NCBI GenBank assembly: GCA_003569205.1 | Contig: BGOK01000015.1 | Coordinates: forward strand, 1 to 64,000 | Length of the DNA stretch: 64,000 nt | DNA from: Verrucomicrobiota bacterium | Lineage (GTDB): Bacteria > Verrucomicrobiota > Verrucomicrobiia > Opitutales > UBA953 | Reading direction: 5' to 3' | Part shown: positions 1 to 64,000 of the stretch, piece after piece | How positions within the stretch are numbered: the first letter of the stretch is position 1 | How the letters are laid out: every line of letters starts with the position of its first letter | Position numbers and translations under genes: made by a program | Notes under the pieces: model-generated | Seen by the model: the letters and a program-made list of their open reading frames with translations, nothing else | What the model was told of the DNA's origin: nothing | Databases searched by the model: none

Positions 1-975
1 GTTGATCAAGTGGCCTGTCCGGCGGACTTCGCTCCGGCTGGTGGCCTTTCGGGTGATCGCGAGACCGCGAATGCGCAGGCGGCGGCCGAGTGTCTGCGCC
101 GGGCGGGCGTCACGCATGCCTATGGGGATCGCACCCTTCCGCTCATCTTCGTCGATTATGCACGCCAGGCTGGCATCGTCGTCGACTGCGAGCCGGACCG
201 CTGGGTCAATGAGCGCCGGCAGAAGAGCCCGGAAGAAATTGCCCACCTCCGCGAAGCCCAGCGCGTGACCGAAGGCGCTATCCAACTCGCTTGCCGCCTC
301 ATCGCGCGCGCCTCGGCCCGCGCGGATGGCGTCCTCATGCACGATGGTGCGCCCTTGACCTCTGAGCGTGTACGGGCGGCGGTCGATCACTGGCTCTTGG
401 ATCAAGGCTACGTGAACCCCATGTCGATCATCGCGGGCGGCCCGGGTGCGTCGGACTGCCATTTTTACGGCTATGGAGAACTACGGACTGGCCAGCCTGT
501 CATCGTCGACATCTTCCCGCGCAACCGTGCCAGCAAGTACAACGGCGACTGCACGCGGACCGTGGTTCATGGTGAGATTCCCGCGGAAGTCGTGCGTATG
601 CATGCTGCCGTCCGTGCCGCCAAGGCCGCGGCAGAGAAAGTCATTAAAGTGGGCGCTACTGGCGAAGCCGTGCACCGCGCCACGATAGCGTCCATGATTG
701 CCTCGGGTTATGCCTTTGGACTCCCCAAGGCGGATGCCCCGACCTCCTATTGCGCCATGACCCACGGGACTGGTCATGGCATCGGCATCGATGTCCATGA
801 ACCCCCGTTACTCGATATCAAAGGCCCTGCGCTTTTGGCCGGTGAAGCCCTAACCGTTGAGCCTGGCCTGTATCGTCAGGACCTCGGTGGCGTGCGGATT
901 GAAGACATGGTCATCGTCACCCAGGACGGCTGCGAGAACCTCAATCATCTCCCGGACGGTTTGGATTGGAAGTAG
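1..975 (+). CDS. M24 family metallopeptidase (Xaa-Pro aminopeptidase-like), 5' end cut by window
   Basis: The reading frame is open to the window edge, so the true start probably lies upstream; an in-frame GTG at 10 is only the first visible candidate. The C-terminal two thirds is a pita-bread (creatinase/aminopeptidase P) domain. The five expected metal ligands are visible in order: Asp in VDIFPR, Asp in NGDCTRT, His in GTGHGIG, Glu in VEPGLY and Glu in GVRIEDM. The family removes N-terminal residues ahead of proline using two Mn/Co/Zn ions in the cytoplasm. The protein ends normally at TAG 973-975, and repeat mosaic DNA starts immediately after. Specificity (Pro aminopeptidase versus another M24 subtype) cannot be read from the sequence. 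Confidence 0.88.
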   Translation, partial: VDQVACPADFAPAGGLSGDRETANAQAAAECLRRAGVTHAYGDRTLPLIFVDYARQAGIVVDCEPDRWVNERRQKSPEEIAHLREAQRVTEGAIQLACRLIARASARADGVLMHDGAPLTSERVRAAVDHWLLDQGYVNPMSIIAGGPGASDCHFYGYGELRTGQPVIVDIFPRNRASKYNGDCTRTVVHGEIPAEVVRMHAAVRAAKAAAEKVIKVGATGEAVHRATIASMIASGYAFGLPKADAPTSYCAMTHGTGHGIGIDVHEPPLLDIKGPALLAGEALTVEPGLYRQDLGGVRIEDMVIVTQDGCENLNHLPDGLDWK

Positions 976-1430
976 GAGCGCGAGCGGAGCTCGCGAGGGG
1001 GAGGGGGCAGGAAACAGTGAATGCAAAAGTGCAAATCGGCTGAAGGCCTGTGCAAAGGTGGAAATCAGAGTACAGAGTACAGAGTACGGAGTACAGAGTG
1101 CGGAAAGATAGCTGTGCAAAGGTGCGAAACGGCCTACGGCCTGTGCAAAGGTGAAAAAGTGAATACCGAAACAGGTAGGGGCGAGGCAGGATAGATTACA
1201 GAGTGCGGAGTACAGAGTGGGCGGAGCCCGCGTGAGGCAGCTAGGTTGGCACGCAGTGCCAACCCTAACCCGATACAATTAGGACAGCACGTGGTGCTGT
1301 CCCTACCCGATACAAAGAGGACAAAGGGGGACCGGGGAGCGGGATGTTGGCAGGCGGAGCCGCCTCGGTAATCCGTAATCTGAACTCGGTACACTTTTAG
1401 TGCTGCCCCTACCCGAGAGGGATGATGGCG
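976..1430 (+). repeat. Intergenic repeat mosaic, block 1
   Basis: No gene is visible here. The stretch is assembled from modules that recur in six other gaps. A GAGCGGAGCTC palindrome lies at about 979-995. GTGCAAAGGTG-bounded hairpin modules lie at 1021-1064 and 1114-1160. A heptamer array (AGAGTAC/GGAGTAC) covers 1067-1103, with a shorter one at about 1193-1218. The GGTTGGCAC-GCA-GTGCCAACC hairpin is at 1242-1268, here with a changed tail (CCCTAACCC). The AGGACAGCAC-GTG-GTGCTGTCCCTAC hairpin is at 1279-1306, and a GGGGACCGGGGAGCGGGA module at about 1326-1355. The 1135-1240 part is nearly the same as 25568-25678 except for the number of heptamers. ORFs through this DNA give low-complexity peptides and are not genes. 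Confidence 0.9.
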
Positions 1431-1469
1431 GTGGAGTGTCTTTTGTGCTTCGGTCGTTTGGCGGCTGAG

Positions 1470-1483
1470 GATAGGTGCCTATC
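1470..1483. promoter_or_regulatory. Short palindrome upstream of the phosphatase-like gene
   Basis: GATAGG-TG-CCTATC is a perfect 6-bp inverted repeat about 57 bp before the ATG at 1540, in the only part of this gap that is not repeat mosaic. It could be an operator half-site pair, but there is no second copy in the window to support that. The rest of 1430-1539 shows nothing recognisable. Confidence 0.2.
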
Positions 1484-1539
1484 TTGGGCTGATTTTACAC
1501 TTCGCCGGGTGGGGCGGCGCGGTCGGTCCAGAAATTGAG

Positions 1540-2184
1540 ATGGTCACGCTAGTCCCTCGGGGTAAGTTGCCGCATGCCGAAACAAAACCTCTTCGCGTTC
1601 GTAAAATGGTCAGCGAAAGTTTGGTTCTACTCTTGGTCGCCGTTATCGCCGGAGTCGGGTTTCGTTATTGCCTGATTCAGTCCAATGGCAATCTGCGCAC
1701 CGTGGAGTCGGGCCTAGTGTATCGCTCCGCGCAACTGTCAGAGGAGGAGTTCACCCGCCAAGTCAAGAAGCTCGGAATCCGTAGCGTCATTAACCTACGC
1801 GGTGAGAACTTGGGCGCGGATTGGTATGAGGCTGAGGTCAAGGCCGCGAAAAACTTGGACGTCACCTTAATCAACTATCGGATGAGCGCGCAGGTCCGCT
1901 TAACGGTGGAGCAGATGAAGGAACTGGTCCTAGTGATGAAGGGGGCCCCTAAGCCCGTGTTGATTCATTGCCGGGCGGGCGCGGACCGTACGGGTTTGGC
2001 GGCGGCGTTGTATTGCCTCGAAGAAGGCATGACGCCGAGTTTCATGAGCTTGCAACTGTCTAGGGGCTTGGGGCATTGTACCTATCTTTTCAGCAAGTCC
2101 ATCGCGATGGACCAAAGTTTAGCACACTATATGCAGGTTAAGTCTGCGCATCCAGCTGCGGAGGAAGTGGGCGTTTCGCGCTAA
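1540..2184 (+). CDS. Membrane-anchored dual-specificity/tyrosine phosphatase-like protein
   Basis: The 214-residue protein has a basic N-terminus (KPLRVRK), one hydrophobic segment at about residues 24-44, and a cysteine-phosphatase domain. The P-loop HCRAGADRT (Cys144, Arg150) fits the CX5R signature. The upstream segment with SVINLRGE resembles the family that removes phosphate from phosphotyrosine, phosphoserine or phosphoinositide-type substrates. The single N-terminal helix suggests inner-membrane anchoring, though which side the domain faces cannot be told. A second ATG at 1606 would drop the basic leader; 1540 is chosen because the leader looks like a normal cytoplasmic flank of a membrane helix. 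lptF/G-like 2191-3330 follows after 6 bp, so the two are probably co-transcribed. Confidence 0.75.
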   Translation: MVTLVPRGKLPHAETKPLRVRKMVSESLVLLLVAVIAGVGFRYCLIQSNGNLRTVESGLVYRSAQLSEEEFTRQVKKLGIRSVINLRGENLGADWYEAEVKAAKNLDVTLINYRMSAQVRLTVEQMKELVLVMKGAPKPVLIHCRAGADRTGLAAALYCLEEGMTPSFMSLQLSRGLGHCTYLFSKSIAMDQSLAHYMQVKSAHPAAEEVGVSR

Positions 2185-2190
2185 GGACGG

Positions 2191-3330
2191 GTGCGGATTC
2201 TGGATCGACATATTCTCCGCGAGTGCGGGCTCGCGTCGGCCTTAGCCACGACCGCCTTTATGTTCGTGCTGGTGGCAGGGAACATCCTGCAGCAGGTGAT
2301 CGGGGCGGTGGCCGCGGGTCGGGTGAATCCATGGCAAGCTCTGCAACTAGTCGGGCTCTTATTTCCGACGGTCATTCCCTACGCCCTCCCCATGGGCGTT
2401 TTAACGGGTATCCTCATGACCTTTGGACGAATGGGCGCGGAAGGTGAGATCACTGCGATGAAGTCGGCCGGCCTGAGCCTTTGGCGAGTAGCCTTACCGG
2501 TGTGGCTGGCTTTGGGGTTAATCTTGCCCTTGTGCTTATGGTTGAACCTCGACGCGGGCCCAACTTCGGAGGCGCGCTTCCAGGAGATTGTCGTGGGCTC
2601 GGCCACCCGCAATCCCGCCGCCGTCATCGTGCCCGGTAAACTGAACCAGCAGTTTAAGGGCTTACTCATCAAGGCTGGCGACAGGGATGGAGACGTCCTG
2701 AAGGATTTTTGGTTATGGCAGGTGGATGCACAAGGGTCCGTTTACGAGTCGCTCTATGCCAGTGAGGCGAGACTCATCGCGACCTTTGATAGCAAGGGTG
2801 CCCCGATCTTACGCGTGACCCTGAAGGAGCCGCGGGTGACGAGGCACGATTGGGTGCCACGGCCAGATGCTAAATCTGCAGCGCATTCCTTGGCGATGGG
2901 CACGGTCTTGGAGTTTCCGCGGGAAGATCCTAGTAAGGTCGCATTTGTGAAGCGCCTCAGGATGATGACCGCTGGTGACCTTTGGCAGGCGATGGAGACA
3001 GGCTGGCAAGTGACACCGAACGCCACGGAGGCCGAGCGGGCGAAGGAGCGAACGGTGTTGAAGACCCAATTGATGTTCCGGGTGGCGACGGCCGTCTCCG
3101 TGCTTTCGTTAGCCCTTTTAGCGGTGCCCCTGGCTGTCTCGGTGGGCCGATCAGAAGTGAATGTGAATGCCGCTTTAGCCTTAGCGGTCTCGCTGGGTTA
3201 TTATGTGCTCACCTCTGCGGCCAGTTGGGTGAAGACGCCGAGCTTCCATCCCGAAGTCTTGGTGCTATTGCCTAACTTGGTCTTGATTGGGCTCGCCGTG
3301 GTCCTGATGCGCCGAGCGGTGAGGTATTGA
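2191..3330 (+). CDS. LptF/LptG family permease (YjgP/YjgQ)
   Basis: The 379-residue protein has the LptF/G layout: helices at about residues 15-35, 50-75 and 95-120, a large periplasmic beta-rich domain (about 125-270), then three C-terminal helices. Diagnostic stretches are MRILDRHILRE at the start, YALPMGVLTGILMTFGRM and EITAMKSAGLS. In the family the permease partners LptB2 to extract LPS from the inner membrane and pass it through LptC/LptA. The start is GTG at 2191, six bases after the previous stop. Only one permease is in the window, so whether it plays the LptF or LptG role is open. It is followed by repeat mosaic DNA. Confidence 0.88.
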   Translation: MRILDRHILRECGLASALATTAFMFVLVAGNILQQVIGAVAAGRVNPWQALQLVGLLFPTVIPYALPMGVLTGILMTFGRMGAEGEITAMKSAGLSLWRVALPVWLALGLILPLCLWLNLDAGPTSEARFQEIVVGSATRNPAAVIVPGKLNQQFKGLLIKAGDRDGDVLKDFWLWQVDAQGSVYESLYASEARLIATFDSKGAPILRVTLKEPRVTRHDWVPRPDAKSAAHSLAMGTVLEFPREDPSKVAFVKRLRMMTAGDLWQAMETGWQVTPNATEAERAKERTVLKTQLMFRVATAVSVLSLALLAVPLAVSVGRSEVNVNAALALAVSLGYYVLTSAASWVKTPSFHPEVLVLLPNLVLIGLAVVLMRRAVRY

Positions 3331-3650
3331 GGATGGAGGACAGAGGGGGCAGTGAATGCAAAGGTGCAAATCGGAGCGGAGCTCCTGTGCAAAGGTGGAA
3401 AAGTGAATACAGGTAGGGATAGCACTGCGTGCTATCCTAGGGGAATCGAGGCAGCTAGGTTGGCACGCAGTGCCAACCCTACCCGATACAAAGTGAAAGG
3501 GGAGCGGGGAGCGGGATGTTGGAAGGCGAACGGACGCGACGCAGTCGCGCCCCTACCCGATACAAAGAGGCAACCGGGGGGCGGGAAGTTGGCGCGGCGG
3601 AGCCGTCTCTGTAATCCGTAATCTGTACTCGGTGATCTCACGCTTGTCCG
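3331..3650 (+). repeat. Intergenic repeat mosaic, block 2
   Basis: No gene. The modules in order are: a GTGCAAAGGTG-bounded hairpin at 3355-3410; a GTAG-headed hairpin (GTAGGGATAGCAC-TGC-GTGCTATCCTAG) at 3413-3440; the GGTTGGCAC-GCA-GTGCCAACC hairpin with CTAC tail at 3456-3482; a GGAGCGGGGAGCGGGATGTT module at 3497-3523; the GCGAACGGACGCGACGCAGTCGCGCCCCTAC hairpin at 3525-3556; a G-rich relative of the third module at about 3575-3600; and heptamers in reverse orientation (CTGTAATCCGTAATCTGTACTC) at 3607-3634. Confidence 0.9.
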
Positions 3651-3698
3651 CTTCTCCGCATTCCCATTGCATCTGACGGACTTGTGGTAGGGTGGGGC

Positions 3699-4518
3699 AT
3701 GCTTTGCTTACCTTGTTGGCGTTTTTGGTCGGTGCTGTGGCTTCGGCCCAGGAAGATCCGAAGTGGCTTTCTTTATTTAACGGTAGGATCTCTCAGGCTG
3801 GACGGCGAAGATCGCGAAACCAACCGCTCGCGAGAATTACGCGAATACCTTCCGCGTCGACGACGGTATGATTAAGGTTTCGTATGATGCCTACCCGAAG
3901 TTGACCTCAAGTTTGGGCACCTGTTTACGAACCTCGCCTATTCGCGCTATGTCTTACGGATGGAGTATCGTTTCTTTGGCAAGATGATGCCCGATGCCCC
4001 TAAGTATGTGAACCTTAACAGTGGCATCATGCTGCATGCGCAGCCTCCACAGAGCATGCGATTTGACCAAGGCTTTCCCTCCGCCTGGAGTTCCAGTTCC
4101 TTGCCGACGAAGGCAAGGGGGCCCGTCCGACCGCGGCGGTCTGTACCCCGGGGACCAATCTGGAGTTCGGCGGCAAAGTCGTCACCCAGCACATCATCCA
4201 ATCCACCGCACCGACCTTTGCCGCGGAGCAGTGGGTGCAGGTTGAGGCGGAAGTGCGCGGCAATGAGGAAATCATCCATCGCGTCAACGGCGTGGAAGTC
4301 CTACGTTATCAACGTCCGCAGCTCGACCCGCGGAACCACGTCTCGCCGGCCACCGATCAACTCGACGCTGGGGCGGAGCTCATGCTGAGCTCGGGCCACA
4401 TGCTTTGCAGGCCTAAGGCCAGCCCGTGTGGTTTCGTAAGATCGAGATTCGTCGGTTAGCGCCCGCGCCCGTAGTGGTGCCGGTGACGGTGCCGGTGCCG
4501 GCGGCGGCGGCAAAGTGA
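3699..4518 (+). pseudogene. DUF1080 / 3-keto-disaccharide hydrolase-like secreted protein, multiply frameshifted
   Basis: Reading across three frames gives a coherent DUF1080 (concanavalin-like jelly roll) protein. A signal-peptide-like start (LTLLAFLVGAVASAQ) leads into DPKWLSLFNG, then a central MEYRFFGKMMPDAPKYVNLN...GIMLHAQPP, and ends with VWFRKIEIRRL plus an Ala/Pro/Val tail ending at TGA 4516-4518. At least five single-base frame changes are needed, for example a missing G after LFNGR, an extra C in cgaaaccaacc, and changes near 3905, 4085 and 4405. Related proteins act on keto-glucosides or bind plant polysaccharide fragments. The dense indels could be sequencing errors rather than true decay. 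The ATG at 3699 is the best start but is itself out of frame with the leader. Confidence 0.7.
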
Positions 4519-4996
4519 AAAGGGGGACCGGGGACCGGCTGAGAGGAAGGTGCAAAGGTGCAATCGGAGCGGAGCTCCTGTGCAAAGGTGGAAAGGTGAA
4601 GGCAGAGTACAGAGTACAGAGTACGGAGTACAGAGTACAGAGTGCGAAGTACAGATACGGAGGGAGGAGTCAGTGAATGCAAGGTGCAAATCAGCCTACG
4701 GCTTGTGCAAAGGTGGAAGGTGAATACGAAAAAGATTACAGAGTACGGAGTACAGATTACGGAAAAGCCGACAAAGGGGACCGGTGGGCTAGGGTATAGT
4801 TGGCTAGGGTTGTGACGCCGCTTCGCGGCGTGGCTTTGTTGAGGTAGGGATAGCACTGCGTGCTATCCTAGCCGCATCTAAGGTAGGGGCGTGGCTTCGC
4901 CGCGCCCTCCTTTGGATAGGAGGTCAAGGCGAAGCCTTGCCCCTACCCGCGAGCGGAGCTCGCGAAGGCATGCTAGGTTGGCACGCAGTGCCAACC
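4519..4996 (+). repeat. Intergenic repeat mosaic, block 3
   Basis: No gene. It holds an AGGGGGACCGGGGACCGG module (4521-4538), GTGCAAAGGTG hairpins at about 4550-4600 and 4677-4725, and heptamer arrays at 4604-4660 (about eight units) and 4733-4762. A GACGCCGCTTCGCGGCGTGG hairpin lies at about 4813-4833. GTAGGGATAGCACTGCGTGCTATCCTA is at 4844-4869. A GTAG...CTAC inverted pair (two opposed hairpins, BIME-like) covers 4883-4946, and a GCGAGCGGAGCTCGCGA palindrome about 4949-4965. The GGTTGGCAC hairpin at 4974-5000 runs into the stop codon of the rdgB-like gene on the other strand. Confidence 0.9.
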
Positions 4997-5611
4997 CTAC
5001 CATTTCAACACCCTCGCGATCAACCCCTCATCAGACAGCCAGTTGGGCGAAGGCTTTAGCGCGGTGGCTGAGCTTGTCCTTGGTCTGTGGTTGGAGTTCT
5101 CCGAAGGTCGTGTCGAAGCCGCTAGGGACGAAGAGCGATCATAACCAAAGCCTTCGGTGCCGACTTCGGCTTCGAGGATGCGGCCCCAGCATTGGCCAAC
5201 GAATTTCATGTCCACGCCATTAGGGTCCGAGGACGAGCAAGTGGCATTCGAAGCGCGCGCCGCGTTTGTGCGGGGGGCCTTCTTCATCGCCTCGAGTAAC
5301 TTCACGCGGTTCTCGGCGTCGGTGGCCTTCGGGCCAGCGTAGACGGCAGAGTCTACGCCCGGTCCGCCTTGGAGGTGCGTCGCAGCAGAGGCCACTGTCA
5401 GCGCGAGGATCCAAGATTTCGGTGGGGCGATGCGTTGGAGGGCTTCAGCCTTCAGGCGGCAATTGCCAGTGAATGTGCCCGTGTATTCATCGACGTAGGG
5501 CATGCCGCCGAGTTCCTGGCGGACCGGACGCGGACGGGAGGCTGGCTTGGGCGAACATGCGGCCGAATTCCTCGGCTTGTGGGCGTTGCCGGTCGCTAAG
5601 AAGATATCCAT
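4997..5611 (-). pseudogene. rdgB: Non-canonical purine NTP pyrophosphatase (RdgB/HAM1-like), multiply frameshifted
   Basis: Joining the minus-strand frames gives a full HAM1 protein. It starts MDIFLATGNAHK, continues with (E)EFGRMFAQASL, ELGGMPYVDEYTGTFTGN and LKAEALQ, then DSGLCCDA, GGPGVDSAVYAG and TEGFGYD, and ends WLSDEGLIARVLKW. These match the substrate loop (TGN..K), the metal-binding DSGL and the GVYSARYAG- and GFGYDP-type motifs of enzymes that clean ITP/XTP from nucleotide pools. At least four single-base changes break the frame, such as a lost G after NAHK. The TAG stop lies inside the GTAG head of the adjoining GGTTGGCAC repeat. Indel sequencing error is as likely as true inactivation. 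Confidence 0.75.
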
Positions 5612-6010
5612 GGGAGCAGTGAGGATAGAGGAGGGAGAAGGGTCGAGGATAGAGTCCGAGGTGAGTCGAGGCAGAGTCGAGGCAGAGACATGCAAAGGTT
5701 GCAAATCAGCCTTCGGGCTGTGCAAAGGTGAGGAAAGGTTGATACCGAAACAGAGTACAGAGTACGGAGGAAAGGTAGGGGCGTGGCTTCGCCGCGCCCT
5801 TGTTTTCATAGGAGGGCCGGGCGGAGCCACGCCCTACCCGCGCGCAGAGCTCGCGAGAGGCAGCTAGGTTGGCACGCAGTGCCAACCCTACCCAAGGCAG
5901 TTAGCACGGGCGTCGATTGGCGAACGGACGCGACGCAGTCGCGCCCCTACCCGAGGCAGTTAGGATAGCACGCGGTGCTGTCCCTACCCGATGCATGGGG
6001 GACGGGGACC
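5612..6010 (+). repeat. Intergenic repeat mosaic, block 4
   Basis: This block sits between divergent genes (rdgB-like on minus, coaB-like on plus). It contains a GAGTCGAGGCAGA direct repeat (about 5662-5688), a GCAAAGGTTGCAAATCAGCC...TGTGCAAAGGTG hairpin at 5690-5730 and a short heptamer array at about 5751-5769. A GTAG...CTAC opposed hairpin pair covers 5775-5837. A GCAGAGCTCGCGA palindrome lies near 5843-5856, the GGTTGGCAC hairpin at 5865-5891, the GGCGAACGGACGCGAC hairpin at 5919-5950, and an AGGATAGCACGCGGTGCTGTCCCTAC hairpin at 5960-5987. No clear promoter is recognisable for either flanking gene. Confidence 0.88.
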
Positions 6011-6113
6011 GGAAGGAGGCTTGTTTGCTTACTCCGAACTCTGTCCTCCTTCCCCCTTCCCACTTGTTTTCAGCGGGGGGATTGGTCAAAGTGGTCTTCT
6101 CCCCTGTACGCCC

Positions 6114-6768
6114 TTGGCTATCCGTTGTCTCATCACCGCTGGACCGACCCGAGAGTTCTTCGACCCGGTTCGGTTCGTTAGCAACCCCTCCACGGGGAAG
6201 ATGGGCTTTGCCATCGCGGCGGCGGCGAAGGCGGCGGGCTGGACGGTTGACCTGGTTTCGGGTCCGGTGGCCTTGCCGGAGCCAGCAGGGGTGATGCTCT
6301 ATCCGGTGGTGACCGCGGACGAGATGCTCCGCCAGACGGACGCCCTGTTTGGCCCTTGCGATGTCCTTATCATGACTGCCGCCGTCAGCGATTGGCGTCC
6401 CAAGGTCATGCACCCGCAGAAGCTTAAGAAGGACGGCACTGGCCTGACGGTCGAGTTCGAGCCCGTGCCCGATATCCTAGCCACCTTAGCCCAACGTCGT
6501 CGACCAGATCAGCTCCTGGTTGGTTTTGCCCGCCGAGACGGAGAACGTCGAAGCCAACGCCCTCGCTAAACTCGACCGTAAAGGCATCGACCTCGTTGCC
6601 GCCAATTCCGTGGCTGGGCCCGACGGCGCCTTTGGTAACGAACTGAACCGCCTGATCCTGCTAGGTCACGATGGCTTCCGCCACGCGCTCGGTCCGGCCA
6701 CCAAGGCCGTTGTCGCCGAGCAACTCATTGCCGCCCTCATCGCGCGCCTCGCGGCGCCGACCCGCTGA
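6114..6768 (+). pseudogene. CoaB-like phosphopantothenate-cysteine ligase domain protein, one frameshift
   Basis: The protein is the CoaB half of a Dfp/CoaBC enzyme with no visible CoaC flavoprotein half. It shows [31 protein letters not shown], a [14 protein letters not shown] motif, and then [18 protein letters not shown] and IDLVAANSV...GAFGNELN after the frame break. In coenzyme A biosynthesis CoaB joins cysteine to 4'-phosphopantothenate using CTP. One extra C near 6530 (gcccgccgag, expected gccgccgag) shifts the frame and is probably an indel error. The start is unclear: TTG 6114 just before [10 protein letters not shown] is the best guess, and the frame stays open upstream to 5991. The next gene starts two bases after the TGA. 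Confidence 0.75.
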
Positions 6769-6770
6769 CC

Positions 6771-7942
6771 ATGGCTCGCCGTCGCTTCAGCCCATTGGAT
6801 CGTGTCTTAGGACGCCATTGATGACCTCGATGCGCAGAACCTGGCAATCCTCGCCCGCCGCCTCGAGCGGGAGCGTGACCTCATGGAGACCGTCTTGGAC
6901 ACCCTCCGTGAAGGCGTCATTGTGCTCTCGCACGACAGCGCGATCGAGTATGCCAATACCGCGGCCGTGCGCCTCTTAGGCGTCAGCGAAGAAGCCGTCA
7001 ATGGTTCGGAATTGCGCCGCGTTGCGCCGGATATTGCTAAGGCCCTGGACATGCCCGTTGCGGTTGAAGCCCTGACCCGTGAGGTCGAAGTCCGCTATCC
7101 CGAGTCGCGTGTGCTGCGCCTGCACCTTACACGCGTCGGTGGTTCGCAGGATGCGGAGCGTGCCCGCCGCGTTGCCGTCCTCAGCGACATCACTGCTGAG
7201 CGCGTGCAGGCCGAGGACCGCGTTGAAAGCGAGCGCATTGACTCCATTGTCGCCCTCGCTGCGGGTGTCGCGCATGAAGTCGGCAATCCCTTGAACGCCA
7301 TTGGCATTCACCTGCAGCTCCTGCAGCGCGAAGCGGAGAAACTCGGCGACAGCCCGGGCCGCGGAGAAAGTCCGCAACGCCGCGCAAGTCTGCCGTTCGG
7401 AGATCACGCGCCTCGATGGCATTGTCCGCGACTTCCTCGGCGCGGTGCGGCACGCCCCGCCGGACCTGGTAGACGCCGACCTCGTCACGGTGGTGGCGGA
7501 GACCATGAACCTTTTGAAAGACCAGTGCGGCCAGTTGGGTATCCGGGTTGCCGTCGACGTCGCCAACGACATCCCGCTGATCATGGCGGACCGTAATCAG
7601 GTCAAGCAGGCCCTCTTCAACGTCATGAAGAACGCCCTCGAAGCCATGGACCGGGGTGGCGAAATCTTCATCCACCTCGAAGCCGATGACGAGTGGGTCG
7701 TTCTTTCGGTGAAAGATACCGGCGTCGGCATCCCGGCCGATAAGCTCACCCGCGTCTTTGATGCCTATTACACCACCAAAGCCTCGGGCGGTGGCCTGGG
7801 TATGTTGATTTTGCTACGAATCCTCCGGGCCCATGGCGGCACCGTGGATATTCAGAGCACCCCGAATATTGGCACCACTGTCACGCTCCGTTTCCCGCTC
7901 AAGCATCGCCGGGTAAAGACCCTAGATGCACCGCGGGCTTGA
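6771..7942 (+). pseudogene. Sensor histidine kinase (PAS-like + HisKA + HATPase_c), two frameshifts
   Basis: ATG 6771 gives MARRRFSPLDRVL, then the frame shifts near 6808. The next frame carries a helix (ARRLERERDLMETVLDTL), a PAS-like region (GVIVLSHDSAIEYANTAAVRLLG) and the phospho-acceptor box AAGVAHEVGNPLNAIGIHL. A second shift near 7350 leads into the kinase core: N box VMKNALEAM, G1 DTGVGIP, G2 GGGLGM and a closing RAHGGTVDIQS. No membrane helices are visible, so it is probably a soluble NtrB-like kinase. No response regulator lies next to it. Both shifts are single bases in otherwise well-kept coding sequence, so error in the sequence is plausible. It directly follows the coaB-like gene (2-bp gap). 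Confidence 0.78.
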
Positions 7943-7973
7943 AACTTTACGCATAATCGCTTGTCTTAATTCT

Positions 7974-8627
7974 ATGTCCCTGAAGACCCTCGCCCTTGGC
8001 CTGCTCGCCCTGCCGCTCGCGCTTGTTGCCGAAGAGAAGACCCTGCCGCTCGTCCTGCCGAAGTCCGTGGCCCTCGGCACCCCGAAGCCGATGAAGATCG
8101 ATAACCTCGAGCCAATTTCGAAGACCCCGCGCGTGTTGCCGAAAGTCCCGGCCGAAGCTGTGAACCTGGCCAAAGGTGCGCCGGTGACCTCGAGTGCTAA
8201 GGAAGCCGCTGCCGGCGATTTCTCCTATGTCACCGATGGCGATAAGGGTGGCGAAGAAGGCTTTGAAGTCGAACTCCCGCGTGGCCATCACTGGGTGCAA
8301 GTCGAGCTCCCCTCGGCTTCGGTCATCCATGCGATTGCCGTGTGGCATTTCCACCGTGAACGTCGCGTCTATTTCAACGTCGTCGTGCAGATCTCGGATG
8401 ACCCTGAATTCAAGAAGGACGTCACCACTGTCTACAACAACGACGGCACCGCCGAGCTTGGCTTCGGCAAGGGCAAGGACTACTGCTACTACGAGTCTAA
8501 CGAAGGCCGCGTGATCCCGGTGGCCGCCGTCAAAGGCCGCTACATTCGCTTCCATTCCAAGGGTAACTCCGCTGGCCCCTCGAACGACTACGTCGAAGCC
8601 GAAGTCTGGGGCGTCCCCGCTAAGTAG
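7974..8627 (+). CDS. Secreted discoidin-like (F5/8 type C) domain protein
   Basis: The 217-residue product starts with a signal peptide (MSLKTLALGLLALPLALVAE) chosen over an upstream in-frame ATG at 7926, which would put 16 charged or polar residues before it. After a Lys/Pro-rich linker, residues from about 65 form a galactose-binding-like sandwich (NLAKGAPVTSSA, then SYVTDGDKG, WVQVELPS and VIHAIAVWHFHRERRVYFNVVVQ), ending with YIRFHSKGNSAG and EAEVWG. Such domains bind carbohydrate or surfaces. The conserved residues of one particular ligand cannot be named. It lies alone between the histidine kinase and ispH. Confidence 0.72.
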   Translation: MSLKTLALGLLALPLALVAEEKTLPLVLPKSVALGTPKPMKIDNLEPISKTPRVLPKVPAEAVNLAKGAPVTSSAKEAAAGDFSYVTDGDKGGEEGFEVELPRGHHWVQVELPSASVIHAIAVWHFHRERRVYFNVVVQISDDPEFKKDVTTVYNNDGTAELGFGKGKDYCYYESNEGRVIPVAAVKGRYIRFHSKGNSAGPSNDYVEAEVWGVPAK

Positions 8628-8680
8628 GCCATCGCTCGACTTTGCTTGAACCAAGCCGGCTTCCCGCCACCGTGGGAGCC

Positions 8681-9553
8681 GTGAAGGTCATCCGAGCCAA
8701 ATCCGCTGGTTTCTGTTGGGGCGTTGAGCGCGCCATCGATATCGCGCGCGAGTACGCCCAGAAGGGCCGTCACCCCGTGTATACGGATGGCCCGCTGATT
8801 CATAACCGCCAGATGATGGAAGTCCTCACCGGTGAAGGCATCCGCGAAGTTGGCGACTACACCAGCGAAGCGAAATTGGCTGTGAATGGGTCGACCGACG
8901 CGAATGCCGTCATGGTGGTCCGTGCGCATGGCATCTCGCCGGAACGCCGTGCCTACCTCAAGTCACTGGGTATGGAGTTCCGTGACGCCACCTGTCCGGA
9001 CGTCGGTATCATTGCGGGCAAGGTGCGCATGCATGCCAAGAAAGGCTTTCGCACCGTCATCTTCGGGGATCCCAAGCACCCTGAAGTCATGGGCCTCCTC
9101 GGTTATGCCGAAGGCCTCGGGCACGTCATTTCAAACCCTGCCGACATCGACGCCTTGCCTGACCTCGGCGACAAAGTCTGCATGGTCTCGCAGTCGACCA
9201 TGTTTACGGACGAGTTCGAGAGTCTCGCCGCTCGTCTCAAGACCCGCTTTCCAGCCACCCTGGTTTTTGACACCATCTGTGGCGCCACTAAGGATCGCCA
9301 GGCCGACATCAGTGAACTTAAGCAGCAGGGCTGCCAGGCTATTGTCGTGATTGGTGGCCGTCATTCGGCGAACACCGTCAAACTCGCTAAGCTCGTCGAA
9401 ATCCAGGGCATGCCCTGTTTCCACGTCGAGACCGCCGCCGAGCTCGATTTCAGTGCCCTAGGTCGGTATACCATCGTCGGCGTCACCGCCGGTGCCTCGA
9501 CCCCCGCCTTTCTAATCGATGAAGTCTGCCGAAAACTCTCCGAACTCGCCTAA
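8681..9553 (+). CDS. ispH: 4-hydroxy-3-methylbut-2-enyl diphosphate reductase
   Basis: The enzyme carries out the last step of the MEP pathway, reducing HMBPP to IPP and DMAPP with a [4Fe-4S] cluster. The three cluster cysteines are Cys12 (AKSAGFCWGV), Cys105 (ATCPDVG) and Cys200 (TICGATKDR). Substrate-binding motifs VVRAHGISPE, KHPEVMGLLGY, VSQSTMFTDEF and GGRHSANT are all present. GTG 8681 gives MKVIRAKSAGFC with Cys at the canonical position 12; further upstream GTG 8672 and TTG 8642 are possible but look like non-coding extension. Three other MEP genes (ispE, ispG, dxr) are elsewhere in the window. Confidence 0.95.
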   Translation: MKVIRAKSAGFCWGVERAIDIAREYAQKGRHPVYTDGPLIHNRQMMEVLTGEGIREVGDYTSEAKLAVNGSTDANAVMVVRAHGISPERRAYLKSLGMEFRDATCPDVGIIAGKVRMHAKKGFRTVIFGDPKHPEVMGLLGYAEGLGHVISNPADIDALPDLGDKVCMVSQSTMFTDEFESLAARLKTRFPATLVFDTICGATKDRQADISELKQQGCQAIVVIGGRHSANTVKLAKLVEIQGMPCFHVETAAELDFSALGRYTIVGVTAGASTPAFLIDEVCRKLSELA

Positions 9554-9656
9554 AACGGGGGTCGAGGGGTTTCTGTAAAGAAGGAGTCCTATTTATAACA
9601 CGCCACTGTTCAGTCGGACTTGCGGAGGGCCGGGGAGGGGGTAGGTTAACCGCACT

Positions 9657-10259
9657 ATGGGACCAATCGCTATCGTAATCATCGGCTTAATTCTCGCTGG
9701 CCTCGTCATCGTTGGCCTTTGGGGCGTGGGGATTTACAACACGCTTGTCGGGTTGCGGAACCGCTTCAAGAACGCGTTCGCTCAAGTGGACGTCCAGCTG
9801 AAGCGCCGCTACGACTTGATTCCTAACCTGGTCGAAACCGCCAAGGGTTACATGGCCCATGAAAGCGGCACGCTGACTGCGGTCGTCGAAGCCCGCGCGA
9901 AGGCTACGCAGGCCAACGTTCGCTTTGCGGGCAACCCGACCGATCCAGCCGCCATGCGCGACCTCGCGCAGGCTGAGTCCGGCCTCAGTGGCGCCCTCGG
10001 TAAGCTCATGGTCGTCTCCGAGAATTACCCTGAACTCAAGGCTGACGCCACCATGCGTACGCTCATGGAAGAACTCGCCTCGACCGAGAACCGCATCGCC
10101 TTCTCCCGGCAGGCCTTCAACGACTCCGTGCAAGAGTACAACACCTCGCGCGAAGTCTTCCCGAACGTCTTCGTGGCGAACTCCTTTGGTTTCCTCCCGG
10201 CCGAGCTCTTTAAGATCGAGAACGAGATCGAGAAGGTTGCCCCGACGGTAAAGTTCTAA
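9657..10259 (+). CDS. LemA family protein
   Basis: The 200-residue protein has one N-terminal membrane helix (about residues 4-26) followed by the LemA helical domain with its landmark LKRRYDLIPNLVETAKGYM. The family is widespread but its biochemical role is not settled. Here it heads a three-gene run with a polytopic membrane protein and an M48 peptidase, a recurring LemA-HtpX-like association that suggests envelope protein quality control. The ATG at 9657 directly precedes the helix. The 103-bp upstream gap is outside the repeat mosaics and shows no strong promoter motif. Confidence 0.9.
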   Translation: MGPIAIVIIGLILAGLVIVGLWGVGIYNTLVGLRNRFKNAFAQVDVQLKRRYDLIPNLVETAKGYMAHESGTLTAVVEARAKATQANVRFAGNPTDPAAMRDLAQAESGLSGALGKLMVVSENYPELKADATMRTLMEELASTENRIAFSRQAFNDSVQEYNTSREVFPNVFVANSFGFLPAELFKIENEIEKVAPTVKF

Positions 10260-10283
10260 GCCGGGTCCCTAGTTATTTTCCTC

Positions 10284-10901
10284 ATGGGCCTCTTTGCTAC
10301 ACTTAATCCTGAGCAACTCGGCCGCGTCCACCGGGCCCAGACTGCACAGAACCCCTTCGACGTCGGTGCATGCCTGACGCAGGCCTTCAACGCTCTGAAG
10401 CGCGACTTCTGGAACATCGTCTTGGTTCACGTGGTGTATGTGTTCCTCTGCTGTTTCCTAATCACGCTCCCGCCCCTCACCATCGGACTTAGCCGCTTCT
10501 GCGAGAAGGCCTTGAATGGACAGCCTGCAGGTATGGAGGACCTCTTTAGCGGCTTTGAGCAGTTCGGTTCCTCGTGGCTGATGACCCTGGTCATGATTCC
10601 CTTCCTGGTGGTCGGATTCTTACTCTGCTTCATCCCTGGATATTACCTAGCGATTGCATGGTGCTGGTCGTGGAGCCTCCTCGCTGACCGTCGCGGGACT
10701 TTCTGGGAGTGCCTGGAAATGAGTCGTCAGGCTGTCACCACGCATTGGGGCTGGGCCTTCCTGCTCCTGTTCGTCGCCAACCTCGTCTCGCAACTCGGCT
10801 TAATCGCTTGCTGCATCGGCATCTTCGCGACCCTTCCGTTGCAAGCCCTGATGGTCACGGCCGCGTACCGTCGTCTCTTTGCTGAGCCGCCGGTCGCCTA
10901 A
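10284..10901 (+). CDS. Polytopic membrane protein in the LemA-M48 operon
   Basis: The 205-residue protein has a polar N-terminus ending in FDVGACLTQAFNALKRDFWNIVLVH and about four hydrophobic segments (roughly residues 44-68, 95-130, and 155-190). The two glycine/cysteine-rich loops (PPLTIGLSRFCEKALNG and FIPGYYLAIAWCW) look like the DUF975 / glycerophosphodiesterase membrane-domain superfamily; the assignment is by pattern only. It starts 24 bp after lemA and ends 15 bp before the M48 gene, so all three are very likely one operon. Confidence 0.7.
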   Translation: MGLFATLNPEQLGRVHRAQTAQNPFDVGACLTQAFNALKRDFWNIVLVHVVYVFLCCFLITLPPLTIGLSRFCEKALNGQPAGMEDLFSGFEQFGSSWLMTLVMIPFLVVGFLLCFIPGYYLAIAWCWSWSLLADRRGTFWECLEMSRQAVTTHWGWAFLLLFVANLVSQLGLIACCIGIFATLPLQALMVTAAYRRLFAEPPVA

Positions 10902-10916
10902 TCCCTGAGTCGCCCC

Positions 10917-12791
10917 ATGGCGGCCACCATGAATTTCTTTCGGGCCCAAGATGAGGCCCGTGGACGCACGACGAAACTGGTCGTGCTCTTGGTGTTGGCC
11001 ATCCTGATGCTGACGGGCAGCCTGTATGCCATCGCCGTGTATGCGAAAGGGCAGCTGATGGAGCGTGGGTCGCTGGATTGGTTTCAGCCGCAGCTCTTCT
11101 TAGCCACCTCGGGGACGGCCCTGGTGGTCATTTTGGGGACCAGTTGGTGGCGCATCTCCGAACTCGCTAAAGGGGGTGCTTTTGTGGCGCAGAGCCTCGG
11201 GGCTCGTCCGGTCTCGCCGCATACCAAGGACTTGGCCGAGCGCCGTTACCTGAATATCGTGGAAGAAATGTCGCTCGCGGCGGGCTTGCCGATGCCGGCC
11301 TGTTTTGTCGTCGACCACGATACCACGATCAACGCCTTTGCCGCGGGCAATAACCCACAGGATGCGGCCGTAGCCGTGACCCGGGGTTCATTGACTTATC
11401 TCAACCGCGACGAACTCCAAGGGGTCATTGCGCATGAGTTTAGTCACATCGGTAACGGTGACATGAAGCTCAACCTCCGCATTATTGGTACCATTGCGGG
11501 CCTGACGGCGCTCTCGCAGCTCGGCTATATCTTAATGCGCCTGATGCGGCATGCGGACGGCAAGGACAGCGCCAAGGTGGCCGTCCCGCTCGCCTTCGGT
11601 GGGTTCGTCATCTTTCTGCTGGGTCTGGGCGGCGTCTTATTTGCACGCATCATTCAGGCCTCCGTCTCCCGCCAGCGTGAGTATTTGGCGGACGCCTCGG
11701 CCGTCCAGTTCACGCGTAATCCGGAAGGTTTGGCAGGGGCGCTCAAGAAGATTGCTGGGCTTAAGGGAGGCCAGCGTGAGGCCACGACGAGTGAGCTGGA
11801 AACGCAGCACCTGTTCTTTTCGTCCACGGGTGGATTCATGGAGTTCATCTTCTCCTCCCATCCTCCAATCGGTGATCGCATCCGGCGGTTGCTGCCCACG
11901 TTTGACGGCGTAATCCCTGACGTGGAGCCAGTCGGTGCGTCCGATGAACTGGTGGCAGGCCTTTCCGGGCGACAGGCCTCAGCGGCGATTCCGCCACCTA
12001 TCCGCTCGGCCCGTGCTCACCGCATCCCGACGAATCTGGAGATTCAGGAAGCCGTTGGTTTCCAGGGCACCTTGCCGATGGAACTCCGGGCTTCGGCGGC
12101 GGATTCCATTGGGGCGATGGCCATCGTTTTAGGCCTGATTCTCCGGCAGAATCCTGAACTCCGGGCGCAGCAACTGCAGACGGCCCGGGGCTTGGCGGGT
12201 GGGGAAGTCATCGCGGAGGCGCTGCATCTTTCCCCGCAACTGGCGGCCTTGCCGGCGGGTTCGCGTCTGCCCTTACTCGACCTTTCAATGCCGGCCTTGC
12301 GCCAGCTCTCGAAGGCGCAATTGGCCCTCTTCCGCCTCGCCATTCAGAAAGTCGGCTTCGATGCCAATGACGGCCTCATCGTCTTGCTCGTGCAGGCCTC
12401 GATGCGTCGATACCTCGACGACGCTGGCCGGTCGGGCCCGCCGCCCCTGGTTGGCCTCTCGGTCAGTTACGCTTTAGTCCTCTCGGCCGTGGTGCGGACC
12501 TCGCGGGAAACCGCGCAAGCGCAGCAAGAAGCCTTTGCCTTGGGCGTCGCCGAGCTCGCCCGTCCGGACCTTTCGACCACCATCTTGCCGGAGTCGGAAG
12601 TCGACCTTCAGAAAGTTGATGAAGCCTTGGCGGTGATTGCGGCGCAAAGTGTCTTTGAACGTCGTCGCTTCGTGCGCGCGTGCGGAGTCGCCATGCTGCA
12701 TGATGACGTCGCCGAAGCCGCCGAGATCGAAATCCTCCGGGCCGTGGCGGATACCTTGGGGATTACCTTTGCAACGGGGATCCGGGCGTAG
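10917..12791 (+). CDS. M48 family metallopeptidase (HtpX-like) with long C-terminal extension
   Basis: The 624-residue membrane peptidase has two N-terminal helices (about residues 22-45 and 60-80). The zinc motif HEFSH is at residues 173-177, with a second helix pair after it (about 188-205 and 220-240) and the third-ligand glutamate region SRQREYLADASAVQFT. It also has the conserved SSHPPIGDRIRRL. HtpX proteins degrade damaged membrane proteins. HtpX is about 290 residues, so the roughly 280-residue tail from about residue 340 on is extra; it is helical in character and of unknown role. Context with LemA suggests it belongs to the LemA-linked M48 branch. ATG 10917 is used; ATG 10926 is nearly equivalent. 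Confidence 0.88.
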   Translation: MAATMNFFRAQDEARGRTTKLVVLLVLAILMLTGSLYAIAVYAKGQLMERGSLDWFQPQLFLATSGTALVVILGTSWWRISELAKGGAFVAQSLGARPVSPHTKDLAERRYLNIVEEMSLAAGLPMPACFVVDHDTTINAFAAGNNPQDAAVAVTRGSLTYLNRDELQGVIAHEFSHIGNGDMKLNLRIIGTIAGLTALSQLGYILMRLMRHADGKDSAKVAVPLAFGGFVIFLLGLGGVLFARIIQASVSRQREYLADASAVQFTRNPEGLAGALKKIAGLKGGQREATTSELETQHLFFSSTGGFMEFIFSSHPPIGDRIRRLLPTFDGVIPDVEPVGASDELVAGLSGRQASAAIPPPIRSARAHRIPTNLEIQEAVGFQGTLPMELRASAADSIGAMAIVLGLILRQNPELRAQQLQTARGLAGGEVIAEALHLSPQLAALPAGSRLPLLDLSMPALRQLSKAQLALFRLAIQKVGFDANDGLIVLLVQASMRRYLDDAGRSGPPPLVGLSVSYALVLSAVVRTSRETAQAQQEAFALGVAELARPDLSTTILPESEVDLQKVDEALAVIAAQSVFERRRFVRACGVAMLHDDVAEAAEIEILRAVADTLGITFATGIRA

Positions 12792-13228
12792 GGCTGAAGG
12801 GACGGAGAGAAGCAGAGGCAGTGAGGTGCAAAAGTGCAAATTGGCCTAAGGCCTGTGGAAAGGTGAAAATCAGAGTACAGAGTACAGAGTGCGGAGTACA
12901 GATTACGGAGTGCGGAGTGCTGATTACGGAGGGAAGGAGGCAGTGAGTGCAAAGGTGCAAATCGGCCTAAGGCCTGTGGAAAGGTGCGAAGATGAAAAGG
13001 GAGTGAAAAGGGGGACCGGGGACAGAGGACAGAGTACAGAGTACGGAGTACGGATTATAGAGGGGGCAGGTTGGCTGGAGTATGGAGTATAGGGGGAAGG
13101 CAGGGGCGTGGCTTCGCCGCGCCCTCCTATGGTGGAGGACAAGGCGAAGCCTTGCCCCTACCCGAGGCAATTAGGACAGCACGTGGTGCTGTCCCTACCA
13201 GAGGCAGGGAAGGGGGCGCAGTGAGCGG
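12792..13228 (+). repeat. Intergenic repeat mosaic, block 5
   Basis: No gene. It contains hairpins of the GTGCAAA...GGCCTAAGGCC...GGAAAGGTG type at 12827-12866 and 12948-12985, and heptamer arrays at 12872-12930 and 13031-13058. A GTGAAAAGGGGGACCGGGGA module is at about 13004-13023, and GGTTGGCTGGAGTATGGAGT at about 13069-13088. A decayed GTAG (here GCAG) ... CTAC opposed hairpin pair covers 13100-13161, and the AGGACAGCAC-GTG hairpin lies at 13171-13198. The stretch 12891-13020 is almost the same as 22478-22617 on the far side of the giant gene. Confidence 0.9.
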
Positions 13229-13290
13229 GTTTATTATGGATTATATGAGGGAAAATGGCCGCTATTTATTTTATAAAATATTGCAGGGGT
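13229..13290 (+). promoter_or_regulatory. AT-rich candidate promoter region of the giant surface protein gene
   Basis: About 60 bp of strikingly AT-rich DNA (TTATTATGGATTATATG... and TATTTATTTTATAAAATATT) lies 70-130 bp upstream of ATG 13361, in an otherwise GC-rich region right after the repeat mosaic. TATAAAAT at about 13272-13279 could serve as a -10 element; no convincing -35 is seen. This is an inference from composition and position only. Confidence 0.3.
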
Positions 13291-13360
13291 TAGGGGGTAG
13301 CCCACACTTCATGTACCCCCATTCAATGTCCGCACTTTGCTGTGCGGGCCCACCTATCCG

Positions 13361-16300
13361 ATGCCCTCTCGTCTTCGTCCTGCTACCCGTATCTCTCGTG
13401 CTACTCTCCTTGCTGCCGCCTTCCTCGCGGTAGCAAGTCCGGAGCTATCGGCCGAAGCGCTCAGTTTCGATGGCATCCAAGCCAGCGCGACCGCCACGAA
13501 AGTAATCTTCGCTACCGATTATGCGGACTACCTGGGTGGCCAAGCGACATTCAACTCGGCCAACGGCGGGGGCCGACTGTATTGGCGAGGGGCGGCGGGC
13601 GATGGGCAGTACATGCACTTTGACCTTAGCAGTTTGGCGGGACAACGAATTATCGGGCCGGGCTACCTGACCTTACAACGCGCCAACCCCCAGTGGGGTG
13701 GTAGTGTCGACGGTTCGTTCATCGGTTTAGCGAATGTGGCGTGGTCGGCCTCGGGCGGGTCGGCGGTTCCTGGCGTCACGGCGCTGGTCTCGCCGGTGAG
13801 CACCACGGGATCATACTTGAGTGGTGCTTCGGTGAGTTGGGGGCTTGGGGGAAGCGTCCTGCAAGGCTTAGTCGACAGTCCCAGCACGAACCTTGGTCTC
13901 GCCGTGATCGGCGGCTCGGGATCGACGATGCATTTCGATGGGGGGATGAGTCCCACCCTCACGCTTCGTACTGGCACGCTGAGCGCTGCGAGCGTGGCGG
14001 GCGTCATCACGGTCACTGGGGGAGAAGCCTGGAACGCAGCCAAATATACTTTTAGCGCTGGTGACGCTTATGCGGCCGCCGCGACCTTAACCATCAATGC
14101 CTCTCTCACGGGTGGCTCGGCTGGTGATATTGTCATCAATGGCGGCCAGGTGGTCGTGAACCAACCTGGCGGCATCGATAACGCCTATTGGTCGGTCAAT
14201 TCCACCCGCATCAATGCAGGCGGTCTCTTGACCATTAATGGCCATTCGCACGTCAAGAACGTCACCTTGGCCGGCGGTGAACTCGCCGCCAGTGCCTTCA
14301 ATGGGCAGTGGGGCGGCTGGAGTATTGACGGGCTCTTGCTGGCTACGGGTGCCACCGTTTCGACCATGAGTGCACCGCGTGTGAGCATGGATAATACGAC
14401 CGCCGTTCAGGTGGACGCCGGCTCTAGCTTAAATTTCACCGGCGACATCCGCATGGGCGCTGTTACCAAAACTGGTCCCGGCATCCTTACTTTATCCGCG
14501 GCCAATATTCATAGTGGCGGCGTCGCGCTCAACGCGGGTACCTTGTCGCTGAAGAACGATGCGGCGCTCGGCACGGGTGCGTTAACGGTCAATGGCGGTA
14601 AACTCGTGCTCAATGGTTTGGCTGGTCTCCATGAAGGCAGCCTCTCGGTCACGTCCTTGGATGCGACCCAAGCCAATCCCCGCATCGCGACGCGCCTGAC
14701 CACCACGATGGCGAACACGAATGCGGGGTGGGGTGATAACCAGCAATGGAACTACTCCGGCTACGTCTACGTGCCGACTGTCAGTCGCTGGACTTTCGCT
14801 GAATGTATCGACGACGCTGCGTGGCTCAAGGTCGACGACACTGTGGTACTCAACGACGGAAATTGGGGCAATGTGAGCCTGGGCAGTATTGACCTCTCCG
14901 TCGGCTGGCATCGGATTGACGCCCGTTTCCAGAATGGTGGCGGTGGCGCTGGCTATGCTGGTACCTGGGGCACGGGTTTCGGGTTTGGGGTGGACCGCCA
15001 AGGGCGCGGGGATGCTGCGATTGCAAACTTTACCACGTTATCCGATGCAGGCGACGGCGCCACGCTCGTGCGTGACCTCCTGATTTCTAATAACCTCGTC
15101 TTAGCGGCGGGGGTGAACGAGCTGCAAACTCCGGTGGGGGGCGCGATTCTCTCCGGTATCTTGAGCGGCTCTGGTCAGTTGCTTAAGACGGGGAACGGCT
15201 GGCTAACGCTCACGGGGGCGAATACCTACTCGGGTGGGACGCATTTAACGGAAGGTGTGATCGTGGCTGGTAGCGCCGGCGCCTTAGGCACTGGCGACGT
15301 CACCTTTACCGGTGGCGTTTTACGCTTTACGGCAAACTCGACGGGAGTCGCTTGGGCAGAGCGCATCAAGAACAGTCCTGCGCCGGTCACACTTGATAGT
15401 GCTGGCCTGAACCTCTCGGTCAACGGACTCGTTGCTTCCAACACTGGCGGCTTAACTAAGTTAGGCCAAGGTACGCTTAGCTTGGTGGGCGCTAGTTCCT
15501 ATGGCGGGGAGACCCGCGTCAACACGGGCACGCTGAAGCTGGTGACTACGCTGGGGGCGGCCACCGTCGCCACGAGCACTGGGGCTATTTTTGTCGCCGC
15601 CACGGGCAATCGCCTAGCGGGCCTCCTTCCCTCGAGCAACGTCGGTGGCGGGGCGGCGGAAGGCAGTGGCTTGGTCGGCAGTTTGACGGATGGCGTGGCG
15701 TTGGTAGGTGCGGCCACTGCGTATACTGTCAACAGCAGCCAAGTCATCACCTTCAACTTGCCGACCGCTGCGGCTCCGCTGGGCTATGATTTGCTGGGTG
15801 TTAAGATCTATGCGACCTGGAATGATCCGGGCCGTGATGCCATCAGCTTGGAGGCGCTGAAGGTTGCGACCGTGACTGATCCCACGACCTTCGTCACCCT
15901 GGCGGGGAGTGCCGTGAACTTTGACCCAGCTGGTGGTTTCAATGGTTTGAACCTCGCGTCGATTATGGCTGCGAACGGCGTGCTCGCGAAGGACGTTGCC
16001 GCCGTGCAGTTCGTCTTTGGGGCGCAGGAGAACGGCCACGCTGGCTATGCTGAGTTGGAGTTGCTCGCGACCGCTATCACGGGGACGGGTGGTCGTGATC
16101 TCTTGCCTGTGACTAGCCGTTTGATGGTGGAGGCAGGGGCGACCTTAGACCTCAACGGTAACCACCAAACACTTGCGGGACTCGCGGGGGCTGGGACAGT
16201 TACGAACGCCGCCTTGGGCGGCACGGTCACCTTGACTGTCAACCAGGATGCCACCACCACCTTTACCGGCGCGTTGACCGGCGATTTGCGCTTAGTCAAA

Positions 16301-19300
16301 TCCGGCAACGGAATCCTGACCATTGCTGGTAGTAGCACCTACACTACCGGTACCACCGTGCAGGCGGGTACGCTGGTACTTGAGGGTTACAACGGTTATG
16401 CACCGATTCGCGGGACGCTGACGGTCAATGCGGGGGCAACCGCGGTGACGACGGGCGATGGCACGGGCTTGGGCTGGCAGCTCTGGAACGGAGCCAAACT
16501 CTCCAAGTTGATTATCAACGGCGGAACCGTCACGACGGCCGGCGTCATGCACGTATGGGACTTAGCGGGCGGCGTGGAGATGACTGGAGGTACCCTGCAG
16601 AGTAATAACGGGATCGATAGTGGCGGGGATAATCGTCTCGAGTGGCGCAACGCGCATGTGACGACCTTTGCCAGTGCGGATACGGCGAAGATTGCCGGCC
16701 GGATCAACCTGCGGGCTGATGGCGGGGCCGGGACTGGTCTCAACCTGACTGTCGCGGATGGGGCGGCTACGGTCGACCTTTTGATCAGTGCGGCCATTAC
16801 GGAGGCGGGGGGGCAGCCGGTCGCCAAATATGGCGCCGGCACTTTGCGACTCAGTGGCACCAATGTTTTCACTGGCGGTTTCGTGATCCAATCTGGGACA
16901 GTGTCTGCGGCGGCTAACTCGACCAGCAACGGCGGCTATTCCAGCTTAGGAGCTGGCACCGTAACCATCCAGAATGGCGCAACCCTGGTCTCCGATAGCG
17001 AATTCTCCACAGGCAACGAGTGGATGGGAGGTAACGTCGGTAAGATTACGGTGAACGCCGGCGGCACTTGGTTGATCAACAGCCGAGGTAATACCGTCCG
17101 CAATGGGCTAGAATTGAGTGGCGGTAGCATCAGCGGCGCTGGAGGGGATGCTGATTGGGGAGGCCTGTATCTGCGGAATACTACGGTCACTATTAGCGGC
17201 GGGGTCGTCTCAACGATTGCCGCCGATACGGCGATGAATGCGGTGACCACTTTTACGGTGTCCGGCGGTAGCCAACTGAATTTCAGTGGCTCATCACACA
17301 ACAGCTACGGCGCCACGGGTGGCGTCAGCAAGGAAGGTGATGGCCCCATGATAATCTCCGGCCCGGCCAGCTTTACGGGAGCGTCTACCGTGCTGGCGGG
17401 CACTTTGGTTTATGCCAATGCTTTTGCCGCCTCGGCCCACACGATAGCGAGTGGGGCGATCTTGGAACTGAATTTCGCCGCTTATCGTGATTCTGGTACG
17501 ACCTCCTTCAGTGGCGTGGGGACGCTCCGTAAGACGGGGGCCGGGACTATCCTATGGGGGGAAGGGTCGGCGACCTTCAGTTTGGGCGCCGGTGCTCTCA
17601 TCGATATCCAAGAAGGTGTCTTCACTGGTGGTTCCCACGCTAACGAGAACTGGACCACCAATCTCTCCGACCTGAACGTCGCGGCTGGGGCCGTCTTTAA
17701 TGGCGTTGAAGCCAACGTTCGCGTCAATCGCCTCAGCGGCACAGGCACGATTAAATCGGGCTACGGCGGCGCGGGTTATCAGGCACTGACTTTCGGGGTA
17801 GAAAACGGCAGTGGAGCTTTTGACGGGCTTATCGTAGACTCCCAGAGTGCTGCCAACATCGTCAAAGAAGGCACGGGGACGATTATCTTCCTTGGCGCCA
17901 ATACCTATACTGGTAGTACGCTGGTCTCGGCGGGAACGCTCCAGGTGGGCGATGGTGGCTTGATTGGCACCTTAGGCTCGGGCGCGGTGACTATCTCTGC
18001 GGGGGCGACCTTGGAGATTAACCGAGGTAATGACTTTGCGAGCGCGGTGGGGCAGACTTTCAGTGGAGCGGGTACCCTTGTGAAGACCGGTGCTGGTGAG
18101 GCGGTCTTTAAGGGTAATATGAGCGGCTTGGATAAATTGGTCGTGTTTGATGGCACCGTCCGCACGGATAGCTGGAACCCTTGGAAGGACGGCTTACGCT
18201 TGAGCGTTAATGGCCTAGGAACTTTTGAGCTTTGGAACACCGCTGTGACTATCGGGGAACTCAGTGGAAATGGCGTCATTCGTAACTCCGCCAATTGGAG
18301 TGGCTACGCGAATGGCGCGGCCATCGCCGTCAATAACCTCACCGTCCAGTCGGGCAATTTTGGCGGCACTATCAGTGACAACGGTTACGGCTCTGGCGGC
18401 ACCACGGGTTCGGCGAACAGTGATACCACCTTGAGTCTCATCAAGACGGGCGTCGGCACGCTCACCTTATCGGGCCTGAGCGATTATTCTGGAATCACGG
18501 TTTTTGCGGGCGGCGTGGTCAATGCGGCTTTCTTGGCTGATAACGGGATGCCGAGCAGCTTAGGCTTGGGTACTGGCGACACTGCCGGTGAACGTATCGG
18601 CCTACTCTTCCGCGGGGGAGTCTTGAAGTATACCGGTTCCTCTGCCCAGACCACCAATCGGGCCATCCGCTTGAGCACAGCTGGCGGGGGCGGGACCATT
18701 GACGCTTCTGGTAGTTCGGTCGATGCGACGTTAGTTTTCTCCCGTTCGCAGATGCCTAATTGGTGGGAGGAGCCAGGCGTCCGTTCACTCACTTTGACCG
18801 GCCTCAATACCGGGGAAAATACCCTTGTGGCCGGCATTAACGATTTATCCGGCCCCACTACCATTCATGTGAACAAAGAAGGCATAGGCACATGGGTGCT
18901 CGCTGGCGCTGGCAATTACCTCGGCGTCACGGACGTCAAGGCGGGCACGTTAATCGCCACTCACAGCACTGCGCTGGGTACCGGTGGACTCAACGGGGCC
19001 ACGATGACTTGGATTCGCGCTGGCGCGACGCTCGCCCTGAGAGGTGATATCAGCATGAATGAGCACCTACACGTGCTCGGTACTGGGGTCGGTGGGCTGG
19101 GTGCCATCCGCAGCTTGGCGGGCACTAACGCGTTGACCCAGTGGATTGGTTTGGACGGTGACACGACCATCGGTGTGGATGCTGGCACGTTGACGTTGAC
19201 GAATGTTGTCTACGGCGACGGCGCCGCGAATGCCTCCAATCTTACCAAGGCAGGTGCCGGCGTCTTAGTGCTATCGGGAGCGAATCTTTATTCAGGCGTC

Positions 19301-22300
19301 ACGGTTTTCGCTGGCGGCGTTGTGCAAGCCACCACCTTGGCCGATAATGGGACGGCGAGCAGCTTGGGCGTGGGCACTGGCGATACTAATAATGATCGCA
19401 TCGGCCTGCTCTTCCGCGGCGGCGTCCTGCAGTATACTGGCTCGACGGCTCAGAGCACGGACCGGGCGATCCGCTTGAGCACAGACTTCGGGGGCGGGAC
19501 CATTGATGCTTCGGGCAGCAACCCTTCGGCGACCCTGTCGTTCACGCGTGCATCGATGCCTAACTGGTGGGAAAACGGCGGCAATCGTTCCCTGACCTTG
19601 ACTGGCCTCAATACCGGGGAGAATACCCTTGCAGCCGGCATTAACGATTTACCCGGCGGCACTAAGATTGACCTCATTAAGAGCGGCGTAGGTACTTGGG
19701 TGCTCGCCGGTGCCGGCAATTACTTGGGCGTCACGAATATCAACGCGGGTATGCTGTTGGTCACGAACAACACCTCCCTCGGCGTCGGCGGGTGGGATGG
19801 AGGTACCATGACCCACGTCCGCGAAGGAGGTACGCTGGCCCTGCGCGGTGGCATTAGCCTTGATGAGCATATGCATGTCTGGGGTGCCGGCGTCGGTGGC
19901 CTCGGCGCCATCCGCAGCCTCTCTGGTAATAACGCCCTGACAATCGGGGGCAACAACGGTACCGGCTTCGCACTGCGCTCCAATACCGTTGTCGGCGTGG
20001 ATGCCGACACGCTGACCGTGACCGGCTTCTATGAGTACGGCGGTAGCTTCGACCTGACCAAGGTCGGCGGCGGCACGCTGGTGGTCACCGCGAACAGCAG
20101 TTACAGCGGCGTCACGGTCTTCGCGGGCGGTGTGGTCAATGCGGCCACCTTTGCGAATAACGGCACGGCGAGCGGCCTCGGGGCCGGCACGGGCGATACC
20201 GCCAGTGAACGTATCGGTCTCCTCTTTCGCGGGGGCGTGTTGCAGTATACTGGCTCAACGGCTCAAAGCACGGACCGGGCGATCCGCTTGAGCACAGACG
20301 GAGGGGGCGGGACCATTGATGCTTCGGGCAGCAACCCTTCGGCGACGCTATCGTTCACGCGTGCATCGATGCCTAACTGGTGGGAAAATGGTGGCACTCG
20401 CACCCTCACTTTAACCGGGATTAATACCGGAGAGAATACCCTTGTGGCCGGCATTATGGATTGGTCCGGCGTCACTACCATCCATGTGAACAAAGACGGG
20501 GTAGGCACTTGGGTGCTCGCGGGGGCTAGTGGTTACCTGGGCGTCACGGACATCAAAGCGGGCACGTTGATCGCCGCCCACAGCGCTGCGCTGGGTACGG
20601 GTGGCTTTAATGGCGCCACGATGACTTGGGTTCGCTCTGGCGCTACGCTGGCCCTGAAAGGCGATATCACCTCGAATGAGCAGATCCGTGCGGGTGGTGC
20701 CGGTGTCGGTGGCCTCGGTGCCATCCGAAACTTGGCGGGTGCCAACGCGTTGACTCAAGCGGTCTCTCTGGACAGCGATACGACCATCGGCGTGGATGCG
20801 GGGACGTTGACGTTGACGAATACTGTCTCCGGCGACGGCCCTTTGAATGCCGCCAGTCTCATCAAGATGGGTAATGGCATCTTAGTGCTTGCTGGGACGA
20901 ATCTTTACACTGGTGCGACTATTCTCGAGGGCGGTAAACTCGTGGTCAGTTCGTTGGGTACAGGCAGCGGCGGTTCCTCCTTGGGGGATGCGAATCCTCA
21001 GTTAGCCCATAAACTTCAACTTAAAGGTGCGGTCACCTTAGAGTATGCGGGCGTGGGCGAAAGCACCGACCGGAGCTTTACCGTCTCTGGTTCTGGGCTG
21101 ACACTTTCTTCGGTCGGCACGGGCCCGGTCATATTCACGGCGGCATCGTTACTAGCCCTATCGGCCGACGGCGTATCGACGCGGACGATTACGCTGACAG
21201 GAACGCAGACGGGCGACAATTCCTTCGGCTCGACCTTATTGGGAAATCCTGCCGCGGCAGATACCTTCCAGAAAATCATCAAGCAGGGCGTCGGTAAGTG
21301 GGTCCTAGAGGGATCGCCTAACCGCTTGAGCAGTAACTTCAGGGTGGAACTCAAGGCCGGCACCTTGGGCTTGGTGACGGGTGCCCTCGGCGGCGTCGAT
21401 TATAGTGGCGACATTGCCTTCAACTCCAATTCCACGCTGCGATGGGAAGCGGGTAACTCCGACGACCTGTCGTCCCGTATCATCATCGATGATGGCGTAC
21501 GGGCGACGTTGGATGTGGTTGGGGGTGAACTGCCTTTGGCTGCTTCCATGCGGGTGGGGGTGGCGCAGACCGCGACCTTGCATAAGACTGGGGCGGGTAC
21601 GTTGACGTTGAATGCGTCGCAGGCGGTATCTGCGGTGAGTATGGATGCTGGCAGGATCCACGTGAATAATTCTGGAGCCTTGGGCTCGGGTGCGGTGACC
21701 GTGAATGGAGGGACCTTATCCATCGCCACAGGGGTGTCCGTTGCTAACGCCGTTCAGGTTTACCAAGGGGGCATCCTGGAAGGCACTGGTGGCGCGGGGG
21801 CCGTTCGGATTAAGGTCGGCGGCGTGCTTAGTCCGGGGGCCTCGCCGGGTATCTTAACGATGCAAAGCCTTATCCTTGAGGCCGGCTCACTCATCGATTG
21901 GCAAATCCATGATGCGGCTGGGTTGTCGGGCGTGGGCTATGATCGCATGGACGTGCTGGGTGCGGTCGACCTTTCGGGCTTATCCATGGGGAGTAAGGCG
22001 ACTCTCCGGGTTATTTCCTTGGTGATAGTCGGGCCGGATGTGGTGGGCAATCCCCTGAACTTCGACAACAACGTCGCGGCGAATACGGCGCCACGCAGTT
22101 TTAAATTGGCGACCTGCGGAAGCCTTAATCTTGGTTCCAATCAGAACATCAATGACGCGTTCACCGTCGATGTCAGTCAGTTCCGCTTTTCGGATGGCTC
22201 GTTGGCCGATGCGAGCCTGTGGGTAGTCTCCTACGACTCCGGAGCTGGGGCGATTATGTTAACGGCGATCCCTGAGCCGTCGACCTATGGACTGGGCTTG

Positions 22301-22363
22301 GGTGCGCTGGCACTCGCGTTGGTGGCGGTACGGCGGCGGCGAGTAGGAAGGAAGAGCCAATAA
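13361..22363 (+). CDS. Giant autotransporter-strand-repeat surface protein with PA14-like domain and PEP-CTERM anchor
   Basis: The uninterrupted 3000-residue protein begins with a signal peptide (ATLLAAAFLAVASPELSAEA). An N-terminal sandwich covers about residues 35-210. Many PATR-type strand repeats follow (pattern LTKTGxGxLTLTGANTYSGGT...G.L..G). A PA14-like domain lies at about 427-557 (WNYSGYVYVP, CIDDAAWLKVDDTVV, GWHRIDARFQ). Three tandem long repeats cover about 1711-2517. A terminal domain starts GVGYDRMDVLGAVDLSGL, and a PEP-CTERM tail (PEPSTYG at residue 2971, hydrophobic helix, RRRR) closes the protein. There is no autotransporter beta-barrel, so export is probably Sec plus exosortase sorting; no exosortase is in the window. 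ATG 13361 is used because it directly precedes the leader. Likely a secreted or cell-surface adhesin or matrix protein. Confidence 0.9.
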   Translation: MPSRLRPATRISRATLLAAAFLAVASPELSAEALSFDGIQASATATKVIFATDYADYLGGQATFNSANGGGRLYWRGAAGDGQYMHFDLSSLAGQRIIGPGYLTLQRANPQWGGSVDGSFIGLANVAWSASGGSAVPGVTALVSPVSTTGSYLSGASVSWGLGGSVLQGLVDSPSTNLGLAVIGGSGSTMHFDGGMSPTLTLRTGTLSAASVAGVITVTGGEAWNAAKYTFSAGDAYAAAATLTINASLTGGSAGDIVINGGQVVVNQPGGIDNAYWSVNSTRINAGGLLTINGHSHVKNVTLAGGELAASAFNGQWGGWSIDGLLLATGATVSTMSAPRVSMDNTTAVQVDAGSSLNFTGDIRMGAVTKTGPGILTLSAANIHSGGVALNAGTLSLKNDAALGTGALTVNGGKLVLNGLAGLHEGSLSVTSLDATQANPRIATRLTTTMANTNAGWGDNQQWNYSGYVYVPTVSRWTFAECIDDAAWLKVDDTVVLNDGNWGNVSLGSIDLSVGWHRIDARFQNGGGGAGYAGTWGTGFGFGVDRQGRGDAAIANFTTLSDAGDGATLVRDLLISNNLVLAAGVNELQTPVGGAILSGILSGSGQLLKTGNGWLTLTGANTYSGGTHLTEGVIVAGSAGALGTGDVTFTGGVLRFTANSTGVAWAERIKNSPAPVTLDSAGLNLSVNGLVASNTGGLTKLGQGTLSLVGASSYGGETRVNTGTLKLVTTLGAATVATSTGAIFVAATGNRLAGLLPSSNVGGGAAEGSGLVGSLTDGVALVGAATAYTVNSSQVITFNLPTAAAPLGYDLLGVKIYATWNDPGRDAISLEALKVATVTDPTTFVTLAGSAVNFDPAGGFNGLNLASIMAANGVLAKDVAAVQFVFGAQENGHAGYAELELLATAITGTGGRDLLPVTSRLMVEAGATLDLNGNHQTLAGLAGAGTVTNAALGGTVTLTVNQDATTTFTGALTGDLRLVKSGNGILTIAGSSTYTTGTTVQAGTLVLEGYNGYAPIRGTLTVNAGATAVTTGDGTGLGWQLWNGAKLSKLIINGGTVTTAGVMHVWDLAGGVEMTGGTLQSNNGIDSGGDNRLEWRNAHVTTFASADTAKIAGRINLRADGGAGTGLNLTVADGAATVDLLISAAITEAGGQPVAKYGAGTLRLSGTNVFTGGFVIQSGTVSAAANSTSNGGYSSLGAGTVTIQNGATLVSDSEFSTGNEWMGGNVGKITVNAGGTWLINSRGNTVRNGLELSGGSISGAGGDADWGGLYLRNTTVTISGGVVSTIAADTAMNAVTTFTVSGGSQLNFSGSSHNSYGATGGVSKEGDGPMIISGPASFTGASTVLAGTLVYANAFAASAHTIASGAILELNFAAYRDSGTTSFSGVGTLRKTGAGTILWGEGSATFSLGAGALIDIQEGVFTGGSHANENWTTNLSDLNVAAGAVFNGVEANVRVNRLSGTGTIKSGYGGAGYQALTFGVENGSGAFDGLIVDSQSAANIVKEGTGTIIFLGANTYTGSTLVSAGTLQVGDGGLIGTLGSGAVTISAGATLEINRGNDFASAVGQTFSGAGTLVKTGAGEAVFKGNMSGLDKLVVFDGTVRTDSWNPWKDGLRLSVNGLGTFELWNTAVTIGELSGNGVIRNSANWSGYANGAAIAVNNLTVQSGNFGGTISDNGYGSGGTTGSANSDTTLSLIKTGVGTLTLSGLSDYSGITVFAGGVVNAAFLADNGMPSSLGLGTGDTAGERIGLLFRGGVLKYTGSSAQTTNRAIRLSTAGGGGTIDASGSSVDATLVFSRSQMPNWWEEPGVRSLTLTGLNTGENTLVAGINDLSGPTTIHVNKEGIGTWVLAGAGNYLGVTDVKAGTLIATHSTALGTGGLNGATMTWIRAGATLALRGDISMNEHLHVLGTGVGGLGAIRSLAGTNALTQWIGLDGDTTIGVDAGTLTLTNVVYGDGAANASNLTKAGAGVLVLSGANLYSGVTVFAGGVVQATTLADNGTASSLGVGTGDTNNDRIGLLFRGGVLQYTGSTAQSTDRAIRLSTDFGGGTIDASGSNPSATLSFTRASMPNWWENGGNRSLTLTGLNTGENTLAAGINDLPGGTKIDLIKSGVGTWVLAGAGNYLGVTNINAGMLLVTNNTSLGVGGWDGGTMTHVREGGTLALRGGISLDEHMHVWGAGVGGLGAIRSLSGNNALTIGGNNGTGFALRSNTVVGVDADTLTVTGFYEYGGSFDLTKVGGGTLVVTANSSYSGVTVFAGGVVNAATFANNGTASGLGAGTGDTASERIGLLFRGGVLQYTGSTAQSTDRAIRLSTDGGGGTIDASGSNPSATLSFTRASMPNWWENGGTRTLTLTGINTGENTLVAGIMDWSGVTTIHVNKDGVGTWVLAGASGYLGVTDIKAGTLIAAHSAALGTGGFNGATMTWVRSGATLALKGDITSNEQIRAGGAGVGGLGAIRNLAGANALTQAVSLDSDTTIGVDAGTLTLTNTVSGDGPLNAASLIKMGNGILVLAGTNLYTGATILEGGKLVVSSLGTGSGGSSLGDANPQLAHKLQLKGAVTLEYAGVGESTDRSFTVSGSGLTLSSVGTGPVIFTAASLLALSADGVSTRTITLTGTQTGDNSFGSTLLGNPAAADTFQKIIKQGVGKWVLEGSPNRLSSNFRVELKAGTLGLVTGALGGVDYSGDIAFNSNSTLRWEAGNSDDLSSRIIIDDGVRATLDVVGGELPLAASMRVGVAQTATLHKTGAGTLTLNASQAVSAVSMDAGRIHVNNSGALGSGAVTVNGGTLSIATGVSVANAVQVYQGGILEGTGGAGAVRIKVGGVLSPGASPGILTMQSLILEAGSLIDWQIHDAAGLSGVGYDRMDVLGAVDLSGLSMGSKATLRVISLVIVGPDVVGNPLNFDNNVAANTAPRSFKLATCGSLNLGSNQNINDAFTVDVSQFRFSDGSLADASLWVVSYDSGAGAIMLTAIPEPSTYGLGLGALALALVAVRRRRVGRKSQ
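18491..20911 (+). repeat. Three tandem ~268-codon repeats inside the giant protein gene
   Basis: Copies start at 18491, 19295 and 20108 with lengths 804, 813 and 804 bp, all multiples of three. Each begins VTVFAGGVV (ITVFAGGVV in copy 1), and contains ERIGLLFRGGVL (DRIGLLFRGGVL in copy 2), DRAIRLST or NRAIRLST, SMPNWWE or QMPNWWE, LTGLNTGENTL or LTGINTGENTL, GTWVLAGA and GVGGLGAIR. Copies 2 and 3 are closest in their first halves, copies 1 and 3 in their second halves, which suggests past unequal crossing-over or conversion. Confidence 0.88.
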
Positions 22364-22731
22364 AGGGGACAGGTTGGCTGGAGTATGGAGTATAGGGGGC
22401 TGAAGAGTGCAAAGGTGAAAATCAGAGTACAGAGTACAGAGCACAGAGTACAGAGTACAGAGCACAGAGTACAGAGTGCGGAGTACAGATTACGGAGTGC
22501 GGAGTACAGATTACGGAGGGGAGGAGTCAGTGAGTGCAAAGGTGCAAATCGGCCTAAGGCCTGTGGAAAGGTGCGAAGATGAAAAGGGAGTGAAAAGGGG
22601 GACCGGGGAGCGGGATGTTGGCAGGCGAACGGACGCGACGCAGTCGCGCCCCTACCCGAGGCAGAGCTATTCCCTATCCGCCAAACACTAACCGCTATCC
22701 GCCAGCGACGGCACGTGGTGCTGTCCCTACC
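22364..22731 (+). repeat. Intergenic repeat mosaic, block 6
   Basis: This lies between the convergent giant gene and gpmI. Modules: GGTTGGCTGGAGTATGGAGT at 22372-22391; the longest heptamer array of the window at 22424-22518 (about 13 units of AGAGTAC, AGAGCAC, GGAGTGC, AGATTAC); the GTGCAAAGGTG...GGCCTAAGGCC hairpin at about 22536-22573; GTGAAAAGGGGGACCGGGGA at about 22591-22610; the GGCGAACGGACGCGAC hairpin with CTAC tail at 22624-22655; a CTATCCGCCA direct repeat at about 22673-22704; and a partial GCACGTGGTGCTGTCCCTAC element at 22709-22730 that touches the gpmI stop codon region. Confidence 0.9.
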
Positions 22732-24285
22732 TTACCCTGCGATCAGGGATGTGCCGGTCATTTCCGGCGGCTGGGGGAGGCCCATGAGCTGCAGGAGGGT
22801 AGGGGCGATATCGGCGAGGCGGCCGGTGGGGCGCGTCTTAAAGTTTTCGCAGCCCTTGCCGTAGAGAATGACTTCGACGGGGCTGAGGGTGTGGCGCGTG
22901 TGGGCACAGTTTTCTTCCGGCTCCCACATCTGGTCGGCGTTGCCGTGGTCAGCCGTGATGAGCGCCTTGCCGCCGACCTGGTCGATGGCTTGGAGGAGGG
23001 TGCCGACGCCCGCGTCGACGGCTTCACAGGCCTTGCAGACCGCCGCAAGGTCGCCCGTGTGGCCGACCATGTCAGGGTTAGCGTAATTGACGACCACGAG
23101 TCCGTACTGGCCGGAGAGGATGGCAGCCTTGGCCATTTCGGTCACGTGGGCGGCGGACATCTCCGGCTTTTGATTATAGGTCGAAACTTCCTTCGGGCTT
23201 TGGGCCATGCCGCGCTCTTCGCCAGTGAAAGCCTCTTCACGGTAGTCGTTAAAGAAGAACGTCACGTGTGGGAATTTTTCGGTCTCGGCCGTGCGGTATT
23301 GCTTGAGGCCCTGCTTGGCGACCCATTCGCCGAGGATGTTTACCATCTTGGCGGGCTTATCGAAGACCACGTTCGGGCAGAGGCCTTTCTCGTAGTTCGT
23401 GAGCGTGGCGTAGAAAAGCTTGAGTAACTTGGGGCGCGGGAAGCCCTTGAATTCAGGGTCAGTGAAGGCACGGGTAATTTCGCGCGGACGGTCGCCGCGG
23501 AAGTTGAAGAACAGCACAGAATCACCGTCTTGAAAGAACGCCGTCCCCTGGATGCGGGTTGCTGGGACGAACTCGTCACCCGTCGTATTGGCGTCGGTCG
23601 GATGGTCGTAATAGGCCTGCACGGCGGCAGCGGCTGAAGTGGCTTCGGGGGCTGGGGCGCCGGTGAGGGCATCGTAGGCCGTCTTCACGCGTTCCCAGCG
23701 GTTATCTCGGTCCATGGCCCAGAAACGGCCGGCGACGCTGGCGACCTTGCCCACGCCGATTTTGACGAGTTCCGCTTCGAGTTGCTTTAGGTAGCCGAGC
23801 CCCGAGGTGGGCGGGCTATCGCGGCCATCCATGAACGCGTGGACGTAGACCTTGGTGAGACCCTCTTCCTTAAGCAGGCGGATGAGGGCGTAGAGGTGGG
23901 GCAGGGTGGAGTGAACGCCCGCTTCGGAGCAGAGCCCCATGAGGTGGACGGCGCCACCGGTGGCCTTGACGTTTTCGACGAGGCCGCGGAAGGCCTTGAT
24001 CTGGCGCATGGCGGCGGGATTGGTGAGGCCCTTATCGATACGGACGATCTCTTGGTCGACGATGCGGCCGGCGCCGATGTTCTGGTGGCCGACCTCGGAG
24101 TTACCCATGATGCCGACCGGTAGGCCGACATCGAGCCCGTGGGCCATGATCTCGGTGCGGGGCCACTTAGCCGTCAGGCCGCGGGACACCGGGATATTGG
24201 CCACCTTGATGGCATTAAACTGATCGTGCTTGGCGTTGTGGTTTTCGCCCCAACCGTCGCGGATAACAAGGAGTGTGGTGGACAT
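22732..24285 (-). CDS. gpmI: 2,3-bisphosphoglycerate-independent phosphoglycerate mutase
   Basis: The 517-residue glycolytic enzyme interconverts 3- and 2-phosphoglycerate with two Mn ions and a phosphoserine intermediate. Family landmarks are LLVIRDGWGEN (first metal Asp), the nucleophile loop GNSEVGHQNIGAGR, HAFMDGRDSPP, RFWAMDRDNRWE, NYANPDMVGHTGD and ITADHGNADQM. Length matches the family norm (about 510). The initiator ATG at 24285 is followed by STTLLVIRDGWG. The gene is convergent with the giant surface protein gene across repeat block 6. Confidence 0.95.
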   Translation of the reverse strand: MSTTLLVIRDGWGENHNAKHDQFNAIKVANIPVSRGLTAKWPRTEIMAHGLDVGLPVGIMGNSEVGHQNIGAGRIVDQEIVRIDKGLTNPAAMRQIKAFRGLVENVKATGGAVHLMGLCSEAGVHSTLPHLYALIRLLKEEGLTKVYVHAFMDGRDSPPTSGLGYLKQLEAELVKIGVGKVASVAGRFWAMDRDNRWERVKTAYDALTGAPAPEATSAAAAVQAYYDHPTDANTTGDEFVPATRIQGTAFFQDGDSVLFFNFRGDRPREITRAFTDPEFKGFPRPKLLKLFYATLTNYEKGLCPNVVFDKPAKMVNILGEWVAKQGLKQYRTAETEKFPHVTFFFNDYREEAFTGEERGMAQSPKEVSTYNQKPEMSAAHVTEMAKAAILSGQYGLVVVNYANPDMVGHTGDLAAVCKACEAVDAGVGTLLQAIDQVGGKALITADHGNADQMWEPEENCAHTRHTLSPVEVILYGKGCENFKTRPTGRLADIAPTLLQLMGLPQPPEMTGTSLIAG

Positions 24286-24342
24286 GGAAGTGAGGAGGGG
24301 TTTCTGGTGGATTTCCCGAGTGAAGTGAATTCAAATCCCTGC

Positions 24343-24711
24343 ATGCGGCTCCTGCGTTCTTTGCACCTCATCCTCGGCTGCTTTTTCGCCCCTTTGCTGT
24401 TGTTTTATGCCGTCTCTGGCTTTTGGCAGGTCTTCGGCTGGCAGTGGGCTAAAAGCCGCGACGACGCTAGCTTAGCGTTGGCCAGCACGATTCACACTGG
24501 ACGCGGGCTAAAGGGCGAAGGGATTTCGTCCCTATCTTCCGAGCCCCTGCGCTGGTTCGCGGCCGCCATGGCGGTCTGCCTAGTGGTCATGATCGTCACC
24601 GGGCTCATCCTCGCATTGCGCTCGGCCAAATCGAAGACTGCGGCCTGGGCCATTGCGTCGGGACTCGTCATCCCGCTGGCCTTTGTCCTCTTCGCCTTTT
24701 ATCGTAACTAA
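24343..24711 (+). CDS. Small membrane protein with PepSY-associated-helix-like architecture
   Basis: ATG 24343 gives a 122-residue protein with three hydrophobic segments (about residues 5-28, 67-88 and 96-119) and a polar loop containing STIHTGRGLKG. The LHLILGCFFAPLLLFYAVSGFWQVF start and HTG loop resemble PepSY-associated transmembrane proteins, whose function is not established. The frame stays open upstream over gpmI, but those residues are antisense shadow. The next gene begins 3 bp after its stop, so the two are probably co-transcribed. Confidence 0.65.
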   Translation: MRLLRSLHLILGCFFAPLLLFYAVSGFWQVFGWQWAKSRDDASLALASTIHTGRGLKGEGISSLSSEPLRWFAAAMAVCLVVMIVTGLILALRSAKSKTAAWAIASGLVIPLAFVLFAFYRN

Positions 24712-24714
24712 AGC

Positions 24715-25494
24715 ATGAACCCCCTCCGCACCCTTCTGGCTCTTTCTACCCTGATGTTTGGTATAACCGCTTCGGCGGCCACGGTTGAAAAACTCACCAT
24801 CGATGGTAAGGCTGTCACCGTGAAGGTCCCGGATAAGGCTGCGTCGGGGAAGCCGTGGCTCTGGGTGGGCGAGTTCGGTGGCCACCTCAAATCACTCGAG
24901 GACGGCCTCGTCGCCCAGGGCTGGCACGTCGTGTATGTCGGCGTGAGCAATCAGTTCGGCTCGGCCCGCTCGATGGATACATGGGATAAAGTCTACGCCG
25001 AGTTGCATGGTAAGCGTGGCCTCTCCGCCAAGCCGGCCTTGCTCGGCATCTCGCGTGGCGGACTTTACGTGAACGCCTGGGCGCGTCTGCACCCGGATCG
25101 CGTCAGCGTGCTCTACCTCGATAACGGCGTGTGCGATATCCGTTCCTGGCCAGGCGGGTTTCAGCTTACCGCGAAAGGCAAGGGCAGTCCTAACGACTGG
25201 AAACTCTACAAGGCTGAGTTCAAGTTTGCCTCCGATGAAGAAGCCTTAGCCAAGTCACTGCAGGCTGCGGAGGGACTTCTCCCGGCCATTAAAGCCGGTG
25301 TGTTCTTGATCTCGTGTCACGGCACCGCCGACAAGACGGTGCCATTTGTCGACAATGCTAAGCCGGTGGTGGATTTCTGGCAGAAGAACGGCGGTAAGTT
25401 CAAGGCCTTCCCTAAGGAAGGCGGAGACCATCATCCGCACGGACTGCCTGATCCGAAGCTGCTGATTGAGGTTCTAATGGCGGAGGCGAAGTGA
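24715..25494 (+). CDS. Secreted alpha/beta hydrolase
   Basis: The 259-residue protein has a signal peptide (LLALSTLMFGITASAA) and an alpha/beta-hydrolase fold. The nucleophile elbow is GISRGG with Ser113, the acid is likely Asp in GTADKTVP, and the histidine lies in the GDHHPHG motif near residue 240. LWVGEFGGHLKSLEDGL may form the oxyanion-hole strand. It is similar in layout to periplasmic prolyl-oligopeptidase-like or acetylxylan-esterase-like hydrolases, but the substrate cannot be told. It follows the small membrane protein with a 3-bp gap. Confidence 0.8.
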   Translation: MNPLRTLLALSTLMFGITASAATVEKLTIDGKAVTVKVPDKAASGKPWLWVGEFGGHLKSLEDGLVAQGWHVVYVGVSNQFGSARSMDTWDKVYAELHGKRGLSAKPALLGISRGGLYVNAWARLHPDRVSVLYLDNGVCDIRSWPGGFQLTAKGKGSPNDWKLYKAEFKFASDEEALAKSLQAAEGLLPAIKAGVFLISCHGTADKTVPFVDNAKPVVDFWQKNGGKFKAFPKEGGDHHPHGLPDPKLLIEVLMAEAK

Positions 25495-25862
25495 GTGCGC
25501 AGGCGAAGCCCGCGAGGGGACGGGTTGGTTAGGGGGCTGAAGAGTGCAAAGGTGCAAATCAGCCTACGGCCTGTGCAAAGGTGAAAAAGTGAATACCGAA
25601 ACAGGTAGGGGCGTGGCAGGATAGATTACAGATTACAGAGTACAGATTACGGAGTACGGGCGGAGCCCGCGTGAGGCAGTTAGGACAGCACGTGGTGCTG
25701 TCCCTACCCGATACAATCGGACGGATGTCGATTGGCGAACGGACGCGACGCAGTCGCGCCCCTACCAGAGCTAGTTGAAATGGGGGACAGGGAACCGGGG
25801 AATGAGCGCCCTTACTTCCTCTGTAATCCGTAATCCGAACTCTGTAATCTAACTCTTCGCCC
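25495..25862 (+). repeat. Intergenic repeat mosaic, block 7
   Basis: This lies between the convergent hydrolase and ispG genes. Modules: a GTGCAAAGGTGCAAATCAGCC...GGCCTGTGCAAAGGTG hairpin at about 25543-25585; GTGAATACCGAAACAGGTAGGGGCG at about 25589-25613; heptamers at 25624-25658; the AGGACAGCAC-GTG hairpin at 25680-25707; the GGCGAACGGACGCGAC hairpin at 25734-25765; a GGGGGACAGGGAACCGGGG module near 25782-25800; and reverse-orientation heptamers (CTGTAATCCGTAATCCGAACTC) at about 25820-25850. It is the last mosaic seen; none occurs from here to 64 kb. Confidence 0.9.
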
Positions 25863-25870
25863 CACCCTCA

Positions 25871-27883
25871 TCACGCTTCCACCCACTTGCCCTTTTCCTT
25901 GATGAGGTCGACGAGGCGTTCGACGGCTTCTTCTTGGGGGACGTTGAATTTGATCGGGGTCTTGCCGACGTAGAGGTTGATCTTGCCCGGTGCACCGCCG
26001 ACGTACCCGAAGTCAGCGTCGGCCATTTCACCGGGGCCGTTCACGATGCAGCCCATGACCGCAATCGTCACGGACTTCAGGTGGCCAGTGCGTTCCTTAA
26101 TTTTGAGCGTCGTCGACTGGATGTCGAAGAGGGTGCGGCCGCAGGAAGGGCAGGCCACGTATTCCGTCTTGGTCTGGCGCATGCGCGCCCCTTGCAGGAT
26201 GTCATAGGCCAGCGTCAGGGACTTCGCCGCCGTCGTAGGTGTCTCGCACGAGAGGAAATCGCCGTAGCCATCGACCAGTAAGCCACCCGCGAGGATGGAC
26301 GCCTCGAGTAAACGGGATTGGAAACCTGGGTCGATGCGGACTGCGTTAGCGGCCGTCGCGCGAATCCAGAGCGGGGCGGACAGCTGAGCCACGGCCGCGC
26401 AACGGGCCAGTTCGCGGTAAGTTCCGGTCGCATGCAGCCCGCTTTGCGGCTGGGAGGACGTCAGGATGAGTCGGCCAGCCGGTATGGCCGCTAATTCCTT
26501 GGACAATGCCGCGAGCGTTGGCCCATCCATATCGGCGGCTAGAATGGCGTCATGCCGGACGCAGGCCTCGGTCCAATCTTTCAGGACTACGCCATCTTTG
26601 GCGCCGAAGCCTTTGACCACTACTAAGCGGCTGCCGGTACCCTCGAAAGGAAACTCTGCGGGCGATAGACTGGTTTCGACCCACAATGAAGGCACCGCTG
26701 GGCCGAGCGCCTTACGCAGCGAGCGGAGGCCAGCGGCGTGATTAGAATCGTCGAGGCGGATTAGCAGGCCCTCGGCGCGCACCTCACGTTGGGCGGCGTG
26801 GACCTCGAGGAGCTCTTTCGCCACCGCCTGCCAGTCGGCGAGGCTCTGGTGGCTGCGCACGATGACGCGAGGCGTCTCGTTGGAACCCGCGAGGCAAGCG
26901 GAGGACAGCTCGACGGGGTCCGTCGCCCAGCGCGTGAAGGAGAACGGATCAGCTGGGTCGGCGGGCAGCCTGACGGATGAAGCCGCACCCAGCGTGGCGA
27001 GGTCTGTCGCGCGCGAAGCAATCTCGTGGCAGACGGGAATTTCGAACCATGGATCCTCGGTGAGGGAGACGCGGAGCGTGTCGCCCAGGCCGTCGGCGAG
27101 GAGCGCACCGATGCCGATGGCGGACTTGATGCGGGCGTCTTCGCCTTCGCCGGCTTCGGTCACGCCGAGGTGTAGCGGGTAATCCATTCCCAGTTCGGCC
27201 ATGCGGGCGGCGGCGAGGCGGTAAGCCTGCACCATGACCTTAGGGTTGGAGGACTTCAGCGACAGGATCATGTCCTTGAAGCCGTGGGATTCCGCGATGC
27301 GGATGAATTCTAACGCCGACTCCACCATCCCGTTGGGCGTGTCGCCAAAACGGTTCATGATACGATCAGAAAGTGAACCGTGGTTGGTGCCAATGCGGAG
27401 GGAGCGCCCAAGGACCTTGGCGCGGAGGACGAGGGGCGTGAACGCCTCGTGCAGCCGCTCGAGCTCCTCGGCGTACGCGGCGTCGGTGTATTCCAGTACC
27501 GCGAACTTCTTCTTATCGGCGTAGTTGCCGGGATTGACGCGCACCTTCTCCACATGTTCGACCGCTTCCATGGCGGCCACAGGCAGGAAGTGGATGTCGG
27601 CGACCAGTGGCTGAGTGAAGCCCGCGGCGCGGAATTGCTGGTGGATCTCCTTGAGCGCGGCGGCGGCCGCCTTGTTGGGAGCCGTCACGCGGATAATCTC
27701 GCAACCCGCTTCAGCGAGGCGGATGCATTGACCCAGCGTCGCCGCCACGTCCTCGGTGTCGGACGTCGTCATCGACTGTAGGCGGAGCGGATTGGTGCCA
27801 CCCACGCCCACATTGCCGACCATCACCACACGGGTCAGGCGGCGCACCGTACGGTGGCGGGAGGGACAGTAGTCCAAGGACAT
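25871..27883 (-). CDS. ispG: (E)-4-hydroxy-3-methylbut-2-enyl-diphosphate synthase, long form
   Basis: The MEP-pathway enzyme converts MEcPP to HMBPP using a [4Fe-4S] cluster. The N-terminal TIM barrel is clear (PLRLQSMTTSDT, VADIHF, KVRVNPGNYADKKKF, LRIGTNHGSLSDRI, MVQAYRLAAARM). The C-terminal reductase-like domain has CPSCGRTLFD and VMGCIVNGPGEMADADFGYVGG, which supply the three cluster cysteines. At 670 residues it is the long plant/Chlamydia-type enzyme with a large insert (about residues 290-540) between the two halves, not the roughly 370-residue E. coli type. It is downstream of dxr, rseP and an MBL gene on the same strand, so two MEP genes share this run. Confidence 0.95.
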   Translation of the reverse strand: MSLDYCPSRHRTVRRLTRVVMVGNVGVGGTNPLRLQSMTTSDTEDVAATLGQCIRLAEAGCEIIRVTAPNKAAAAALKEIHQQFRAAGFTQPLVADIHFLPVAAMEAVEHVEKVRVNPGNYADKKKFAVLEYTDAAYAEELERLHEAFTPLVLRAKVLGRSLRIGTNHGSLSDRIMNRFGDTPNGMVESALEFIRIAESHGFKDMILSLKSSNPKVMVQAYRLAAARMAELGMDYPLHLGVTEAGEGEDARIKSAIGIGALLADGLGDTLRVSLTEDPWFEIPVCHEIASRATDLATLGAASSVRLPADPADPFSFTRWATDPVELSSACLAGSNETPRVIVRSHQSLADWQAVAKELLEVHAAQREVRAEGLLIRLDDSNHAAGLRSLRKALGPAVPSLWVETSLSPAEFPFEGTGSRLVVVKGFGAKDGVVLKDWTEACVRHDAILAADMDGPTLAALSKELAAIPAGRLILTSSQPQSGLHATGTYRELARCAAVAQLSAPLWIRATAANAVRIDPGFQSRLLEASILAGGLLVDGYGDFLSCETPTTAAKSLTLAYDILQGARMRQTKTEYVACPSCGRTLFDIQSTTLKIKERTGHLKSVTIAVMGCIVNGPGEMADADFGYVGGAPGKINLYVGKTPIKFNVPQEEAVERLVDLIKEKGKWVEA

Positions 27884-27924
27884 AGGAGTATCTCAACCCC
27901 TTTGCCCGCAGCCGTCAACGAGCG

Positions 27925-28962
27925 TCAGAAATCCCAGCGCCAAGTCGACGGGATCCACTGATAGCCTTTGCGGCCATTGGGGGTCACCACGCCTAGGCCG
28001 GGCCAGGGGATATGGAAGCCGTAGGCCCGTTCCTTCGTGGCGGCAATCTCGGCAAAGACCTTCTTGCGGGTCGCGATGGCCACTTCGGGGTTATGGTCGA
28101 AGTCGATGAACCAGCTCGGGTCTTCGAGCATCAGCACGTGGTTGTGAGCGAGGTCGGAAAGGTGGAGGAGGGACTGGCCGTCGGACTTAATCCGATAGAT
28201 GGCGTGGCCGTCGGTGTGGCCAGGCGCGGCGATGATCGTGATTGCGCCATCGAGAATCTGGTCGCCGTCCTTGTGCAGCACCAGGTTTGGCTGGAGGACG
28301 TCGAACGAATTGCGCACGCTTTTGATCATCCCCTTGATATCGTCGGTACGGAGGGACTTCGAGAAGTCAGGCTCCTTACCGCGCCAGAAGTCGACTTCGG
28401 TTTGCAGGACGTGCAGAGCCGCGTTGGGGAAGAGGATGCGGCCCTTGCTGGTGAAGCCGCCGATATGGTCAATGTGCGAGTGACTGAGCAGCGCGTGGGT
28501 AACCTCCTCGGGCTTGATATTAACTTCGGGCGAGGCCATCGCCTGGGTGAGCCAGCCCCAGGTGTCGCGTTCCACCGGGCCGAAGCCTGCATCGACGAGG
28601 ATCACTTCCTTGTCCTTACGCAGGAGGAGAATATTAATGTAGAGCGTGACGTCGTCGGGGCGTTCGCCTTGGTCGACGAGGGCCTTGGTCATCGCGGCCA
28701 TATCCGACTTCGGGAACATCTTCTTCGTGACGCAGTTCTTGAAAGTGCCGTAGCCATCGCTGATGGACCACGCCTCGAACTTGCCGATGGCGAACTTGTA
28801 GATGTAGGGGTCGGTGATCTTCTTGCGCGGCAGGGCCTTCGCTTCGGTCTTCGCGGCATCGGCCGCGGACAGGGCGGCGGGGAGGCTGAGGGCGGCAAAC
28901 GCGGCGCCGAGGCTACCGAGGAATTGACGGCGGGAGGGGACGGTCTCTTCGGGGTGAGGCAT
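27925..28962 (-). CDS. Tat-exported metallo-beta-lactamase fold hydrolase
   Basis: The 345-residue protein begins with a twin-arginine leader (SRRQFLGS followed by AAFAALSLPAALSA), so it is probably exported folded. The MBL metal motif HSHIDH is at about residue 160, APGHTDGH supplies the next histidine, and LSDLAHNHVL the bridging acidic residue. The layout fits lactonase- or glyoxalase-II-like MBL hydrolases; no specific substrate is visible. It starts 89 bp after rseP on the same strand and ispG follows 41 bp after its stop. Confidence 0.85.
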   Translation of the reverse strand: MPHPEETVPSRRQFLGSLGAAFAALSLPAALSAADAAKTEAKALPRKKITDPYIYKFAIGKFEAWSISDGYGTFKNCVTKKMFPKSDMAAMTKALVDQGERPDDVTLYINILLLRKDKEVILVDAGFGPVERDTWGWLTQAMASPEVNIKPEEVTHALLSHSHIDHIGGFTSKGRILFPNAALHVLQTEVDFWRGKEPDFSKSLRTDDIKGMIKSVRNSFDVLQPNLVLHKDGDQILDGAITIIAAPGHTDGHAIYRIKSDGQSLLHLSDLAHNHVLMLEDPSWFIDFDHNPEVAIATRKKVFAEIAATKERAYGFHIPWPGLGVVTPNGRKGYQWIPSTWRWDF

Positions 28963-29051
28963 GGGCTCACCTTAGGGAAAGACCCTTGCCCATCAAGCCC
29001 AGCCTGTGGTCCGTTAACTTTTAACCAATTTCGCTGGAACCTTACGTCGAC

Positions 29052-30902
29052 TTAGCGCTTTTCGACGAAATCCACCTGGCGGTACACGTGGCGCTCGAGT
29101 ACCTGCTGCTTAAGTTGACGCTCGCTGTCGCCCGTGCAGCGGCGGACGTCATTCAGGATGATGTAGCCCATGAGCGAGAGGATGAGGGCCATGCAGGTGA
29201 ACTGCACGATGGTGACCGCCTTGGCATTGAGGGCGTTGTTGGTCAGCTTGGAAATCGTCGCAATGAGCATGTGGCCGCCGTCGAGGACCGGGATGGGCAA
29301 CAGGTTGAGGATGGCTAAGTTCAGGTTAATCAGGACCGTGAACCAGAGCACGAGGCGGATGTCTTCGGAAATATTGTAGTACGTCTTGCTGATCGAGATG
29401 ACCGAGGCCAGTTGGTTGACCTTGATGTCCGAATCACGGTCGAAGAGTCGCCCGAGGGTCGTGAACGTCTGCTTGATGATATGCGTGCACAGCTCGATGG
29501 GGTTATTGTGGGCGATTTCGGGCTTAGAAATGAAGGGAGCGCCGATGAGGGCACGTTCCACGGGCGTGCCGCGACTCACTTCGGCCTCGGTGAGGGAGAG
29601 GTTGCCGGCGTCGCCGTTGGCCCGCTTCCAGTAGAACGTCAGCGTTTTTCGGCCGGCGCCCGTGGCCTTTACTAAGTCGTCGAGCGACCGCAGAACCGTC
29701 AGTTCCTTGCCATCGACCTTGTCGAGGATGGTGCCGATGCGGAGCTGGTCATTGCGAGTGGAATCTTCGGGGGAGACGCCGAGGACCATGAGTTGGTCGC
29801 GGCTGGCCAGGGGGTCGTCAGAAAGAAGGTCACGGGTGACTGGCACCACGACGATGGAGTGACGCTTTTCGCCTTCACTGTAGGTGATAAGCCCGACGGG
29901 GTTGGTACGCGTGCTGATCTTGGGCGTTACCTTGAGCGTCAGGAGTTGGCTTTTGCCGTCGGTATCGACGCGGGAAACTTGGAAGGTGCGTTCGCCCGGG
30001 CCGGCGACGCGGAGGCGTTCGAGCAGTTCGGTGGGGTTGTTGACCGGCCGGCCATCGATGGCGATGATGCGGTCTTCACGGATGAGGCCGGCCTTTTCAG
30101 CGGGGGAGCTGAGCATGGGCGTGTTCAGGATGACGTCGGAGCGGGGCATCAAGCCAGCCACGCGGACCTTGTCGCCGCTGCGGGTGTTCAGTTCGACGCG
30201 GGCAGGTAGGACCGTGATATCGAGTTTTTCCGCGCCGCGCTTAATCGTGAACGTCGCCACTGGCTGCTTCTGCGAATTCATCCCATTACCGAGCATGACT
30301 GCCTCGTTGATCTGCTTGAAGGACTTCACCTCAACCCCGTCGACGGCGAGGACCTCGTCGCCCGAGCGGAGACCAGCGGTGAAGGCTGGTCCGGGGACCG
30401 TCTGGCCGAGGCCGAGTTCCGAAAGGTGGTTGGAGCTGGTGACCACTTGTTCGGGCACGTAGCCGACGATGGTACTGCCGTTACCTTCGGGGACGGGCAT
30501 GCCGGTGAACCAGAGGATGGTGGCGAGTGCAAAAGCGAAGATCACATTGAAGACCGCGCCCATGACCGCGACGATCATCTTGTCGGCGTAGGAAATCTCG
30601 GGGAGCTTCTCGACGTCGCTTTCGGTGGCCCCTTCGATGGCTTCGGGGTCGCCCATTTGTGGGAGTGCGACGTAGCCGCCGAGCGGAATCCAGGATACGC
30701 GGTAATCGACCCCATCTTTGCCGGTCCAGCCGAAGATCTTCGGGCCGAAGCCGATGGAGAAGCGCTCAATCTTTAGGCCGCGCCAGCGGGCGGCGAGGAA
30801 GTGGCCGAGCTCGTGCACAAAAATCGAGCCGCCGAAGAACAGTGCCAGCAGCACGATGCCGCGAAAGGAAGTGGCGAGTTCGCCAAGGAAAGTATTATCC
30901 AT
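29052..30902 (-). CDS. rseP: RseP-like site-2 protease (M50) with an expanded PDZ region
   Basis: The intramembrane zinc protease cuts membrane anti-sigma factors and leftover signal peptides. HELGH starts at His30 in the first helix, FSIGFGPKIFGW follows, and the C-terminal LLPIPVLDGGHML supplies the third zinc ligand. PDZ-like repeats are visible at about residues 165-235 (GPAFTAGLRSGDEVLAVDG) and 290-350 (KAGLIREDRIIAIDGRPV). A third possible one is near 385-450 (LRIGTILDKVDGKELTVL). At 616 residues it is well over the usual roughly 450. dxr lies 25 bp upstream, the common dxr-rseP pairing. Confidence 0.93.
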   Translation of the reverse strand: MDNTFLGELATSFRGIVLLALFFGGSIFVHELGHFLAARWRGLKIERFSIGFGPKIFGWTGKDGVDYRVSWIPLGGYVALPQMGDPEAIEGATESDVEKLPEISYADKMIVAVMGAVFNVIFAFALATILWFTGMPVPEGNGSTIVGYVPEQVVTSSNHLSELGLGQTVPGPAFTAGLRSGDEVLAVDGVEVKSFKQINEAVMLGNGMNSQKQPVATFTIKRGAEKLDITVLPARVELNTRSGDKVRVAGLMPRSDVILNTPMLSSPAEKAGLIREDRIIAIDGRPVNNPTELLERLRVAGPGERTFQVSRVDTDGKSQLLTLKVTPKISTRTNPVGLITYSEGEKRHSIVVVPVTRDLLSDDPLASRDQLMVLGVSPEDSTRNDQLRIGTILDKVDGKELTVLRSLDDLVKATGAGRKTLTFYWKRANGDAGNLSLTEAEVSRGTPVERALIGAPFISKPEIAHNNPIELCTHIIKQTFTTLGRLFDRDSDIKVNQLASVISISKTYYNISEDIRLVLWFTVLINLNLAILNLLPIPVLDGGHMLIATISKLTNNALNAKAVTIVQFTCMALILSLMGYIILNDVRRCTGDSERQLKQQVLERHVYRQVDFVEKR

Positions 30903-30927
30903 TAGGGAAAGAGAGGAAGGTTATGTG

Positions 30928-32094
30928 TCAGTGGGCGAGGCCGGGGGCGAGCCTGGAAGCGGTGCGGCGAGCTTCGCCGTCGGCGGCGAGGACGTCGGCG
31001 AGCGAGCTGGGTTCACGGGCCCCGACCGAGGCGAGCGTTTGCTGGACTAATTCAGCGATACCGGTGAAAGGCAACGCGCCGGCGACAAAGGCCTCCACGG
31101 CGACCTCATTGGCGGCGTTGAAAATCGCCGGGGCGGTGCCCCCGGCAACGGCGGCGGCGCGGGCCAGCCCGAGGCACGGGTAGCGGGCGGGGTCGGGCGG
31201 CGACATTGTGAGGGCGAGTGCCTCAGCGAGGTTGAGTTGCGGGGCGGGGCAGGGCAGACGTTGCGGGAAGAGCAGGCAATCCTGAATCGGATAGGCCATG
31301 TGGGGCGGTGACAGTTGGGCCTGCAGGCTGCCATCACTCAACGTCACCAGCGAGTGGATGATACTTTGCGGGTGCACGACCACATCGATGCGGCTTTCGG
31401 GCAGATCAAACAACCAGCGGGCCTCGATGACCTCGAGCCCCTTGTTGGCCATGGTGGCCGAATCGATGGTTACCTTCGGCCCCATATTCCAGTTCGGGTG
31501 CTGGAGGGCTTGGGCGACCGTCACGCGCGCCAGTTCGGCCAAGGGAGTATCGCGGAAAGCGCCGCCGGAAGCCGTCAGCACGAGGCGGGCGATTTCGGTG
31601 CGATCCTTGCCGCGAAGTAATTGGTGAATCGCGTTATGTTCACTGTCGACGGGCAGCAACGTCGTGCCAGCCGCGCGGGCGGCGGCCGTGACGAACTTAC
31701 CAGCCAGCACGAGCAGCTCCTTGCTGGCCAGTGCCACGTGTTTGCGGGCCTGCAGGGCGGCGAGGGTGGGGGCGAGCCCGGCGGTGCCGACGACCGCCGA
31801 GACGACCGTATGGACCTCGGGCAGGCAGGCGACTTCGGTCAAGCCAGCGGTCCCTTCCAGAATCCTTACCCCTGGGAATTCACCCGAAGCCCGCGCGGCC
31901 GCCGCGGCGGCGGGGTCCGCCAAGGCAATCGTCTTAACCTGGAATTCTTTAACCGGGCCAATCAGCTCGCGCCAACGCGTGTGCGCTGCCAAGCCCGCCA
32001 CGCGGAGTAAAGTCGGATGGGCCCGGACAACCGCCAAGGTGGTCGTGCCGATGGAGCCGGTGGCCCCGAGGATGGCGATAGGCCTAGATTCCAT
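30928..32094 (-). CDS. dxr: 1-deoxy-D-xylulose 5-phosphate reductoisomerase
   Basis: The 388-residue enzyme catalyses the first committed MEP step (DXP to MEP, NADPH-dependent). The Rossmann motif ILGATGSIGTTTL opens the protein. The metal/substrate segment is PVDSEHNAIHQLL, and ASGGAFRD and NWNMGPKVTIDSATMANKG are near-invariant in the family. The C-terminal helical domain includes IFNAANEVAVEAF. Length is normal. It heads the minus-strand run dxr-rseP-MBL-ispG and is divergent from queF-xerC-ispE with a 124-bp gap that should hold both promoters. Confidence 0.96.
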   Translation of the reverse strand: MESRPIAILGATGSIGTTTLAVVRAHPTLLRVAGLAAHTRWRELIGPVKEFQVKTIALADPAAAAAARASGEFPGVRILEGTAGLTEVACLPEVHTVVSAVVGTAGLAPTLAALQARKHVALASKELLVLAGKFVTAAARAAGTTLLPVDSEHNAIHQLLRGKDRTEIARLVLTASGGAFRDTPLAELARVTVAQALQHPNWNMGPKVTIDSATMANKGLEVIEARWLFDLPESRIDVVVHPQSIIHSLVTLSDGSLQAQLSPPHMAYPIQDCLLFPQRLPCPAPQLNLAEALALTMSPPDPARYPCLGLARAAAVAGGTAPAIFNAANEVAVEAFVAGALPFTGIAELVQQTLASVGAREPSSLADVLAADGEARRTASRLAPGLAH

Positions 32095-32218
32095 GCACGC
32101 GTGGGTGACATGGAGGCAACCGCACCCGCCCGCCTAGGCAAGCCGGTTTCGCCCCCTTCGGACCTCTTTCCTGCTTCTCCGCTGGACACTGGGGCAGGCT
32201 CTGCTTCCCTTGAGGCTC

Positions 32219-32632
32219 ATGGCCACGCAGCCTCAAGACCTCACCGGGCTTTCCCACCTCGGGAACACCCAAAACAAGCCCCAGCAGACGCTGGAGACCT
32301 TCCCGAACCGTAATGCGGGCCGGAACTACACCGTCGAGCTCTCGACGGACGAGTTCACCTGCCTCTGCCCGGCCACGGGCCAGCCCGACTTCGCTAAGAT
32401 CACGATCCGCTACGTGCCAGGTCCGCGCATCGTCGAGTCGAAATCGCTAAAACTCTATTACTGGAGTTACCGCCAGCAGGGCATGTTCCATGAGCACCTC
32501 ACGAACAAGATCCTCGATGACCTCGTTGCGGCCGTTGATCCCATCTGGTGTGAAGTCACGGGTGCCTTCGGCGTCCGTGGTGGTATTGGCATCACGGTGC
32601 GCGCCGAACACGGCAAAAAGCCTCAGGCGTGA
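32219..32632 (+). CDS. queF: NADPH-dependent 7-cyano-7-deazaguanine reductase
   Basis: The 137-residue single-domain QueF of the YkvM-type length makes preQ1 from preQ0 in queuosine biosynthesis. The catalytic cysteine lies in FTCLCPATGQPDFA, the family-defining ESKSLKLYYWSYR motif follows, and the protein closes with GIGITVRAEHG. ATG 32219 is preferred to an in-frame TTG at 32210. The xerC start overlaps its stop by 4 bp (GTGA), so they are translationally coupled. The other queuosine genes are not in the window. Confidence 0.94.
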   Translation: MATQPQDLTGLSHLGNTQNKPQQTLETFPNRNAGRNYTVELSTDEFTCLCPATGQPDFAKITIRYVPGPRIVESKSLKLYYWSYRQQGMFHEHLTNKILDDLVAAVDPIWCEVTGAFGVRGGIGITVRAEHGKKPQA

Positions 32633-33570
32633 AGCCAAGCCCCGTCCAGTCTGACGACGACGGGGAACCGACCGATTGGCCGGGCTTTAAGGAAGTCTCC
32701 GACTACCTGACCCGACAGCTGGCAAGCCGCCGCCTCGCTCCGCGCACGTGCTTGACCTATGGCCGTTCGCTCAAGGGCTTTGCGCTCTGGATGAAGTCCA
32801 ACGGCGGTTGGGATGGCGATTGGTCGCGGCTCACCGCGCGTAACCTCCGTGACTTTGTCATTGAGCGTCAGCAGACGCATCAACGTACCTCGGTGCATAA
32901 TCAGGTTTCGGCCTTGCGCGCGTTCTTGGCGGACCTGCGGGAACGTGGTGGCATCACCTCGACCCCAGCGGCGGGGCTCGTCTTGCCGAAGTTACCGCGC
33001 TCGTTGCCGAAGTTCCTGACTGAGCCGCAGGCCGAAGCTTTATTGGAGGCGGGCTCACTGGAAGAACAGACCCCGACGGCGGAGGCCTGCGACCAAGCTG
33101 TCTTGGAGTTACTCTATGGCGGTGGCCTGCGCGTGTCGGAACTCTGCGGCATCAACGGCGGCGACTTGGACCTCTCGTCTGGCCTCGTGCGGCTGATGGG
33201 GAAGGGCTCGAAGGAGCGCGTGGTGCCAGTCGGCGAAACTGCTTTGGTCGCGGTGCGGACTTACTTGGCCTTGCGTGGGCAGCCCGTGCGTGGCGAACCG
33301 CTGCTCTTGGCTCCGCGCGGCGGGCCGATGCATCCACGCGCTGTCCAGCTCATGTTGAAGCGCAAGCTCGCGGCGGCGGGGCTGCCGGCGGACCTGACCC
33401 CGCACAAACTCCGTCACGCTTGCGCTACGCACCTCTTGGCGAACGGTGCAGACCTCCGTCTCGTCCAAGAACAACTCGGCCACGCCTCACTTTCCACCAC
33501 GCAGATTTACACGCACCTCACCGTCTCAAAACTTCGTGACGTGCACCGCAAGGCCCATCCACGGGCTTAA
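32629..33570 (+). CDS. xerC: Tyrosine recombinase XerC
   Basis: The 313-residue recombinase has an N-terminal SAM-like DNA-binding domain (residues about 20-115) and a catalytic domain with Arg in GGGLRVSELCG, Lys in GKGSKERVVPVGE, HKLRH, LGHASLSTTQIYTHL (His and the nucleophile Tyr) and a short C-terminal tail. It acts with XerD at dif to resolve chromosome dimers. The GTG start at 32629 overlaps the queF stop. ispE follows after 3 bp. A second recombinase, xerD-like, is at 60246. Plain housekeeping context argues against a phage or integron integrase. Confidence 0.9.
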   Translation: MKPSPVQSDDDGEPTDWPGFKEVSDYLTRQLASRRLAPRTCLTYGRSLKGFALWMKSNGGWDGDWSRLTARNLRDFVIERQQTHQRTSVHNQVSALRAFLADLRERGGITSTPAAGLVLPKLPRSLPKFLTEPQAEALLEAGSLEEQTPTAEACDQAVLELLYGGGLRVSELCGINGGDLDLSSGLVRLMGKGSKERVVPVGETALVAVRTYLALRGQPVRGEPLLLAPRGGPMHPRAVQLMLKRKLAAAGLPADLTPHKLRHACATHLLANGADLRLVQEQLGHASLSTTQIYTHLTVSKLRDVHRKAHPRA

Positions 33571-33573
33571 GCC

Positions 33574-34443
33574 ATGCTTTCCGAAACCGCTCCCGCAAAA
33601 CTCAACCTCTCGCTTGCCATTACCGGTCGGCGCGCGGATGGCTTTCACGAGCTCATCAGTTTAGTCGCGTCCTTGGAACTCGCGGACACTCTGGAGTTCA
33701 CGCCAGGAGGGGCGTGGCGCTTAACCTGTGACGATGCTACTTTGCCGGTCGACGGCACGAACCTCGTACTCAAAGCCGCGGAAGCCTATCGTCGCTATCG
33801 ACCGGAAGTCACGTCCGGCCATTTTCATTTATGCAAGAAAGTCCCGAGTGGTGCTGGCTTGGGCGGGGGCAGTTCGGATGCAGCGGCCGCTTTGCGTATC
33901 CTTGATCGCACCGTGGCGCAGCCCGTGGGCCTGGCCGCCTTGGAAGTCATTGCCGCGGAAATCGGTTCGGACTGCCCTTATTTTGTGCGCGGACAACCCG
34001 CGGTGATGCGGGGCCGAGGGGAGCGCTTGGAGTCGATTCCAGCCGCGGCCCGCGAAGCGTTGGCTGGTCGGAGGGTCTTGGTGGCTAAGCCCCCGTTTAG
34101 CGTCCCGACCCCGGAGGCGTACGGCCTCTTGGTGAAGTCGGCCGCTTATGTGGATGCTGCCACGGCGGACGCGGCCCTCGCCGAGTGGCTAGCCCAGCCG
34201 GTGCGCGACCCCTCTTCGCTGGGGAATACCTTAGCTGAGCCCGTTTTCGGGAAATACCTCGCCTTACCGACCGCTTTAGAGGCCCTCTCGCAAACCATGG
34301 GCGTCGTCTTCCGGATGACCGGGAGCGGGAGTGCCTGTTTTGCGTTTTACACCGATGGAGCCGAGTCGGAATCCATTAGGCAGGCCTTAATCCAGCAATG
34401 GGGGATTGGAACCTGGTTTTGCGATACCCGCATTTCAGCGTAG
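33574..34443 (+). CDS. ispE: 4-diphosphocytidyl-2-C-methyl-D-erythritol kinase
   Basis: The GHMP-family kinase phosphorylates CDP-ME in the MEP pathway. The N-terminal PAKLNLSLAITGRRADGFHEL and the glycine-rich ATP loop VPSGAGLGGGSSDAAAALR are diagnostic, with DCPYFV and MTGSGSACFAFY closing the active site. The 289-residue length is normal. It begins 3 bp after xerC and is the last gene of queF-xerC-ispE. Confidence 0.95.
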   Translation: MLSETAPAKLNLSLAITGRRADGFHELISLVASLELADTLEFTPGGAWRLTCDDATLPVDGTNLVLKAAEAYRRYRPEVTSGHFHLCKKVPSGAGLGGGSSDAAAALRILDRTVAQPVGLAALEVIAAEIGSDCPYFVRGQPAVMRGRGERLESIPAAAREALAGRRVLVAKPPFSVPTPEAYGLLVKSAAYVDAATADAALAEWLAQPVRDPSSLGNTLAEPVFGKYLALPTALEALSQTMGVVFRMTGSGSACFAFYTDGAESESIRQALIQQWGIGTWFCDTRISA

Positions 34444-34498
34444 TTTCGGCTTTACTGCGGGCTAACCCCTCGCCTAGATGCCAGCCACCAACCAAACT

Positions 34499-34597
34499 AT
34501 GGGAAGCCTCAAGAAAAAGCGTCGTCTGAAGATGAACAAGCATAAGCGCCGTAAGCGCTCTAAGGATTCTCGCCATAAGAAGCGTTTGTGGGGTTGA
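34499..34597 (+). CDS. AURKAIP1/COX24-type tiny basic protein (mS38-like)
   Basis: The 32-residue, almost wholly basic product starts [20 protein letters not shown] and ends HKKRLWG. This fits the short bacterial family related to the C-terminus of mitochondrial AURKAIP1/COX24 (ribosomal protein mS38), known in Verrucomicrobia and Chlamydia relatives. In mitochondria mS38 sits on the small ribosomal subunit, so a ribosomal role here is plausible but inferred. An in-frame ATG at 34478 would add seven residues; MGSLKKKRR is the usual start of the family. A strong hairpin terminator (34628) and rpmG follow. Confidence 0.8.
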
Positions 34598-34627
34598 TCT
34601 AACCCCGCAAGGTCTCAAACCCAAGCA

Positions 34628-34660
34628 CGGGCGGCCAATTTGGCCGCCCGACTTGTTTTC
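34628..34660 (+). terminator. Rho-independent-like terminator after the tiny basic protein gene
   Basis: A perfect 10-bp stem, CGGGCGGCCA (34628-34637) paired with TGGCCGCCCG (34641-34650), with a 3-base loop, is followed by ACTTGTTTTC. The T-run is weak, but position 31 bp after the stop and the stem strength support termination. Confidence 0.7.
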
Positions 34661-34717
34661 GGGCTTGCTCCACCCCCTTTCACCCCCCAAGTCTGACCCT
34701 TCACCACACCCAAAACC

Positions 34718-34888
34718 ATGGCCCGCGAAACCATTATCATCGAGTGCACCGAAGCCCGTAAGGAAGGTAAGAATCCCTCCCGTTACATGACCACTCGTAA
34801 CAAGAAGCTTACCCAGGAGAAAGTTGAGCTGAAGAAGTACAACCCCTCCCTCCGCCGCCACACGCTGCACAAGGAAATCAAGGGCTAA
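34718..34888 (+). CDS. rpmG: Large ribosomal subunit protein bL33
   Basis: The 56-residue protein shows the bL33 pattern: [14 protein letters not shown], then [10 protein letters not shown] and [19 protein letters not shown]. Only one of the four zinc-ribbon cysteine positions is filled (Cys10 in IECTEA; the C-terminal pair is replaced by NPSLRRH), so this is a mostly Cys-lacking (C-minus) form that may be used under zinc limitation. It has its own terminator 24 bp downstream and a terminator-like hairpin upstream, so it is likely a single-gene transcript. Confidence 0.95.
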
Positions 34889-34912
34889 CCCCTTTCTTTC
34901 CCTGTAAAGACC

Positions 34913-34947
34913 GAAGGCCGATGCGACTGCATCGGCCTTCTGCTTTT
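34913..34947 (+). terminator. Rho-independent terminator of rpmG
   Basis: A perfect 12-bp stem, GAAGGCCGATGC (34913-34924) with GCATCGGCCTTC (34929-34940), has a GACT loop and is followed by TGCTTTT. On the other strand it may also serve the minus-strand gene that ends at 34966. Confidence 0.85.
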
Positions 34948-34965
34948 AAGCCCTGTGAGTGGGCC

Positions 34966-35184
34966 TTAACCGGCTTGGCCGACGCGGCGCTCGGTGCGCC
35001 AGCGGGCCCGGTGGTGACGCTTCCAGTCAATCATGGCTCGTTCGAAGCCGATGTCTTGGCCGGCCTTTTCGGACTCGATCCATTTATGGCGGAGGATCTC
35101 TTCGCGTTCGGCAAGGAATTCGGCGTAAAGCGATGACCGCGCCGCCAATTCGGCGTCTTCGTGCGGTGTCGATTCTTCCTTCAT
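34966..35184 (-). CDS. Small conserved-looking hypothetical protein
   Basis: The 72-residue soluble, charged protein (MKEESTPHEDAELAARSSLY, then EILRHKWIESEKAGQDIGFE and ending RRVGQAG) is chosen from an internal ATG, because the longer frame to 35244 runs over the mrp stop. The HKWxxSEKAGxDIG pattern recalls short proteins annotated as part of the DUF4032 family, but this is recall rather than a search. The function is not known. It is 56 bp downstream of mrp on the same strand. Confidence 0.6.
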   Translation of the reverse strand: MKEESTPHEDAELAARSSLYAEFLAEREEILRHKWIESEKAGQDIGFERAMIDWKRHHRARWRTERRVGQAG

Positions 35185-35240
35185 TCTTATCTTAGTTAAG
35201 AGCGTCGAGGCAGGTTTGGCAAGCCGGTCGTCACAACCTG

Positions 35241-36017
35241 TCACGAAACGGAGACGAGTTTTCGCAAGACCGTGAGCGCGACTGACTTGAAGACGCGGGC
35301 GGCGTTGCTGTCGGGGTGGCTGATGACAACGGGGATGCCGTGGTCGCCCCCTTGACGGACCGCTGGGTCGAGCGGGACTTCGCCGAGTAGCTCGGTGTGG
35401 AGTGCCGTGGCCACCTTCAGGCCGCCGCCTTGGCCGAATAGGTATTGCCGTTGGCCGTCGGGACCTTCGAAGTGGCTCATATTTTCAGCGACCCCGAGGA
35501 TGGGCACGCCCACCTTCTCGAACATCGCCGCGCCGCGGAGGGCGACGGCGACCGCAGCCGTCTGCGGGGTGGTCACGATGACGGCCCCACTCAAGGCCAT
35601 AGCTTGGGCGATGGATAGCTGGGCGTCGCCAGTGCCGGGGGGGAGGTCGATCAGTAATACGTCCAGTTCACCCCAGCGGACGTTGGTCGCGAACTGGGAA
35701 ATTGTTTTCATGATCATCGGCCCGCGCCAGACCACCGGGGCATCGGCTTCGATGAGCAGTCCCATGGATATGACCTTCACCCCGAAGTTCTCGACTGGTA
35801 GGAGTACCTCGCCTTCCATTTCAGGGCGGGCGTTGATGCCGATCATGAGGGGGACCGATGGGCCGTAGATATCGCAATCCATGAGCCCGATGCGGTTGGG
35901 GCGACCCTGCTCGGTGAGGGAGCGGGCGAGGGCGCAGGCTAGGTTGACTGCGAAGGTCGACTTGCCGACCCCGCCTTTACCGCTGGCGATGGCGACGATG
36001 TGCTTCACCTGGCCCAC
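35241..36017 (-). CDS. Mrp/ApbC-type P-loop ATPase (iron-sulfur carrier), C-terminal part
   Basis: This is the ATPase half of an Mrp/NBP35 protein that delivers Fe-S clusters. The deviant Walker A is IASGKGGVGKSTFAVNLA, with DCDIYGPSVPLMIG, LPPGTGDAQLSIAQ and IGLMDCD. The 258-residue product begins at a GTG inside the expected linker (GQVKHIVAIASGKGG). The missing N-terminal half is the next entry, in a different frame, so the whole gene would be about 355 residues. A single base change near 36050, in a G/C-rich run, restores one frame (linker AAAEIKLPANAGVGQVKH). Confidence 0.88.
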   Translation of the reverse strand: MGQVKHIVAIASGKGGVGKSTFAVNLACALARSLTEQGRPNRIGLMDCDIYGPSVPLMIGINARPEMEGEVLLPVENFGVKVISMGLLIEADAPVVWRGPMIMKTISQFATNVRWGELDVLLIDLPPGTGDAQLSIAQAMALSGAVIVTTPQTAAVAVALRGAAMFEKVGVPILGVAENMSHFEGPDGQRQYLFGQGGGLKVATALHTELLGEVPLDPAVRQGGDHGIPVVISHPDSNAARVFKSVALTVLRKLVSVS

Positions 36018-36319
36018 GCCGGCGTTCGCGGGCAGCTTGATCTCGGCCGCGGCGGCGCCGGGGCGGCCTTGGGGACCGTGACCGTGATAGCGATCTCGGG
36101 GTCGACGGCCCCGGCAGCCTTGAGCACGGCTTCAATCTCGTCGTATAGTTGCTTGGGGATCTTGGGGTCCGCCGTCGTCACGGCCAGGCCGACCGTCACC
36201 TTACCCTCGGGGGTAACCTCAATTCCGCGCAGGAGGCCGAAGGAGACGATATCACGGCTGAAGCCCGGGTAGCGGACTTGGCCGAGGGCCTTTTGGACGG
36301 AATCCTTATCGAGCGGCAT
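36005..36319 (-). CDS. DUF59/MIP18-like N-terminal domain of Mrp, split off by a frameshift
   Basis: The 104-residue frame opens MPLDKDSVQKALGQVRYPGF and continues LRGIEVTPEGKVTVGLAVTT, the MIP18 (Fe-S assembly) domain that normally forms the N-terminus of Mrp. The last roughly 15 residues (from about APAPPRPRS) are frame-shifted nonsense. It overlaps the ATPase frame by 13 bp. The pair is best read as one gene carrying an indel. It is divergent from the TolB-like gene with a 57-bp gap. Confidence 0.8.
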   Translation of the reverse strand: MPLDKDSVQKALGQVRYPGFSRDIVSFGLLRGIEVTPEGKVTVGLAVTTADPKIPKQLYDEIEAVLKAAGAVDPEIAITVTVPKAAPAPPRPRSSCPRTPAWAR

Positions 36320-36376
36320 GAGGAGGATTGAAGTCCCGCCCCACCTTAGGTCAAACTGCTATCGCTCTTACTATCC

Positions 36377-37579
36377 ATGAAGTTCATCCGTCGCTCGCTG
36401 GGGCTCCTTTCTCTCTTGGCCTTGGGCCTTCTTCCGGCCTCCGCTCAGAATCGAGTCGTCGTTAACGACAGCATCGATGCCTTGATGAAGCAGGGAATCG
36501 TGCCGGTGACCGTGGTGAGCGATGACGCCACCATTGGTCAGCTGGTTACTTTCGCCTTGAGTGCCCACGGCGCTTTCAGCGTCCGCACTAACTCTTCGGT
36601 CCGCGTCACCATTGGCCGCACGGGGACCACGGCCGTGGTCGCCTGCGACCACCCCAGCTTTACGTTTCAAACCACGATTGAAGCGCGCGATCAAGATGAC
36701 CTCGCCTTACGTGTCGCCGACGCCGCCGTGGTTGGCTTGGGTCGGGCTTGGAAGCTGAAGCCGCTCTTCGCGGCGACCAAGGTCGCTTTTGTCTCCAAGT
36801 TCACTGGTAACCAGGAAATCTATACCACGAACCTCGTGCATTCGAAAACCTCGCGCGTCACGAACCTCCGTAACACCAGTCACTCGCCCCGCTGGAATCA
36901 AGACGGCACACGCCTGACCTTCATCACTTCTGCGATGACTGGCTTTCCGGAAATCTTTTCCACGAACGGTATCGGTAATCCCCGTGGCGTCGTCACCAAC
37001 GTACGCGGCGCCCTCGGGGCGGCCAGTTCGGGTCCGGATGGTCGCTTGACCTTTGCCTCCTCGAATCGTGGCAACATGGATGTCTACGTCGCCAGTGCCG
37101 ATGGTTCGGGCGCGCGCGTCGTGGTGGCCACACCGGACATCGATGCGGACCCCTCGTGGTCGCCGGACGGAGCGCGCCTCGTGCTCACCAGTGGCCCGAC
37201 TGGTCGGCCCGGCATCTATGTTTGCTCCCCTGCGGGCGGTGGCCTGTCGCGCCTGTCAACGGGCTACGGTTACAGTGCGGAGCCGCGCTGGAATCCCATT
37301 GAAGCGAACCTCATCGTTTTCACTTTCCAGTCCGGCGGGTTACACTTGGCCGTCGCCGACCTTCAGTCCGGCGCCATCACGCCAGTGCCAGCGACTTCGG
37401 CCATGAGTTTTTCGCGCAGCTCATGGTGTGCGGACGGGCGCCATGTCGTCGCCACGCAGTCGCTGAACTCACAATCATGGATTTCAATTGTTGATACGAA
37501 GACGGGCAAGGCCACGCGCCTCAGCGATAGTAAACTCGGCGAGTGTTCGCAGCCGGATTGCTACGTCCGCCGCAACTAA
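36377..37579 (+). CDS. TolB-like periplasmic beta-propeller protein
   Basis: The 400-residue protein has a signal peptide (SLGLLSLLALGLLPASA), a TolB-like N-terminal alpha/beta domain (about residues 25-130) and repeated PD40/WD40-like propeller blades (KFTGNQEIYTTNL, PRWNQDGTRLTFIT, GPDGRLTFASSNRG, DPSWSPDGARLVLTSG, AEPRWNPIEANLIVF). TolB sits in the periplasm with Pal. No tolQ, tolR, tolA or pal gene is in this window, so whether this is true TolB or a paralogue is undecided. Confidence 0.82.
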   Translation: MKFIRRSLGLLSLLALGLLPASAQNRVVVNDSIDALMKQGIVPVTVVSDDATIGQLVTFALSAHGAFSVRTNSSVRVTIGRTGTTAVVACDHPSFTFQTTIEARDQDDLALRVADAAVVGLGRAWKLKPLFAATKVAFVSKFTGNQEIYTTNLVHSKTSRVTNLRNTSHSPRWNQDGTRLTFITSAMTGFPEIFSTNGIGNPRGVVTNVRGALGAASSGPDGRLTFASSNRGNMDVYVASADGSGARVVVATPDIDADPSWSPDGARLVLTSGPTGRPGIYVCSPAGGGLSRLSTGYGYSAEPRWNPIEANLIVFTFQSGGLHLAVADLQSGAITPVPATSAMSFSRSSWCADGRHVVATQSLNSQSWISIVDTKTGKATRLSDSKLGECSQPDCYVRRN

Positions 37580-37594
37580 GCGGCCCCGTTCAGC

Positions 37595-39238
37595 TTATTC
37601 GGCTGCGAGCAGCGGCGCCGGCGCGGGCGATTCCGTCAGACGCGGGAAGGATTCGCATTTCTCGAGAATCTCCGTGGGCACCACGCCACCGACGGGGAAT
37701 TTACCATGCGTTTCGGCGTCGACCATAACGATCAGTGGGTCGGTGTCCTTATCCCGAGCGACGACAAAGAAGTACCACTTTGGGGAGAAGCGATTAGCGG
37801 TGATTTCCTTATCCCCGACGCGGTAGCGAACGTAATGGCGGCGGTTGCCCGCCACGGGCTTATCGAGGACCTTATACTGTTCGCGGGTGAGGAAAGTATC
37901 CTTGGGAATCTCTTCGGAGCGGAGGTCGCGGCAGGCGAGGAACTTTGAGCCCCAGGCCAGGTAGACCGTGTCACCGTTGATTTGGGCCGTCACCAGCAGG
38001 CGGGTCGGGGCGACGTCGGCTTCGAGTTTGCCGTTTTCGGGGACGAGGAAGTTGCCGTTCGGATCGACCACGATTTCTTTGGCACTGGAAGCGAGGACCC
38101 ATGCGCCAAGCTCGGCGCCTAGGCCGGAATTGAATTCGCTCCAGACCTTCTTACGGGCGTTCGGGTCGAAGTTGATACGGATGCGATTTTGTAGATCGCG
38201 CAGCTTACCGGCAAAGGTACGAAGCTCGCCAGCCCACTTGGTATTGTTGACTTTCTCAGCTTCGCGGGCGCGGAATTCGACGCGGTCGATGGCGGGTTTC
38301 AGTTCAGCCAACTTCATCTGTTCCATTTCGCTCTTCAAGCGGGCCGATTCCAGGGCGGCGTCGACCGGGAAACTGGCGACGACCTCGGAGCGAAGTGTAT
38401 CGAAGGAGGCGTCGTCCAGCATCGGTGACAGTACCGTGTCCAGGACGGCGGCCTGCTCCGTGACCTTCTGCTGGATATCGGCAGGAATGGGGGTGCTCAA
38501 AACGTAGACCTTCAGGACGTCGTCGAGCTTGATATTCCACTTCGTGAGGAGATTGCTGAGCGGAGCGGTGTCGACGGCGCCGGAGACCTTGAAGCCTTGG
38601 TTTTCCGGGATGCGTAGGCGATTGAGCAGCACAGGGCGGAGCAGCTGGCCTCCGGTCGGACGCTGGAAGTTCGCGAGTTGGGCCTGGGCCTGAATCTCTT
38701 CGAAGCGCTTCACATCGGAGTCAAAACGCTTTTGGTTATCTGGCGCCTTCGGGTCATCTTTGGCAAACTTAGCGGCACCCTTACCGAGGAGGCTGCCCCC
38801 GATGTCTGTCAATGAACCCACGTAGGCGGCGAGGGCGAGGGTGACGACGAAGGCCGAGAGGCCGACCGTACGGTGGGTGGTGATCTTGGCCCGCAGGTCG
38901 GTTTCGTGGCCCGCGAGAACGATTTCGGCTTGGGCCTGGGAGATTTGGTCCACCGTCGCCGAGTCGGCGAGGCCATACATCAGCAGCTTGCGGCGCACAT
39001 CGACATCGAGTCGGTTGGCGTCGACCGCCGCTTCGGCCTCACTCTTCTCAACTTTTTTGTTAAGTTTGATGCTGCTACCGAAAGTGAAATGCTTGCTCAG
39101 CGGCTCCCATTCGGCCGAGCCAGCAGGGGCGCACTGCGTCTCGGCATGGACCGTGCCGGCGTTGATGAGGTCTTGGATCTCGTACTCGCTGAGCGGGCCA
39201 CGGACCTCGTTATCGATAAAAAGGGCAAATTGACGCAT
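37595..39238 (-). CDS. GYF_2-domain membrane protein of unknown function
   Basis: The 547-residue protein opens with a GYF_2 (DUF4339) domain (FALFIDNEVRGPLSEYEIQDL, then SAEWEPLSKH). A long charged helical stretch and a membrane segment near residues 125-145 (TVGLSAFVVTLALAAYVGSL) follow, then a large soluble region to the end with many charged helices (KSEMEQMKLAELKPAID, RVEFRAREAEKVNNTK) and a beta-rich tail. GYF_2 domains usually mediate protein contacts. Function and partner are unknown. It is divergent from rpoN across a 126-bp gap and convergent with the TolB-like gene (15 bp). Confidence 0.75.
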   Translation of the reverse strand: MRQFALFIDNEVRGPLSEYEIQDLINAGTVHAETQCAPAGSAEWEPLSKHFTFGSSIKLNKKVEKSEAEAAVDANRLDVDVRRKLLMYGLADSATVDQISQAQAEIVLAGHETDLRAKITTHRTVGLSAFVVTLALAAYVGSLTDIGGSLLGKGAAKFAKDDPKAPDNQKRFDSDVKRFEEIQAQAQLANFQRPTGGQLLRPVLLNRLRIPENQGFKVSGAVDTAPLSNLLTKWNIKLDDVLKVYVLSTPIPADIQQKVTEQAAVLDTVLSPMLDDASFDTLRSEVVASFPVDAALESARLKSEMEQMKLAELKPAIDRVEFRAREAEKVNNTKWAGELRTFAGKLRDLQNRIRINFDPNARKKVWSEFNSGLGAELGAWVLASSAKEIVVDPNGNFLVPENGKLEADVAPTRLLVTAQINGDTVYLAWGSKFLACRDLRSEEIPKDTFLTREQYKVLDKPVAGNRRHYVRYRVGDKEITANRFSPKWYFFVVARDKDTDPLIVMVDAETHGKFPVGGVVPTEILEKCESFPRLTESPAPAPLLAAE

Positions 39239-39364
39239 AGGGGCGTTGTGGCCTTGGGGATTAGGGCCTTCAAGAGGGTAATTACTGGGTGCTCTGAGGC
39301 AAGCCGATAGGGGAATGCTTCACCTTTGCAAATTACCCGCAGATGGCTTTCCTTGTAGGGGTTA

Positions 39365-40810
39365 ATGGCCAATCCAGGTATCAATCAATCGCAGAAGCAG
39401 GTGCAGGGGCTCGTCCTGACGCCCCAGCTCCGTCAGTCTTTACGGATTTTGCAGGTCCCGGCCGCCGAGTTATTACGTGAAATCGCGGATGAAATGGCGG
39501 CCAACCCGCTCCTCGAAGAGGTCGAGCCGGCGTCTGCTGATTCGATGGAAGCAGCCCCGTCCGAGGAGCCCGAAGAGGAGGGGCCCCGCGAGCTCAGCTT
39601 GGGGGACGAGGACTTTGATGCTTTGCGTCGCATGAAAGAGGATTGGGACGAGAGCTATTACGAAGAGATCCGTTCTCAGGGGTATACGCAGGACGACGAA
39701 GAGCGCCGTCGGCATATGATGGAGTCGGTCACCGGCGAGTCCTCCCTTTCCGAACATTTAGCCGAACAAGCTCGGACGGCCTCCGAAGACCCGCAGGTCC
39801 AGGAAGCCCTCAAGCTCCTGATTGCCTCATTGGATGACCGTGGCTTCCTCGACGAAGACCTTTCCTCCATCGCGTTACGTTCGGGGCAGAGCTACGAAGC
39901 CGTCGTCACCGCCCACACGTTACTGCTCGGTTTCGACCCCGTCGGAATTGGGGCCCGCGACCTTCGCGAATGTTTCCTCGCCCAGCTTCGGCAGCGTGGC
40001 CGGGGCTTATCTTTTGCCGCTCGCTTGGTGCAGGATGTTTGGGAGCCCTTGATGGCCCGCCGCCTCGATGAGTGTGGGCGTATTTGTGAGCTCACGCCGG
40101 ACGAAGTCCGCGACGGCCTGACGGAGATGGCTAAACTGGAGACTGCGCCCGCGCGTCGCTTCATGCGCGATGATAACCGCGTGGTCACGCCTGATGCCAC
40201 GGTAGAGAAGGCCGACGATGGCTCGTGGAAGGTCAGCATGGATGACCGGCACATCCCTAAGTTAAAACTAGCTTCCGCTTATAAGGATATGTTAGCGGGG
40301 CAGGCCTTGGGTGAAAAAGAGCGCACTTATATTTTAGAGCGGATGCGGCAGGGTAAGTTCTTAATCGGTGCGATTGAGGAGCGCCAGCGCACCGTAGAGC
40401 GCCTCGCGCATATTATTCTGGAACGCCAAGGCGACTTCTTTGAGCACGGCCCTTCGCAGTTACGTCCGCTGACCATGACGGACGTCGCCAAAGAGATGGG
40501 CGTGCACGAGACCACAGTGGGTCGCGCCGCGGCCAATAAGTGGATGCTCACGCCGCATGGCCTGAAGGAATTTCGCTGGTTCTTCACCTCGGGCGTTGCC
40601 ACCGAAGACGGTGGCACGGTCGCTCAGGAAGGCGTGCAAGAGATCATTGCCGATATCTTGGCGCGGGAGAATCCTGCCGCCCCGTTGGCGGATGAAGCGA
40701 TTACGGCCGAGCTTCGGAAGCGCGGTATCCAAATCGCACGCCGCACCGTGGCCAAGTATCGTGAAGCCTTGGGGCAACCGTCGGCGCACATGCGGCGCCG
40801 TCGGCTCTGA
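39365..40810 (+). CDS. rpoN: RNA polymerase sigma-54 factor
   Basis: The 481-residue protein has all three sigma-54 regions. Region I is a Gln/Leu-rich activator-contact segment (SQKQVQGLVLTPQLRQSLRI, EMAANPLLEE), followed by an acidic region II (about 55-130). The core-binding and helix-turn-helix segments include FFEHGPSQLRPLTMTDVAKE and VHETTVGRAAANK. The RpoN box is ARRTVAKYREALG, near the C-terminus. It needs bacterial enhancer-binding ATPases to fire; none is in the window. TAGGGG lies 4-9 bp upstream of ATG 39365. The amidase gene is convergent with it, ending at the next base. Confidence 0.95.
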   Translation: MANPGINQSQKQVQGLVLTPQLRQSLRILQVPAAELLREIADEMAANPLLEEVEPASADSMEAAPSEEPEEEGPRELSLGDEDFDALRRMKEDWDESYYEEIRSQGYTQDDEERRRHMMESVTGESSLSEHLAEQARTASEDPQVQEALKLLIASLDDRGFLDEDLSSIALRSGQSYEAVVTAHTLLLGFDPVGIGARDLRECFLAQLRQRGRGLSFAARLVQDVWEPLMARRLDECGRICELTPDEVRDGLTEMAKLETAPARRFMRDDNRVVTPDATVEKADDGSWKVSMDDRHIPKLKLASAYKDMLAGQALGEKERTYILERMRQGKFLIGAIEERQRTVERLAHIILERQGDFFEHGPSQLRPLTMTDVAKEMGVHETTVGRAAANKWMLTPHGLKEFRWFFTSGVATEDGGTVAQEGVQEIIADILARENPAAPLADEAITAELRKRGIQIARRTVAKYREALGQPSAHMRRRRL

Positions 40811-42088
40811 TTAGCGCAGCCGTTCGAGGACCGAGCGCCAGCCGAAGTTAGCCATATCTGGGAAGAGAACCTGGACGCCGGCCGTGAGCCCATCCGCGAG
40901 CTTCACCGGTGCCGCGACTGCGGGTAGGCCTGCTAAGGAGGCGGGCGCGTTGAGGGCGAGTAAACGTTGGCGATGGCCGTCGTCGCAGGCCGCTTTGGTC
41001 ACGGCTGGCCCGAGCGTCGCGGGCAGCACGACGTAGTGGTGCCTGGTGAAAATCGCACGGAACGCCTCGCTCACGCGGCTGCGAATCACCTCGGCGGCAC
41101 GCAATTCCTCGGGCGTGCGGCGGCGCCCGGCGTCGAGTCGGGCCCAGACAGCTGGGTCGTAAGCCTCGCGACGGCGATCGAGCCAAGGCGCATGCACGCG
41201 CGCGGCGGCGGCACCGCCAAGGACTGGGTAGGCCGTGGCGGCCTCGGTGCAGGCGAGGCGAAGCAGTTCGGCCGCGGCAGGGTCTTCCTTGGCACCGCAC
41301 TTGAGGGCGAGCGTGCGCATTGGCGCGAGTACGGCAGGGTCGATACCTAAACCCATGTCACCGGCCCAGAGACCCGCACCGGCGGGCGGTGCTTCTCCGA
41401 GTACTGCGGTGGAAACCTCGAGCAAATCGTTGGCCGAACGGGCGAGCCAGCCCTGCGTATCGTAGCCTGGAGATAGCGGGAAGATATCGCCGACGGGGGC
41501 GATGTCTGGAGATAGCCGCAGGCCCCACACGCCACAGTATGCGGCGGGCACGCGGATGGAGCCCGCGGTATCGGTGGCGAGTGCAAACGGCACGAGGCCG
41601 CGCGCGACGGCGAAGGCCGAGCCAGAGCTGGAGCCGCCGGCGAGACGGGAAGCGTCGGTCGGGTGCGGACAATCGCCGAAGTGGGGATTTTCGCCGGAGA
41701 GCCCAAAGGCGAACTCATTGAGTTGCGTGCGGCCGCATTCCACTGCTCCGGCGTCATGCTGGAAGGCGGCGGGCAGGGATGAGTTGGTGCGCGGCACACC
41801 AATTTCTTCGGGGAGGAAAGTCGACCCCGCGTGGGTCGGGTGCCCCATGCGGAAATACAGGTCCTTGGTCAGGAACGGCACGCCCCCGAGGGCTGCCTCG
41901 CGTTGTTCCCAGGCATTCTCGAAGCGCTGCGTCAGGCTACGCGTATCAGGTAAACCGCATAACGCCGCGCGCTGTTCGGTCGGACTCAGTTCCGCCAGCT
42001 TGAGTAGAAAAGCCTCGGCGGCCATCCGGGGGCCGCGGGTTAAATAGAACTCCCGCCAGTCTTCGACTGAAAGGGGAGCCAGGTTCAC
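40811..42088 (-). CDS. Amidase signature family hydrolase
   Basis: The 425-residue protein carries the amidase signature with its Ser-cis-Ser-Lys machinery: the Gly/Ser-rich loop AGGSSSGSAFAVARGLVPFALATD and the catalytic Ser in TAGSIRVPAAYCG. An expected upstream Lys falls in VPFLTKDLYF. Relatives include GatA and plain amidases; with no gatB/gatC nearby it is more likely a free amidase. The GTG at 42088 overlaps the TGA of the beta-CASP gene by 4 bp (GTGA), which is preferred to the longer frame from 42166 that lies wholly inside that gene. Confidence 0.85.
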   Translation of the reverse strand: MNLAPLSVEDWREFYLTRGPRMAAEAFLLKLAELSPTEQRAALCGLPDTRSLTQRFENAWEQREAALGGVPFLTKDLYFRMGHPTHAGSTFLPEEIGVPRTNSSLPAAFQHDAGAVECGRTQLNEFAFGLSGENPHFGDCPHPTDASRLAGGSSSGSAFAVARGLVPFALATDTAGSIRVPAAYCGVWGLRLSPDIAPVGDIFPLSPGYDTQGWLARSANDLLEVSTAVLGEAPPAGAGLWAGDMGLGIDPAVLAPMRTLALKCGAKEDPAAAELLRLACTEAATAYPVLGGAAAARVHAPWLDRRREAYDPAVWARLDAGRRRTPEELRAAEVIRSRVSEAFRAIFTRHHYVVLPATLGPAVTKAACDDGHRQRLLALNAPASLAGLPAVAAPVKLADGLTAGVQVLFPDMANFGWRSVLERLR

Positions 42089-43443
42089 AGGTCGAGGGGA
42101 ACGCCCGGTTCGGGGTCGTGGATGCGCGTGCCCGGCAGTTCCTTGGATAACGTTTCCTTCATCCAAGCGCGGGCGGGTGGGTCACCGTGCGTGAGTACGA
42201 GGTCCTTAGGTGCGAGCGACTTGGCAAAATCGATGAGCTCTTCGCGGTCGGCGTGGCCGGACAAGTGGAAGCGCTCGACCTCTGCGCGCAGGATGGACGT
42301 GTGGTCGAGGCCGGTGAACTTGAATTCGCCGCCGGGGGCCATGCCGATTAATTCGCCGCCCGGGGTTTCCGGGTCGCAGTAGCCCACGAAGAACACGGCG
42401 TTTTCTTTATGGTCGAGTACGTTGGCAGCGATGCGCCAGGCCGGTGTCTTTTCGACCAGCATACCGCTCGACAGCAAGTAGATGCCGCGTTCAGGCAGGT
42501 TCTTGCCTGGTTGGATGTAGCGACGGGAAAGCGGGAGCACGTTGAGGTCGCGTAGCACCTGACGGTTAAACTTCACTTGTTTCGTCTTCTTGGTGGCGGC
42601 GTCGAGGTAGTCGCAAAGATCCATCCCGAGGCCGGATGCGATGATGGGTACATCGGCGAGGTTGCCAGCCGCGGCGGCCTCATCGAGGAGCATCAGAATT
42701 TCTTGCATGCGGCCGAAAGCGAAAGCGGGGAGCAGCACCGTGCCGCCGGCATCACAGACCCGGTTGATGGCTTTGATCAAGCGCTTCTCTTCCGAGGCGC
42801 GGGTAAGGCCAGGGTGGGAGGCGGTGGCGCCCCGCGTGCACTCCATGACCAGCGTATCGACTGGTTGGCGTGGGAAGTCGGCACCGCCGACCGTTCGTTG
42901 GGCTTGGAAATTAACATCGCCCGTGAAGAAGTGGCGTTTACGGCGGTGCTCGATCATGCAGCCCACGGCGCCGGCGACGTGTCCCGCAAGGTGGAAGCTC
43001 AGCTTAATCTCTTCGCCACCGCGGCCGATTTTGCGCGGGTTAGCGAGAGGCACGGCGGACAGTGCGTTTTCAACCCGTTCCACATCTTGGTCGACGTATA
43101 GTGGGAGATCGAGGTTACCGGTTTCCTCGCGTTGGCGCTTCATCACCTGAATCGAGTTCGAAAGCAGACGGCGGGCAAAGAGCGTTGTCGCGGCGGAGGC
43201 GAAGACCCGGGCACCGGGGTGGGCACGGACCAGTAAGGGTAGGGAGCCCAAGTGGTCGAGGTGGCAGTGCGTCAGGATCACTCCGTCCACGGAGCCTTCG
43301 ATTTTGTCGATCCGCGGCAGGGCGGCTTTCCCGGCATGTTTAGGGTGCATTCCGCAATCGATGACCATCCGCAGTCCCCCGAATTCGAGGAGCATGCAGC
43401 TGGCACCGATTTCTCGGCCGGAGTTAAGGTCAGTAATTCTCAT
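42085..43443 (-). CDS. MBL-fold beta-CASP RNA metallo-hydrolase (RMMBL)
   Basis: The 452-residue protein has the MBL motif THCHLDHLG, GHVAGAVG and FFTGDVNF (remaining metal residues), a beta-CASP insert and the C-terminal RMMBL segment FHLSGHADREELIDFAKSL followed by LTHGDPPAR. The layout matches the bacterial Ysh1/CPSF-like nuclease family that processes RNA; the target RNA is unknown. It is coupled to the amidase (GTGA overlap) downstream and overlaps the apaG-like stop (ATGA) upstream, so apaG-nuclease-amidase form one minus-strand operon. Confidence 0.9.
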   Translation of the reverse strand: MRITDLNSGREIGASCMLLEFGGLRMVIDCGMHPKHAGKAALPRIDKIEGSVDGVILTHCHLDHLGSLPLLVRAHPGARVFASAATTLFARRLLSNSIQVMKRQREETGNLDLPLYVDQDVERVENALSAVPLANPRKIGRGGEEIKLSFHLAGHVAGAVGCMIEHRRKRHFFTGDVNFQAQRTVGGADFPRQPVDTLVMECTRGATASHPGLTRASEEKRLIKAINRVCDAGGTVLLPAFAFGRMQEILMLLDEAAAAGNLADVPIIASGLGMDLCDYLDAATKKTKQVKFNRQVLRDLNVLPLSRRYIQPGKNLPERGIYLLSSGMLVEKTPAWRIAANVLDHKENAVFFVGYCDPETPGGELIGMAPGGEFKFTGLDHTSILRAEVERFHLSGHADREELIDFAKSLAPKDLVLTHGDPPARAWMKETLSKELPGTRIHDPEPGVPLDL

Positions 43444-43892
43444 TCAAGGGGGTCGGCGGGGGGAATCATCTCAAAGGCGGGGATACGTACGAAAATACGC
43501 TGCCCATCCTCGGTGGTGCCGTGGAAGGCGCCTTCGGCGGTCACGGGGTGGCCGGTGAGATGATAACTATTATAGGAAAAAGAATCGCCCGACGGGATGC
43601 GTGGGGTCTGGCCGACGATACCATCGCCCTCGACGACCTCGACGGTGCCGTCGGGGGAGCGGATGATCCATTTGCGCCCGAGGAGGCGGACGGTGGACTG
43701 GGAAAGATTGGAAATCGTCAGAAAGTACACGAAGGCGTGGGGAGTCTCGGGCGGGAAATTGGCGTCACGATGGTGGACCACCTTATCGACGGTGACCCTG
43801 AGGCCTGGAAGTTCCTGTCCGGTAGCGTGCACTGGGTGGGAGACAAGAGGGGATAGGGTCCCTAAGGAAGCATAAATCAGTCGCTGACACAT
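43440..43892 (-). CDS. apaG: ApaG domain protein
   Basis: The 150-residue protein is an ApaG immunoglobulin-like domain (LRVTVDKVVHHRDANFPP, TISNLSQSTVRLLGRKWIIR, then DGIVGQTPRIPSGDSFSYN, a family hallmark, and GHPVTAEGAF). ApaG proteins are small and of uncertain function, linked in some bacteria to cobalt/magnesium and stress phenotypes. ATG 43892 is chosen because GGGAAGG lies about nine bases upstream; an in-frame ATG at 43934 lacks such a site. The stop overlaps the start of the downstream nuclease gene (ATGA). Confidence 0.85.
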   Translation of the reverse strand: MCQRLIYASLGTLSPLVSHPVHATGQELPGLRVTVDKVVHHRDANFPPETPHAFVYFLTISNLSQSTVRLLGRKWIIRSPDGTVEVVEGDGIVGQTPRIPSGDSFSYNSYHLTGHPVTAEGAFHGTTEDGQRIFVRIPAFEMIPPADPLE

Positions 43893-43947
43893 AATTGTGA
43901 ACCTTCCCGCCTTGCACCCCTCCATGACGGTCATTTGACTGCCGAAG

Positions 43948-46557
43948 ATGTCGACCCCGACTCAGATGAAGCAGAACTTCGGGCGTGTCCCCGGGAAGTG
44001 GTGGGGTATGGTCATCTACCTGGGGTTACTGGTCCTCTCGGCCTTCTTCCCTTTTTTCAATTCACTTGAGCGGACAGCGAAGGACCTGCCAGTCATGGTC
44101 CCATCCTTTGACTTTAAGGAAGATAAGGTGACCCGCACGGGTGCGACGATTCCTGTGCACGCTAACTTATATGGCTTTGCGGCCGATGGTTCGGCGGGTG
44201 GTAAGCCCGTGTTGGTTTATATTCATCGGGCGCCGTGGGACCGCCGTGGGACGCGTTTGTGTGTAGAACTTGCCAAGACGGGCAAGGTAGCAGTCATTGA
44301 GCCATTCCTGCCCGGGTTTGGTCCCACGCCGGGAAATGTTCCTAGTCACTCCATGGAAGCCAACGCCGAGGTGGTGGCTGCCTTGGTTGAGCATTACGGG
44401 GTAAAAGAATACCACGTCCTCGGGCAGGGCTTAGGGGGTGTGGCTGCCTTGGAAATCGCGTCGGCGCATCCCGACCGCGTACGCTCGTTGACGATGCTCT
44501 CGGCCCCGGGTGCGCAAGAGTTTGAGCTCTTGGGCAATCCGCTCGTCAATAAAATCGTCTATGGTTTTCATGGCGCCTTCTTCTGGGGCGTCGCACGCCT
44601 GACGCCGAACTTTGGCGCGGCCGATCTTTTACCCTGGGATCGCGATTACGCGGCGACCATCTTTGAGACAGACCTCTCGGAGTCTAAGCAGGTCATCTTC
44701 GGTTGGCGTAAGCCCATGTTAATCATCCACGGTGAGGATGACTGGCTGACGCCGGTGCAGGCGGCCACCTACAGTGCTCAACTGGCACCGCAAGCGAAGC
44801 TCGTCCTATTGCCAGGTGGGCGTAATGTCGTTTTCAAGGAGCAGGGCAGGGTCGTTTCGGAAATCATCGGTTTTGTGGATGCCCCGCCCGCGGTTGCCGT
44901 GACCGAAGCACGTGAGTATCCGCCACTCCCCTCGGCGGTGGGCGCCCATTTCTGGATTCTCCTCGTTATTATTGTTATTTGTACCTTTGTCGCCGAGGAC
45001 CCCACCTGTTTGGCGACGGGCCTCATGGTATCCGTCGGTATTATCGATTTCTGGTCGGGGGCGGCCGCCTGCACCGTCGGTATCTTCATTGGCGATATCG
45101 TGCTCTATTCAATCGGGCGGTTCTATGGGCGGCAGGCGATTACCAAGGCCCCGTTTAAGTGGTTCATTAAAGAAAGTAAGATCAACCAATGGGCCGGGTG
45201 GTTTTCCACGCCGCAGGGCATGTTGGTCGTCGTCAGTTCGCGCTTTGTTCCGGCCAGTCGCGTACCGACCTTTGTCACCGCGGGGATCATGAAGCTCAAC
45301 ATTGCGCGGCTGGGCGGCTTGTTGCTGGTGGCGGCGTTGATTTGGACACCCCCGCTCATGTGGCTAGGTTACGAGTTCGGCTCACGTGGCATGGAATTAC
45401 TGGCGCGGTTTAAGAGTCAGGCACTCTGGATTATCATCGGTTTCATCTTTGCTCTGCACTTCGTCACGCACTGGATGCTACCGGCCCTCACGTGGCGTGG
45501 CCGTCGCCAGATCGTGATGAAAGTCCGTAATCTACTGCAGGCCTCGCTCTGGCCGACATGGCTCGTATTCTTACCGATCCGCATCGGTATCCTGGCGCTA
45601 TGCTTGTGGCACCGCCGCTTGACGGCTTTTGCGTCGGCTAACCCTTCGTTCGGTCGCATTGGTGGCTTTACTGGGGATGCCAAGTCGCTGCTCCTCCGTC
45701 CCTTCCAACGGGATTCGCGCTGCTGTCCGTTACTCGCCCTGTCGATGGAAGACTCCGTCGAAGAACGGCTCAAGGAAGCTCGGGCTTTTGCGATCTGTCA
45801 CGGGTATCCCTTGGTCTTTAAGCCCGAAGTCGGGGCGGATGGGGCGGGGATGCGTTACCTCCGCGACGAAGCGCAGCTTGAGCGCCGGGTTTCCGGTGCG
45901 AAGGAAGACTTCCTCTTGCAGAAGAAGATCGACGGCCTCGAGTTCGAGGTCGTTTGGCACCGCAATCCTGGTAAGGATGACGGACGAGTCATGGTGGTCG
46001 TGCAGAAGCAGGACGTCGTCGTCATGGGCGACGGCGAACAGACCTTGGAGGAGCTGATCTGGCTCGATGAAGTCGCCGTTTCGCGCGGGGAACTCTATTT
46101 GGAATGTCATGACCGCGAACTCAACCGTGTCATCCCCGCTGGCGAGAAAGTCGTTCTTAACCTTTCGGGTAGTTATGGCCACGGGGCCCGTTGCGTCCAT
46201 CGGCATGACCTGAATACGCCGGAGATGAGCGCGGCCATGACGACTTTTGCGAAACGTTTTCCCGGGCTACATTTCGGACGCTTTGATTTACGTGCGGTCA
46301 GTGAGGAAGAGTTTAAAGCCGGGCGATTCATCGTCACCGAAGTCGGTGGCTGCTGCCACGTGTCGAGCTTGGTGCGCGACGAGTCGCTGCGCTTCAGCCG
46401 TGCGTATGGTGCCGTCTGGACGCAACTGAAGGCCTGCATTGAGGCCGGCGCTTATAACCTCGCGCAGAAAGTTCGCCCCGTGCCGCTCGATGAATGCTTA
46501 GCGCGGTGGAGCCAAGCCCGGGGACGTGATGATCAGTTCGTGGTGAGCGAAGAATAA
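43948..46557 (+). CDS. Three-domain fusion: degenerate alpha/beta hydrolase, VTT/DedA membrane domain, ATP-grasp-like domain
   Basis: The 869-residue single frame starts with a membrane anchor (about 20-40). An alpha/beta-hydrolase domain (about 60-315) follows, in which the nucleophile Ser is Gly (GQGLGG, Gly161) and the usual His is Arg (LLPGGRNVVF, Arg292); the acid is near Asp264 (GEDDWLTP). A VTT/DedA-type membrane region (about 330-560) has GDIVLYSIGRFYGR and SRFVPASRVPTFVTAGI. A cytoplasmic C-terminal domain (about 580-850) has ATP-grasp-like features: YPLVFKPEVGADGAGMRYL, FLLQKKIDGLEFEV, FGRFDLRAV and VTEVGG. The hydrolase looks catalytically dead while the ATP-grasp residues are kept. 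No close named family is recognised. It is divergent from apaG. Confidence 0.82.
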   Translation: MSTPTQMKQNFGRVPGKWWGMVIYLGLLVLSAFFPFFNSLERTAKDLPVMVPSFDFKEDKVTRTGATIPVHANLYGFAADGSAGGKPVLVYIHRAPWDRRGTRLCVELAKTGKVAVIEPFLPGFGPTPGNVPSHSMEANAEVVAALVEHYGVKEYHVLGQGLGGVAALEIASAHPDRVRSLTMLSAPGAQEFELLGNPLVNKIVYGFHGAFFWGVARLTPNFGAADLLPWDRDYAATIFETDLSESKQVIFGWRKPMLIIHGEDDWLTPVQAATYSAQLAPQAKLVLLPGGRNVVFKEQGRVVSEIIGFVDAPPAVAVTEAREYPPLPSAVGAHFWILLVIIVICTFVAEDPTCLATGLMVSVGIIDFWSGAAACTVGIFIGDIVLYSIGRFYGRQAITKAPFKWFIKESKINQWAGWFSTPQGMLVVVSSRFVPASRVPTFVTAGIMKLNIARLGGLLLVAALIWTPPLMWLGYEFGSRGMELLARFKSQALWIIIGFIFALHFVTHWMLPALTWRGRRQIVMKVRNLLQASLWPTWLVFLPIRIGILALCLWHRRLTAFASANPSFGRIGGFTGDAKSLLLRPFQRDSRCCPLLALSMEDSVEERLKEARAFAICHGYPLVFKPEVGADGAGMRYLRDEAQLERRVSGAKEDFLLQKKIDGLEFEVVWHRNPGKDDGRVMVVVQKQDVVVMGDGEQTLEELIWLDEVAVSRGELYLECHDRELNRVIPAGEKVVLNLSGSYGHGARCVHRHDLNTPEMSAAMTTFAKRFPGLHFGRFDLRAVSEEEFKAGRFIVTEVGGCCHVSSLVRDESLRFSRAYGAVWTQLKACIEAGAYNLAQKVRPVPLDECLARWSQARGRDDQFVVSEE

Positions 46558-46681
46558 GCATGGTCCGTATTTTTTGGGTTAATCTACCTACAGAGTCGTA
46601 GGGTTGATAGCCCGTTTTCGTGGTTCGTAGTTCACAGGTCAAGGCGTGCGTGCGTTGGTGCTGGCACAAAGCCCAACCTCT

Positions 46682-49600
46682 ATGCGCACCAACACATCTC
46701 TCGTCCGTACGTCCTTTCTCCTCGCCGCCGCCTTGGCCCTCACGCCCGCGATCGGCGCCACCGTCACGTGGGATACATCAACGACAGCTGGATTCCAGTC
46801 GGGTAATGGCACGTGGGGTACGGATAGCTTCTGGAGCATCAATGGTACGACGCTCTCTCCTTGGGTCTCGGGAGACACGGCCAGCTTCCTCGGTCAGACT
46901 ACGGCGGTGAACGACACTATCACCATCGGTTCGAATCAGACGATCGGTGGGTTTGCCTTCGGGTCGGCCACCACGAGTGGTAACTGGACCTTGAGCGGTA
47001 GCGGGACACTCTCTTTAGCTGGTAACGCGACCTTTGCTGTCGCCTCGGGCTCGACCGCGGTGATTTCAGTCCCCTTGACGCTTTCGACCAATGTGCTGAC
47101 CAAGACTGGGGCGGGCACCCTGCGTCTGAACACGCCCACCTTAGCCACCCCCAATATCCTCGTCAGCGCCGGGGTGCTGGAATTGCAGAAGGTCAGTACG
47201 GCGTTCTCTGGCGGCACCATTCGAGTCAGCAGCGGCGCGGAACTGGCCCTGCGTTCGACGGATACTTGGGGCCAGTCGAGCACCACCACGGCGGCGACGT
47301 TGATTTTGGAGGGTGGCACTTTGTCTTCGAATGGATCCTTTAACACCCTCAATAACCTCACGCTCAATGGCGGCACCATTAATGCTAATGGAGGGTTCAA
47401 CGCATCCTTCGGGTCATTCCAGTTCGGCGGTACGGTGACGGTCAACCGCAACGCTTCGATCGTGCAGAGTGGGACCAATGGAAACATCAACCTCGCCAGT
47501 ACGGTGATTAATGTGAACGCCGGCGCGACCCTGACGTCGAATGCTGTCCTGCAGGGCACGAGCACGCTGACGAAGGGTGGGGTGGGTGAGTTGGTGCTTA
47601 CCGGTGCCAGCACCTACTCGGGCGGGACGACCTTGAATGCGGGCGGACTGCACATCGGCAACAATGCCGCGCTGGGCACGGGTACCGTGACCTTTTCTGG
47701 CGTCAATGGCTGGTTGAGCAGTGATGGTACGACGGCGCGAACCCTCGCCAACGCCTTGGCGTTCACGAACGACGCCATTTTGGGTAATGGCACGAAGAAT
47801 GGCCTGCTCACGTTCACGGGGGCGACCACCATCAGCAATGTGCGGACCATCACGGCCTTGTCGGACGTCGTCTTCTCTGGCGCCGTCGGCGGGACCGGCA
47901 GTCTCCAGAAGGTCGGCTTGGGTAACCTTACCCTCTCCGGCACGAACACCCTTTCGGGGTATCTCCAGGTGCAGAGCGGTAAGCTGACGTTGAATTACAG
48001 CACGAACAATACCGCGAAGTTTGCGGGCGTCCTTAATTTGCAGGGCGGTACCTTGGACCTCGTTGGAGGTTCTTTCGCCCAGGTGGCGACTTCGACTAGC
48101 CTAAATGGTGGCGTGACCCTCACCCGCTCGTCCGGTACTTCAACGATTTCTTTGGGGGCCATCACCCGCAGCACGGGTGGCCTGCTTAACCTGCAGTCTA
48201 CGGGCCTGGCGACGACGAGCACGGCCAACACCAACGGGCTGCTGGCTGGCGTCCTGCTGAATGGAGCGTTGGCCGCCAACGACGGCAGCGGCAACGTCAT
48301 CGCCTATTCTGCCTACACGGACATCGCAAGACAAGGGGGCGTCATTGCCAACGCCGCGGCGAGTAATGTCCGCATCTCCGATACGGGTAACACGACGGGA
48401 ACCGTCACGGTTGGCACGGGTGTGACGACCATCAATAGCTTGGTTAACGCCGCTGCTAGCGCCAGCACTGTCACGATCGGCACGGGCAATACGCTACGCT
48501 TGGGGGCCGTGGGTACGGTCATCGCCGGCTCGGGCCTCAATTTCACGGGCGGCACCTTGACGGCTGGTGGGGTCGACAACACGGCGGGTGAACTGCAGTT
48601 CGTCGTGGGTTCCGGCACGAGCACGATCAGTTCGGTCATCGCCAATAACGGCACGGGGGTCGTCAGCCTTACCAAGTCCGGCGACGGCATCCTCGTCTTG
48701 ACGGGCACCAGCACGAATACGGGTGGGACCTTCGTTCAGGCGGGCACGTTGGAAGTCACTGGACGTACGGCAACTTCCTACCGCATCGAAAGCGGCGCCA
48801 CGCTCAAACTGGGTGCAAACTATAGCGGTGGTTCATATAGCCCTGGCGTGACTCTCTTGGGCTCGGGGGTTAGTGCTACGACCGGTCTGCTACTGAAGTC
48901 AGGAATCAGCTACAACATCAATGGTTTGGTGCTGGATAACGCTGCGACCACGATTCGGAATTATGGCGGCACCTCGACCGCCCAACTCTATGGTTTCGAT
49001 AGTAATGGCACTCAGTTGATTGTGAATCAGGCCGCTTCTGGTTCGGTCTTCGATTCACTGGTCAACATTAACATGGGCACATATGGCTATCGTGCGAACG
49101 TATTGGCGGGTGCAAATACGGCTACCGGTGACTTAGTCGTGAATAGCCAGTTGGTGGGGTCGGGAGGCGGAATCGGCTTCTACAAAAACGGCTCTGGATC
49201 TGTAAAGTTCACCGGCGACAGCTCGACCACGCTCACAGGTCGTATGAATATCCACGGAGGTGCCGTCATTCTCGCAGGTGGGAATAATCGCTTGGGAGCG
49301 ACTATTGATTTCAATTTTCAGAGTGACGGCAAATTGGTCTTAGGGGATGCCGCCGGGACGTCTGCGCAGACTATTGGGCTGAGTAGTATTTCGAATGCTA
49401 GTAATGCAATCGTGGGTGGAAATACCGCCAACTCGACCCTGACGTGGAACTTGGCGGTAGCCACCACGTTTGCGGGCAAACTCGGCGGCGATCTCCTCAA
49501 CGAGAATAACCTTAGTATCGTTAAATCTGGCGCGGGCATCCTGACGCTGTCTTCGGCCAACACCTTCACCGGTGGGACGACTTTGTCGGCGGGTGGTATT

Positions 49601-51019
49601 ACCTTGGGTAATGCCCAGGCCTTGGGCACGGGTACTGTCACTTTGACGGGCGGCACCTTGAATGTGGGTACCTTCGCCTTGGCTAATACTGTGGTCCTGA
49701 ATGGTGGTGCCATCTCCGGCACTGGTTCTATTGGTGGTTTGACCGCCTCTCTCGGCACGGTGACGACCAAACTGGTGGGGTCTGGCGACATCACCAAGAG
49801 CGGCAGCGGCGTGCTGGAAATCCAAGGGGCGAACGGGGCCACTGAGGCTTATACGGGTAACGTCACACTCTCGGCTGGCACCATTAAGTTTACGGGAGCC
49901 GGTTCGCTGGGTGCCGTTAACTCATCCGTGGCCGCTTATGGTGGTACCATTGCCAATGCGGGTATCCTCGAGTTCGCTGGAACCGCCACGCAGGCGCTCA
50001 ATGGCGTCATCAGCGGCGCAGGTTCACTGGCGGTCAGCGGTGCAGGCCAGGTCTTCCTCTATGGCAATAACACCTACTCCGGAGGCACCACGGTTTCCGC
50101 AGGCAACGCTACGGCCCAGTCGTTGACCTCGTTCGGTTCGGGCACTGTGACCCTGTCGGGTACAGGCGTGGTCGACCTCGGCGGACAAACCATGGCGAAT
50201 AACTTCGTCGTGAATGGGGGTACCTTACAAGGCGGCACCATCAATGTCACTCAGGTCACGGGGACGGCAGGTACCATCAGCGCCAACCTCAATGGAACTG
50301 GTGCTTTCACTAAGTCAGGCGCGGGAACCTTGATTCTCGGCGGTACGAACAGCTATACCGGCGGCACGACCGTCAATGGCGGCACCCTTTTGGTCAGCGG
50401 TACGGTCGGGGCGATCACTGTCGCCAGCGGTGGCACTTTAGGTGGTAATGGTTATATCGGTAACACCTTGGTCTCGTCTGGCGGCACGATTGCCGCGGGT
50501 GCTTCGGTGGGCCTCCTGAACGTAGGTAACTTAACTTTAGCGGGTGGCTCGGCGATGACTTGGCAGCTGAATGACGCGACCAAGATCGCGGGCGTCGGCT
50601 ACGACCTAATCGTGGCAAGTACGCTGGACTTATCGGGCCTGAGTGCGGTCAGCCGTGCGACCCTTAACCTGATGACCTTAGCGAACGCTGGTGACGGCGT
50701 CGCGGGGACCCCATTGGCTTTTGATAAAGCCCTGTCTCAGTCCTTCACTTTAATTAATTACAGTGCGCTGAACTTGGGTACGAACACCAATGTGAGTAAC
50801 CTGTTCACTATTAACTTAAATGGTTTCGTCGCCCAAGATGGCAGTGCCCTGAGTGCGGATAACTTCTCGGTCATCAATGATGCGGCGAATAATAGCCTTA
50901 AGCTACAGTATGTCTCTGCGGTGCCCGAACCTTCCACCTATGGTCTAGCTCTTGGCTTCCTGTCCTTGGCGGTGGTCGCGGTGCGTCGTCAACGCCGCAA
51001 AGCCGCTGCTCAGGCGTGA
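46682..51019 (+). CDS. Autotransporter-strand-repeat PEP-CTERM surface protein
   Basis: The 1445-residue protein has a signal peptide (VRTSFLLAAALALTPAIGA), then strand repeats of the PATR type throughout (for example LTKTGAGTLRL, LVLTGASTYSGGTTLNAGGL, LTKSGDGILVLTGTSTNTGG, LTLSSANTFTGGTTLSAGGI). It ends with a terminal domain (GVGYDLIVASTLDLSGLSAV, SALNLGTNTNVSNLF) and a PEP-CTERM tail (PEPSTYG at residue 1415, hydrophobic helix, RRQRRK). It is about half the size of the 13361-22363 protein and shares its C-terminal domain and anchor but not its three long repeats. It is probably secreted and sorted by an exosortase; no beta-barrel is present. ATG 46682 is chosen just ahead of the leader. 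Confidence 0.9.
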   Translation: MRTNTSLVRTSFLLAAALALTPAIGATVTWDTSTTAGFQSGNGTWGTDSFWSINGTTLSPWVSGDTASFLGQTTAVNDTITIGSNQTIGGFAFGSATTSGNWTLSGSGTLSLAGNATFAVASGSTAVISVPLTLSTNVLTKTGAGTLRLNTPTLATPNILVSAGVLELQKVSTAFSGGTIRVSSGAELALRSTDTWGQSSTTTAATLILEGGTLSSNGSFNTLNNLTLNGGTINANGGFNASFGSFQFGGTVTVNRNASIVQSGTNGNINLASTVINVNAGATLTSNAVLQGTSTLTKGGVGELVLTGASTYSGGTTLNAGGLHIGNNAALGTGTVTFSGVNGWLSSDGTTARTLANALAFTNDAILGNGTKNGLLTFTGATTISNVRTITALSDVVFSGAVGGTGSLQKVGLGNLTLSGTNTLSGYLQVQSGKLTLNYSTNNTAKFAGVLNLQGGTLDLVGGSFAQVATSTSLNGGVTLTRSSGTSTISLGAITRSTGGLLNLQSTGLATTSTANTNGLLAGVLLNGALAANDGSGNVIAYSAYTDIARQGGVIANAAASNVRISDTGNTTGTVTVGTGVTTINSLVNAAASASTVTIGTGNTLRLGAVGTVIAGSGLNFTGGTLTAGGVDNTAGELQFVVGSGTSTISSVIANNGTGVVSLTKSGDGILVLTGTSTNTGGTFVQAGTLEVTGRTATSYRIESGATLKLGANYSGGSYSPGVTLLGSGVSATTGLLLKSGISYNINGLVLDNAATTIRNYGGTSTAQLYGFDSNGTQLIVNQAASGSVFDSLVNINMGTYGYRANVLAGANTATGDLVVNSQLVGSGGGIGFYKNGSGSVKFTGDSSTTLTGRMNIHGGAVILAGGNNRLGATIDFNFQSDGKLVLGDAAGTSAQTIGLSSISNASNAIVGGNTANSTLTWNLAVATTFAGKLGGDLLNENNLSIVKSGAGILTLSSANTFTGGTTLSAGGITLGNAQALGTGTVTLTGGTLNVGTFALANTVVLNGGAISGTGSIGGLTASLGTVTTKLVGSGDITKSGSGVLEIQGANGATEAYTGNVTLSAGTIKFTGAGSLGAVNSSVAAYGGTIANAGILEFAGTATQALNGVISGAGSLAVSGAGQVFLYGNNTYSGGTTVSAGNATAQSLTSFGSGTVTLSGTGVVDLGGQTMANNFVVNGGTLQGGTINVTQVTGTAGTISANLNGTGAFTKSGAGTLILGGTNSYTGGTTVNGGTLLVSGTVGAITVASGGTLGGNGYIGNTLVSSGGTIAAGASVGLLNVGNLTLAGGSAMTWQLNDATKIAGVGYDLIVASTLDLSGLSAVSRATLNLMTLANAGDGVAGTPLAFDKALSQSFTLINYSALNLGTNTNVSNLFTINLNGFVAQDGSALSADNFSVINDAANNSLKLQYVSAVPEPSTYGLALGFLSLAVVAVRRQRRKAAAQA

Positions 51020-51579
51020 TTATTACTGGGGACACTTATATCGGTCGTACGGCCGCTCGGAGTTCCTCCGAGTGGCACTCGGCTTTTGGGGGTGCTTCTT
51101 CGGAGCGTCGGCGTTACCAGTCCTACCTGGCTTGTGTGCTGGGCAATGATTCAGCGCTCGGCTTCGATTTAGTCGACGCCGAGGGTCAAGCGGGCGAAGG
51201 TTACGACGTTATCGAAGTCCGGCAGTGTTTGGACTTAAGTGCGGTTGCAGGGACGGCCAAGGTTCGGATATGCCTTCGGAGTGGGCCGTTCAATAGTTCC
51301 CCGGGAATACCTGGTGTCTCGGGATACTATCCCTTTGGTGAGTATCGGTTCACGTTGATTCGTTATGGGGCCTTAAGGCTCGGGAATCGACCCCGTTTGA
51401 GTGACCTCTTTGAATTGGACTGCGCCCAGCTTTTCGATGCACGGGGTGTATCGATTACGTCAGACTCCCTGCTGCTACTTAACGTTCGTGGCCACGGGAC
51501 ATCCGGCAGCATCCAGCTGGTCAGCCGGAGTTTGGGGCTTCGATTGTTGAAGTCGTATCCGACGATCTACTCGACCTAA
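51016..51579 (+). CDS. Stand-alone copy of the PEP-CTERM protein terminal domain, no anchor
   Basis: The GTG at 51016 overlaps the stop of the preceding surface-protein gene (GTGA), suggesting translational coupling. The 187 residues align by eye with the C-terminal domains of both large surface proteins: GEGYDVIEVRQCLDLSAVAG here, against GVGYDLIVASTLDLSGLSAV and GVGYDRMDVLGAVDLSGLSM. YGALRLGNRPRLSDLFEL also matches SALNLGTNTNVSNLFTI. It lacks a signal peptide, strand repeats and the PEP-CTERM tail, and its first roughly 35 residues are Ser/Arg-rich. It may be a partner or a degraded duplicate. It is convergent with ruvC, overlapping by 4 bp. Confidence 0.6.
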   Translation: MIITGDTYIGRTAARSSSEWHSAFGGASSERRRYQSYLACVLGNDSALGFDLVDAEGQAGEGYDVIEVRQCLDLSAVAGTAKVRICLRSGPFNSSPGIPGVSGYYPFGEYRFTLIRYGALRLGNRPRLSDLFELDCAQLFDARGVSITSDSLLLLNVRGHGTSGSIQLVSRSLGLRLLKSYPTIYST

Positions 51580-52178
51580 GCCTTGCCGGTATAGGCGTGG
51601 CAGAGCGCGGCCGCCGCGGCGTCAGATTCGTCGAGCGGGAGTTCGGCGGGGAGTCCGAACACCGATTTAATCATCCGGCCAACTTGTTCCTTCTTGGCTG
51701 CTCCGTGGCCCGTGACGGCCATCTTGATGCGCTTGGGGGCATACTCCGACACCCGGACACCTAAGCGCGCTAGGACGCTCAAGGCCGCCCCGCGGGAAGC
51801 ACCCATGGCTTGGGCAGTCCGGAAGTTTTGTACAAAGATGGTTTCTTCGATGGAGGCCTCATTGATTCCGTGAGCCTTGGCGAGTTCTTCGACCGCATCG
51901 GCGATGCGACCGAGGCATTCGTAGGCAGCTAACTTGGGGCCAAGTTTGACGGTTCGGCTGGCGAGCAGTCGCGGGGGCTCAGAGCGGGTATCTATGACCG
52001 CCAGGCCAGTGCCACGTAGGGAAGGGTCGATGCCCAAGATAATCGCGCGGATACCGCGGGTCACTGGCTTGGTTGCTTCACTGGACGCCCGGGTCTTTGC
52101 CTTGCTGGATTTACCTGCGGCGGGCAGGGCTCCGCCTAACAGTTTAGCGGTCCAGAGTGAGCGAGCCGAGCGGGCCAT
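51576..52178 (-). CDS. ruvC: Crossover junction endodeoxyribonuclease RuvC
   Basis: This is the Holliday-junction resolvase. The catalytic acids are visible: Asp in LGIDPSLRGTG, Glu in IEETIFVQNF, and the closing DESDAAAAALCHAY carries the C-terminal Asp pair. Its 200 residues include about 45 extra, basic N-terminal residues (LLGGALPAAGKSSKAKTRAS) before the usual start; a shorter start is possible but no better ATG is visible. It is divergent from the secreted propeller-like gene. Confidence 0.92.
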   Translation of the reverse strand: MARSARSLWTAKLLGGALPAAGKSSKAKTRASSEATKPVTRGIRAIILGIDPSLRGTGLAVIDTRSEPPRLLASRTVKLGPKLAAYECLGRIADAVEELAKAHGINEASIEETIFVQNFRTAQAMGASRGAALSVLARLGVRVSEYAPKRIKMAVTGHGAAKKEQVGRMIKSVFGLPAELPLDESDAAAAALCHAYTGKA

Positions 52179-52271
52179 ACGATTTATCTAAAACCTTCCG
52201 CCGAGGGCTTCGACTGCAAACTTCACGGCTCGCGGGTTGCCTTTACTCGGTCCGCCCGTCAGGTTTTTCCT

Positions 52272-53183
52272 ATGCGATCCGGTTGGGCCATCCTTCTCTG
52301 CGTTTGGGCGGTAGGTTTTACCGCCGAGCTGGAGGTCGTGCAGCGCACGCCCCCGGCCATGCCCGCGGTTGAGCTGAAGGCCTCGGCGAAATTGAACCTT
52401 AAGCAGGTTCCCGAATGTTCGGCCCTTTGGGCGAGCACGCTAAACCCAGGCGTCTTTTGGACCCTTTCTGATTCCGGCAATAAGCCAGAAATCGTTCCCG
52501 TGCGGGCCGATGGCTCGACCGTGATTGGCCCCACTGGCCTTTGGTTGGGCGTCACGCTGAAGGGCCTCAAAAATACGGATTGGGAAGCCCTCACGGCGGA
52601 TGGGCAGGGGAACCTCATTCTCGGGGACGTCGGCAATAACCTCTCTCGCCGCAAGGAGCTCGCCTTCTACGTTTTTAAGGAGCCCGCCCTGGGGGCGAAG
52701 GAGGTTAGCGATTTCAAGAAGTATACTTTTAGCTGGCCTGATCAGACCGTCTATCCTGACCCGGAGATTTCCCATGATTGCGAGGCTATCTTCGTCGTCC
52801 GCGGTAAGCTCTACCTCCTCACTAAGCATCGGCGGGATACGCTGACCGATCTTTGGCGGGCCGAGCTCCCTGCCGTCGGCGAACAAGCCGTGCTGACCAA
52901 GCTCGCGCGTTTTGATGCTAAGGGCATGGTCACCGACGCCTCCGTCTCGCCTGACGGTAAGCGCTTGGCCGTGCTGACCTATCGCATGGCTTGGGTCTTT
53001 GACTTACCCTCAACTGGCGAAGCTTTCTTTCAGGGTCCAGCGAAAGTCGCGCCGTTGTCACCGCCGTTACTGACTTGGCAGTTGGAAGGCAGTGCGTGGC
53101 TCGATGCCCAGACCTTACTCATCGGTTCGGAGCAAGGTGACCTGTTTAAGTTACCGCTCTCTGCGTTGAAGGAGGTGCCTTGA
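52272..53183 (+). CDS. Secreted beta-propeller-like protein of unknown function
   Basis: The 303-residue protein has a signal peptide (WAILLCVWAVGFTAEL) and a propeller-like pattern: SALWASTLNPGVFWTLSDSG, TDWEALTADGQGNLILGDVG, NLSRRKELAFYVFKEP, YPDPEISHDCEAIFVV and VSPDGKRLAVLTYR. This WEA/GDVGNN pattern recalls phytase-esterase-like or SdiA-regulated propellers, but no active-site motif is definite. The function is not known. It is flanked by ruvC (divergent) and the small GYF-like protein. Confidence 0.68.
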   Translation: MRSGWAILLCVWAVGFTAELEVVQRTPPAMPAVELKASAKLNLKQVPECSALWASTLNPGVFWTLSDSGNKPEIVPVRADGSTVIGPTGLWLGVTLKGLKNTDWEALTADGQGNLILGDVGNNLSRRKELAFYVFKEPALGAKEVSDFKKYTFSWPDQTVYPDPEISHDCEAIFVVRGKLYLLTKHRRDTLTDLWRAELPAVGEQAVLTKLARFDAKGMVTDASVSPDGKRLAVLTYRMAWVFDLPSTGEAFFQGPAKVAPLSPPLLTWQLEGSAWLDAQTLLIGSEQGDLFKLPLSALKEVP

Positions 53184-53284
53184 AGGTTTCGTGAGGTGAA
53201 GTGTTCAGCCTAGTTCGCTACAGGTTAAAGACTCCATATCGTTTTCCTTTCAGATGGATGGTCGCTCGATAATTTAGGCGGCCC

Positions 53285-53521
53285 ATGAGACATGTGCCGA
53301 CCTGCTTTATTTCTTACGACACGGTGAAGTCACATGGCCCCTATACTATTCAAGATATGCTGGAAGAAATTGCGACATTCGGCCCAAGGGAGTTCGACTT
53401 CGGGGCGATCGACCGGGAGACGGTTCAAGTATGGAATCTCGGGTGGCGTTCTGCCCAGCCGCTGGAGCAGGCCAAGTCCTTCCTTTTAGCTGACCTGCGT
53501 AAATCGAAGTACGCCTCCTGA
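53285..53521 (+). CDS. Small protein with possible GYF_2-like fold
   Basis: The 78-residue soluble protein reads CFISYDTVKSHGPYTIQDML and then VQVWNLGWRSAQPLEQAKSF. The GPYT...DML spacing followed by VW....W..A.PLE resembles GYF_2 (DUF4339) domains such as the one at 37595-39238; the match is weak and by eye. ATG 53285 follows AGGCGG at close spacing, and the gene is separated from the neighbouring tkt terminator by about 50 bp. Confidence 0.5.
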   Translation: MRHVPTCFISYDTVKSHGPYTIQDMLEEIATFGPREFDFGAIDRETVQVWNLGWRSAQPLEQAKSFLLADLRKSKYAS

Positions 53522-53559
53522 CGTCGGAGGTAATGGTGCCGGTACGCCGCAGGGTATAC

Positions 53560-53601
53560 ATATAAATAAAGCGGGCCGGCCTTCGCGCGAAGGCCGGCCC
53601 G
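53560..53601 (-). terminator. Strong terminator of tkt
   Basis: A perfect 14-bp arm pair, CGGGCCGGCCTTCG (53572-53585) and CGAAGGCCGGCCCG (53588-53601), forms a near-continuous 30-bp palindrome. On the minus strand it is followed by CTTTATTTATAT (53560-53571), a T-rich tail, 25 bp after the tkt stop. It may also act on the plus strand for the 53285 gene. Confidence 0.85.
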
Positions 53602-53625
53602 TTAGAGGGACTTAAGTAGTCGAAC

Positions 53626-55620
53626 TTAGAGCGCCTTGGCGGCGTTCACGACAGCTTCCTTCGTGATGCCGAGTTCCTTCATGACCACGTCGCCCGGAGC
53701 GGAGAGGCCGAAGGTGTCAGTGCCAATCGCCTTGCCGGCGGTGCCGACGTAGCGGCCCCACGAAATGGTGACGCCAGCTTCGATGCTGACGCGTTTGGTG
53801 CAGGCAGCGGGGAGGACTTCCTCCTGGTAGGCCTTGGGCTGACGTGCGAAGACTTCCATCGAAGGCATCGAGACGACGCGAACGCTGGCTCCGAGTTCTT
53901 CACCCGCGGCGAGGGCGAGCGACAGTTCGCTGCCCGTGCCGATGATGATGTGCGTCAGCGGGGCGGTTTCCTTTCGGAGGACGTAGGCCCCCTTGAGCGT
54001 GCCTTGGCGGCGAGTGGCGACCGGGATGGCGTCGAGCGACGGGACGTTCTGGCGGGAGAGGATCAGGGCCACGGGGCCGTCCTTGCGGGCCACCGCATGA
54101 GCAAAAGCGGCAGCGGTTTCTTCGGCGTCGCCTGGGCGGACCACGTCGAGGTTCGGGATACAACGTAGGGCGCTGACCGTTTCCACGGGCTGGTGCGTCG
54201 GGCCGTCTTCGCCGACGCCAACGGAGTCGTGCGTGAAGATGTAAAATGCCTGGAGCTTAGCGAGGGCCGCCACGCGGATGGACGGACGCAGGTAATCGGA
54301 GAACGTCAGGAACGTCGCGCCGGAGCCCTTGAAGATGCCGTGGTAGGCCATCCCGTTGAGGATCGCACCCATCACGTGCTCACGGATACCGAAGTAGAGG
54401 TTGCGGCCACCAGGCGTCGCGATGTCGAAGTCACCGACGTCCTTGATATAATTTTTGGTCGAGCCGTGTAGGTCGGCCGAACCCGAAAGCACGAGTGGCG
54501 AAGCCTTCGCGACGGCGTTGATGCAGGTTTCGCCGGAGACGCGGGTCGCGAGGGCGTTCTTGCCGAACTCAGGAATCGCCGTAAGGAGGGACTGCACGTC
54601 GCCGTGGTCACCCTTTTGAGCCTTGGCGAGGACGGCAGCCTTCTCGGGGTTGGCCTTGGACCAAGCGGCGAAGGTCTGCGACCAAGCGGCGTGGGCGGCG
54701 GCCTGCTGAGTCATGCGGGCAGCGAAGAACGCCCGGGTCTCAGGCGAGACGTAGAACTTTTCTTCCGGCAAGCCGAGGGCCTTGCGGGAGGCGTCGACGA
54801 ACTTCACGCCCGCTTCGCCGTGGCCCTTGGCGGTGCCTTGGACTTCCGCGATGCCCTTACCGATGACCGTCTTGCAGATGATCAACTTCGGCTGGCCGTT
54901 CTTGTTCGCGCGAGCCTTATCGAGGGCTTCGGCAATCGGGGCGAGTTCGTTGCCGTGCGGGACCGTGAAGACTTCCCAGTTCGCGGCTTGGTAACGCTTG
55001 GCGGTGTCCTCGTTCTGCGTCTTCGAAGCCATGGCGTCGAGGGTGACGTCATTGGAGTCGTAGAGCATGATGAGGTTGTCCAAGCCGAAGCGGCCCGCGA
55101 AGGAAGCGGCTTCCTGGGAGATGCCTTCCTGGAGGCAACCGTCGCCCGCGAGGCCGACGACGATGTGGTCGAAGATTTTATGTTCGGCGGTGTTGAAATG
55201 CGCAGCGGCCATCTTGGCGGCCACAGCCATGCCCACGATGTTGCCGGTGCCTTGGCCGAGCGGGCCAGTGGTGGCTTCAACGCCGACCGTTTCGCCGAAC
55301 TCAGGGTGACCCGGGGTCTTGGAGTGCAGCTTGCGGAAATTCTTCACTTCCTGGAGCGGGAGGTCGAAGCCGGCCAGGTGGATCCAGCTGTAGACGAACA
55401 TGGAACCATGACCGGCGGAGAGCACGAAGCGGTCGCGGTTGATCCACTGCGGGGCCGCAGGGTCGTGTCGGAGGAAATTGCCGTAAAGGACGGCGCCGAT
55501 TTCGGCGGCACCGAGTGGCAGGCCGAGGTGGCCGGAGTGGCAAGCGGCCACGGCATCCATGGCAAGGCCACGGGCTTCGGTGGCGGCGCGGGAAAGGTCG
55601 GCGGAATTATTGAGCGACAT
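53626..55620 (-). CDS. tkt: Transketolase
   Basis: The 664-residue thiamine-diphosphate enzyme of the pentose phosphate pathway shows [38 protein letters not shown], the ThDP/metal segment [13 protein letters not shown] with [23 protein letters not shown] and the donor-site [19 protein letters not shown] 55620 ([20 protein letters not shown]) gives the family length; the longer frame to 55827 runs over the hisI gene. It is divergent from hisI with 76 bp between starts. Confidence 0.96.
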
Positions 55621-55696
55621 GGTCCGTATCCGTAAGGCAGAATAGGCCTCTCTTTCCAGCCTTGAATGCAGGGCTCCGTCCGTGCCAGATAGTGTC

Positions 55697-56104
55697 ATGT
55701 CCGACCCAGCACTCGAAGAAGGCTCAGCCCTCAGCCTAGACTTCAAAAAACTGCGTAAAATCGCTTCCGGTGCGGCCGATGTCATCCCTGCCGTGGCGCA
55801 GGACGCCCAGACCGGCGAAGTCCTCATCTTGGGTTACGTCAACGAGCTGGCCCTCCAGACTGCCCTGAAGGAAAAGAAGGCCACTTTCTGGAGTACCTCC
55901 CGCAATGAACTCTGGATCAAAGGCCTCACCTCGGGGGACTTCTTGGAACTCCTCGAAGTTCGCGTGAACTGCGAGCAGAACTCGATTTTGTATAAGGTCC
56001 GACCCGCTGGCCAAGGCGCCTGCCATACCAAGGAAAATGGTAAGGCTCGTACGGGTTGTTACTACCGCCGCCTCAACGCGGACGGTTCGTTGGAAAAGGC
56101 CTGA
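55697..56104 (+). CDS. hisI: Phosphoribosyl-AMP cyclohydrolase, variant metal site
   Basis: The third step of histidine biosynthesis opens the purine ring of PR-AMP. The 135-residue protein has the family core [29 protein letters not shown] and [20 protein letters not shown], with the two C-terminal zinc cysteines. The usual DCDxD segment reads VNCEQN (Asn91, Cys92, Glu93, Gln94, Asn95), so the canonical Mg-binding aspartates are replaced while Cys92 is kept. ATG 55697 is used over a GTG at 55682. No other his gene is in the window. Confidence 0.9.
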
Positions 56105-56111
56105 GCTGAAG

Positions 56112-56837
56112 TTAGCGCGGCTGCGCGGCGAGCCGAAGGTACAGCGCATCGACCTCGAAGCGGACGACGACGAGCTTATGCGTCTTTGCGACCTGTTCGG
56201 CTTGTGGGCTGACCTTGAACGTCAGCACATTATTCGTGGTCGGCGTAGCGATGCGTTTGATGGCAGCGACGGCGGTTTCCGCATCGGAAAATTCTAGGCA
56301 GAGTCCGATTTGCGCGCGCGCTGGGGTGGACTCTTCGCCGACGGCAATCGTCGCGGCCTTGGCCTGGCTGAGGGTTTCACTCATGGCCACACCGAGCCAA
56401 CGGCGCAGACGCGGGTCAGCGGCGACGATGGCCGGGCTTTCGCTCCGTAGCAGCAGGTAGCCGTTCGGTAACGCGGACAACTGCTGCAAGGACAGTGAAG
56501 GGACGACTTGGACGACGCTTTCGGCCAGCGTGGCCGGGCCATCGAGCCAAGCCCAAGCGGGCGGCTTGAAGCCGATGCCAACGCGAATCTCCCGGGTCGG
56601 TGCTGGTGACTTCACCTGCTGCTTGGCGGTGGCGCGTAGCGTCGCCGGAGCTAGCTGCGTCAGGAGCGTCAGGACGGATTCAACGGTATCCAAGCCGGTG
56701 GTGGCGCGCGTGTCGACAAAGCCATACAGCTCGTGCGCTTGCGCGAAGTGCAAGGCGCGGGGTGACGGCGTCAGCGCCCACCACGCCAGCACGGCGAGGA
56801 GCGAAAACGAAACCGAGAAGAGCAGGGCGCGGCGCAT
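56112..56837 (-). CDS. Membrane-anchored hypothetical protein
   Basis: From ATG 56837 the 241-residue protein has one N-terminal hydrophobic segment (ALLFSVSFSLLAVLAWWAL) and a soluble domain with no motif that could be named. The frame from 56879 would add 14 basic residues (VRRTKLASTNPR) before the helix and is possible. It reads as a single-pass or lipid-side protein; the function is unknown. It is convergent with hisI (8 bp between stops). Confidence 0.55.
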   Translation of the reverse strand: MRRALLFSVSFSLLAVLAWWALTPSPRALHFAQAHELYGFVDTRATTGLDTVESVLTLLTQLAPATLRATAKQQVKSPAPTREIRVGIGFKPPAWAWLDGPATLAESVVQVVPSLSLQQLSALPNGYLLLRSESPAIVAADPRLRRWLGVAMSETLSQAKAATIAVGEESTPARAQIGLCLEFSDAETAVAAIKRIATPTTNNVLTFKVSPQAEQVAKTHKLVVVRFEVDALYLRLAAQPR

Positions 56838-56904
56838 GCGGGGGTTTGTGGATGCTAGTTTCGTTCGGCGGACGCACAAGCGACAAGGGTTGGGCCACTA
56901 GGCC

Positions 56905-56934
56905 AAAAAAAAGGGGCGCCCAAATGAGCGCCCC
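56905..56934 (-). terminator. Rho-independent terminator of the RRM gene
   Basis: On the minus strand GGGGCGC (56934-56928) pairs with GCGCCCC (56919-56913) around an 8-base loop and is followed by eight T (56912-56905), a classic intrinsic terminator 28 bp after the stop of the RNA-binding protein gene. Confidence 0.9.
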
Positions 56935-56961
56935 GAATGAGTTGGTTATAATCCGAAGGGA

Positions 56962-57417
56962 TTAGTAGCCGCCACGATCTCCGCCGCCGCCGAAGCCGCC
57001 ACGACGATCGCCGCCGCCGAAGCCGCCGGAGCGAGGACGATCTCCGCCGCCGCCGAAGCCGCCGCGAGAGCCGCCGCCACCGCCGCCGCCGAAGCCGCCG
57101 CGAGAGCCGCCGCCGCCACCACCGAAGCCGCCGGAGCGAGGACGGTCGCCACCGAAGGAGGGGCGTTCTTCACGAGGACGAGCAACGTTCACCTTCAGGG
57201 GACGACCCATGAAGTCGATGTTCTCGGTCTTAGCGATCGCATCCTGGGCCGCCTGAGCGTTGGCCATGGTTACGAAGGCGAAGCCACGAGGACGACCCGT
57301 GAACTTATCCATCATTACTTCCACGGATACGACTTCTCCGCCTTGGGAGAAGTGTGCGCGGATGTCGGATTCGGTAGCAGCCCAAGGAAGGTTGCCTACG
57401 AACAGTTTGTTTTCCAT
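56962..57417 (-). CDS. RRM-type glycine-rich RNA-binding protein
   Basis: The 151-residue protein has one RRM: RNP2 LFVGNL right after the start (MENKLFVGNLPWAATESDI), RNP1 RGFAFVTM near residue 45, and GRPLKVNVARP ending the domain near residue 82. It then has a Gly/Arg-rich tail (GGFGGGGGGSRGGFGGGG and similar) to the end. Bacterial RRM proteins of this layout are RNA-binding and often cold-responsive; a role as RNA chaperone is inferred. ATG 57417 is used; the frame is open upstream into what is more likely leader RNA. A clear terminator follows. Confidence 0.9.
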   Translation of the reverse strand: MENKLFVGNLPWAATESDIRAHFSQGGEVVSVEVMMDKFTGRPRGFAFVTMANAQAAQDAIAKTENIDFMGRPLKVNVARPREERPSFGGDRPRSGGFGGGGGGSRGGFGGGGGGGSRGGFGGGGDRPRSGGFGGGDRRGGFGGGGDRGGY

Positions 57418-57887
57418 ATCTTTTATTTTCTGTGTTTTACCTGCACCGCATTGCCCGTTTCCGACCTTCGGATTTCGATTTGCCGTCTTAACGACCGTCA
57501 ACTCACCGGATTCTTGCGGGGTTTCGCTCTTGGTTTGGTTATATTCAGAGCGGACCTGACCCACAGAAACACAGTATTGCTGGCCGCCTGCAAGTTTATT
57601 CACAATAGGGCTGATTACTTGGGGGTATCGCCAAGGGGAATTATGGGGTGTTTTGACTCTTTTGGGTAGGTGATCGGTTGGCCGGTGAGTGAAAAGCGTC
57701 GCCTCCCCAGGCGATTTTTAGTTTTGATAATTAACATAAAGCATTGTTCATTATATATTTATGAAAGTAATGTCGCCTGCCAGCCGGTGGCGGCTGCAGG
57801 GGTGGGAATAAAAATCGGAAACAATGTGAATAATTTGGGTCGGAGGGCACATTCCGGGAAAGAATTGACCCTCGCTCCAACCCGACA
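57418..57887. promoter_or_regulatory. Divergent control region with possible long leader of the RRM gene
   Basis: About 470 bp have no gene. The 57670-57850 part is markedly AT-rich. On the minus strand a TATAAT (57755-57750) with GCGACA 15 bp upstream could be a promoter about 330 bp before the RRM start, leaving a long 5' leader as in cold-shock mRNAs; this is inferred from position and motif only. No terminator-like fold or riboswitch class was recognised in the leader. The plus-strand uracil-DNA glycosylase promoter is presumably between about 57760 and 57887. Confidence 0.3.
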
Positions 57888-58874
57888 ATGCCTCACGTTG
57901 TCGTGATTGACCCTGTAGAAGCCATCGACGCGCTGCTCGCCGAGCTGCACCGCCAGAAGGCGGCGGGGGTTCGCCGCGTCAGCGTCTCCGACGAATCCTT
58001 GCTGGCCTTGAAGGTACTGGCTGGCACCGCGTCTCCCGCCCCAGCCCGAGCACCGACGTCGCCCCAGGCGGTGGTCTCGACGGTCTCCCCCCGGCCGCCT
58101 GCCTCCACCCCTCGGCCAATCGTGGTCACGCCTCCTGTGCCCAAGGTCACGGTCCATACCCCTGAGCTCCATCCCTTGCCCGCCCCGCGTGCACTCGCCT
58201 TGCCCGCAGGCACCAAGGCCGAGCGCCTCGCTTGGGTCCATCAGCAGATTTCCCAGTGTCCCGTGACGCGGGAGCACCTTAAGGCTCCGCAGAAGCCCGT
58301 CCTCGGGCATGGCTCGGCCGAGGCCAAGATTCTCTTCGTCGGCGAAGCCCCCACCCTCGAAGAAGTCGAAGCGGGTCGAGCGTTCGTTGGCCCCGCCGGC
58401 GAATTGCTACGCAAGATCGTCTCCGTCACGGGCCTTTCCGAAAAAGATATCTACGTCACGAGCCTCATGGGCTGGCGGCCCGAGCCCCCGACGGCTTACG
58501 GTAAACGTCCGCCCAACGCTTCCGAGGTGGCCTTCAACCTGCCTTACGTGCGCGCACAGATCGAAGCGATTCAACCACAGGTGATCGTCGCCCTGGGCGC
58601 CCAGGCCTTCGAAGCTTTAATTCAAGCCAAGCGAACCATCACGCAGGAACGCGGCCGCTGGCATGAGTTCGAAGGCCGTCCGCTGATGCCGACGTTCCAT
58701 CCCAATTACCTGCTCCACAATAGCAGCCTGACCGCTAAGCGCACGGTCTGGGATGACTTCCTTCTCGTGATGGAAAAAATTGGCCAAGTGCCCACCGAAA
58801 AGCAGCGCGGGTTCTTCCTCGCTCCGCCCCGGCCGGTCTCGACGGATGACGTCGACGTCGACGGCGAGGCTTAG
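57888..58874 (+). CDS. Uracil-DNA glycosylase, family-4-like, without the usual Fe-S cysteines
   Basis: The 328-residue protein has a Pro-rich N-terminal extension (about 1-115) and then the UDG core: KILFVGEAPTLEEVEAGRAF, VGPAGELLRKI, WRPEPPTAYGKRPP, VIVALGAQAFEALI and PTFHPNYLLHN. Family 4 holds a [4Fe-4S] cluster on four cysteines; here only Cys124 (SQCPVTREH) is near the first pair. The later two positions read LMGWRP and VAFNLPY with no cysteine. The fold and active-site motifs remain, so activity without a cluster is plausible. It ends 4 bp inside the convergent argA. Confidence 0.85.
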   Translation: MPHVVVIDPVEAIDALLAELHRQKAAGVRRVSVSDESLLALKVLAGTASPAPARAPTSPQAVVSTVSPRPPASTPRPIVVTPPVPKVTVHTPELHPLPAPRALALPAGTKAERLAWVHQQISQCPVTREHLKAPQKPVLGHGSAEAKILFVGEAPTLEEVEAGRAFVGPAGELLRKIVSVTGLSEKDIYVTSLMGWRPEPPTAYGKRPPNASEVAFNLPYVRAQIEAIQPQVIVALGAQAFEALIQAKRTITQERGRWHEFEGRPLMPTFHPNYLLHNSSLTAKRTVWDDFLLVMEKIGQVPTEKQRGFFLAPPRPVSTDDVDVDGEA

Positions 58875-60196
58875 CGCACCGAGTCGGCGAGTTTCTTCAG
58901 CGGGAACTGCAGGACGTGCGAATTGCGCCCACTGTCCTTGAGCTCTTGGCGCCGGGCCGCCGGGAGGTCCTTGAGCGAGGCTTCGACGAACCCGCAGGAT
59001 GAATGGAAGAAGCCGGAAGTCTGGGTCGTGAGCGCTAGGAGTTTCTTGGCGCCCCGGTCCTTGGCCCGACGCTTGGCATACTCAACGAGCTTCTTGCCGA
59101 CGCCGCGACCGTGGTAGAATGGCTGGACGTAGAGCGCCCCGAGTTCCATCGCTTTGCCGTCGGGGTAGGTACGGAGGGCGGCACAACCGATAATGCTATC
59201 GTCGATTTCGTAGACAAAGAAATCGGCGATCGATTGTTCAATCTGCTGGCGGGTGCGGAGGACGAGGGCCTCGGACTTCGCCCCGTGTTTAGCGAGGTTG
59301 TAAAGGGCTTGGGCATCTTTCTTCTTGGCCTGCCGAATACGGTCGTAGTCGTTGGCGTGCACCATCGTGCCGAGGCCGACTTTATCAAAAATCTCGGTTA
59401 AGAGGCCGCCGAAGACCCGTCCGTCCAAAATGTGCGCGCGGGGCACGTCTTCATCCAAGGCCTTGGCGGCTTGGACCGCCTTGCTGCGGATACGTGGATC
59501 GAGGTTCACCTTCTTATCGGCGAGCAGCGTCTTGAGTTCGTCTTCCGGTAGGTTGATCTTCACGACGCCATTGACCTGTAAGCCCGGGAAGGGGGTGAGG
59601 TAGATGAGCTTCGAAGCGCCCATCGCGACGGCGAGCTCCATGGCCAAGTGGTCGCTGTTGACGCGGAGGGACTGGCCTTCGCGGTCGCAGACAATCGGCG
59701 TTACGAGCGGGAGGATATCCTGCGCGAGCATGGACTTGAGGATGGCGGCGTCGACTTTCTCAATCTTGCCGGTGAAGAGGTGGTTACGGCCTTTGATCAC
59801 ACCGACGTTCGTGGCGCGGACGGCGTTGGTGATGGCGCAGCGCAGGCCCGCCTGAGTTAAGTGCTCCAAGACCGTCTGGGAGACGAGCGCGGCCGCTTCC
59901 CGGGCCAGTGACATCGTCGCGGCGTCGGTGATGCCTTCGCCTTGGATATCGGAGAGCGCGACATTGTGTTCCCCGGCGAGGGCGACGAGCTGGTGGCCGA
60001 TGCCATGGACTAGGACAACCTTGATCGATAGGCTGCGGAGAACCGCAATATCGGTGACGATATTCGTAAAATTCTCGTGGCTGACAATGGAGCCATCGAC
60101 CGCGATCACAAAAACATGATCACGGAACATCGGGACGTAACGGAGGATTCCCCGAAGGTCGGTCGGCTTCATGGCGCGCTCACGCTGGCTGGACAT
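58871..60196 (-). CDS. argA: N-acetylglutamate synthase (amino-acid kinase + GNAT)
   Basis: The 441-residue classic ArgA makes N-acetylglutamate, the first step of arginine biosynthesis. The amino-acid-kinase domain (about 20-290) has VLVHGIGHQLVALAG and RVNSDHLAMELAVAMGAS. The C-terminal GNAT domain (about 300-430) has MELGALYVQPFYHGRGVGKK, the acetyl-CoA loop, and ALTTQTSGFFHSSCGF. ATG 60196 is used since AAGGA lies about 7 bp upstream; an in-frame ATG at 60172 is less favoured. It is divergent from the xerD-like gene. Confidence 0.95.
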   Translation of the reverse strand: MSSQRERAMKPTDLRGILRYVPMFRDHVFVIAVDGSIVSHENFTNIVTDIAVLRSLSIKVVLVHGIGHQLVALAGEHNVALSDIQGEGITDAATMSLAREAAALVSQTVLEHLTQAGLRCAITNAVRATNVGVIKGRNHLFTGKIEKVDAAILKSMLAQDILPLVTPIVCDREGQSLRVNSDHLAMELAVAMGASKLIYLTPFPGLQVNGVVKINLPEDELKTLLADKKVNLDPRIRSKAVQAAKALDEDVPRAHILDGRVFGGLLTEIFDKVGLGTMVHANDYDRIRQAKKKDAQALYNLAKHGAKSEALVLRTRQQIEQSIADFFVYEIDDSIIGCAALRTYPDGKAMELGALYVQPFYHGRGVGKKLVEYAKRRAKDRGAKKLLALTTQTSGFFHSSCGFVEASLKDLPAARRQELKDSGRNSHVLQFPLKKLADSVR

Positions 60197-60245
60197 ATCG
60201 AATCCTTATGGACTCATCGGACCTTTCCGCAATACTGGATGAAAC

Positions 60246-61247
60246 ATGGGAGCCCCTCGTCGAAATAAAGCCACGGTGGTCGCGCCCGACCTGCAGGAGT
60301 CCATCGACGCCTTCTTGGCCTACCTGTCGCTGGAGCGTGGGCTGGCGAAGCTAACGGTGGCGGCCTACGAGGACGACTTGGCCCGGTTCACGGCGCACTG
60401 CGCCCGCTTGGGCAAGGAGCGCTGGACGGAGGTCGGTCTCGCCGAGGTGGAATCATGGGTGAAGTCCCTGGACCGTCTCGGCCATGCTGCTGCCTCGCTG
60501 TCCCGCCGGCTTTCGGCGGTGCGCACCTTTGCGGCCCATCTGGTCCGGAGTGGCCTCCGTCGTGACGACTTTACCGAACTGGCCCGGGGTCCGAAGTTCC
60601 GTCGGACCTTGCCGGGTACGTTAACCGCCGAACAGGCCGCGAAGGTCGTGTCGGCGCCCGATACTTCGACGCCCCAAGGCCTGCGCGACCGCGCCATGCT
60701 CGAGCTCATGTACGGCTCAGGCTTACGCATCTCCGAACTCTGCGGGGTGGAACTGCAGGCGCTTGACCTGGAGTCCGCCTTGGTGCGCGTTCGGGGCAAG
60801 GGCTCCAAGGATCGCATCGTGCCCGTGGGCGAAACCGCCATCATCGCAGTGCGGGCGTATTTAGAGAAGGGCCGTCCGGCACTGACGCGTAAAAAAACCG
60901 GGAGCGCCGTTTTCCTCAGCGCCCGCGGTCAAGCCCTGTCCCGGAAGACCTTTTGGTTGAGTGTGAAGCAAGCCGCCGCGCGGTCGGGGGTCGAGGTACC
61001 AGTTAAGCCGCACCTGTTACGGCACGCCTTTGCGACGCACCTCTTGGCGGGCGGCGCTGACTTGCGTTCCATCCAAGAGATGCTCGGGCATGCGGACATC
61101 GCCACGACGCAGGTCTATACGTCGGTCGAACGCAGCGCCTTGAGCGATGCCCACCGTCAGCATCACCCGCGGGGCCGTAAGCCTGGGCTTAGTTGCGGAA
61201 CGCGAGGAGGCTACCGAGAATCGTCGCGGCCGACAGCGCCCCGATGA
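60246..61247 (+). CDS. xerD: Tyrosine recombinase XerD-like
   Basis: The 333-residue recombinase has an N-terminal SAM-like domain (about 15-110) and a catalytic domain with Arg in YGSGLRISELCG, Lys in GKGSKDRIVPVGE, HLLRHAFATHLL, and LGHADIATTQVYTSVE (His and Tyr). The last roughly 25 residues (CGTRGGYRESSRPTAPR) are not Xer-like and run 59 bp into nuoN on the other strand; a frame error near 61180 or a shorter true end (about HHPRGRKPG) is likely. With xerC at 32629 this completes the XerCD pair. Confidence 0.88.
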   Translation: MGAPRRNKATVVAPDLQESIDAFLAYLSLERGLAKLTVAAYEDDLARFTAHCARLGKERWTEVGLAEVESWVKSLDRLGHAAASLSRRLSAVRTFAAHLVRSGLRRDDFTELARGPKFRRTLPGTLTAEQAAKVVSAPDTSTPQGLRDRAMLELMYGSGLRISELCGVELQALDLESALVRVRGKGSKDRIVPVGETAIIAVRAYLEKGRPALTRKKTGSAVFLSARGQALSRKTFWLSVKQAAARSGVEVPVKPHLLRHAFATHLLAGGADLRSIQEMLGHADIATTQVYTSVERSALSDAHRQHHPRGRKPGLSCGTRGGYRESSRPTAPR

Positions 61248-62686
61248 GGAAGCGCGACGTGAACGAGACTTCCAGTGGCACGACTTCCTCCTGGTCATCG
61301 GTCGGACGCACCACGGCTTCGCGGAGGATGGCGAAGTAGTAGTGGATACTGATCGCGACGCTGAGGAGGGCGGCGCCAAAGACCCACCAAAGATGGAGCT
61401 TAGCGAGGAGATAAGAATCAGCAGCTTGGCAAAGAAGCCAATGGAGGGCGGGATGCCGGCAAGCGAGCCGATGCCGAACCCGAGGGCGCTGGCGAGAATC
61501 GGGGAGCGTCGTAGCAGGCCGCGGAGGCCGAGTAACGGACGGTGATGGTCGTCGGCGACCGGGAGCTCGACGAGGGCCTGCGAGACGAGGAAGGTGCCAA
61601 TCGTATAGGCGATCAGGTAGATTGAGAGGAGCTGCGGCCCGTCGTTGGTGCCAGCGATGACGACAGCGGCGATAGCGGCGAGTAAGAAGCCGGCATGCGA
61701 AACGCCCGAGAGGGCGAGCACGCGTTTCACGTCGGTCGTGGCGAGGGCGGCAAGGTTACCGACCAGCAGCGTGAGGATAGCGGCGATGGCCAGTAACGGG
61801 GCGAGCTTGGGGGCGAGTGGAGCGAAGGGGCCCGTGACGAGGAGCAACAGCGTGAACGCACCCGCGGCTTTGGAGGCCGTGCCGAGTAGCGCCGTCGTCG
61901 GCGTGGGTGCGCCTTGATAGACGTCAGGAATCCAAGCATGAAACGGAAACGCACCGAGTTTGAAGGCGGCACCACCCAAGATGAGGGCGAGGCCGACCAT
62001 CGTCAGAGCCGTGCCCTTGCCAGCGGCGAGCGCGGTGTTGATTTGGTCGAAGTTCAGCGAGTCCACGCCAGGGCCGCCGAGGGAACCGTAGACGAGCACG
62101 ATACCCATGAGGAGCAACGCGGAGCTCAGGCCACCGGCGACCAAGTACTTCACGCCGGCTTCGAGCGAGGCTTGGCTGCGACGCAGGTAGCCGACGAGGA
62201 CGTAGAGGCCGACCGCCGCCGTTTCGAGGCTGACGAAGAGCGTCACGAAGTGGTTGGACTGCGCGAGCAGCATGAAGGCCGCGGTGACGACCATGAGGAC
62301 GTGGTGATAGTCCGCAATGGAGCGGGCCGTTCTTTGAAGAAGCGGACTGCGAGGAAGCTCGTCAGCAGGGCGCTGAGCAGGAACGTCACGCGGATGCCCT
62401 GGGCGGAGTCAGCGGATAGTTTCGTCAGGCCAGCAAAGAACGCGGTCGGTTCGGCTGGGTTCCAAGCCGTGCCGCCTTGCAGCGCCATAATCATGACCAA
62501 GGCTAGGCCGATGCGGGCGGTGGTCGGGATGAGCCAGCGCAAGCTCTTGGGCAGCGTCATTGCTTGCACGAGGCAGAACAAGGCGAGGCCCGCGACGCAG
62601 ATTTCAGGCAGAATCGACGCCCAATCCGCATTGCGCGGGGCGAGGGCCTTGAAGGCGACGTCGATGTTGGCGAGCGAGGAAATCAT
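61189..62686 (-). pseudogene. nuoN: NADH-quinone oxidoreductase subunit N, two frameshifts
   Basis: Joining three minus-strand frames gives a normal NuoN. The N-terminal piece (ILPEICVAGLALFCLVQA) breaks near 62340. The long middle piece has ETAAVGLYVLVGYLRRSQAS, AAFKLGAFPFHAWIPDVYQG, GNLAALATTDVKRVLALSGV and GIPPSIGFFAKLLIL. A last change near 61400 restores HYYFAILREAVVRP and ends LLAFRN at TAA (61191-61189). NuoN is a proton-pumping membrane subunit of complex I. It starts with ATGA overlapping nuoM's stop. Conservation right up to each break makes sequencing indels the likeliest cause. Confidence 0.85.
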
Positions 62687-64000
62687 CGGGCGGAAGGGGC
62701 AGGGGTGGTGGCCTTAGGGGCAGCGGGCGGGATGACGGGGACGGCCGGAGTCTTCGGGCTCGCGGAGCGGAGGGCCGCTGCGGCGATACCGCGGGCATCG
62801 GTGTTCGTACACTGGGTGACGAGCGAGGGGACGAAACCAATAGTCATCGACGCGCCGAGCAGAAGTGTGGCGGCCAAGCGTTCAGTGAAGCCGAGATCAC
62901 CAAAGGGCGCATGGGCTGCACGTTCTTCGATTTGCTTGGAGGCTGGCCCAAAGAAGACTGTGGCAACGGCGCGCAGGGCGTAGATGGCTGAGATGACGAC
63001 GGTTGAGGCGACCAAAGCCTGGACCCAGAGTGGTTCAGCACGCAGGGAGAGGAAGACGCCGACTTCGCCCCAGAAGTTTCCGAAGCCAGGGAGGCCGATG
63101 GACGCCATGGTGGCAGCGATGAAGAAAGCGGCGAGGACGGGCGTGCGGGCGGCGAGGCCACCGAGTTCTTCGAAGCGGTAAGTGCCAGTGCGCGTGCGCA
63201 CGGCGTTAGCGAGTAGGAAGAGGGCGGCGCAGGATAGGCCGTGTGCGACCATCAGGAAAATGGCGGCGTCGATACCGGCCGCTTCGCCCTTGGCCGTGCC
63301 GACCCAGAGTCCGAGGAAGATTGGACCCATGTGGGCCACCGAGCTCCATGACAGCAGCTGCTTTAGGTCGCGCTGCGCCATGCAGATAAAGCCGACGATC
63401 AAGAGGTTCGCTAGGGCACACCAGAAGAACCATTGGCCGAGGGTACCTTGGCCAATTTGCATAGAGGCGGCGGCAATCATGACGATGCCGTAGAGGCCGA
63501 ACTTCTTGAGCGCACCCGCGTGGAGCATCGAAACCGGCGTCGGGGCGGCGGAGTAACCCGGGGCAGCCCAGGAGTGGAAGGGAAGAGCGAAGCCAGCGTG
63601 CCCAAGCCGAAGAGCGTGAGGGCGCCGGTTGCGACTGGCAGCGGGGCGTCCGCCGCAAAGAGCCCTTGGAATAGTGCGGCGAAGGTCGCGTCGTTCCAGC
63701 TGAGGCCGGCTACCTCCATGGCAATCAGGATGCCAGCGAGCGAAAGCATCGCCCCCACCGTCAGGTAGATTGCCATCTGCATGGCCGCCGACCGGCGCCC
63801 TTCGCCGCCCCAGAAGAGCGTCAGGATGAACGTGGGGATCAGCGCGAATTCGTGGAAGAAGTAGAAGCCGATAATATTATCGGTGGCGAACACGGCGAGC
63901 GTGCCGCCGAACATGAACAAGATGAGGCCGAGGTAAGTGGTGCGGGCTTCCACTTCCTGGATGACGGCCTTGAGGCCGGCGGCGAGGCCGACGACAGCGG
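62683..64000 (-). pseudogene. nuoM: NADH-quinone oxidoreductase subunit M, partial at window end, one frameshift
   Basis: The minus-strand frame is open to the window edge, so the start is outside. The first visible part reads TTYLGLILFMFGGTLAVFA, FYFFHEFALIPTFILTLFWG and SAAMQMAIYLTVGAM, breaks near 63560, and continues MLHAGALKKFGLYGIV, LKQLLSWSSVAHMGPIFLGL, MVAHGLSCAALFLLAN and ASIGLPGFGNFWGE. These are signature segments of the antiporter-like NuoM. One base change would join LASLFPFHSWA-type sequence to PVSMLHAGALKK. It overlaps nuoN by 4 bp, as in the usual nuoL-M-N order. Confidence 0.85.

Follow-up and report, generated by a model that had tools for sequence, protein, structure and literature searches.

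The GTAG-headed hairpins in the 64-kb stretch of DNA analysed here (the 'window') are, we have little doubt, REP elements of the GTAG superfamily. Such elements are short, non-autonomous repeats that owe their multiplication to REP-associated tyrosine transposases (RAYT, or TnpA_REP, proteins), which are HUH single-strand nucleases. The hairpins are REPs of a known kind, and we claim no novelty for them. An earlier note on this DNA had read them in the same way, and for the elements themselves that reading was right: RAYTs of sister species are flanked by GTAG hairpins of their own. One fixed rule served to collect hairpins: a GTAG followed by at least seven stem pairs, with a loop of 3–4 bases and no more than one mismatch. 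Seventeen pass it in the window, spanning 1282–25765; the last 38 kb hold none. All 17 have a 9-bp stem with one mismatch at most and a 3-base loop, and all abut the GTAG head. GTAGGG itself occurs 33 times in the window (16 on the plus strand and 17 on the minus). The hairpins comprise six main stem types, ACAGCAC-CAC (three copies), TTGGCAC-TGC (three), ATAGCAC-TGC (two), GCGCGAC-TGC (four), GCGTGGC-TTC (two) and GCAAGGC-TTC (two), and one hybrid, ACAGCAC-CGC with far arm GTGCTAT. Degenerate copies, marked in the table, raise the total to about 21, so the earlier estimate of about 18 was fair, and every palindrome it named behind the one GTAG head is present at or near the place given. Three sites had been described as head-to-tail or opposed pairs; all three are opposed, with heads at the outer ends, and none is head-to-tail. 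Nor are the stems wholly 'unrelated', as had been supposed: the foot, GTAG-GG...CC, is common to all, and the tip is common to several types.

Table. GTAG-headed REP elements of the window, by position
Positions	Strand	Element	Basis
1244–1269	-	Degenerate REP, TTGGCAC-TGC type, head GTTAG	Read, then checked in sequence
1282–1306	-	REP, ACAGCAC-CAC type	Fixed rule
3413–3437	+	REP, ATAGCAC-TGC type; opposed pair with 3458–3482	Fixed rule
3458–3482	-	REP, TTGGCAC-TGC type; opposed partner of 3413–3437	Fixed rule
3532–3556	-	REP, GCGCGAC-TGC type	Fixed rule
4844–4868	+	REP, ATAGCAC-TGC type	Fixed rule
4883–4946	.	Opposed pair (REPIN-like), heads outermost: GCGTGGC-TTC 4883–4907 (+), GCAAGGC-TTC 4922–4946 (-)	Fixed rule
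4976–5000	-	REP, TTGGCAC-TGC type	Fixed rule
5775–5837	.	Opposed pair: GCGTGGC-TTC 5775–5799 (+), degenerate partner 5813–5837 (-)	
5867–5891	-	REP, TTGGCAC-TGC type	Fixed rule
5926–5950	-	REP, GCGCGAC-TGC type	Fixed rule
5963–5987	-	REP, hybrid ACAGCAC-CGC, far arm GTGCTAT	Fixed rule
13100–13161	.	Opposed pair: degenerate GCGTGGC-TTC with head GCAG 13100–13124 (+), GCAAGGC-TTC 13137–13161 (-)	
13174–13198	-	REP, ACAGCAC-CAC type	Fixed rule
22631–22655	-	REP, GCGCGAC-TGC type	Fixed rule
22706–22730	-	Degenerate REP, ACAGCAC-CAC type, altered far arm	
25683–25707	-	REP, ACAGCAC-CAC type	Fixed rule
25741–25765	-	REP, GCGCGAC-TGC type	Fixed rule

A search for GTAG plus an inverted repeat, which the earlier note proposed for the whole genome, brought up further GTAG-headed copies, well in excess of chance. 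In 462,161 bases of the genome, a non-random sample of stretches from contigs where hairpin copies had already turned up, there are 123 GTAG hairpins. Three first-order Markov copies average 7.0 and, given the frequency of GTAG, 15.5 would be expected among the 6,070 hairpins with any 4-mer as head. GTAG directly abuts the stem in 102 of the 174 perfect hairpins of this sample (stem of at least 8, loop 3–5). Other heads are also frequent (TAGG 193, AGGG 140 and CTAG 64); these we read as nested or opposite-strand readings of the same GTAG elements. One degenerate hairpin pattern has 83 matches in the 2.23-Mb genome, and its reversed control none. In one test of a GT[A/G]G tag, each control was a single fixed tetramer, not composition-matched, and was about half as permissive because the tag admits two tetramers. 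Most sampled REPs (101 of 115) lie outside crude ORFs, though these ORFs make up 85% of the sample. Neighbours at most 150 bp apart have their heads outward in 24 cases and inward in one, and 39 are in tandem. The features by which REPs are recognized are thus found here: an abutting GTAG head; high copy number and dispersed, extragenic placement; and opposed dimers (REPINs or BIMEs).

The link to RAYTs comes from sister species. The degenerate pattern matches in 45 of 55 genomes of the genus, one of 18 others of the family and none of 42 others of the order (reversed control, none). Of 62 Y1 genes retrieved with their flanks, 55 are short RAYTs (53 from the genus, two from the family). Every one of the 55 has a GTAG hairpin within 600 bp, and 49, counted by eye, have one on both sides. 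In 22 of the 55 the stop codon is the TAG of the adjoining hairpin element, either in its GTAG head (9) or at its far edge (13). Three window types are matched exactly beside RAYTs (ACAGCAC-CAC, GCGCGAC-TGC and GCGTGGC-TTC), and others by near variants: TCRGCAC-TGC for TTGGCAC-TGC and ATAGCAC-TGC, and GCAAGGC-TAT for GCAAGGC-TTC. The best solved relative of these RAYTs is TnpA_REP 4ER8 (E 7.6e-18). Among 47 aligned RAYTs, H70 and Y123 are invariant and H72 is at least 90% conserved; the HUH histidines and the tyrosine are thus retained. All 47 match NF047646 at E 0.001 or better, many below its curated cut-off (e.g. the first aligned RAYT, 72.8 bits against 80), and a match above that cut-off occurs in only 22 of 115 genomes. 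RAYT matches of at least 100 bits occur in 28 of the 55 genus genomes.

Stem type follows the RAYT tree. Before building the tree, we assigned stem classes by eye from the flanking sequences; the tree omits seven of the 62 genes (long TIRYT-like or distant ones). Stem class changes 16 times on it, where 15 is the minimum and shuffling gives 42.9 on average. Among the 14 multi-row groups, three require two changes each, and one of these three, ACGTCRCTCC, does no better than shuffled. About 15 hairpin classes in the genus have cognate RAYTs that can be read from position. By flanking position and tree, then, most stem types in the sister species belong to one RAYT lineage each, and the several stems behind one head therefore represent several RAYT lineages obeying one GTAG rule. 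By analogy with the enzymes of Escherichia coli, Stenotrophomonas and Marinomonas, a RAYT would bind the hairpin in single-stranded DNA, with GTAG serving as a guide; its tyrosine would cut at a nearby CT, and the piece would be joined elsewhere. The head would be constant because the RAYT residues reported to contact GTAG are constant, and the stem would differ because each RAYT reads its own hairpin.

At least four RAYT lineages are represented by REPs in this genome. Its assembly is 85% complete, so some 15% of the genome is missing, and we found in it one Y1_Tnp gene, on contig 8. This gene is flanked by palindromic inverted repeats, GGGGTCAGGCC / GGGGTCAGGCCGCTCC, unrelated to the GTAG hairpins; the 3,279 bases around it contain neither GTAGGG on either strand nor a GTAG hairpin by the rule. 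With ends so different, it is ruled out as the RAYT of these REPs. It fits instead the TIRYT/TIRtron kind described in the cited passages of PMC3733652: it has relatives with long open frames of 306–333 aa, and the GGGGTCAGGC ends are compatible with the GGGGWSAS motif given there. A profile of the 47 aligned RAYTs, run on the assembly at E up to 10, finds no other Y1 or RAYT gene. The idea that a Y1_Tnp gene would carry the same hairpins on its flanks thus holds in sister species but not in this assembly, and the REPs are either left-overs after RAYT loss or served by RAYTs in the missing part.

REP number was also compared with RAYT presence across genomes. With RAYT presence taken from the retrieved loci (a RAYT fragment on contig 17 of genome G033 left out), copies are more numerous where the cognate RAYT is found in three of four classes (one-sided p 9e-5, 4e-4 and 0.013). 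The fourth, TYRGCAC-TGC, has no significant link (p 0.11), so the view that RAYT presence accounts for REP number in every class is not borne out; its two highest counts, 75 and 46, fall in genomes without the cognate RAYT. None of the 62 retrieved Y1 genes has a TTGGCAC-TGC hairpin, the sample's most frequent exact type, within 600 bp, and REPs of the four classes are present in 23 of the 27 genus genomes lacking a RAYT match of 100 bits. In an incomplete assembly the absence of a RAYT is uncertain, and RAYTs lying within repeats may have dropped out during assembly.

Might no RAYT be active here at present, the REPs being moved only by repeat recombination or by gene conversion that copies whole intergenic cassettes? 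We consider this quite possible, if somewhat short of an even chance. The lack of a RAYT in the assembly speaks for it, as does a cassette of ATAGCAC followed by an opposed TTGGCAC, which occupies gap B of the window and gap A of two relatives (G031 and G044). Against it, many copies are exact (46 of the TYRGCAC-TGC class in genome G000), which argues for recent or recurrent spread, and the missing part of the genome leaves room for a RAYT. This alternative concerns the present state and is compatible with an origin as REPs.

For five intergenic gaps of the window, A–E, counterparts were sought in five relatives. G031 yielded those of A, B, C and D, G044 that of A as well, and G017 and G032 that of D as well; E could be placed in none. 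Syntenic gaps differ in their REP sets, gap C not being like-for-like (2,964 bp in G031 versus 540). Base-level alignment was usable for A, overran the gap for B and was not obtained for D, so we claim no insertion boundary, and no clean empty site was found in gaps A–E across the five relatives. REPs turn over between syntenic gaps of close relatives; RAYTs would, by analogy, be what mobilizes them.

That turnover also tells against the view, which we regard as very improbable, that selection maintains the hairpins as RNA elements (terminators or stabilizers of mRNA 3'-ends) and that their spread is secondary. They do lie mostly between genes; 37 of 100 gap-placed REPs are in convergent gaps versus 62 of 317 ORF pairs that are convergent (crude ORFs, unweighted by gap length), and many REPs are plausibly transcribed, according to the passages cited of PMC3733652. 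A one-sided GTAG head, linkage to RAYTs and class-specific flanks, however, are unexpected of terminators. No Rfam family reaches its gathering score in 900–26000 (0 matches), which by itself says little, and the REPs may have a secondary RNA role. That the hairpins are miniature ends (MITEs) of a classical insertion sequence, as the resemblance of opposed pairs to terminal inverted repeats might suggest, we discount almost entirely: the heads are one-sided, each stem is self-complementary, and, among the Y1 genes retrieved, those within such pairs in relatives are RAYTs.

If the hairpins are REPs read by RAYTs, which part is read? A tentative and, on balance, rather unlikely proposal is that each RAYT reads an 'address' at the tip (the two uppermost base pairs plus the first two bases of the loop) together with the constant GTAG-GG foot, and that compensating changes let the five pairs of the middle stem drift. 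Agreement among REPs that flank one and the same RAYT is 0.93 in the tip and 0.63 in mid-stem, versus 0.36 and 0.42 between protein clusters (Wilcoxon p 0.016; seven of eight clusters contribute, two being single genes of other genera of the family). This test replaced one with classes labelled by eye, because circularity was to be avoided. Among 64 loci apparently outside the genus, 38 have at least two distinct REPs, and the tip agrees better than the middle in 29, equally in three and worse in six; there is no excess of tip agreement over the between-locus baseline (p 0.81). The address is further weakened by TTGGCAC-TGC and GCGCGAC-TGC, which belong to different RAYT lineages and have the same tip, AC-TGC. 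Were it true, the pattern of many stems and one head would amount to a modular code in which the guide is fixed, the tip can be swapped and the spacer is free; a few changes in the tip could then bring REPs under a new RAYT.

Several stems behind one head, which the earlier note thought unusual, are in fact documented: passages of PMC3733652, PMC2817692 and PMC3686654 report them for Stenotrophomonas, Pseudomonas and Opitutus, and the first two papers describe single genomes that hold several GTAG families together with repeat-specific RAYTs. The GTAG superfamily of PMC3733652 comprises 24 REP families. As here, an unpaired GTAG adjoins a stem of 6–13 bp with a short loop, several families with repeat-specific RAYTs occur per genome, and homo- or heterodimers often have their GTAG termini outside. 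The genus surveyed here is a different one. Opitutus terrae, another member of the Verrucomicrobia, is named there as highly enriched in GTAG REPs; our literature search on repetitive extragenic palindromes under Opitutus-type names found none, and PMC3733652 treats the organism by its short name. In Stenotrophomonas and Pseudomonas (PMC2817692 and PMC3686654), as here, cognate REPs in inverted arrangement flank the RAYT, in many cases directly at its stop codon, and the trees of RAYTs and of REPs agree. REPs are also often present without their RAYT, for which loss of the RAYT or a change to another REP class is the explanation given. Unlike in those systems, the foot GTAGGG...CC recurs here in nearly all parsed REPs of the genus and family. 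An origin of RAYTs after the branching of the gammaproteobacteria was proposed in PMC2817692, whereas here they occur in PVC bacteria, Opitutae among them, which was already implicit in PMC3733652. The RAYTs share with TnpA_REP of E. coli (4ER8), S. maltophilia and Marinomonas (PMC8266576) the HUH pair, WQ, D/E-H and R at equal spacing, and the catalytic tyrosine. Single-strand REP binding and cleavage at CT are reported in that paper for those three enzymes; for the Opitutae enzymes this activity is predicted by analogy. Short perfect hairpins with 3-base loops are found in S. maltophilia as here, whereas E. coli REPs need a bulge in the stem and the hairpins here have one mismatch at most. 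To these systems our survey adds a dense natural series: one genus, 55 genomes and about 15 hairpin classes with cognate transposases. In vitro studies so far cover few enzymes, as far as the cited part of PMC8266576 goes, and the series would help to find which hairpin bases a RAYT reads; its RAYT-poor, REP-rich genomes are material on how long REPs outlive their transposase.

REPs (short hairpin repeats with a GTAG head) were defined by rule as GTAG followed by a stem of at least 7 pairs and a loop of 3–4 bases, with at most one mismatch. The window comprises bases 1–64000 of contig 15 in an assembly (2.23 Mb, 34 contigs, 85% complete) designated G000. The window contains 33 GTAGGG words and 17 GTAG-headed hairpins with a 9-bp stem, a 3-base loop and at most one mismatch; four degenerate REPs were noticed besides. 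In these elements GTAG abuts the stem, which proceeds from GG through five variable pairs and two tip pairs to the loop, and back to CC. The main stem types, named by their variable and tip bases and, where needed, their loop, are ACAGCAC, ATAGCAC, TTGGCAC, GCGCGAC, GCGTGGC and GCAAGGC. By rule, the first 26 kb carries 17 GTAG hairpins and the last 38 kb (25900–64000) none; none occur, likewise, in four of the 20 other stretches fetched from G000.

The association of head and hairpin is far from random. The window and the 20 stretches form a sample of 462,161 bases (21% of G000), from contigs chosen for known copies. This sample holds 174 perfect hairpins with stems of at least 8 pairs, versus 39 in one Markov copy, and in 102 of the 174 GTAG lies exactly at the stem foot. 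A looser rule finds 123 GTAG hairpins; the average over three Markov copies is 7.0. Across the whole of G000, a degenerate pattern covering GCAC..GTGC stems only has 83 matches, and its reversed control none. Among 115 genomes, the pattern is present in 45 of the 55 genus members (G000 included), in 1 of 18 others from the family and in 0 of 42 others from the order. Only 14 of 115 GTAGG[G/A] hairpins lie within crude ORFs, though these make up 85% of the sample. Neighbors no more than 150 bp apart are arranged with heads outward (24 pairs), inward (one) or in tandem (39); 11 of the 24 outward pairs combine a GCGTGGC-like hairpin (one GCGGGGC) with a GCAAGGC hairpin across a 12–14-bp spacer. 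Other features of the intergenic gaps, and of the window, are tabulated below.

Features by coordinates (window positions unless stated otherwise), with remarks
GTAG-headed hairpins	1282–25765	span of the 17 hairpins
GCGTGGC-like + GCAAGGC outward pair	4883–4946	window example
Gap A	975–1570	REPs: window 1, G031 3, G044 4
Gap B	3330–3720	REPs: window 3, G031 4
Gap D	5600–6061	REPs: window 4, G031 5, G017 2, G032 none parsed
7-bp tandem arrays	1066–1104, 4603–4662, 4737–4763, 12871–12931, 13022–13062, 22423–22518, 25623–25657	CAGAGTA, CGGAGTA, CAGATTA and similar units, in REP-bearing intergenic gaps
Dispersed non-REP phrase like GTGCAAAGGTGCAAATCGG...CCTGTGCAAAGGTG	e.g. 1020–1060, 12826–12860, 22535–22575, 25543–25583	in several REP-bearing gaps; 42 occurrences of GTGCAAAGGTG in the sample
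ORF, 3008 aa	13337–22363	many autotransporter-type beta-strand repeats, weak PEP-CTERM-like end
Y1 transposase, TIRYT type	G000 contig 8, 89078–90228 (fetched locus L031, 1320–2470)	GGGGTCAGGCC palindromic ends

The same gaps carry different REPs in close relatives (G031, G044, G017 and G032) whose flanking genes are 82–95% identical. At one orthologous position within gap A, ACAGCAC-CAC in the window corresponds to GCAGCAC-CGC in G031 and G044, a difference of one compensated pair change and one loop base. The compared gaps yielded no clean insertion boundary.

G000 has one Y1_Tnp gene, on contig 8, flanked by GGGGTCAGGCCGCTCC...GGAGCGGCCTGACCCC repeats. The 3,279 bases examined there lack GTAGGG on both strands and hold no hairpin that satisfies the GTAG rule, and a profile of 47 REP-associated tyrosine transposases (RAYTs) finds no further gene in G000 at E-values up to 10. 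This TIRYT-type gene is broken in G000 into two ORFs that lie in different frames, whereas relatives within the genus have it as an open frame of 306–333 aa. The sample holds 17 occurrences of GGGGTCAGGC.

RAYTs are found, instead, in relatives. We fetched 62 Y1 genes with their flanks, of which 55 (53 from the genus, two from the family) are short RAYTs. Every one of the 55 has a GTAG hairpin no more than 600 bp away, and 49 have one on both sides (flank listing read by eye); a tighter rule parses a REP at 54. Three of the six with a one-sided hairpin start at a contig edge. In one relative (G016), a RAYT lies between two GCAGCAC-CGC hairpins of opposite orientation; a pair of ACAGCAC-CAC hairpins encloses a second RAYT 4.6 kb from the first. 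In 22 of the 55, the RAYT stop codon is the TAG of the adjoining element (GTAG head, 9; far edge, 13). REPs directly at the RAYT stop codon have been reported (PMC2817692), and flanking sequences that overlap the gene are listed in PMC3733652.

A RAYT-profile scan of named genomes was analysed for the best 80 of 479 relatives, 16 of which appear to be contigs of the genus already fetched; from these we infer that the window's genus belongs in Opitutae. Titles among the 80 are nearly all Verrucomicrobia, Opitutae, Lentisphaerae, Kiritimatiellae or kin. GT[A/G]G hairpins occur on both sides of 56 of the 80, on one side of 10 and around none of 14; four single control tetramers gave both sides in 9 of 320 cases and one side in 39. 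One record, titled Polynucleobacter meluiroseus (CALPIW020000129.1, 5373 bp), agrees in length with contig 129 of the genus member G047 and has a similar RAYT; it is probably misnamed or mixed.

Stem type follows RAYT lineage. On a tree of the 55 RAYTs, 16 stem classes require 16 changes (minimum 15; shuffled mean 42.9; none of 200 shuffles as low). Eleven of the 14 stem groups with at least two rows fall on a single branch and three require two changes, one of these (two rows) doing no better than the shuffles. Of the window types, three (ACAGCAC-CAC, GCGCGAC-TGC and GCGTGGC-TTC) are identical to hairpins that flank RAYTs from separate clades. TTGGCAC-TGC and ATAGCAC-TGC differ slightly from the RAYT-flanking TCRGCAC-TGC class, as does GCAAGGC-TTC from a RAYT-flanking GCAAGGC-TAT hairpin. 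The window, it appears, was seeded by at least four RAYT lineages.

Exact copy numbers per genus genome were compared with the presence, among fetched loci, of the cognate RAYT. Medians with and without it were 21 (7 genomes) vs 4.5 for ACAGCAC-CAC (p = 9e-5), 25.5 (6 genomes) vs 3 for GCAGCAC-CGC (p = 4e-4), 21 (3 genomes) vs 3 for GCGCSAC-TGC (p = 0.013), and 6 (4 genomes) vs 2 for TYRGCAC-TGC (p = 0.11). The highest TYRGCAC-TGC counts, 75 and 46, belong to genomes without a cognate RAYT, and none of the 62 fetched Y1 genes has a TTGGCAC-TGC hairpin within 600 bp. RAYT matches of at least 100 bits occur in 28 of the 55 genus genomes; REPs are still present in 23 of the 27 that have none. Two of these, both 91% complete, carry REPs of the four classes counted: G020 (52 copies) and G051 (24). 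G020 has one NF047646 match (E = 3.6e-9) missed by the RAYT profile. REPs without RAYTs in these genomes may reflect either RAYT loss or assembly gaps.

The relatives' RAYTs match E. coli TnpA_REP, a protein of solved structure (4ER8; E = 7.6e-18), conserve the HUH histidines and the tyrosine, and have W, Q, D, H and R spaced like the residues that are reported to interact with GTAG (PMC6006769). TnpA_REP in vitro cleaves single-stranded REP at CT and requires GTAG; for the S. maltophilia enzyme, the first loop base matters and stem-foot changes are tolerated (PMC8266576). Such behavior, together with the retained GTAG-interaction residues, would explain a constant head on variable stems. REPs around one RAYT agree at 0.93 at the tip and 0.63 mid-stem; between protein clusters, agreement is 0.36 and 0.42 (p = 0.016; seven clusters, genus and family). 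At loci outside the genus the tip exceeds the middle in 29 of 38, yet with no excess over baseline (p = 0.81). Published work describes single genomes that hold several GTAG families and RAYTs specific to each repeat, as well as heterodimers and REPs without RAYTs (PMC3733652, PMC2817692, PMC3686654); REP-rich Verrucomicrobia (O. terrae) are also in the literature (PMC3733652). The window's REPs are a well-supported fresh instance of a phenomenon already known.
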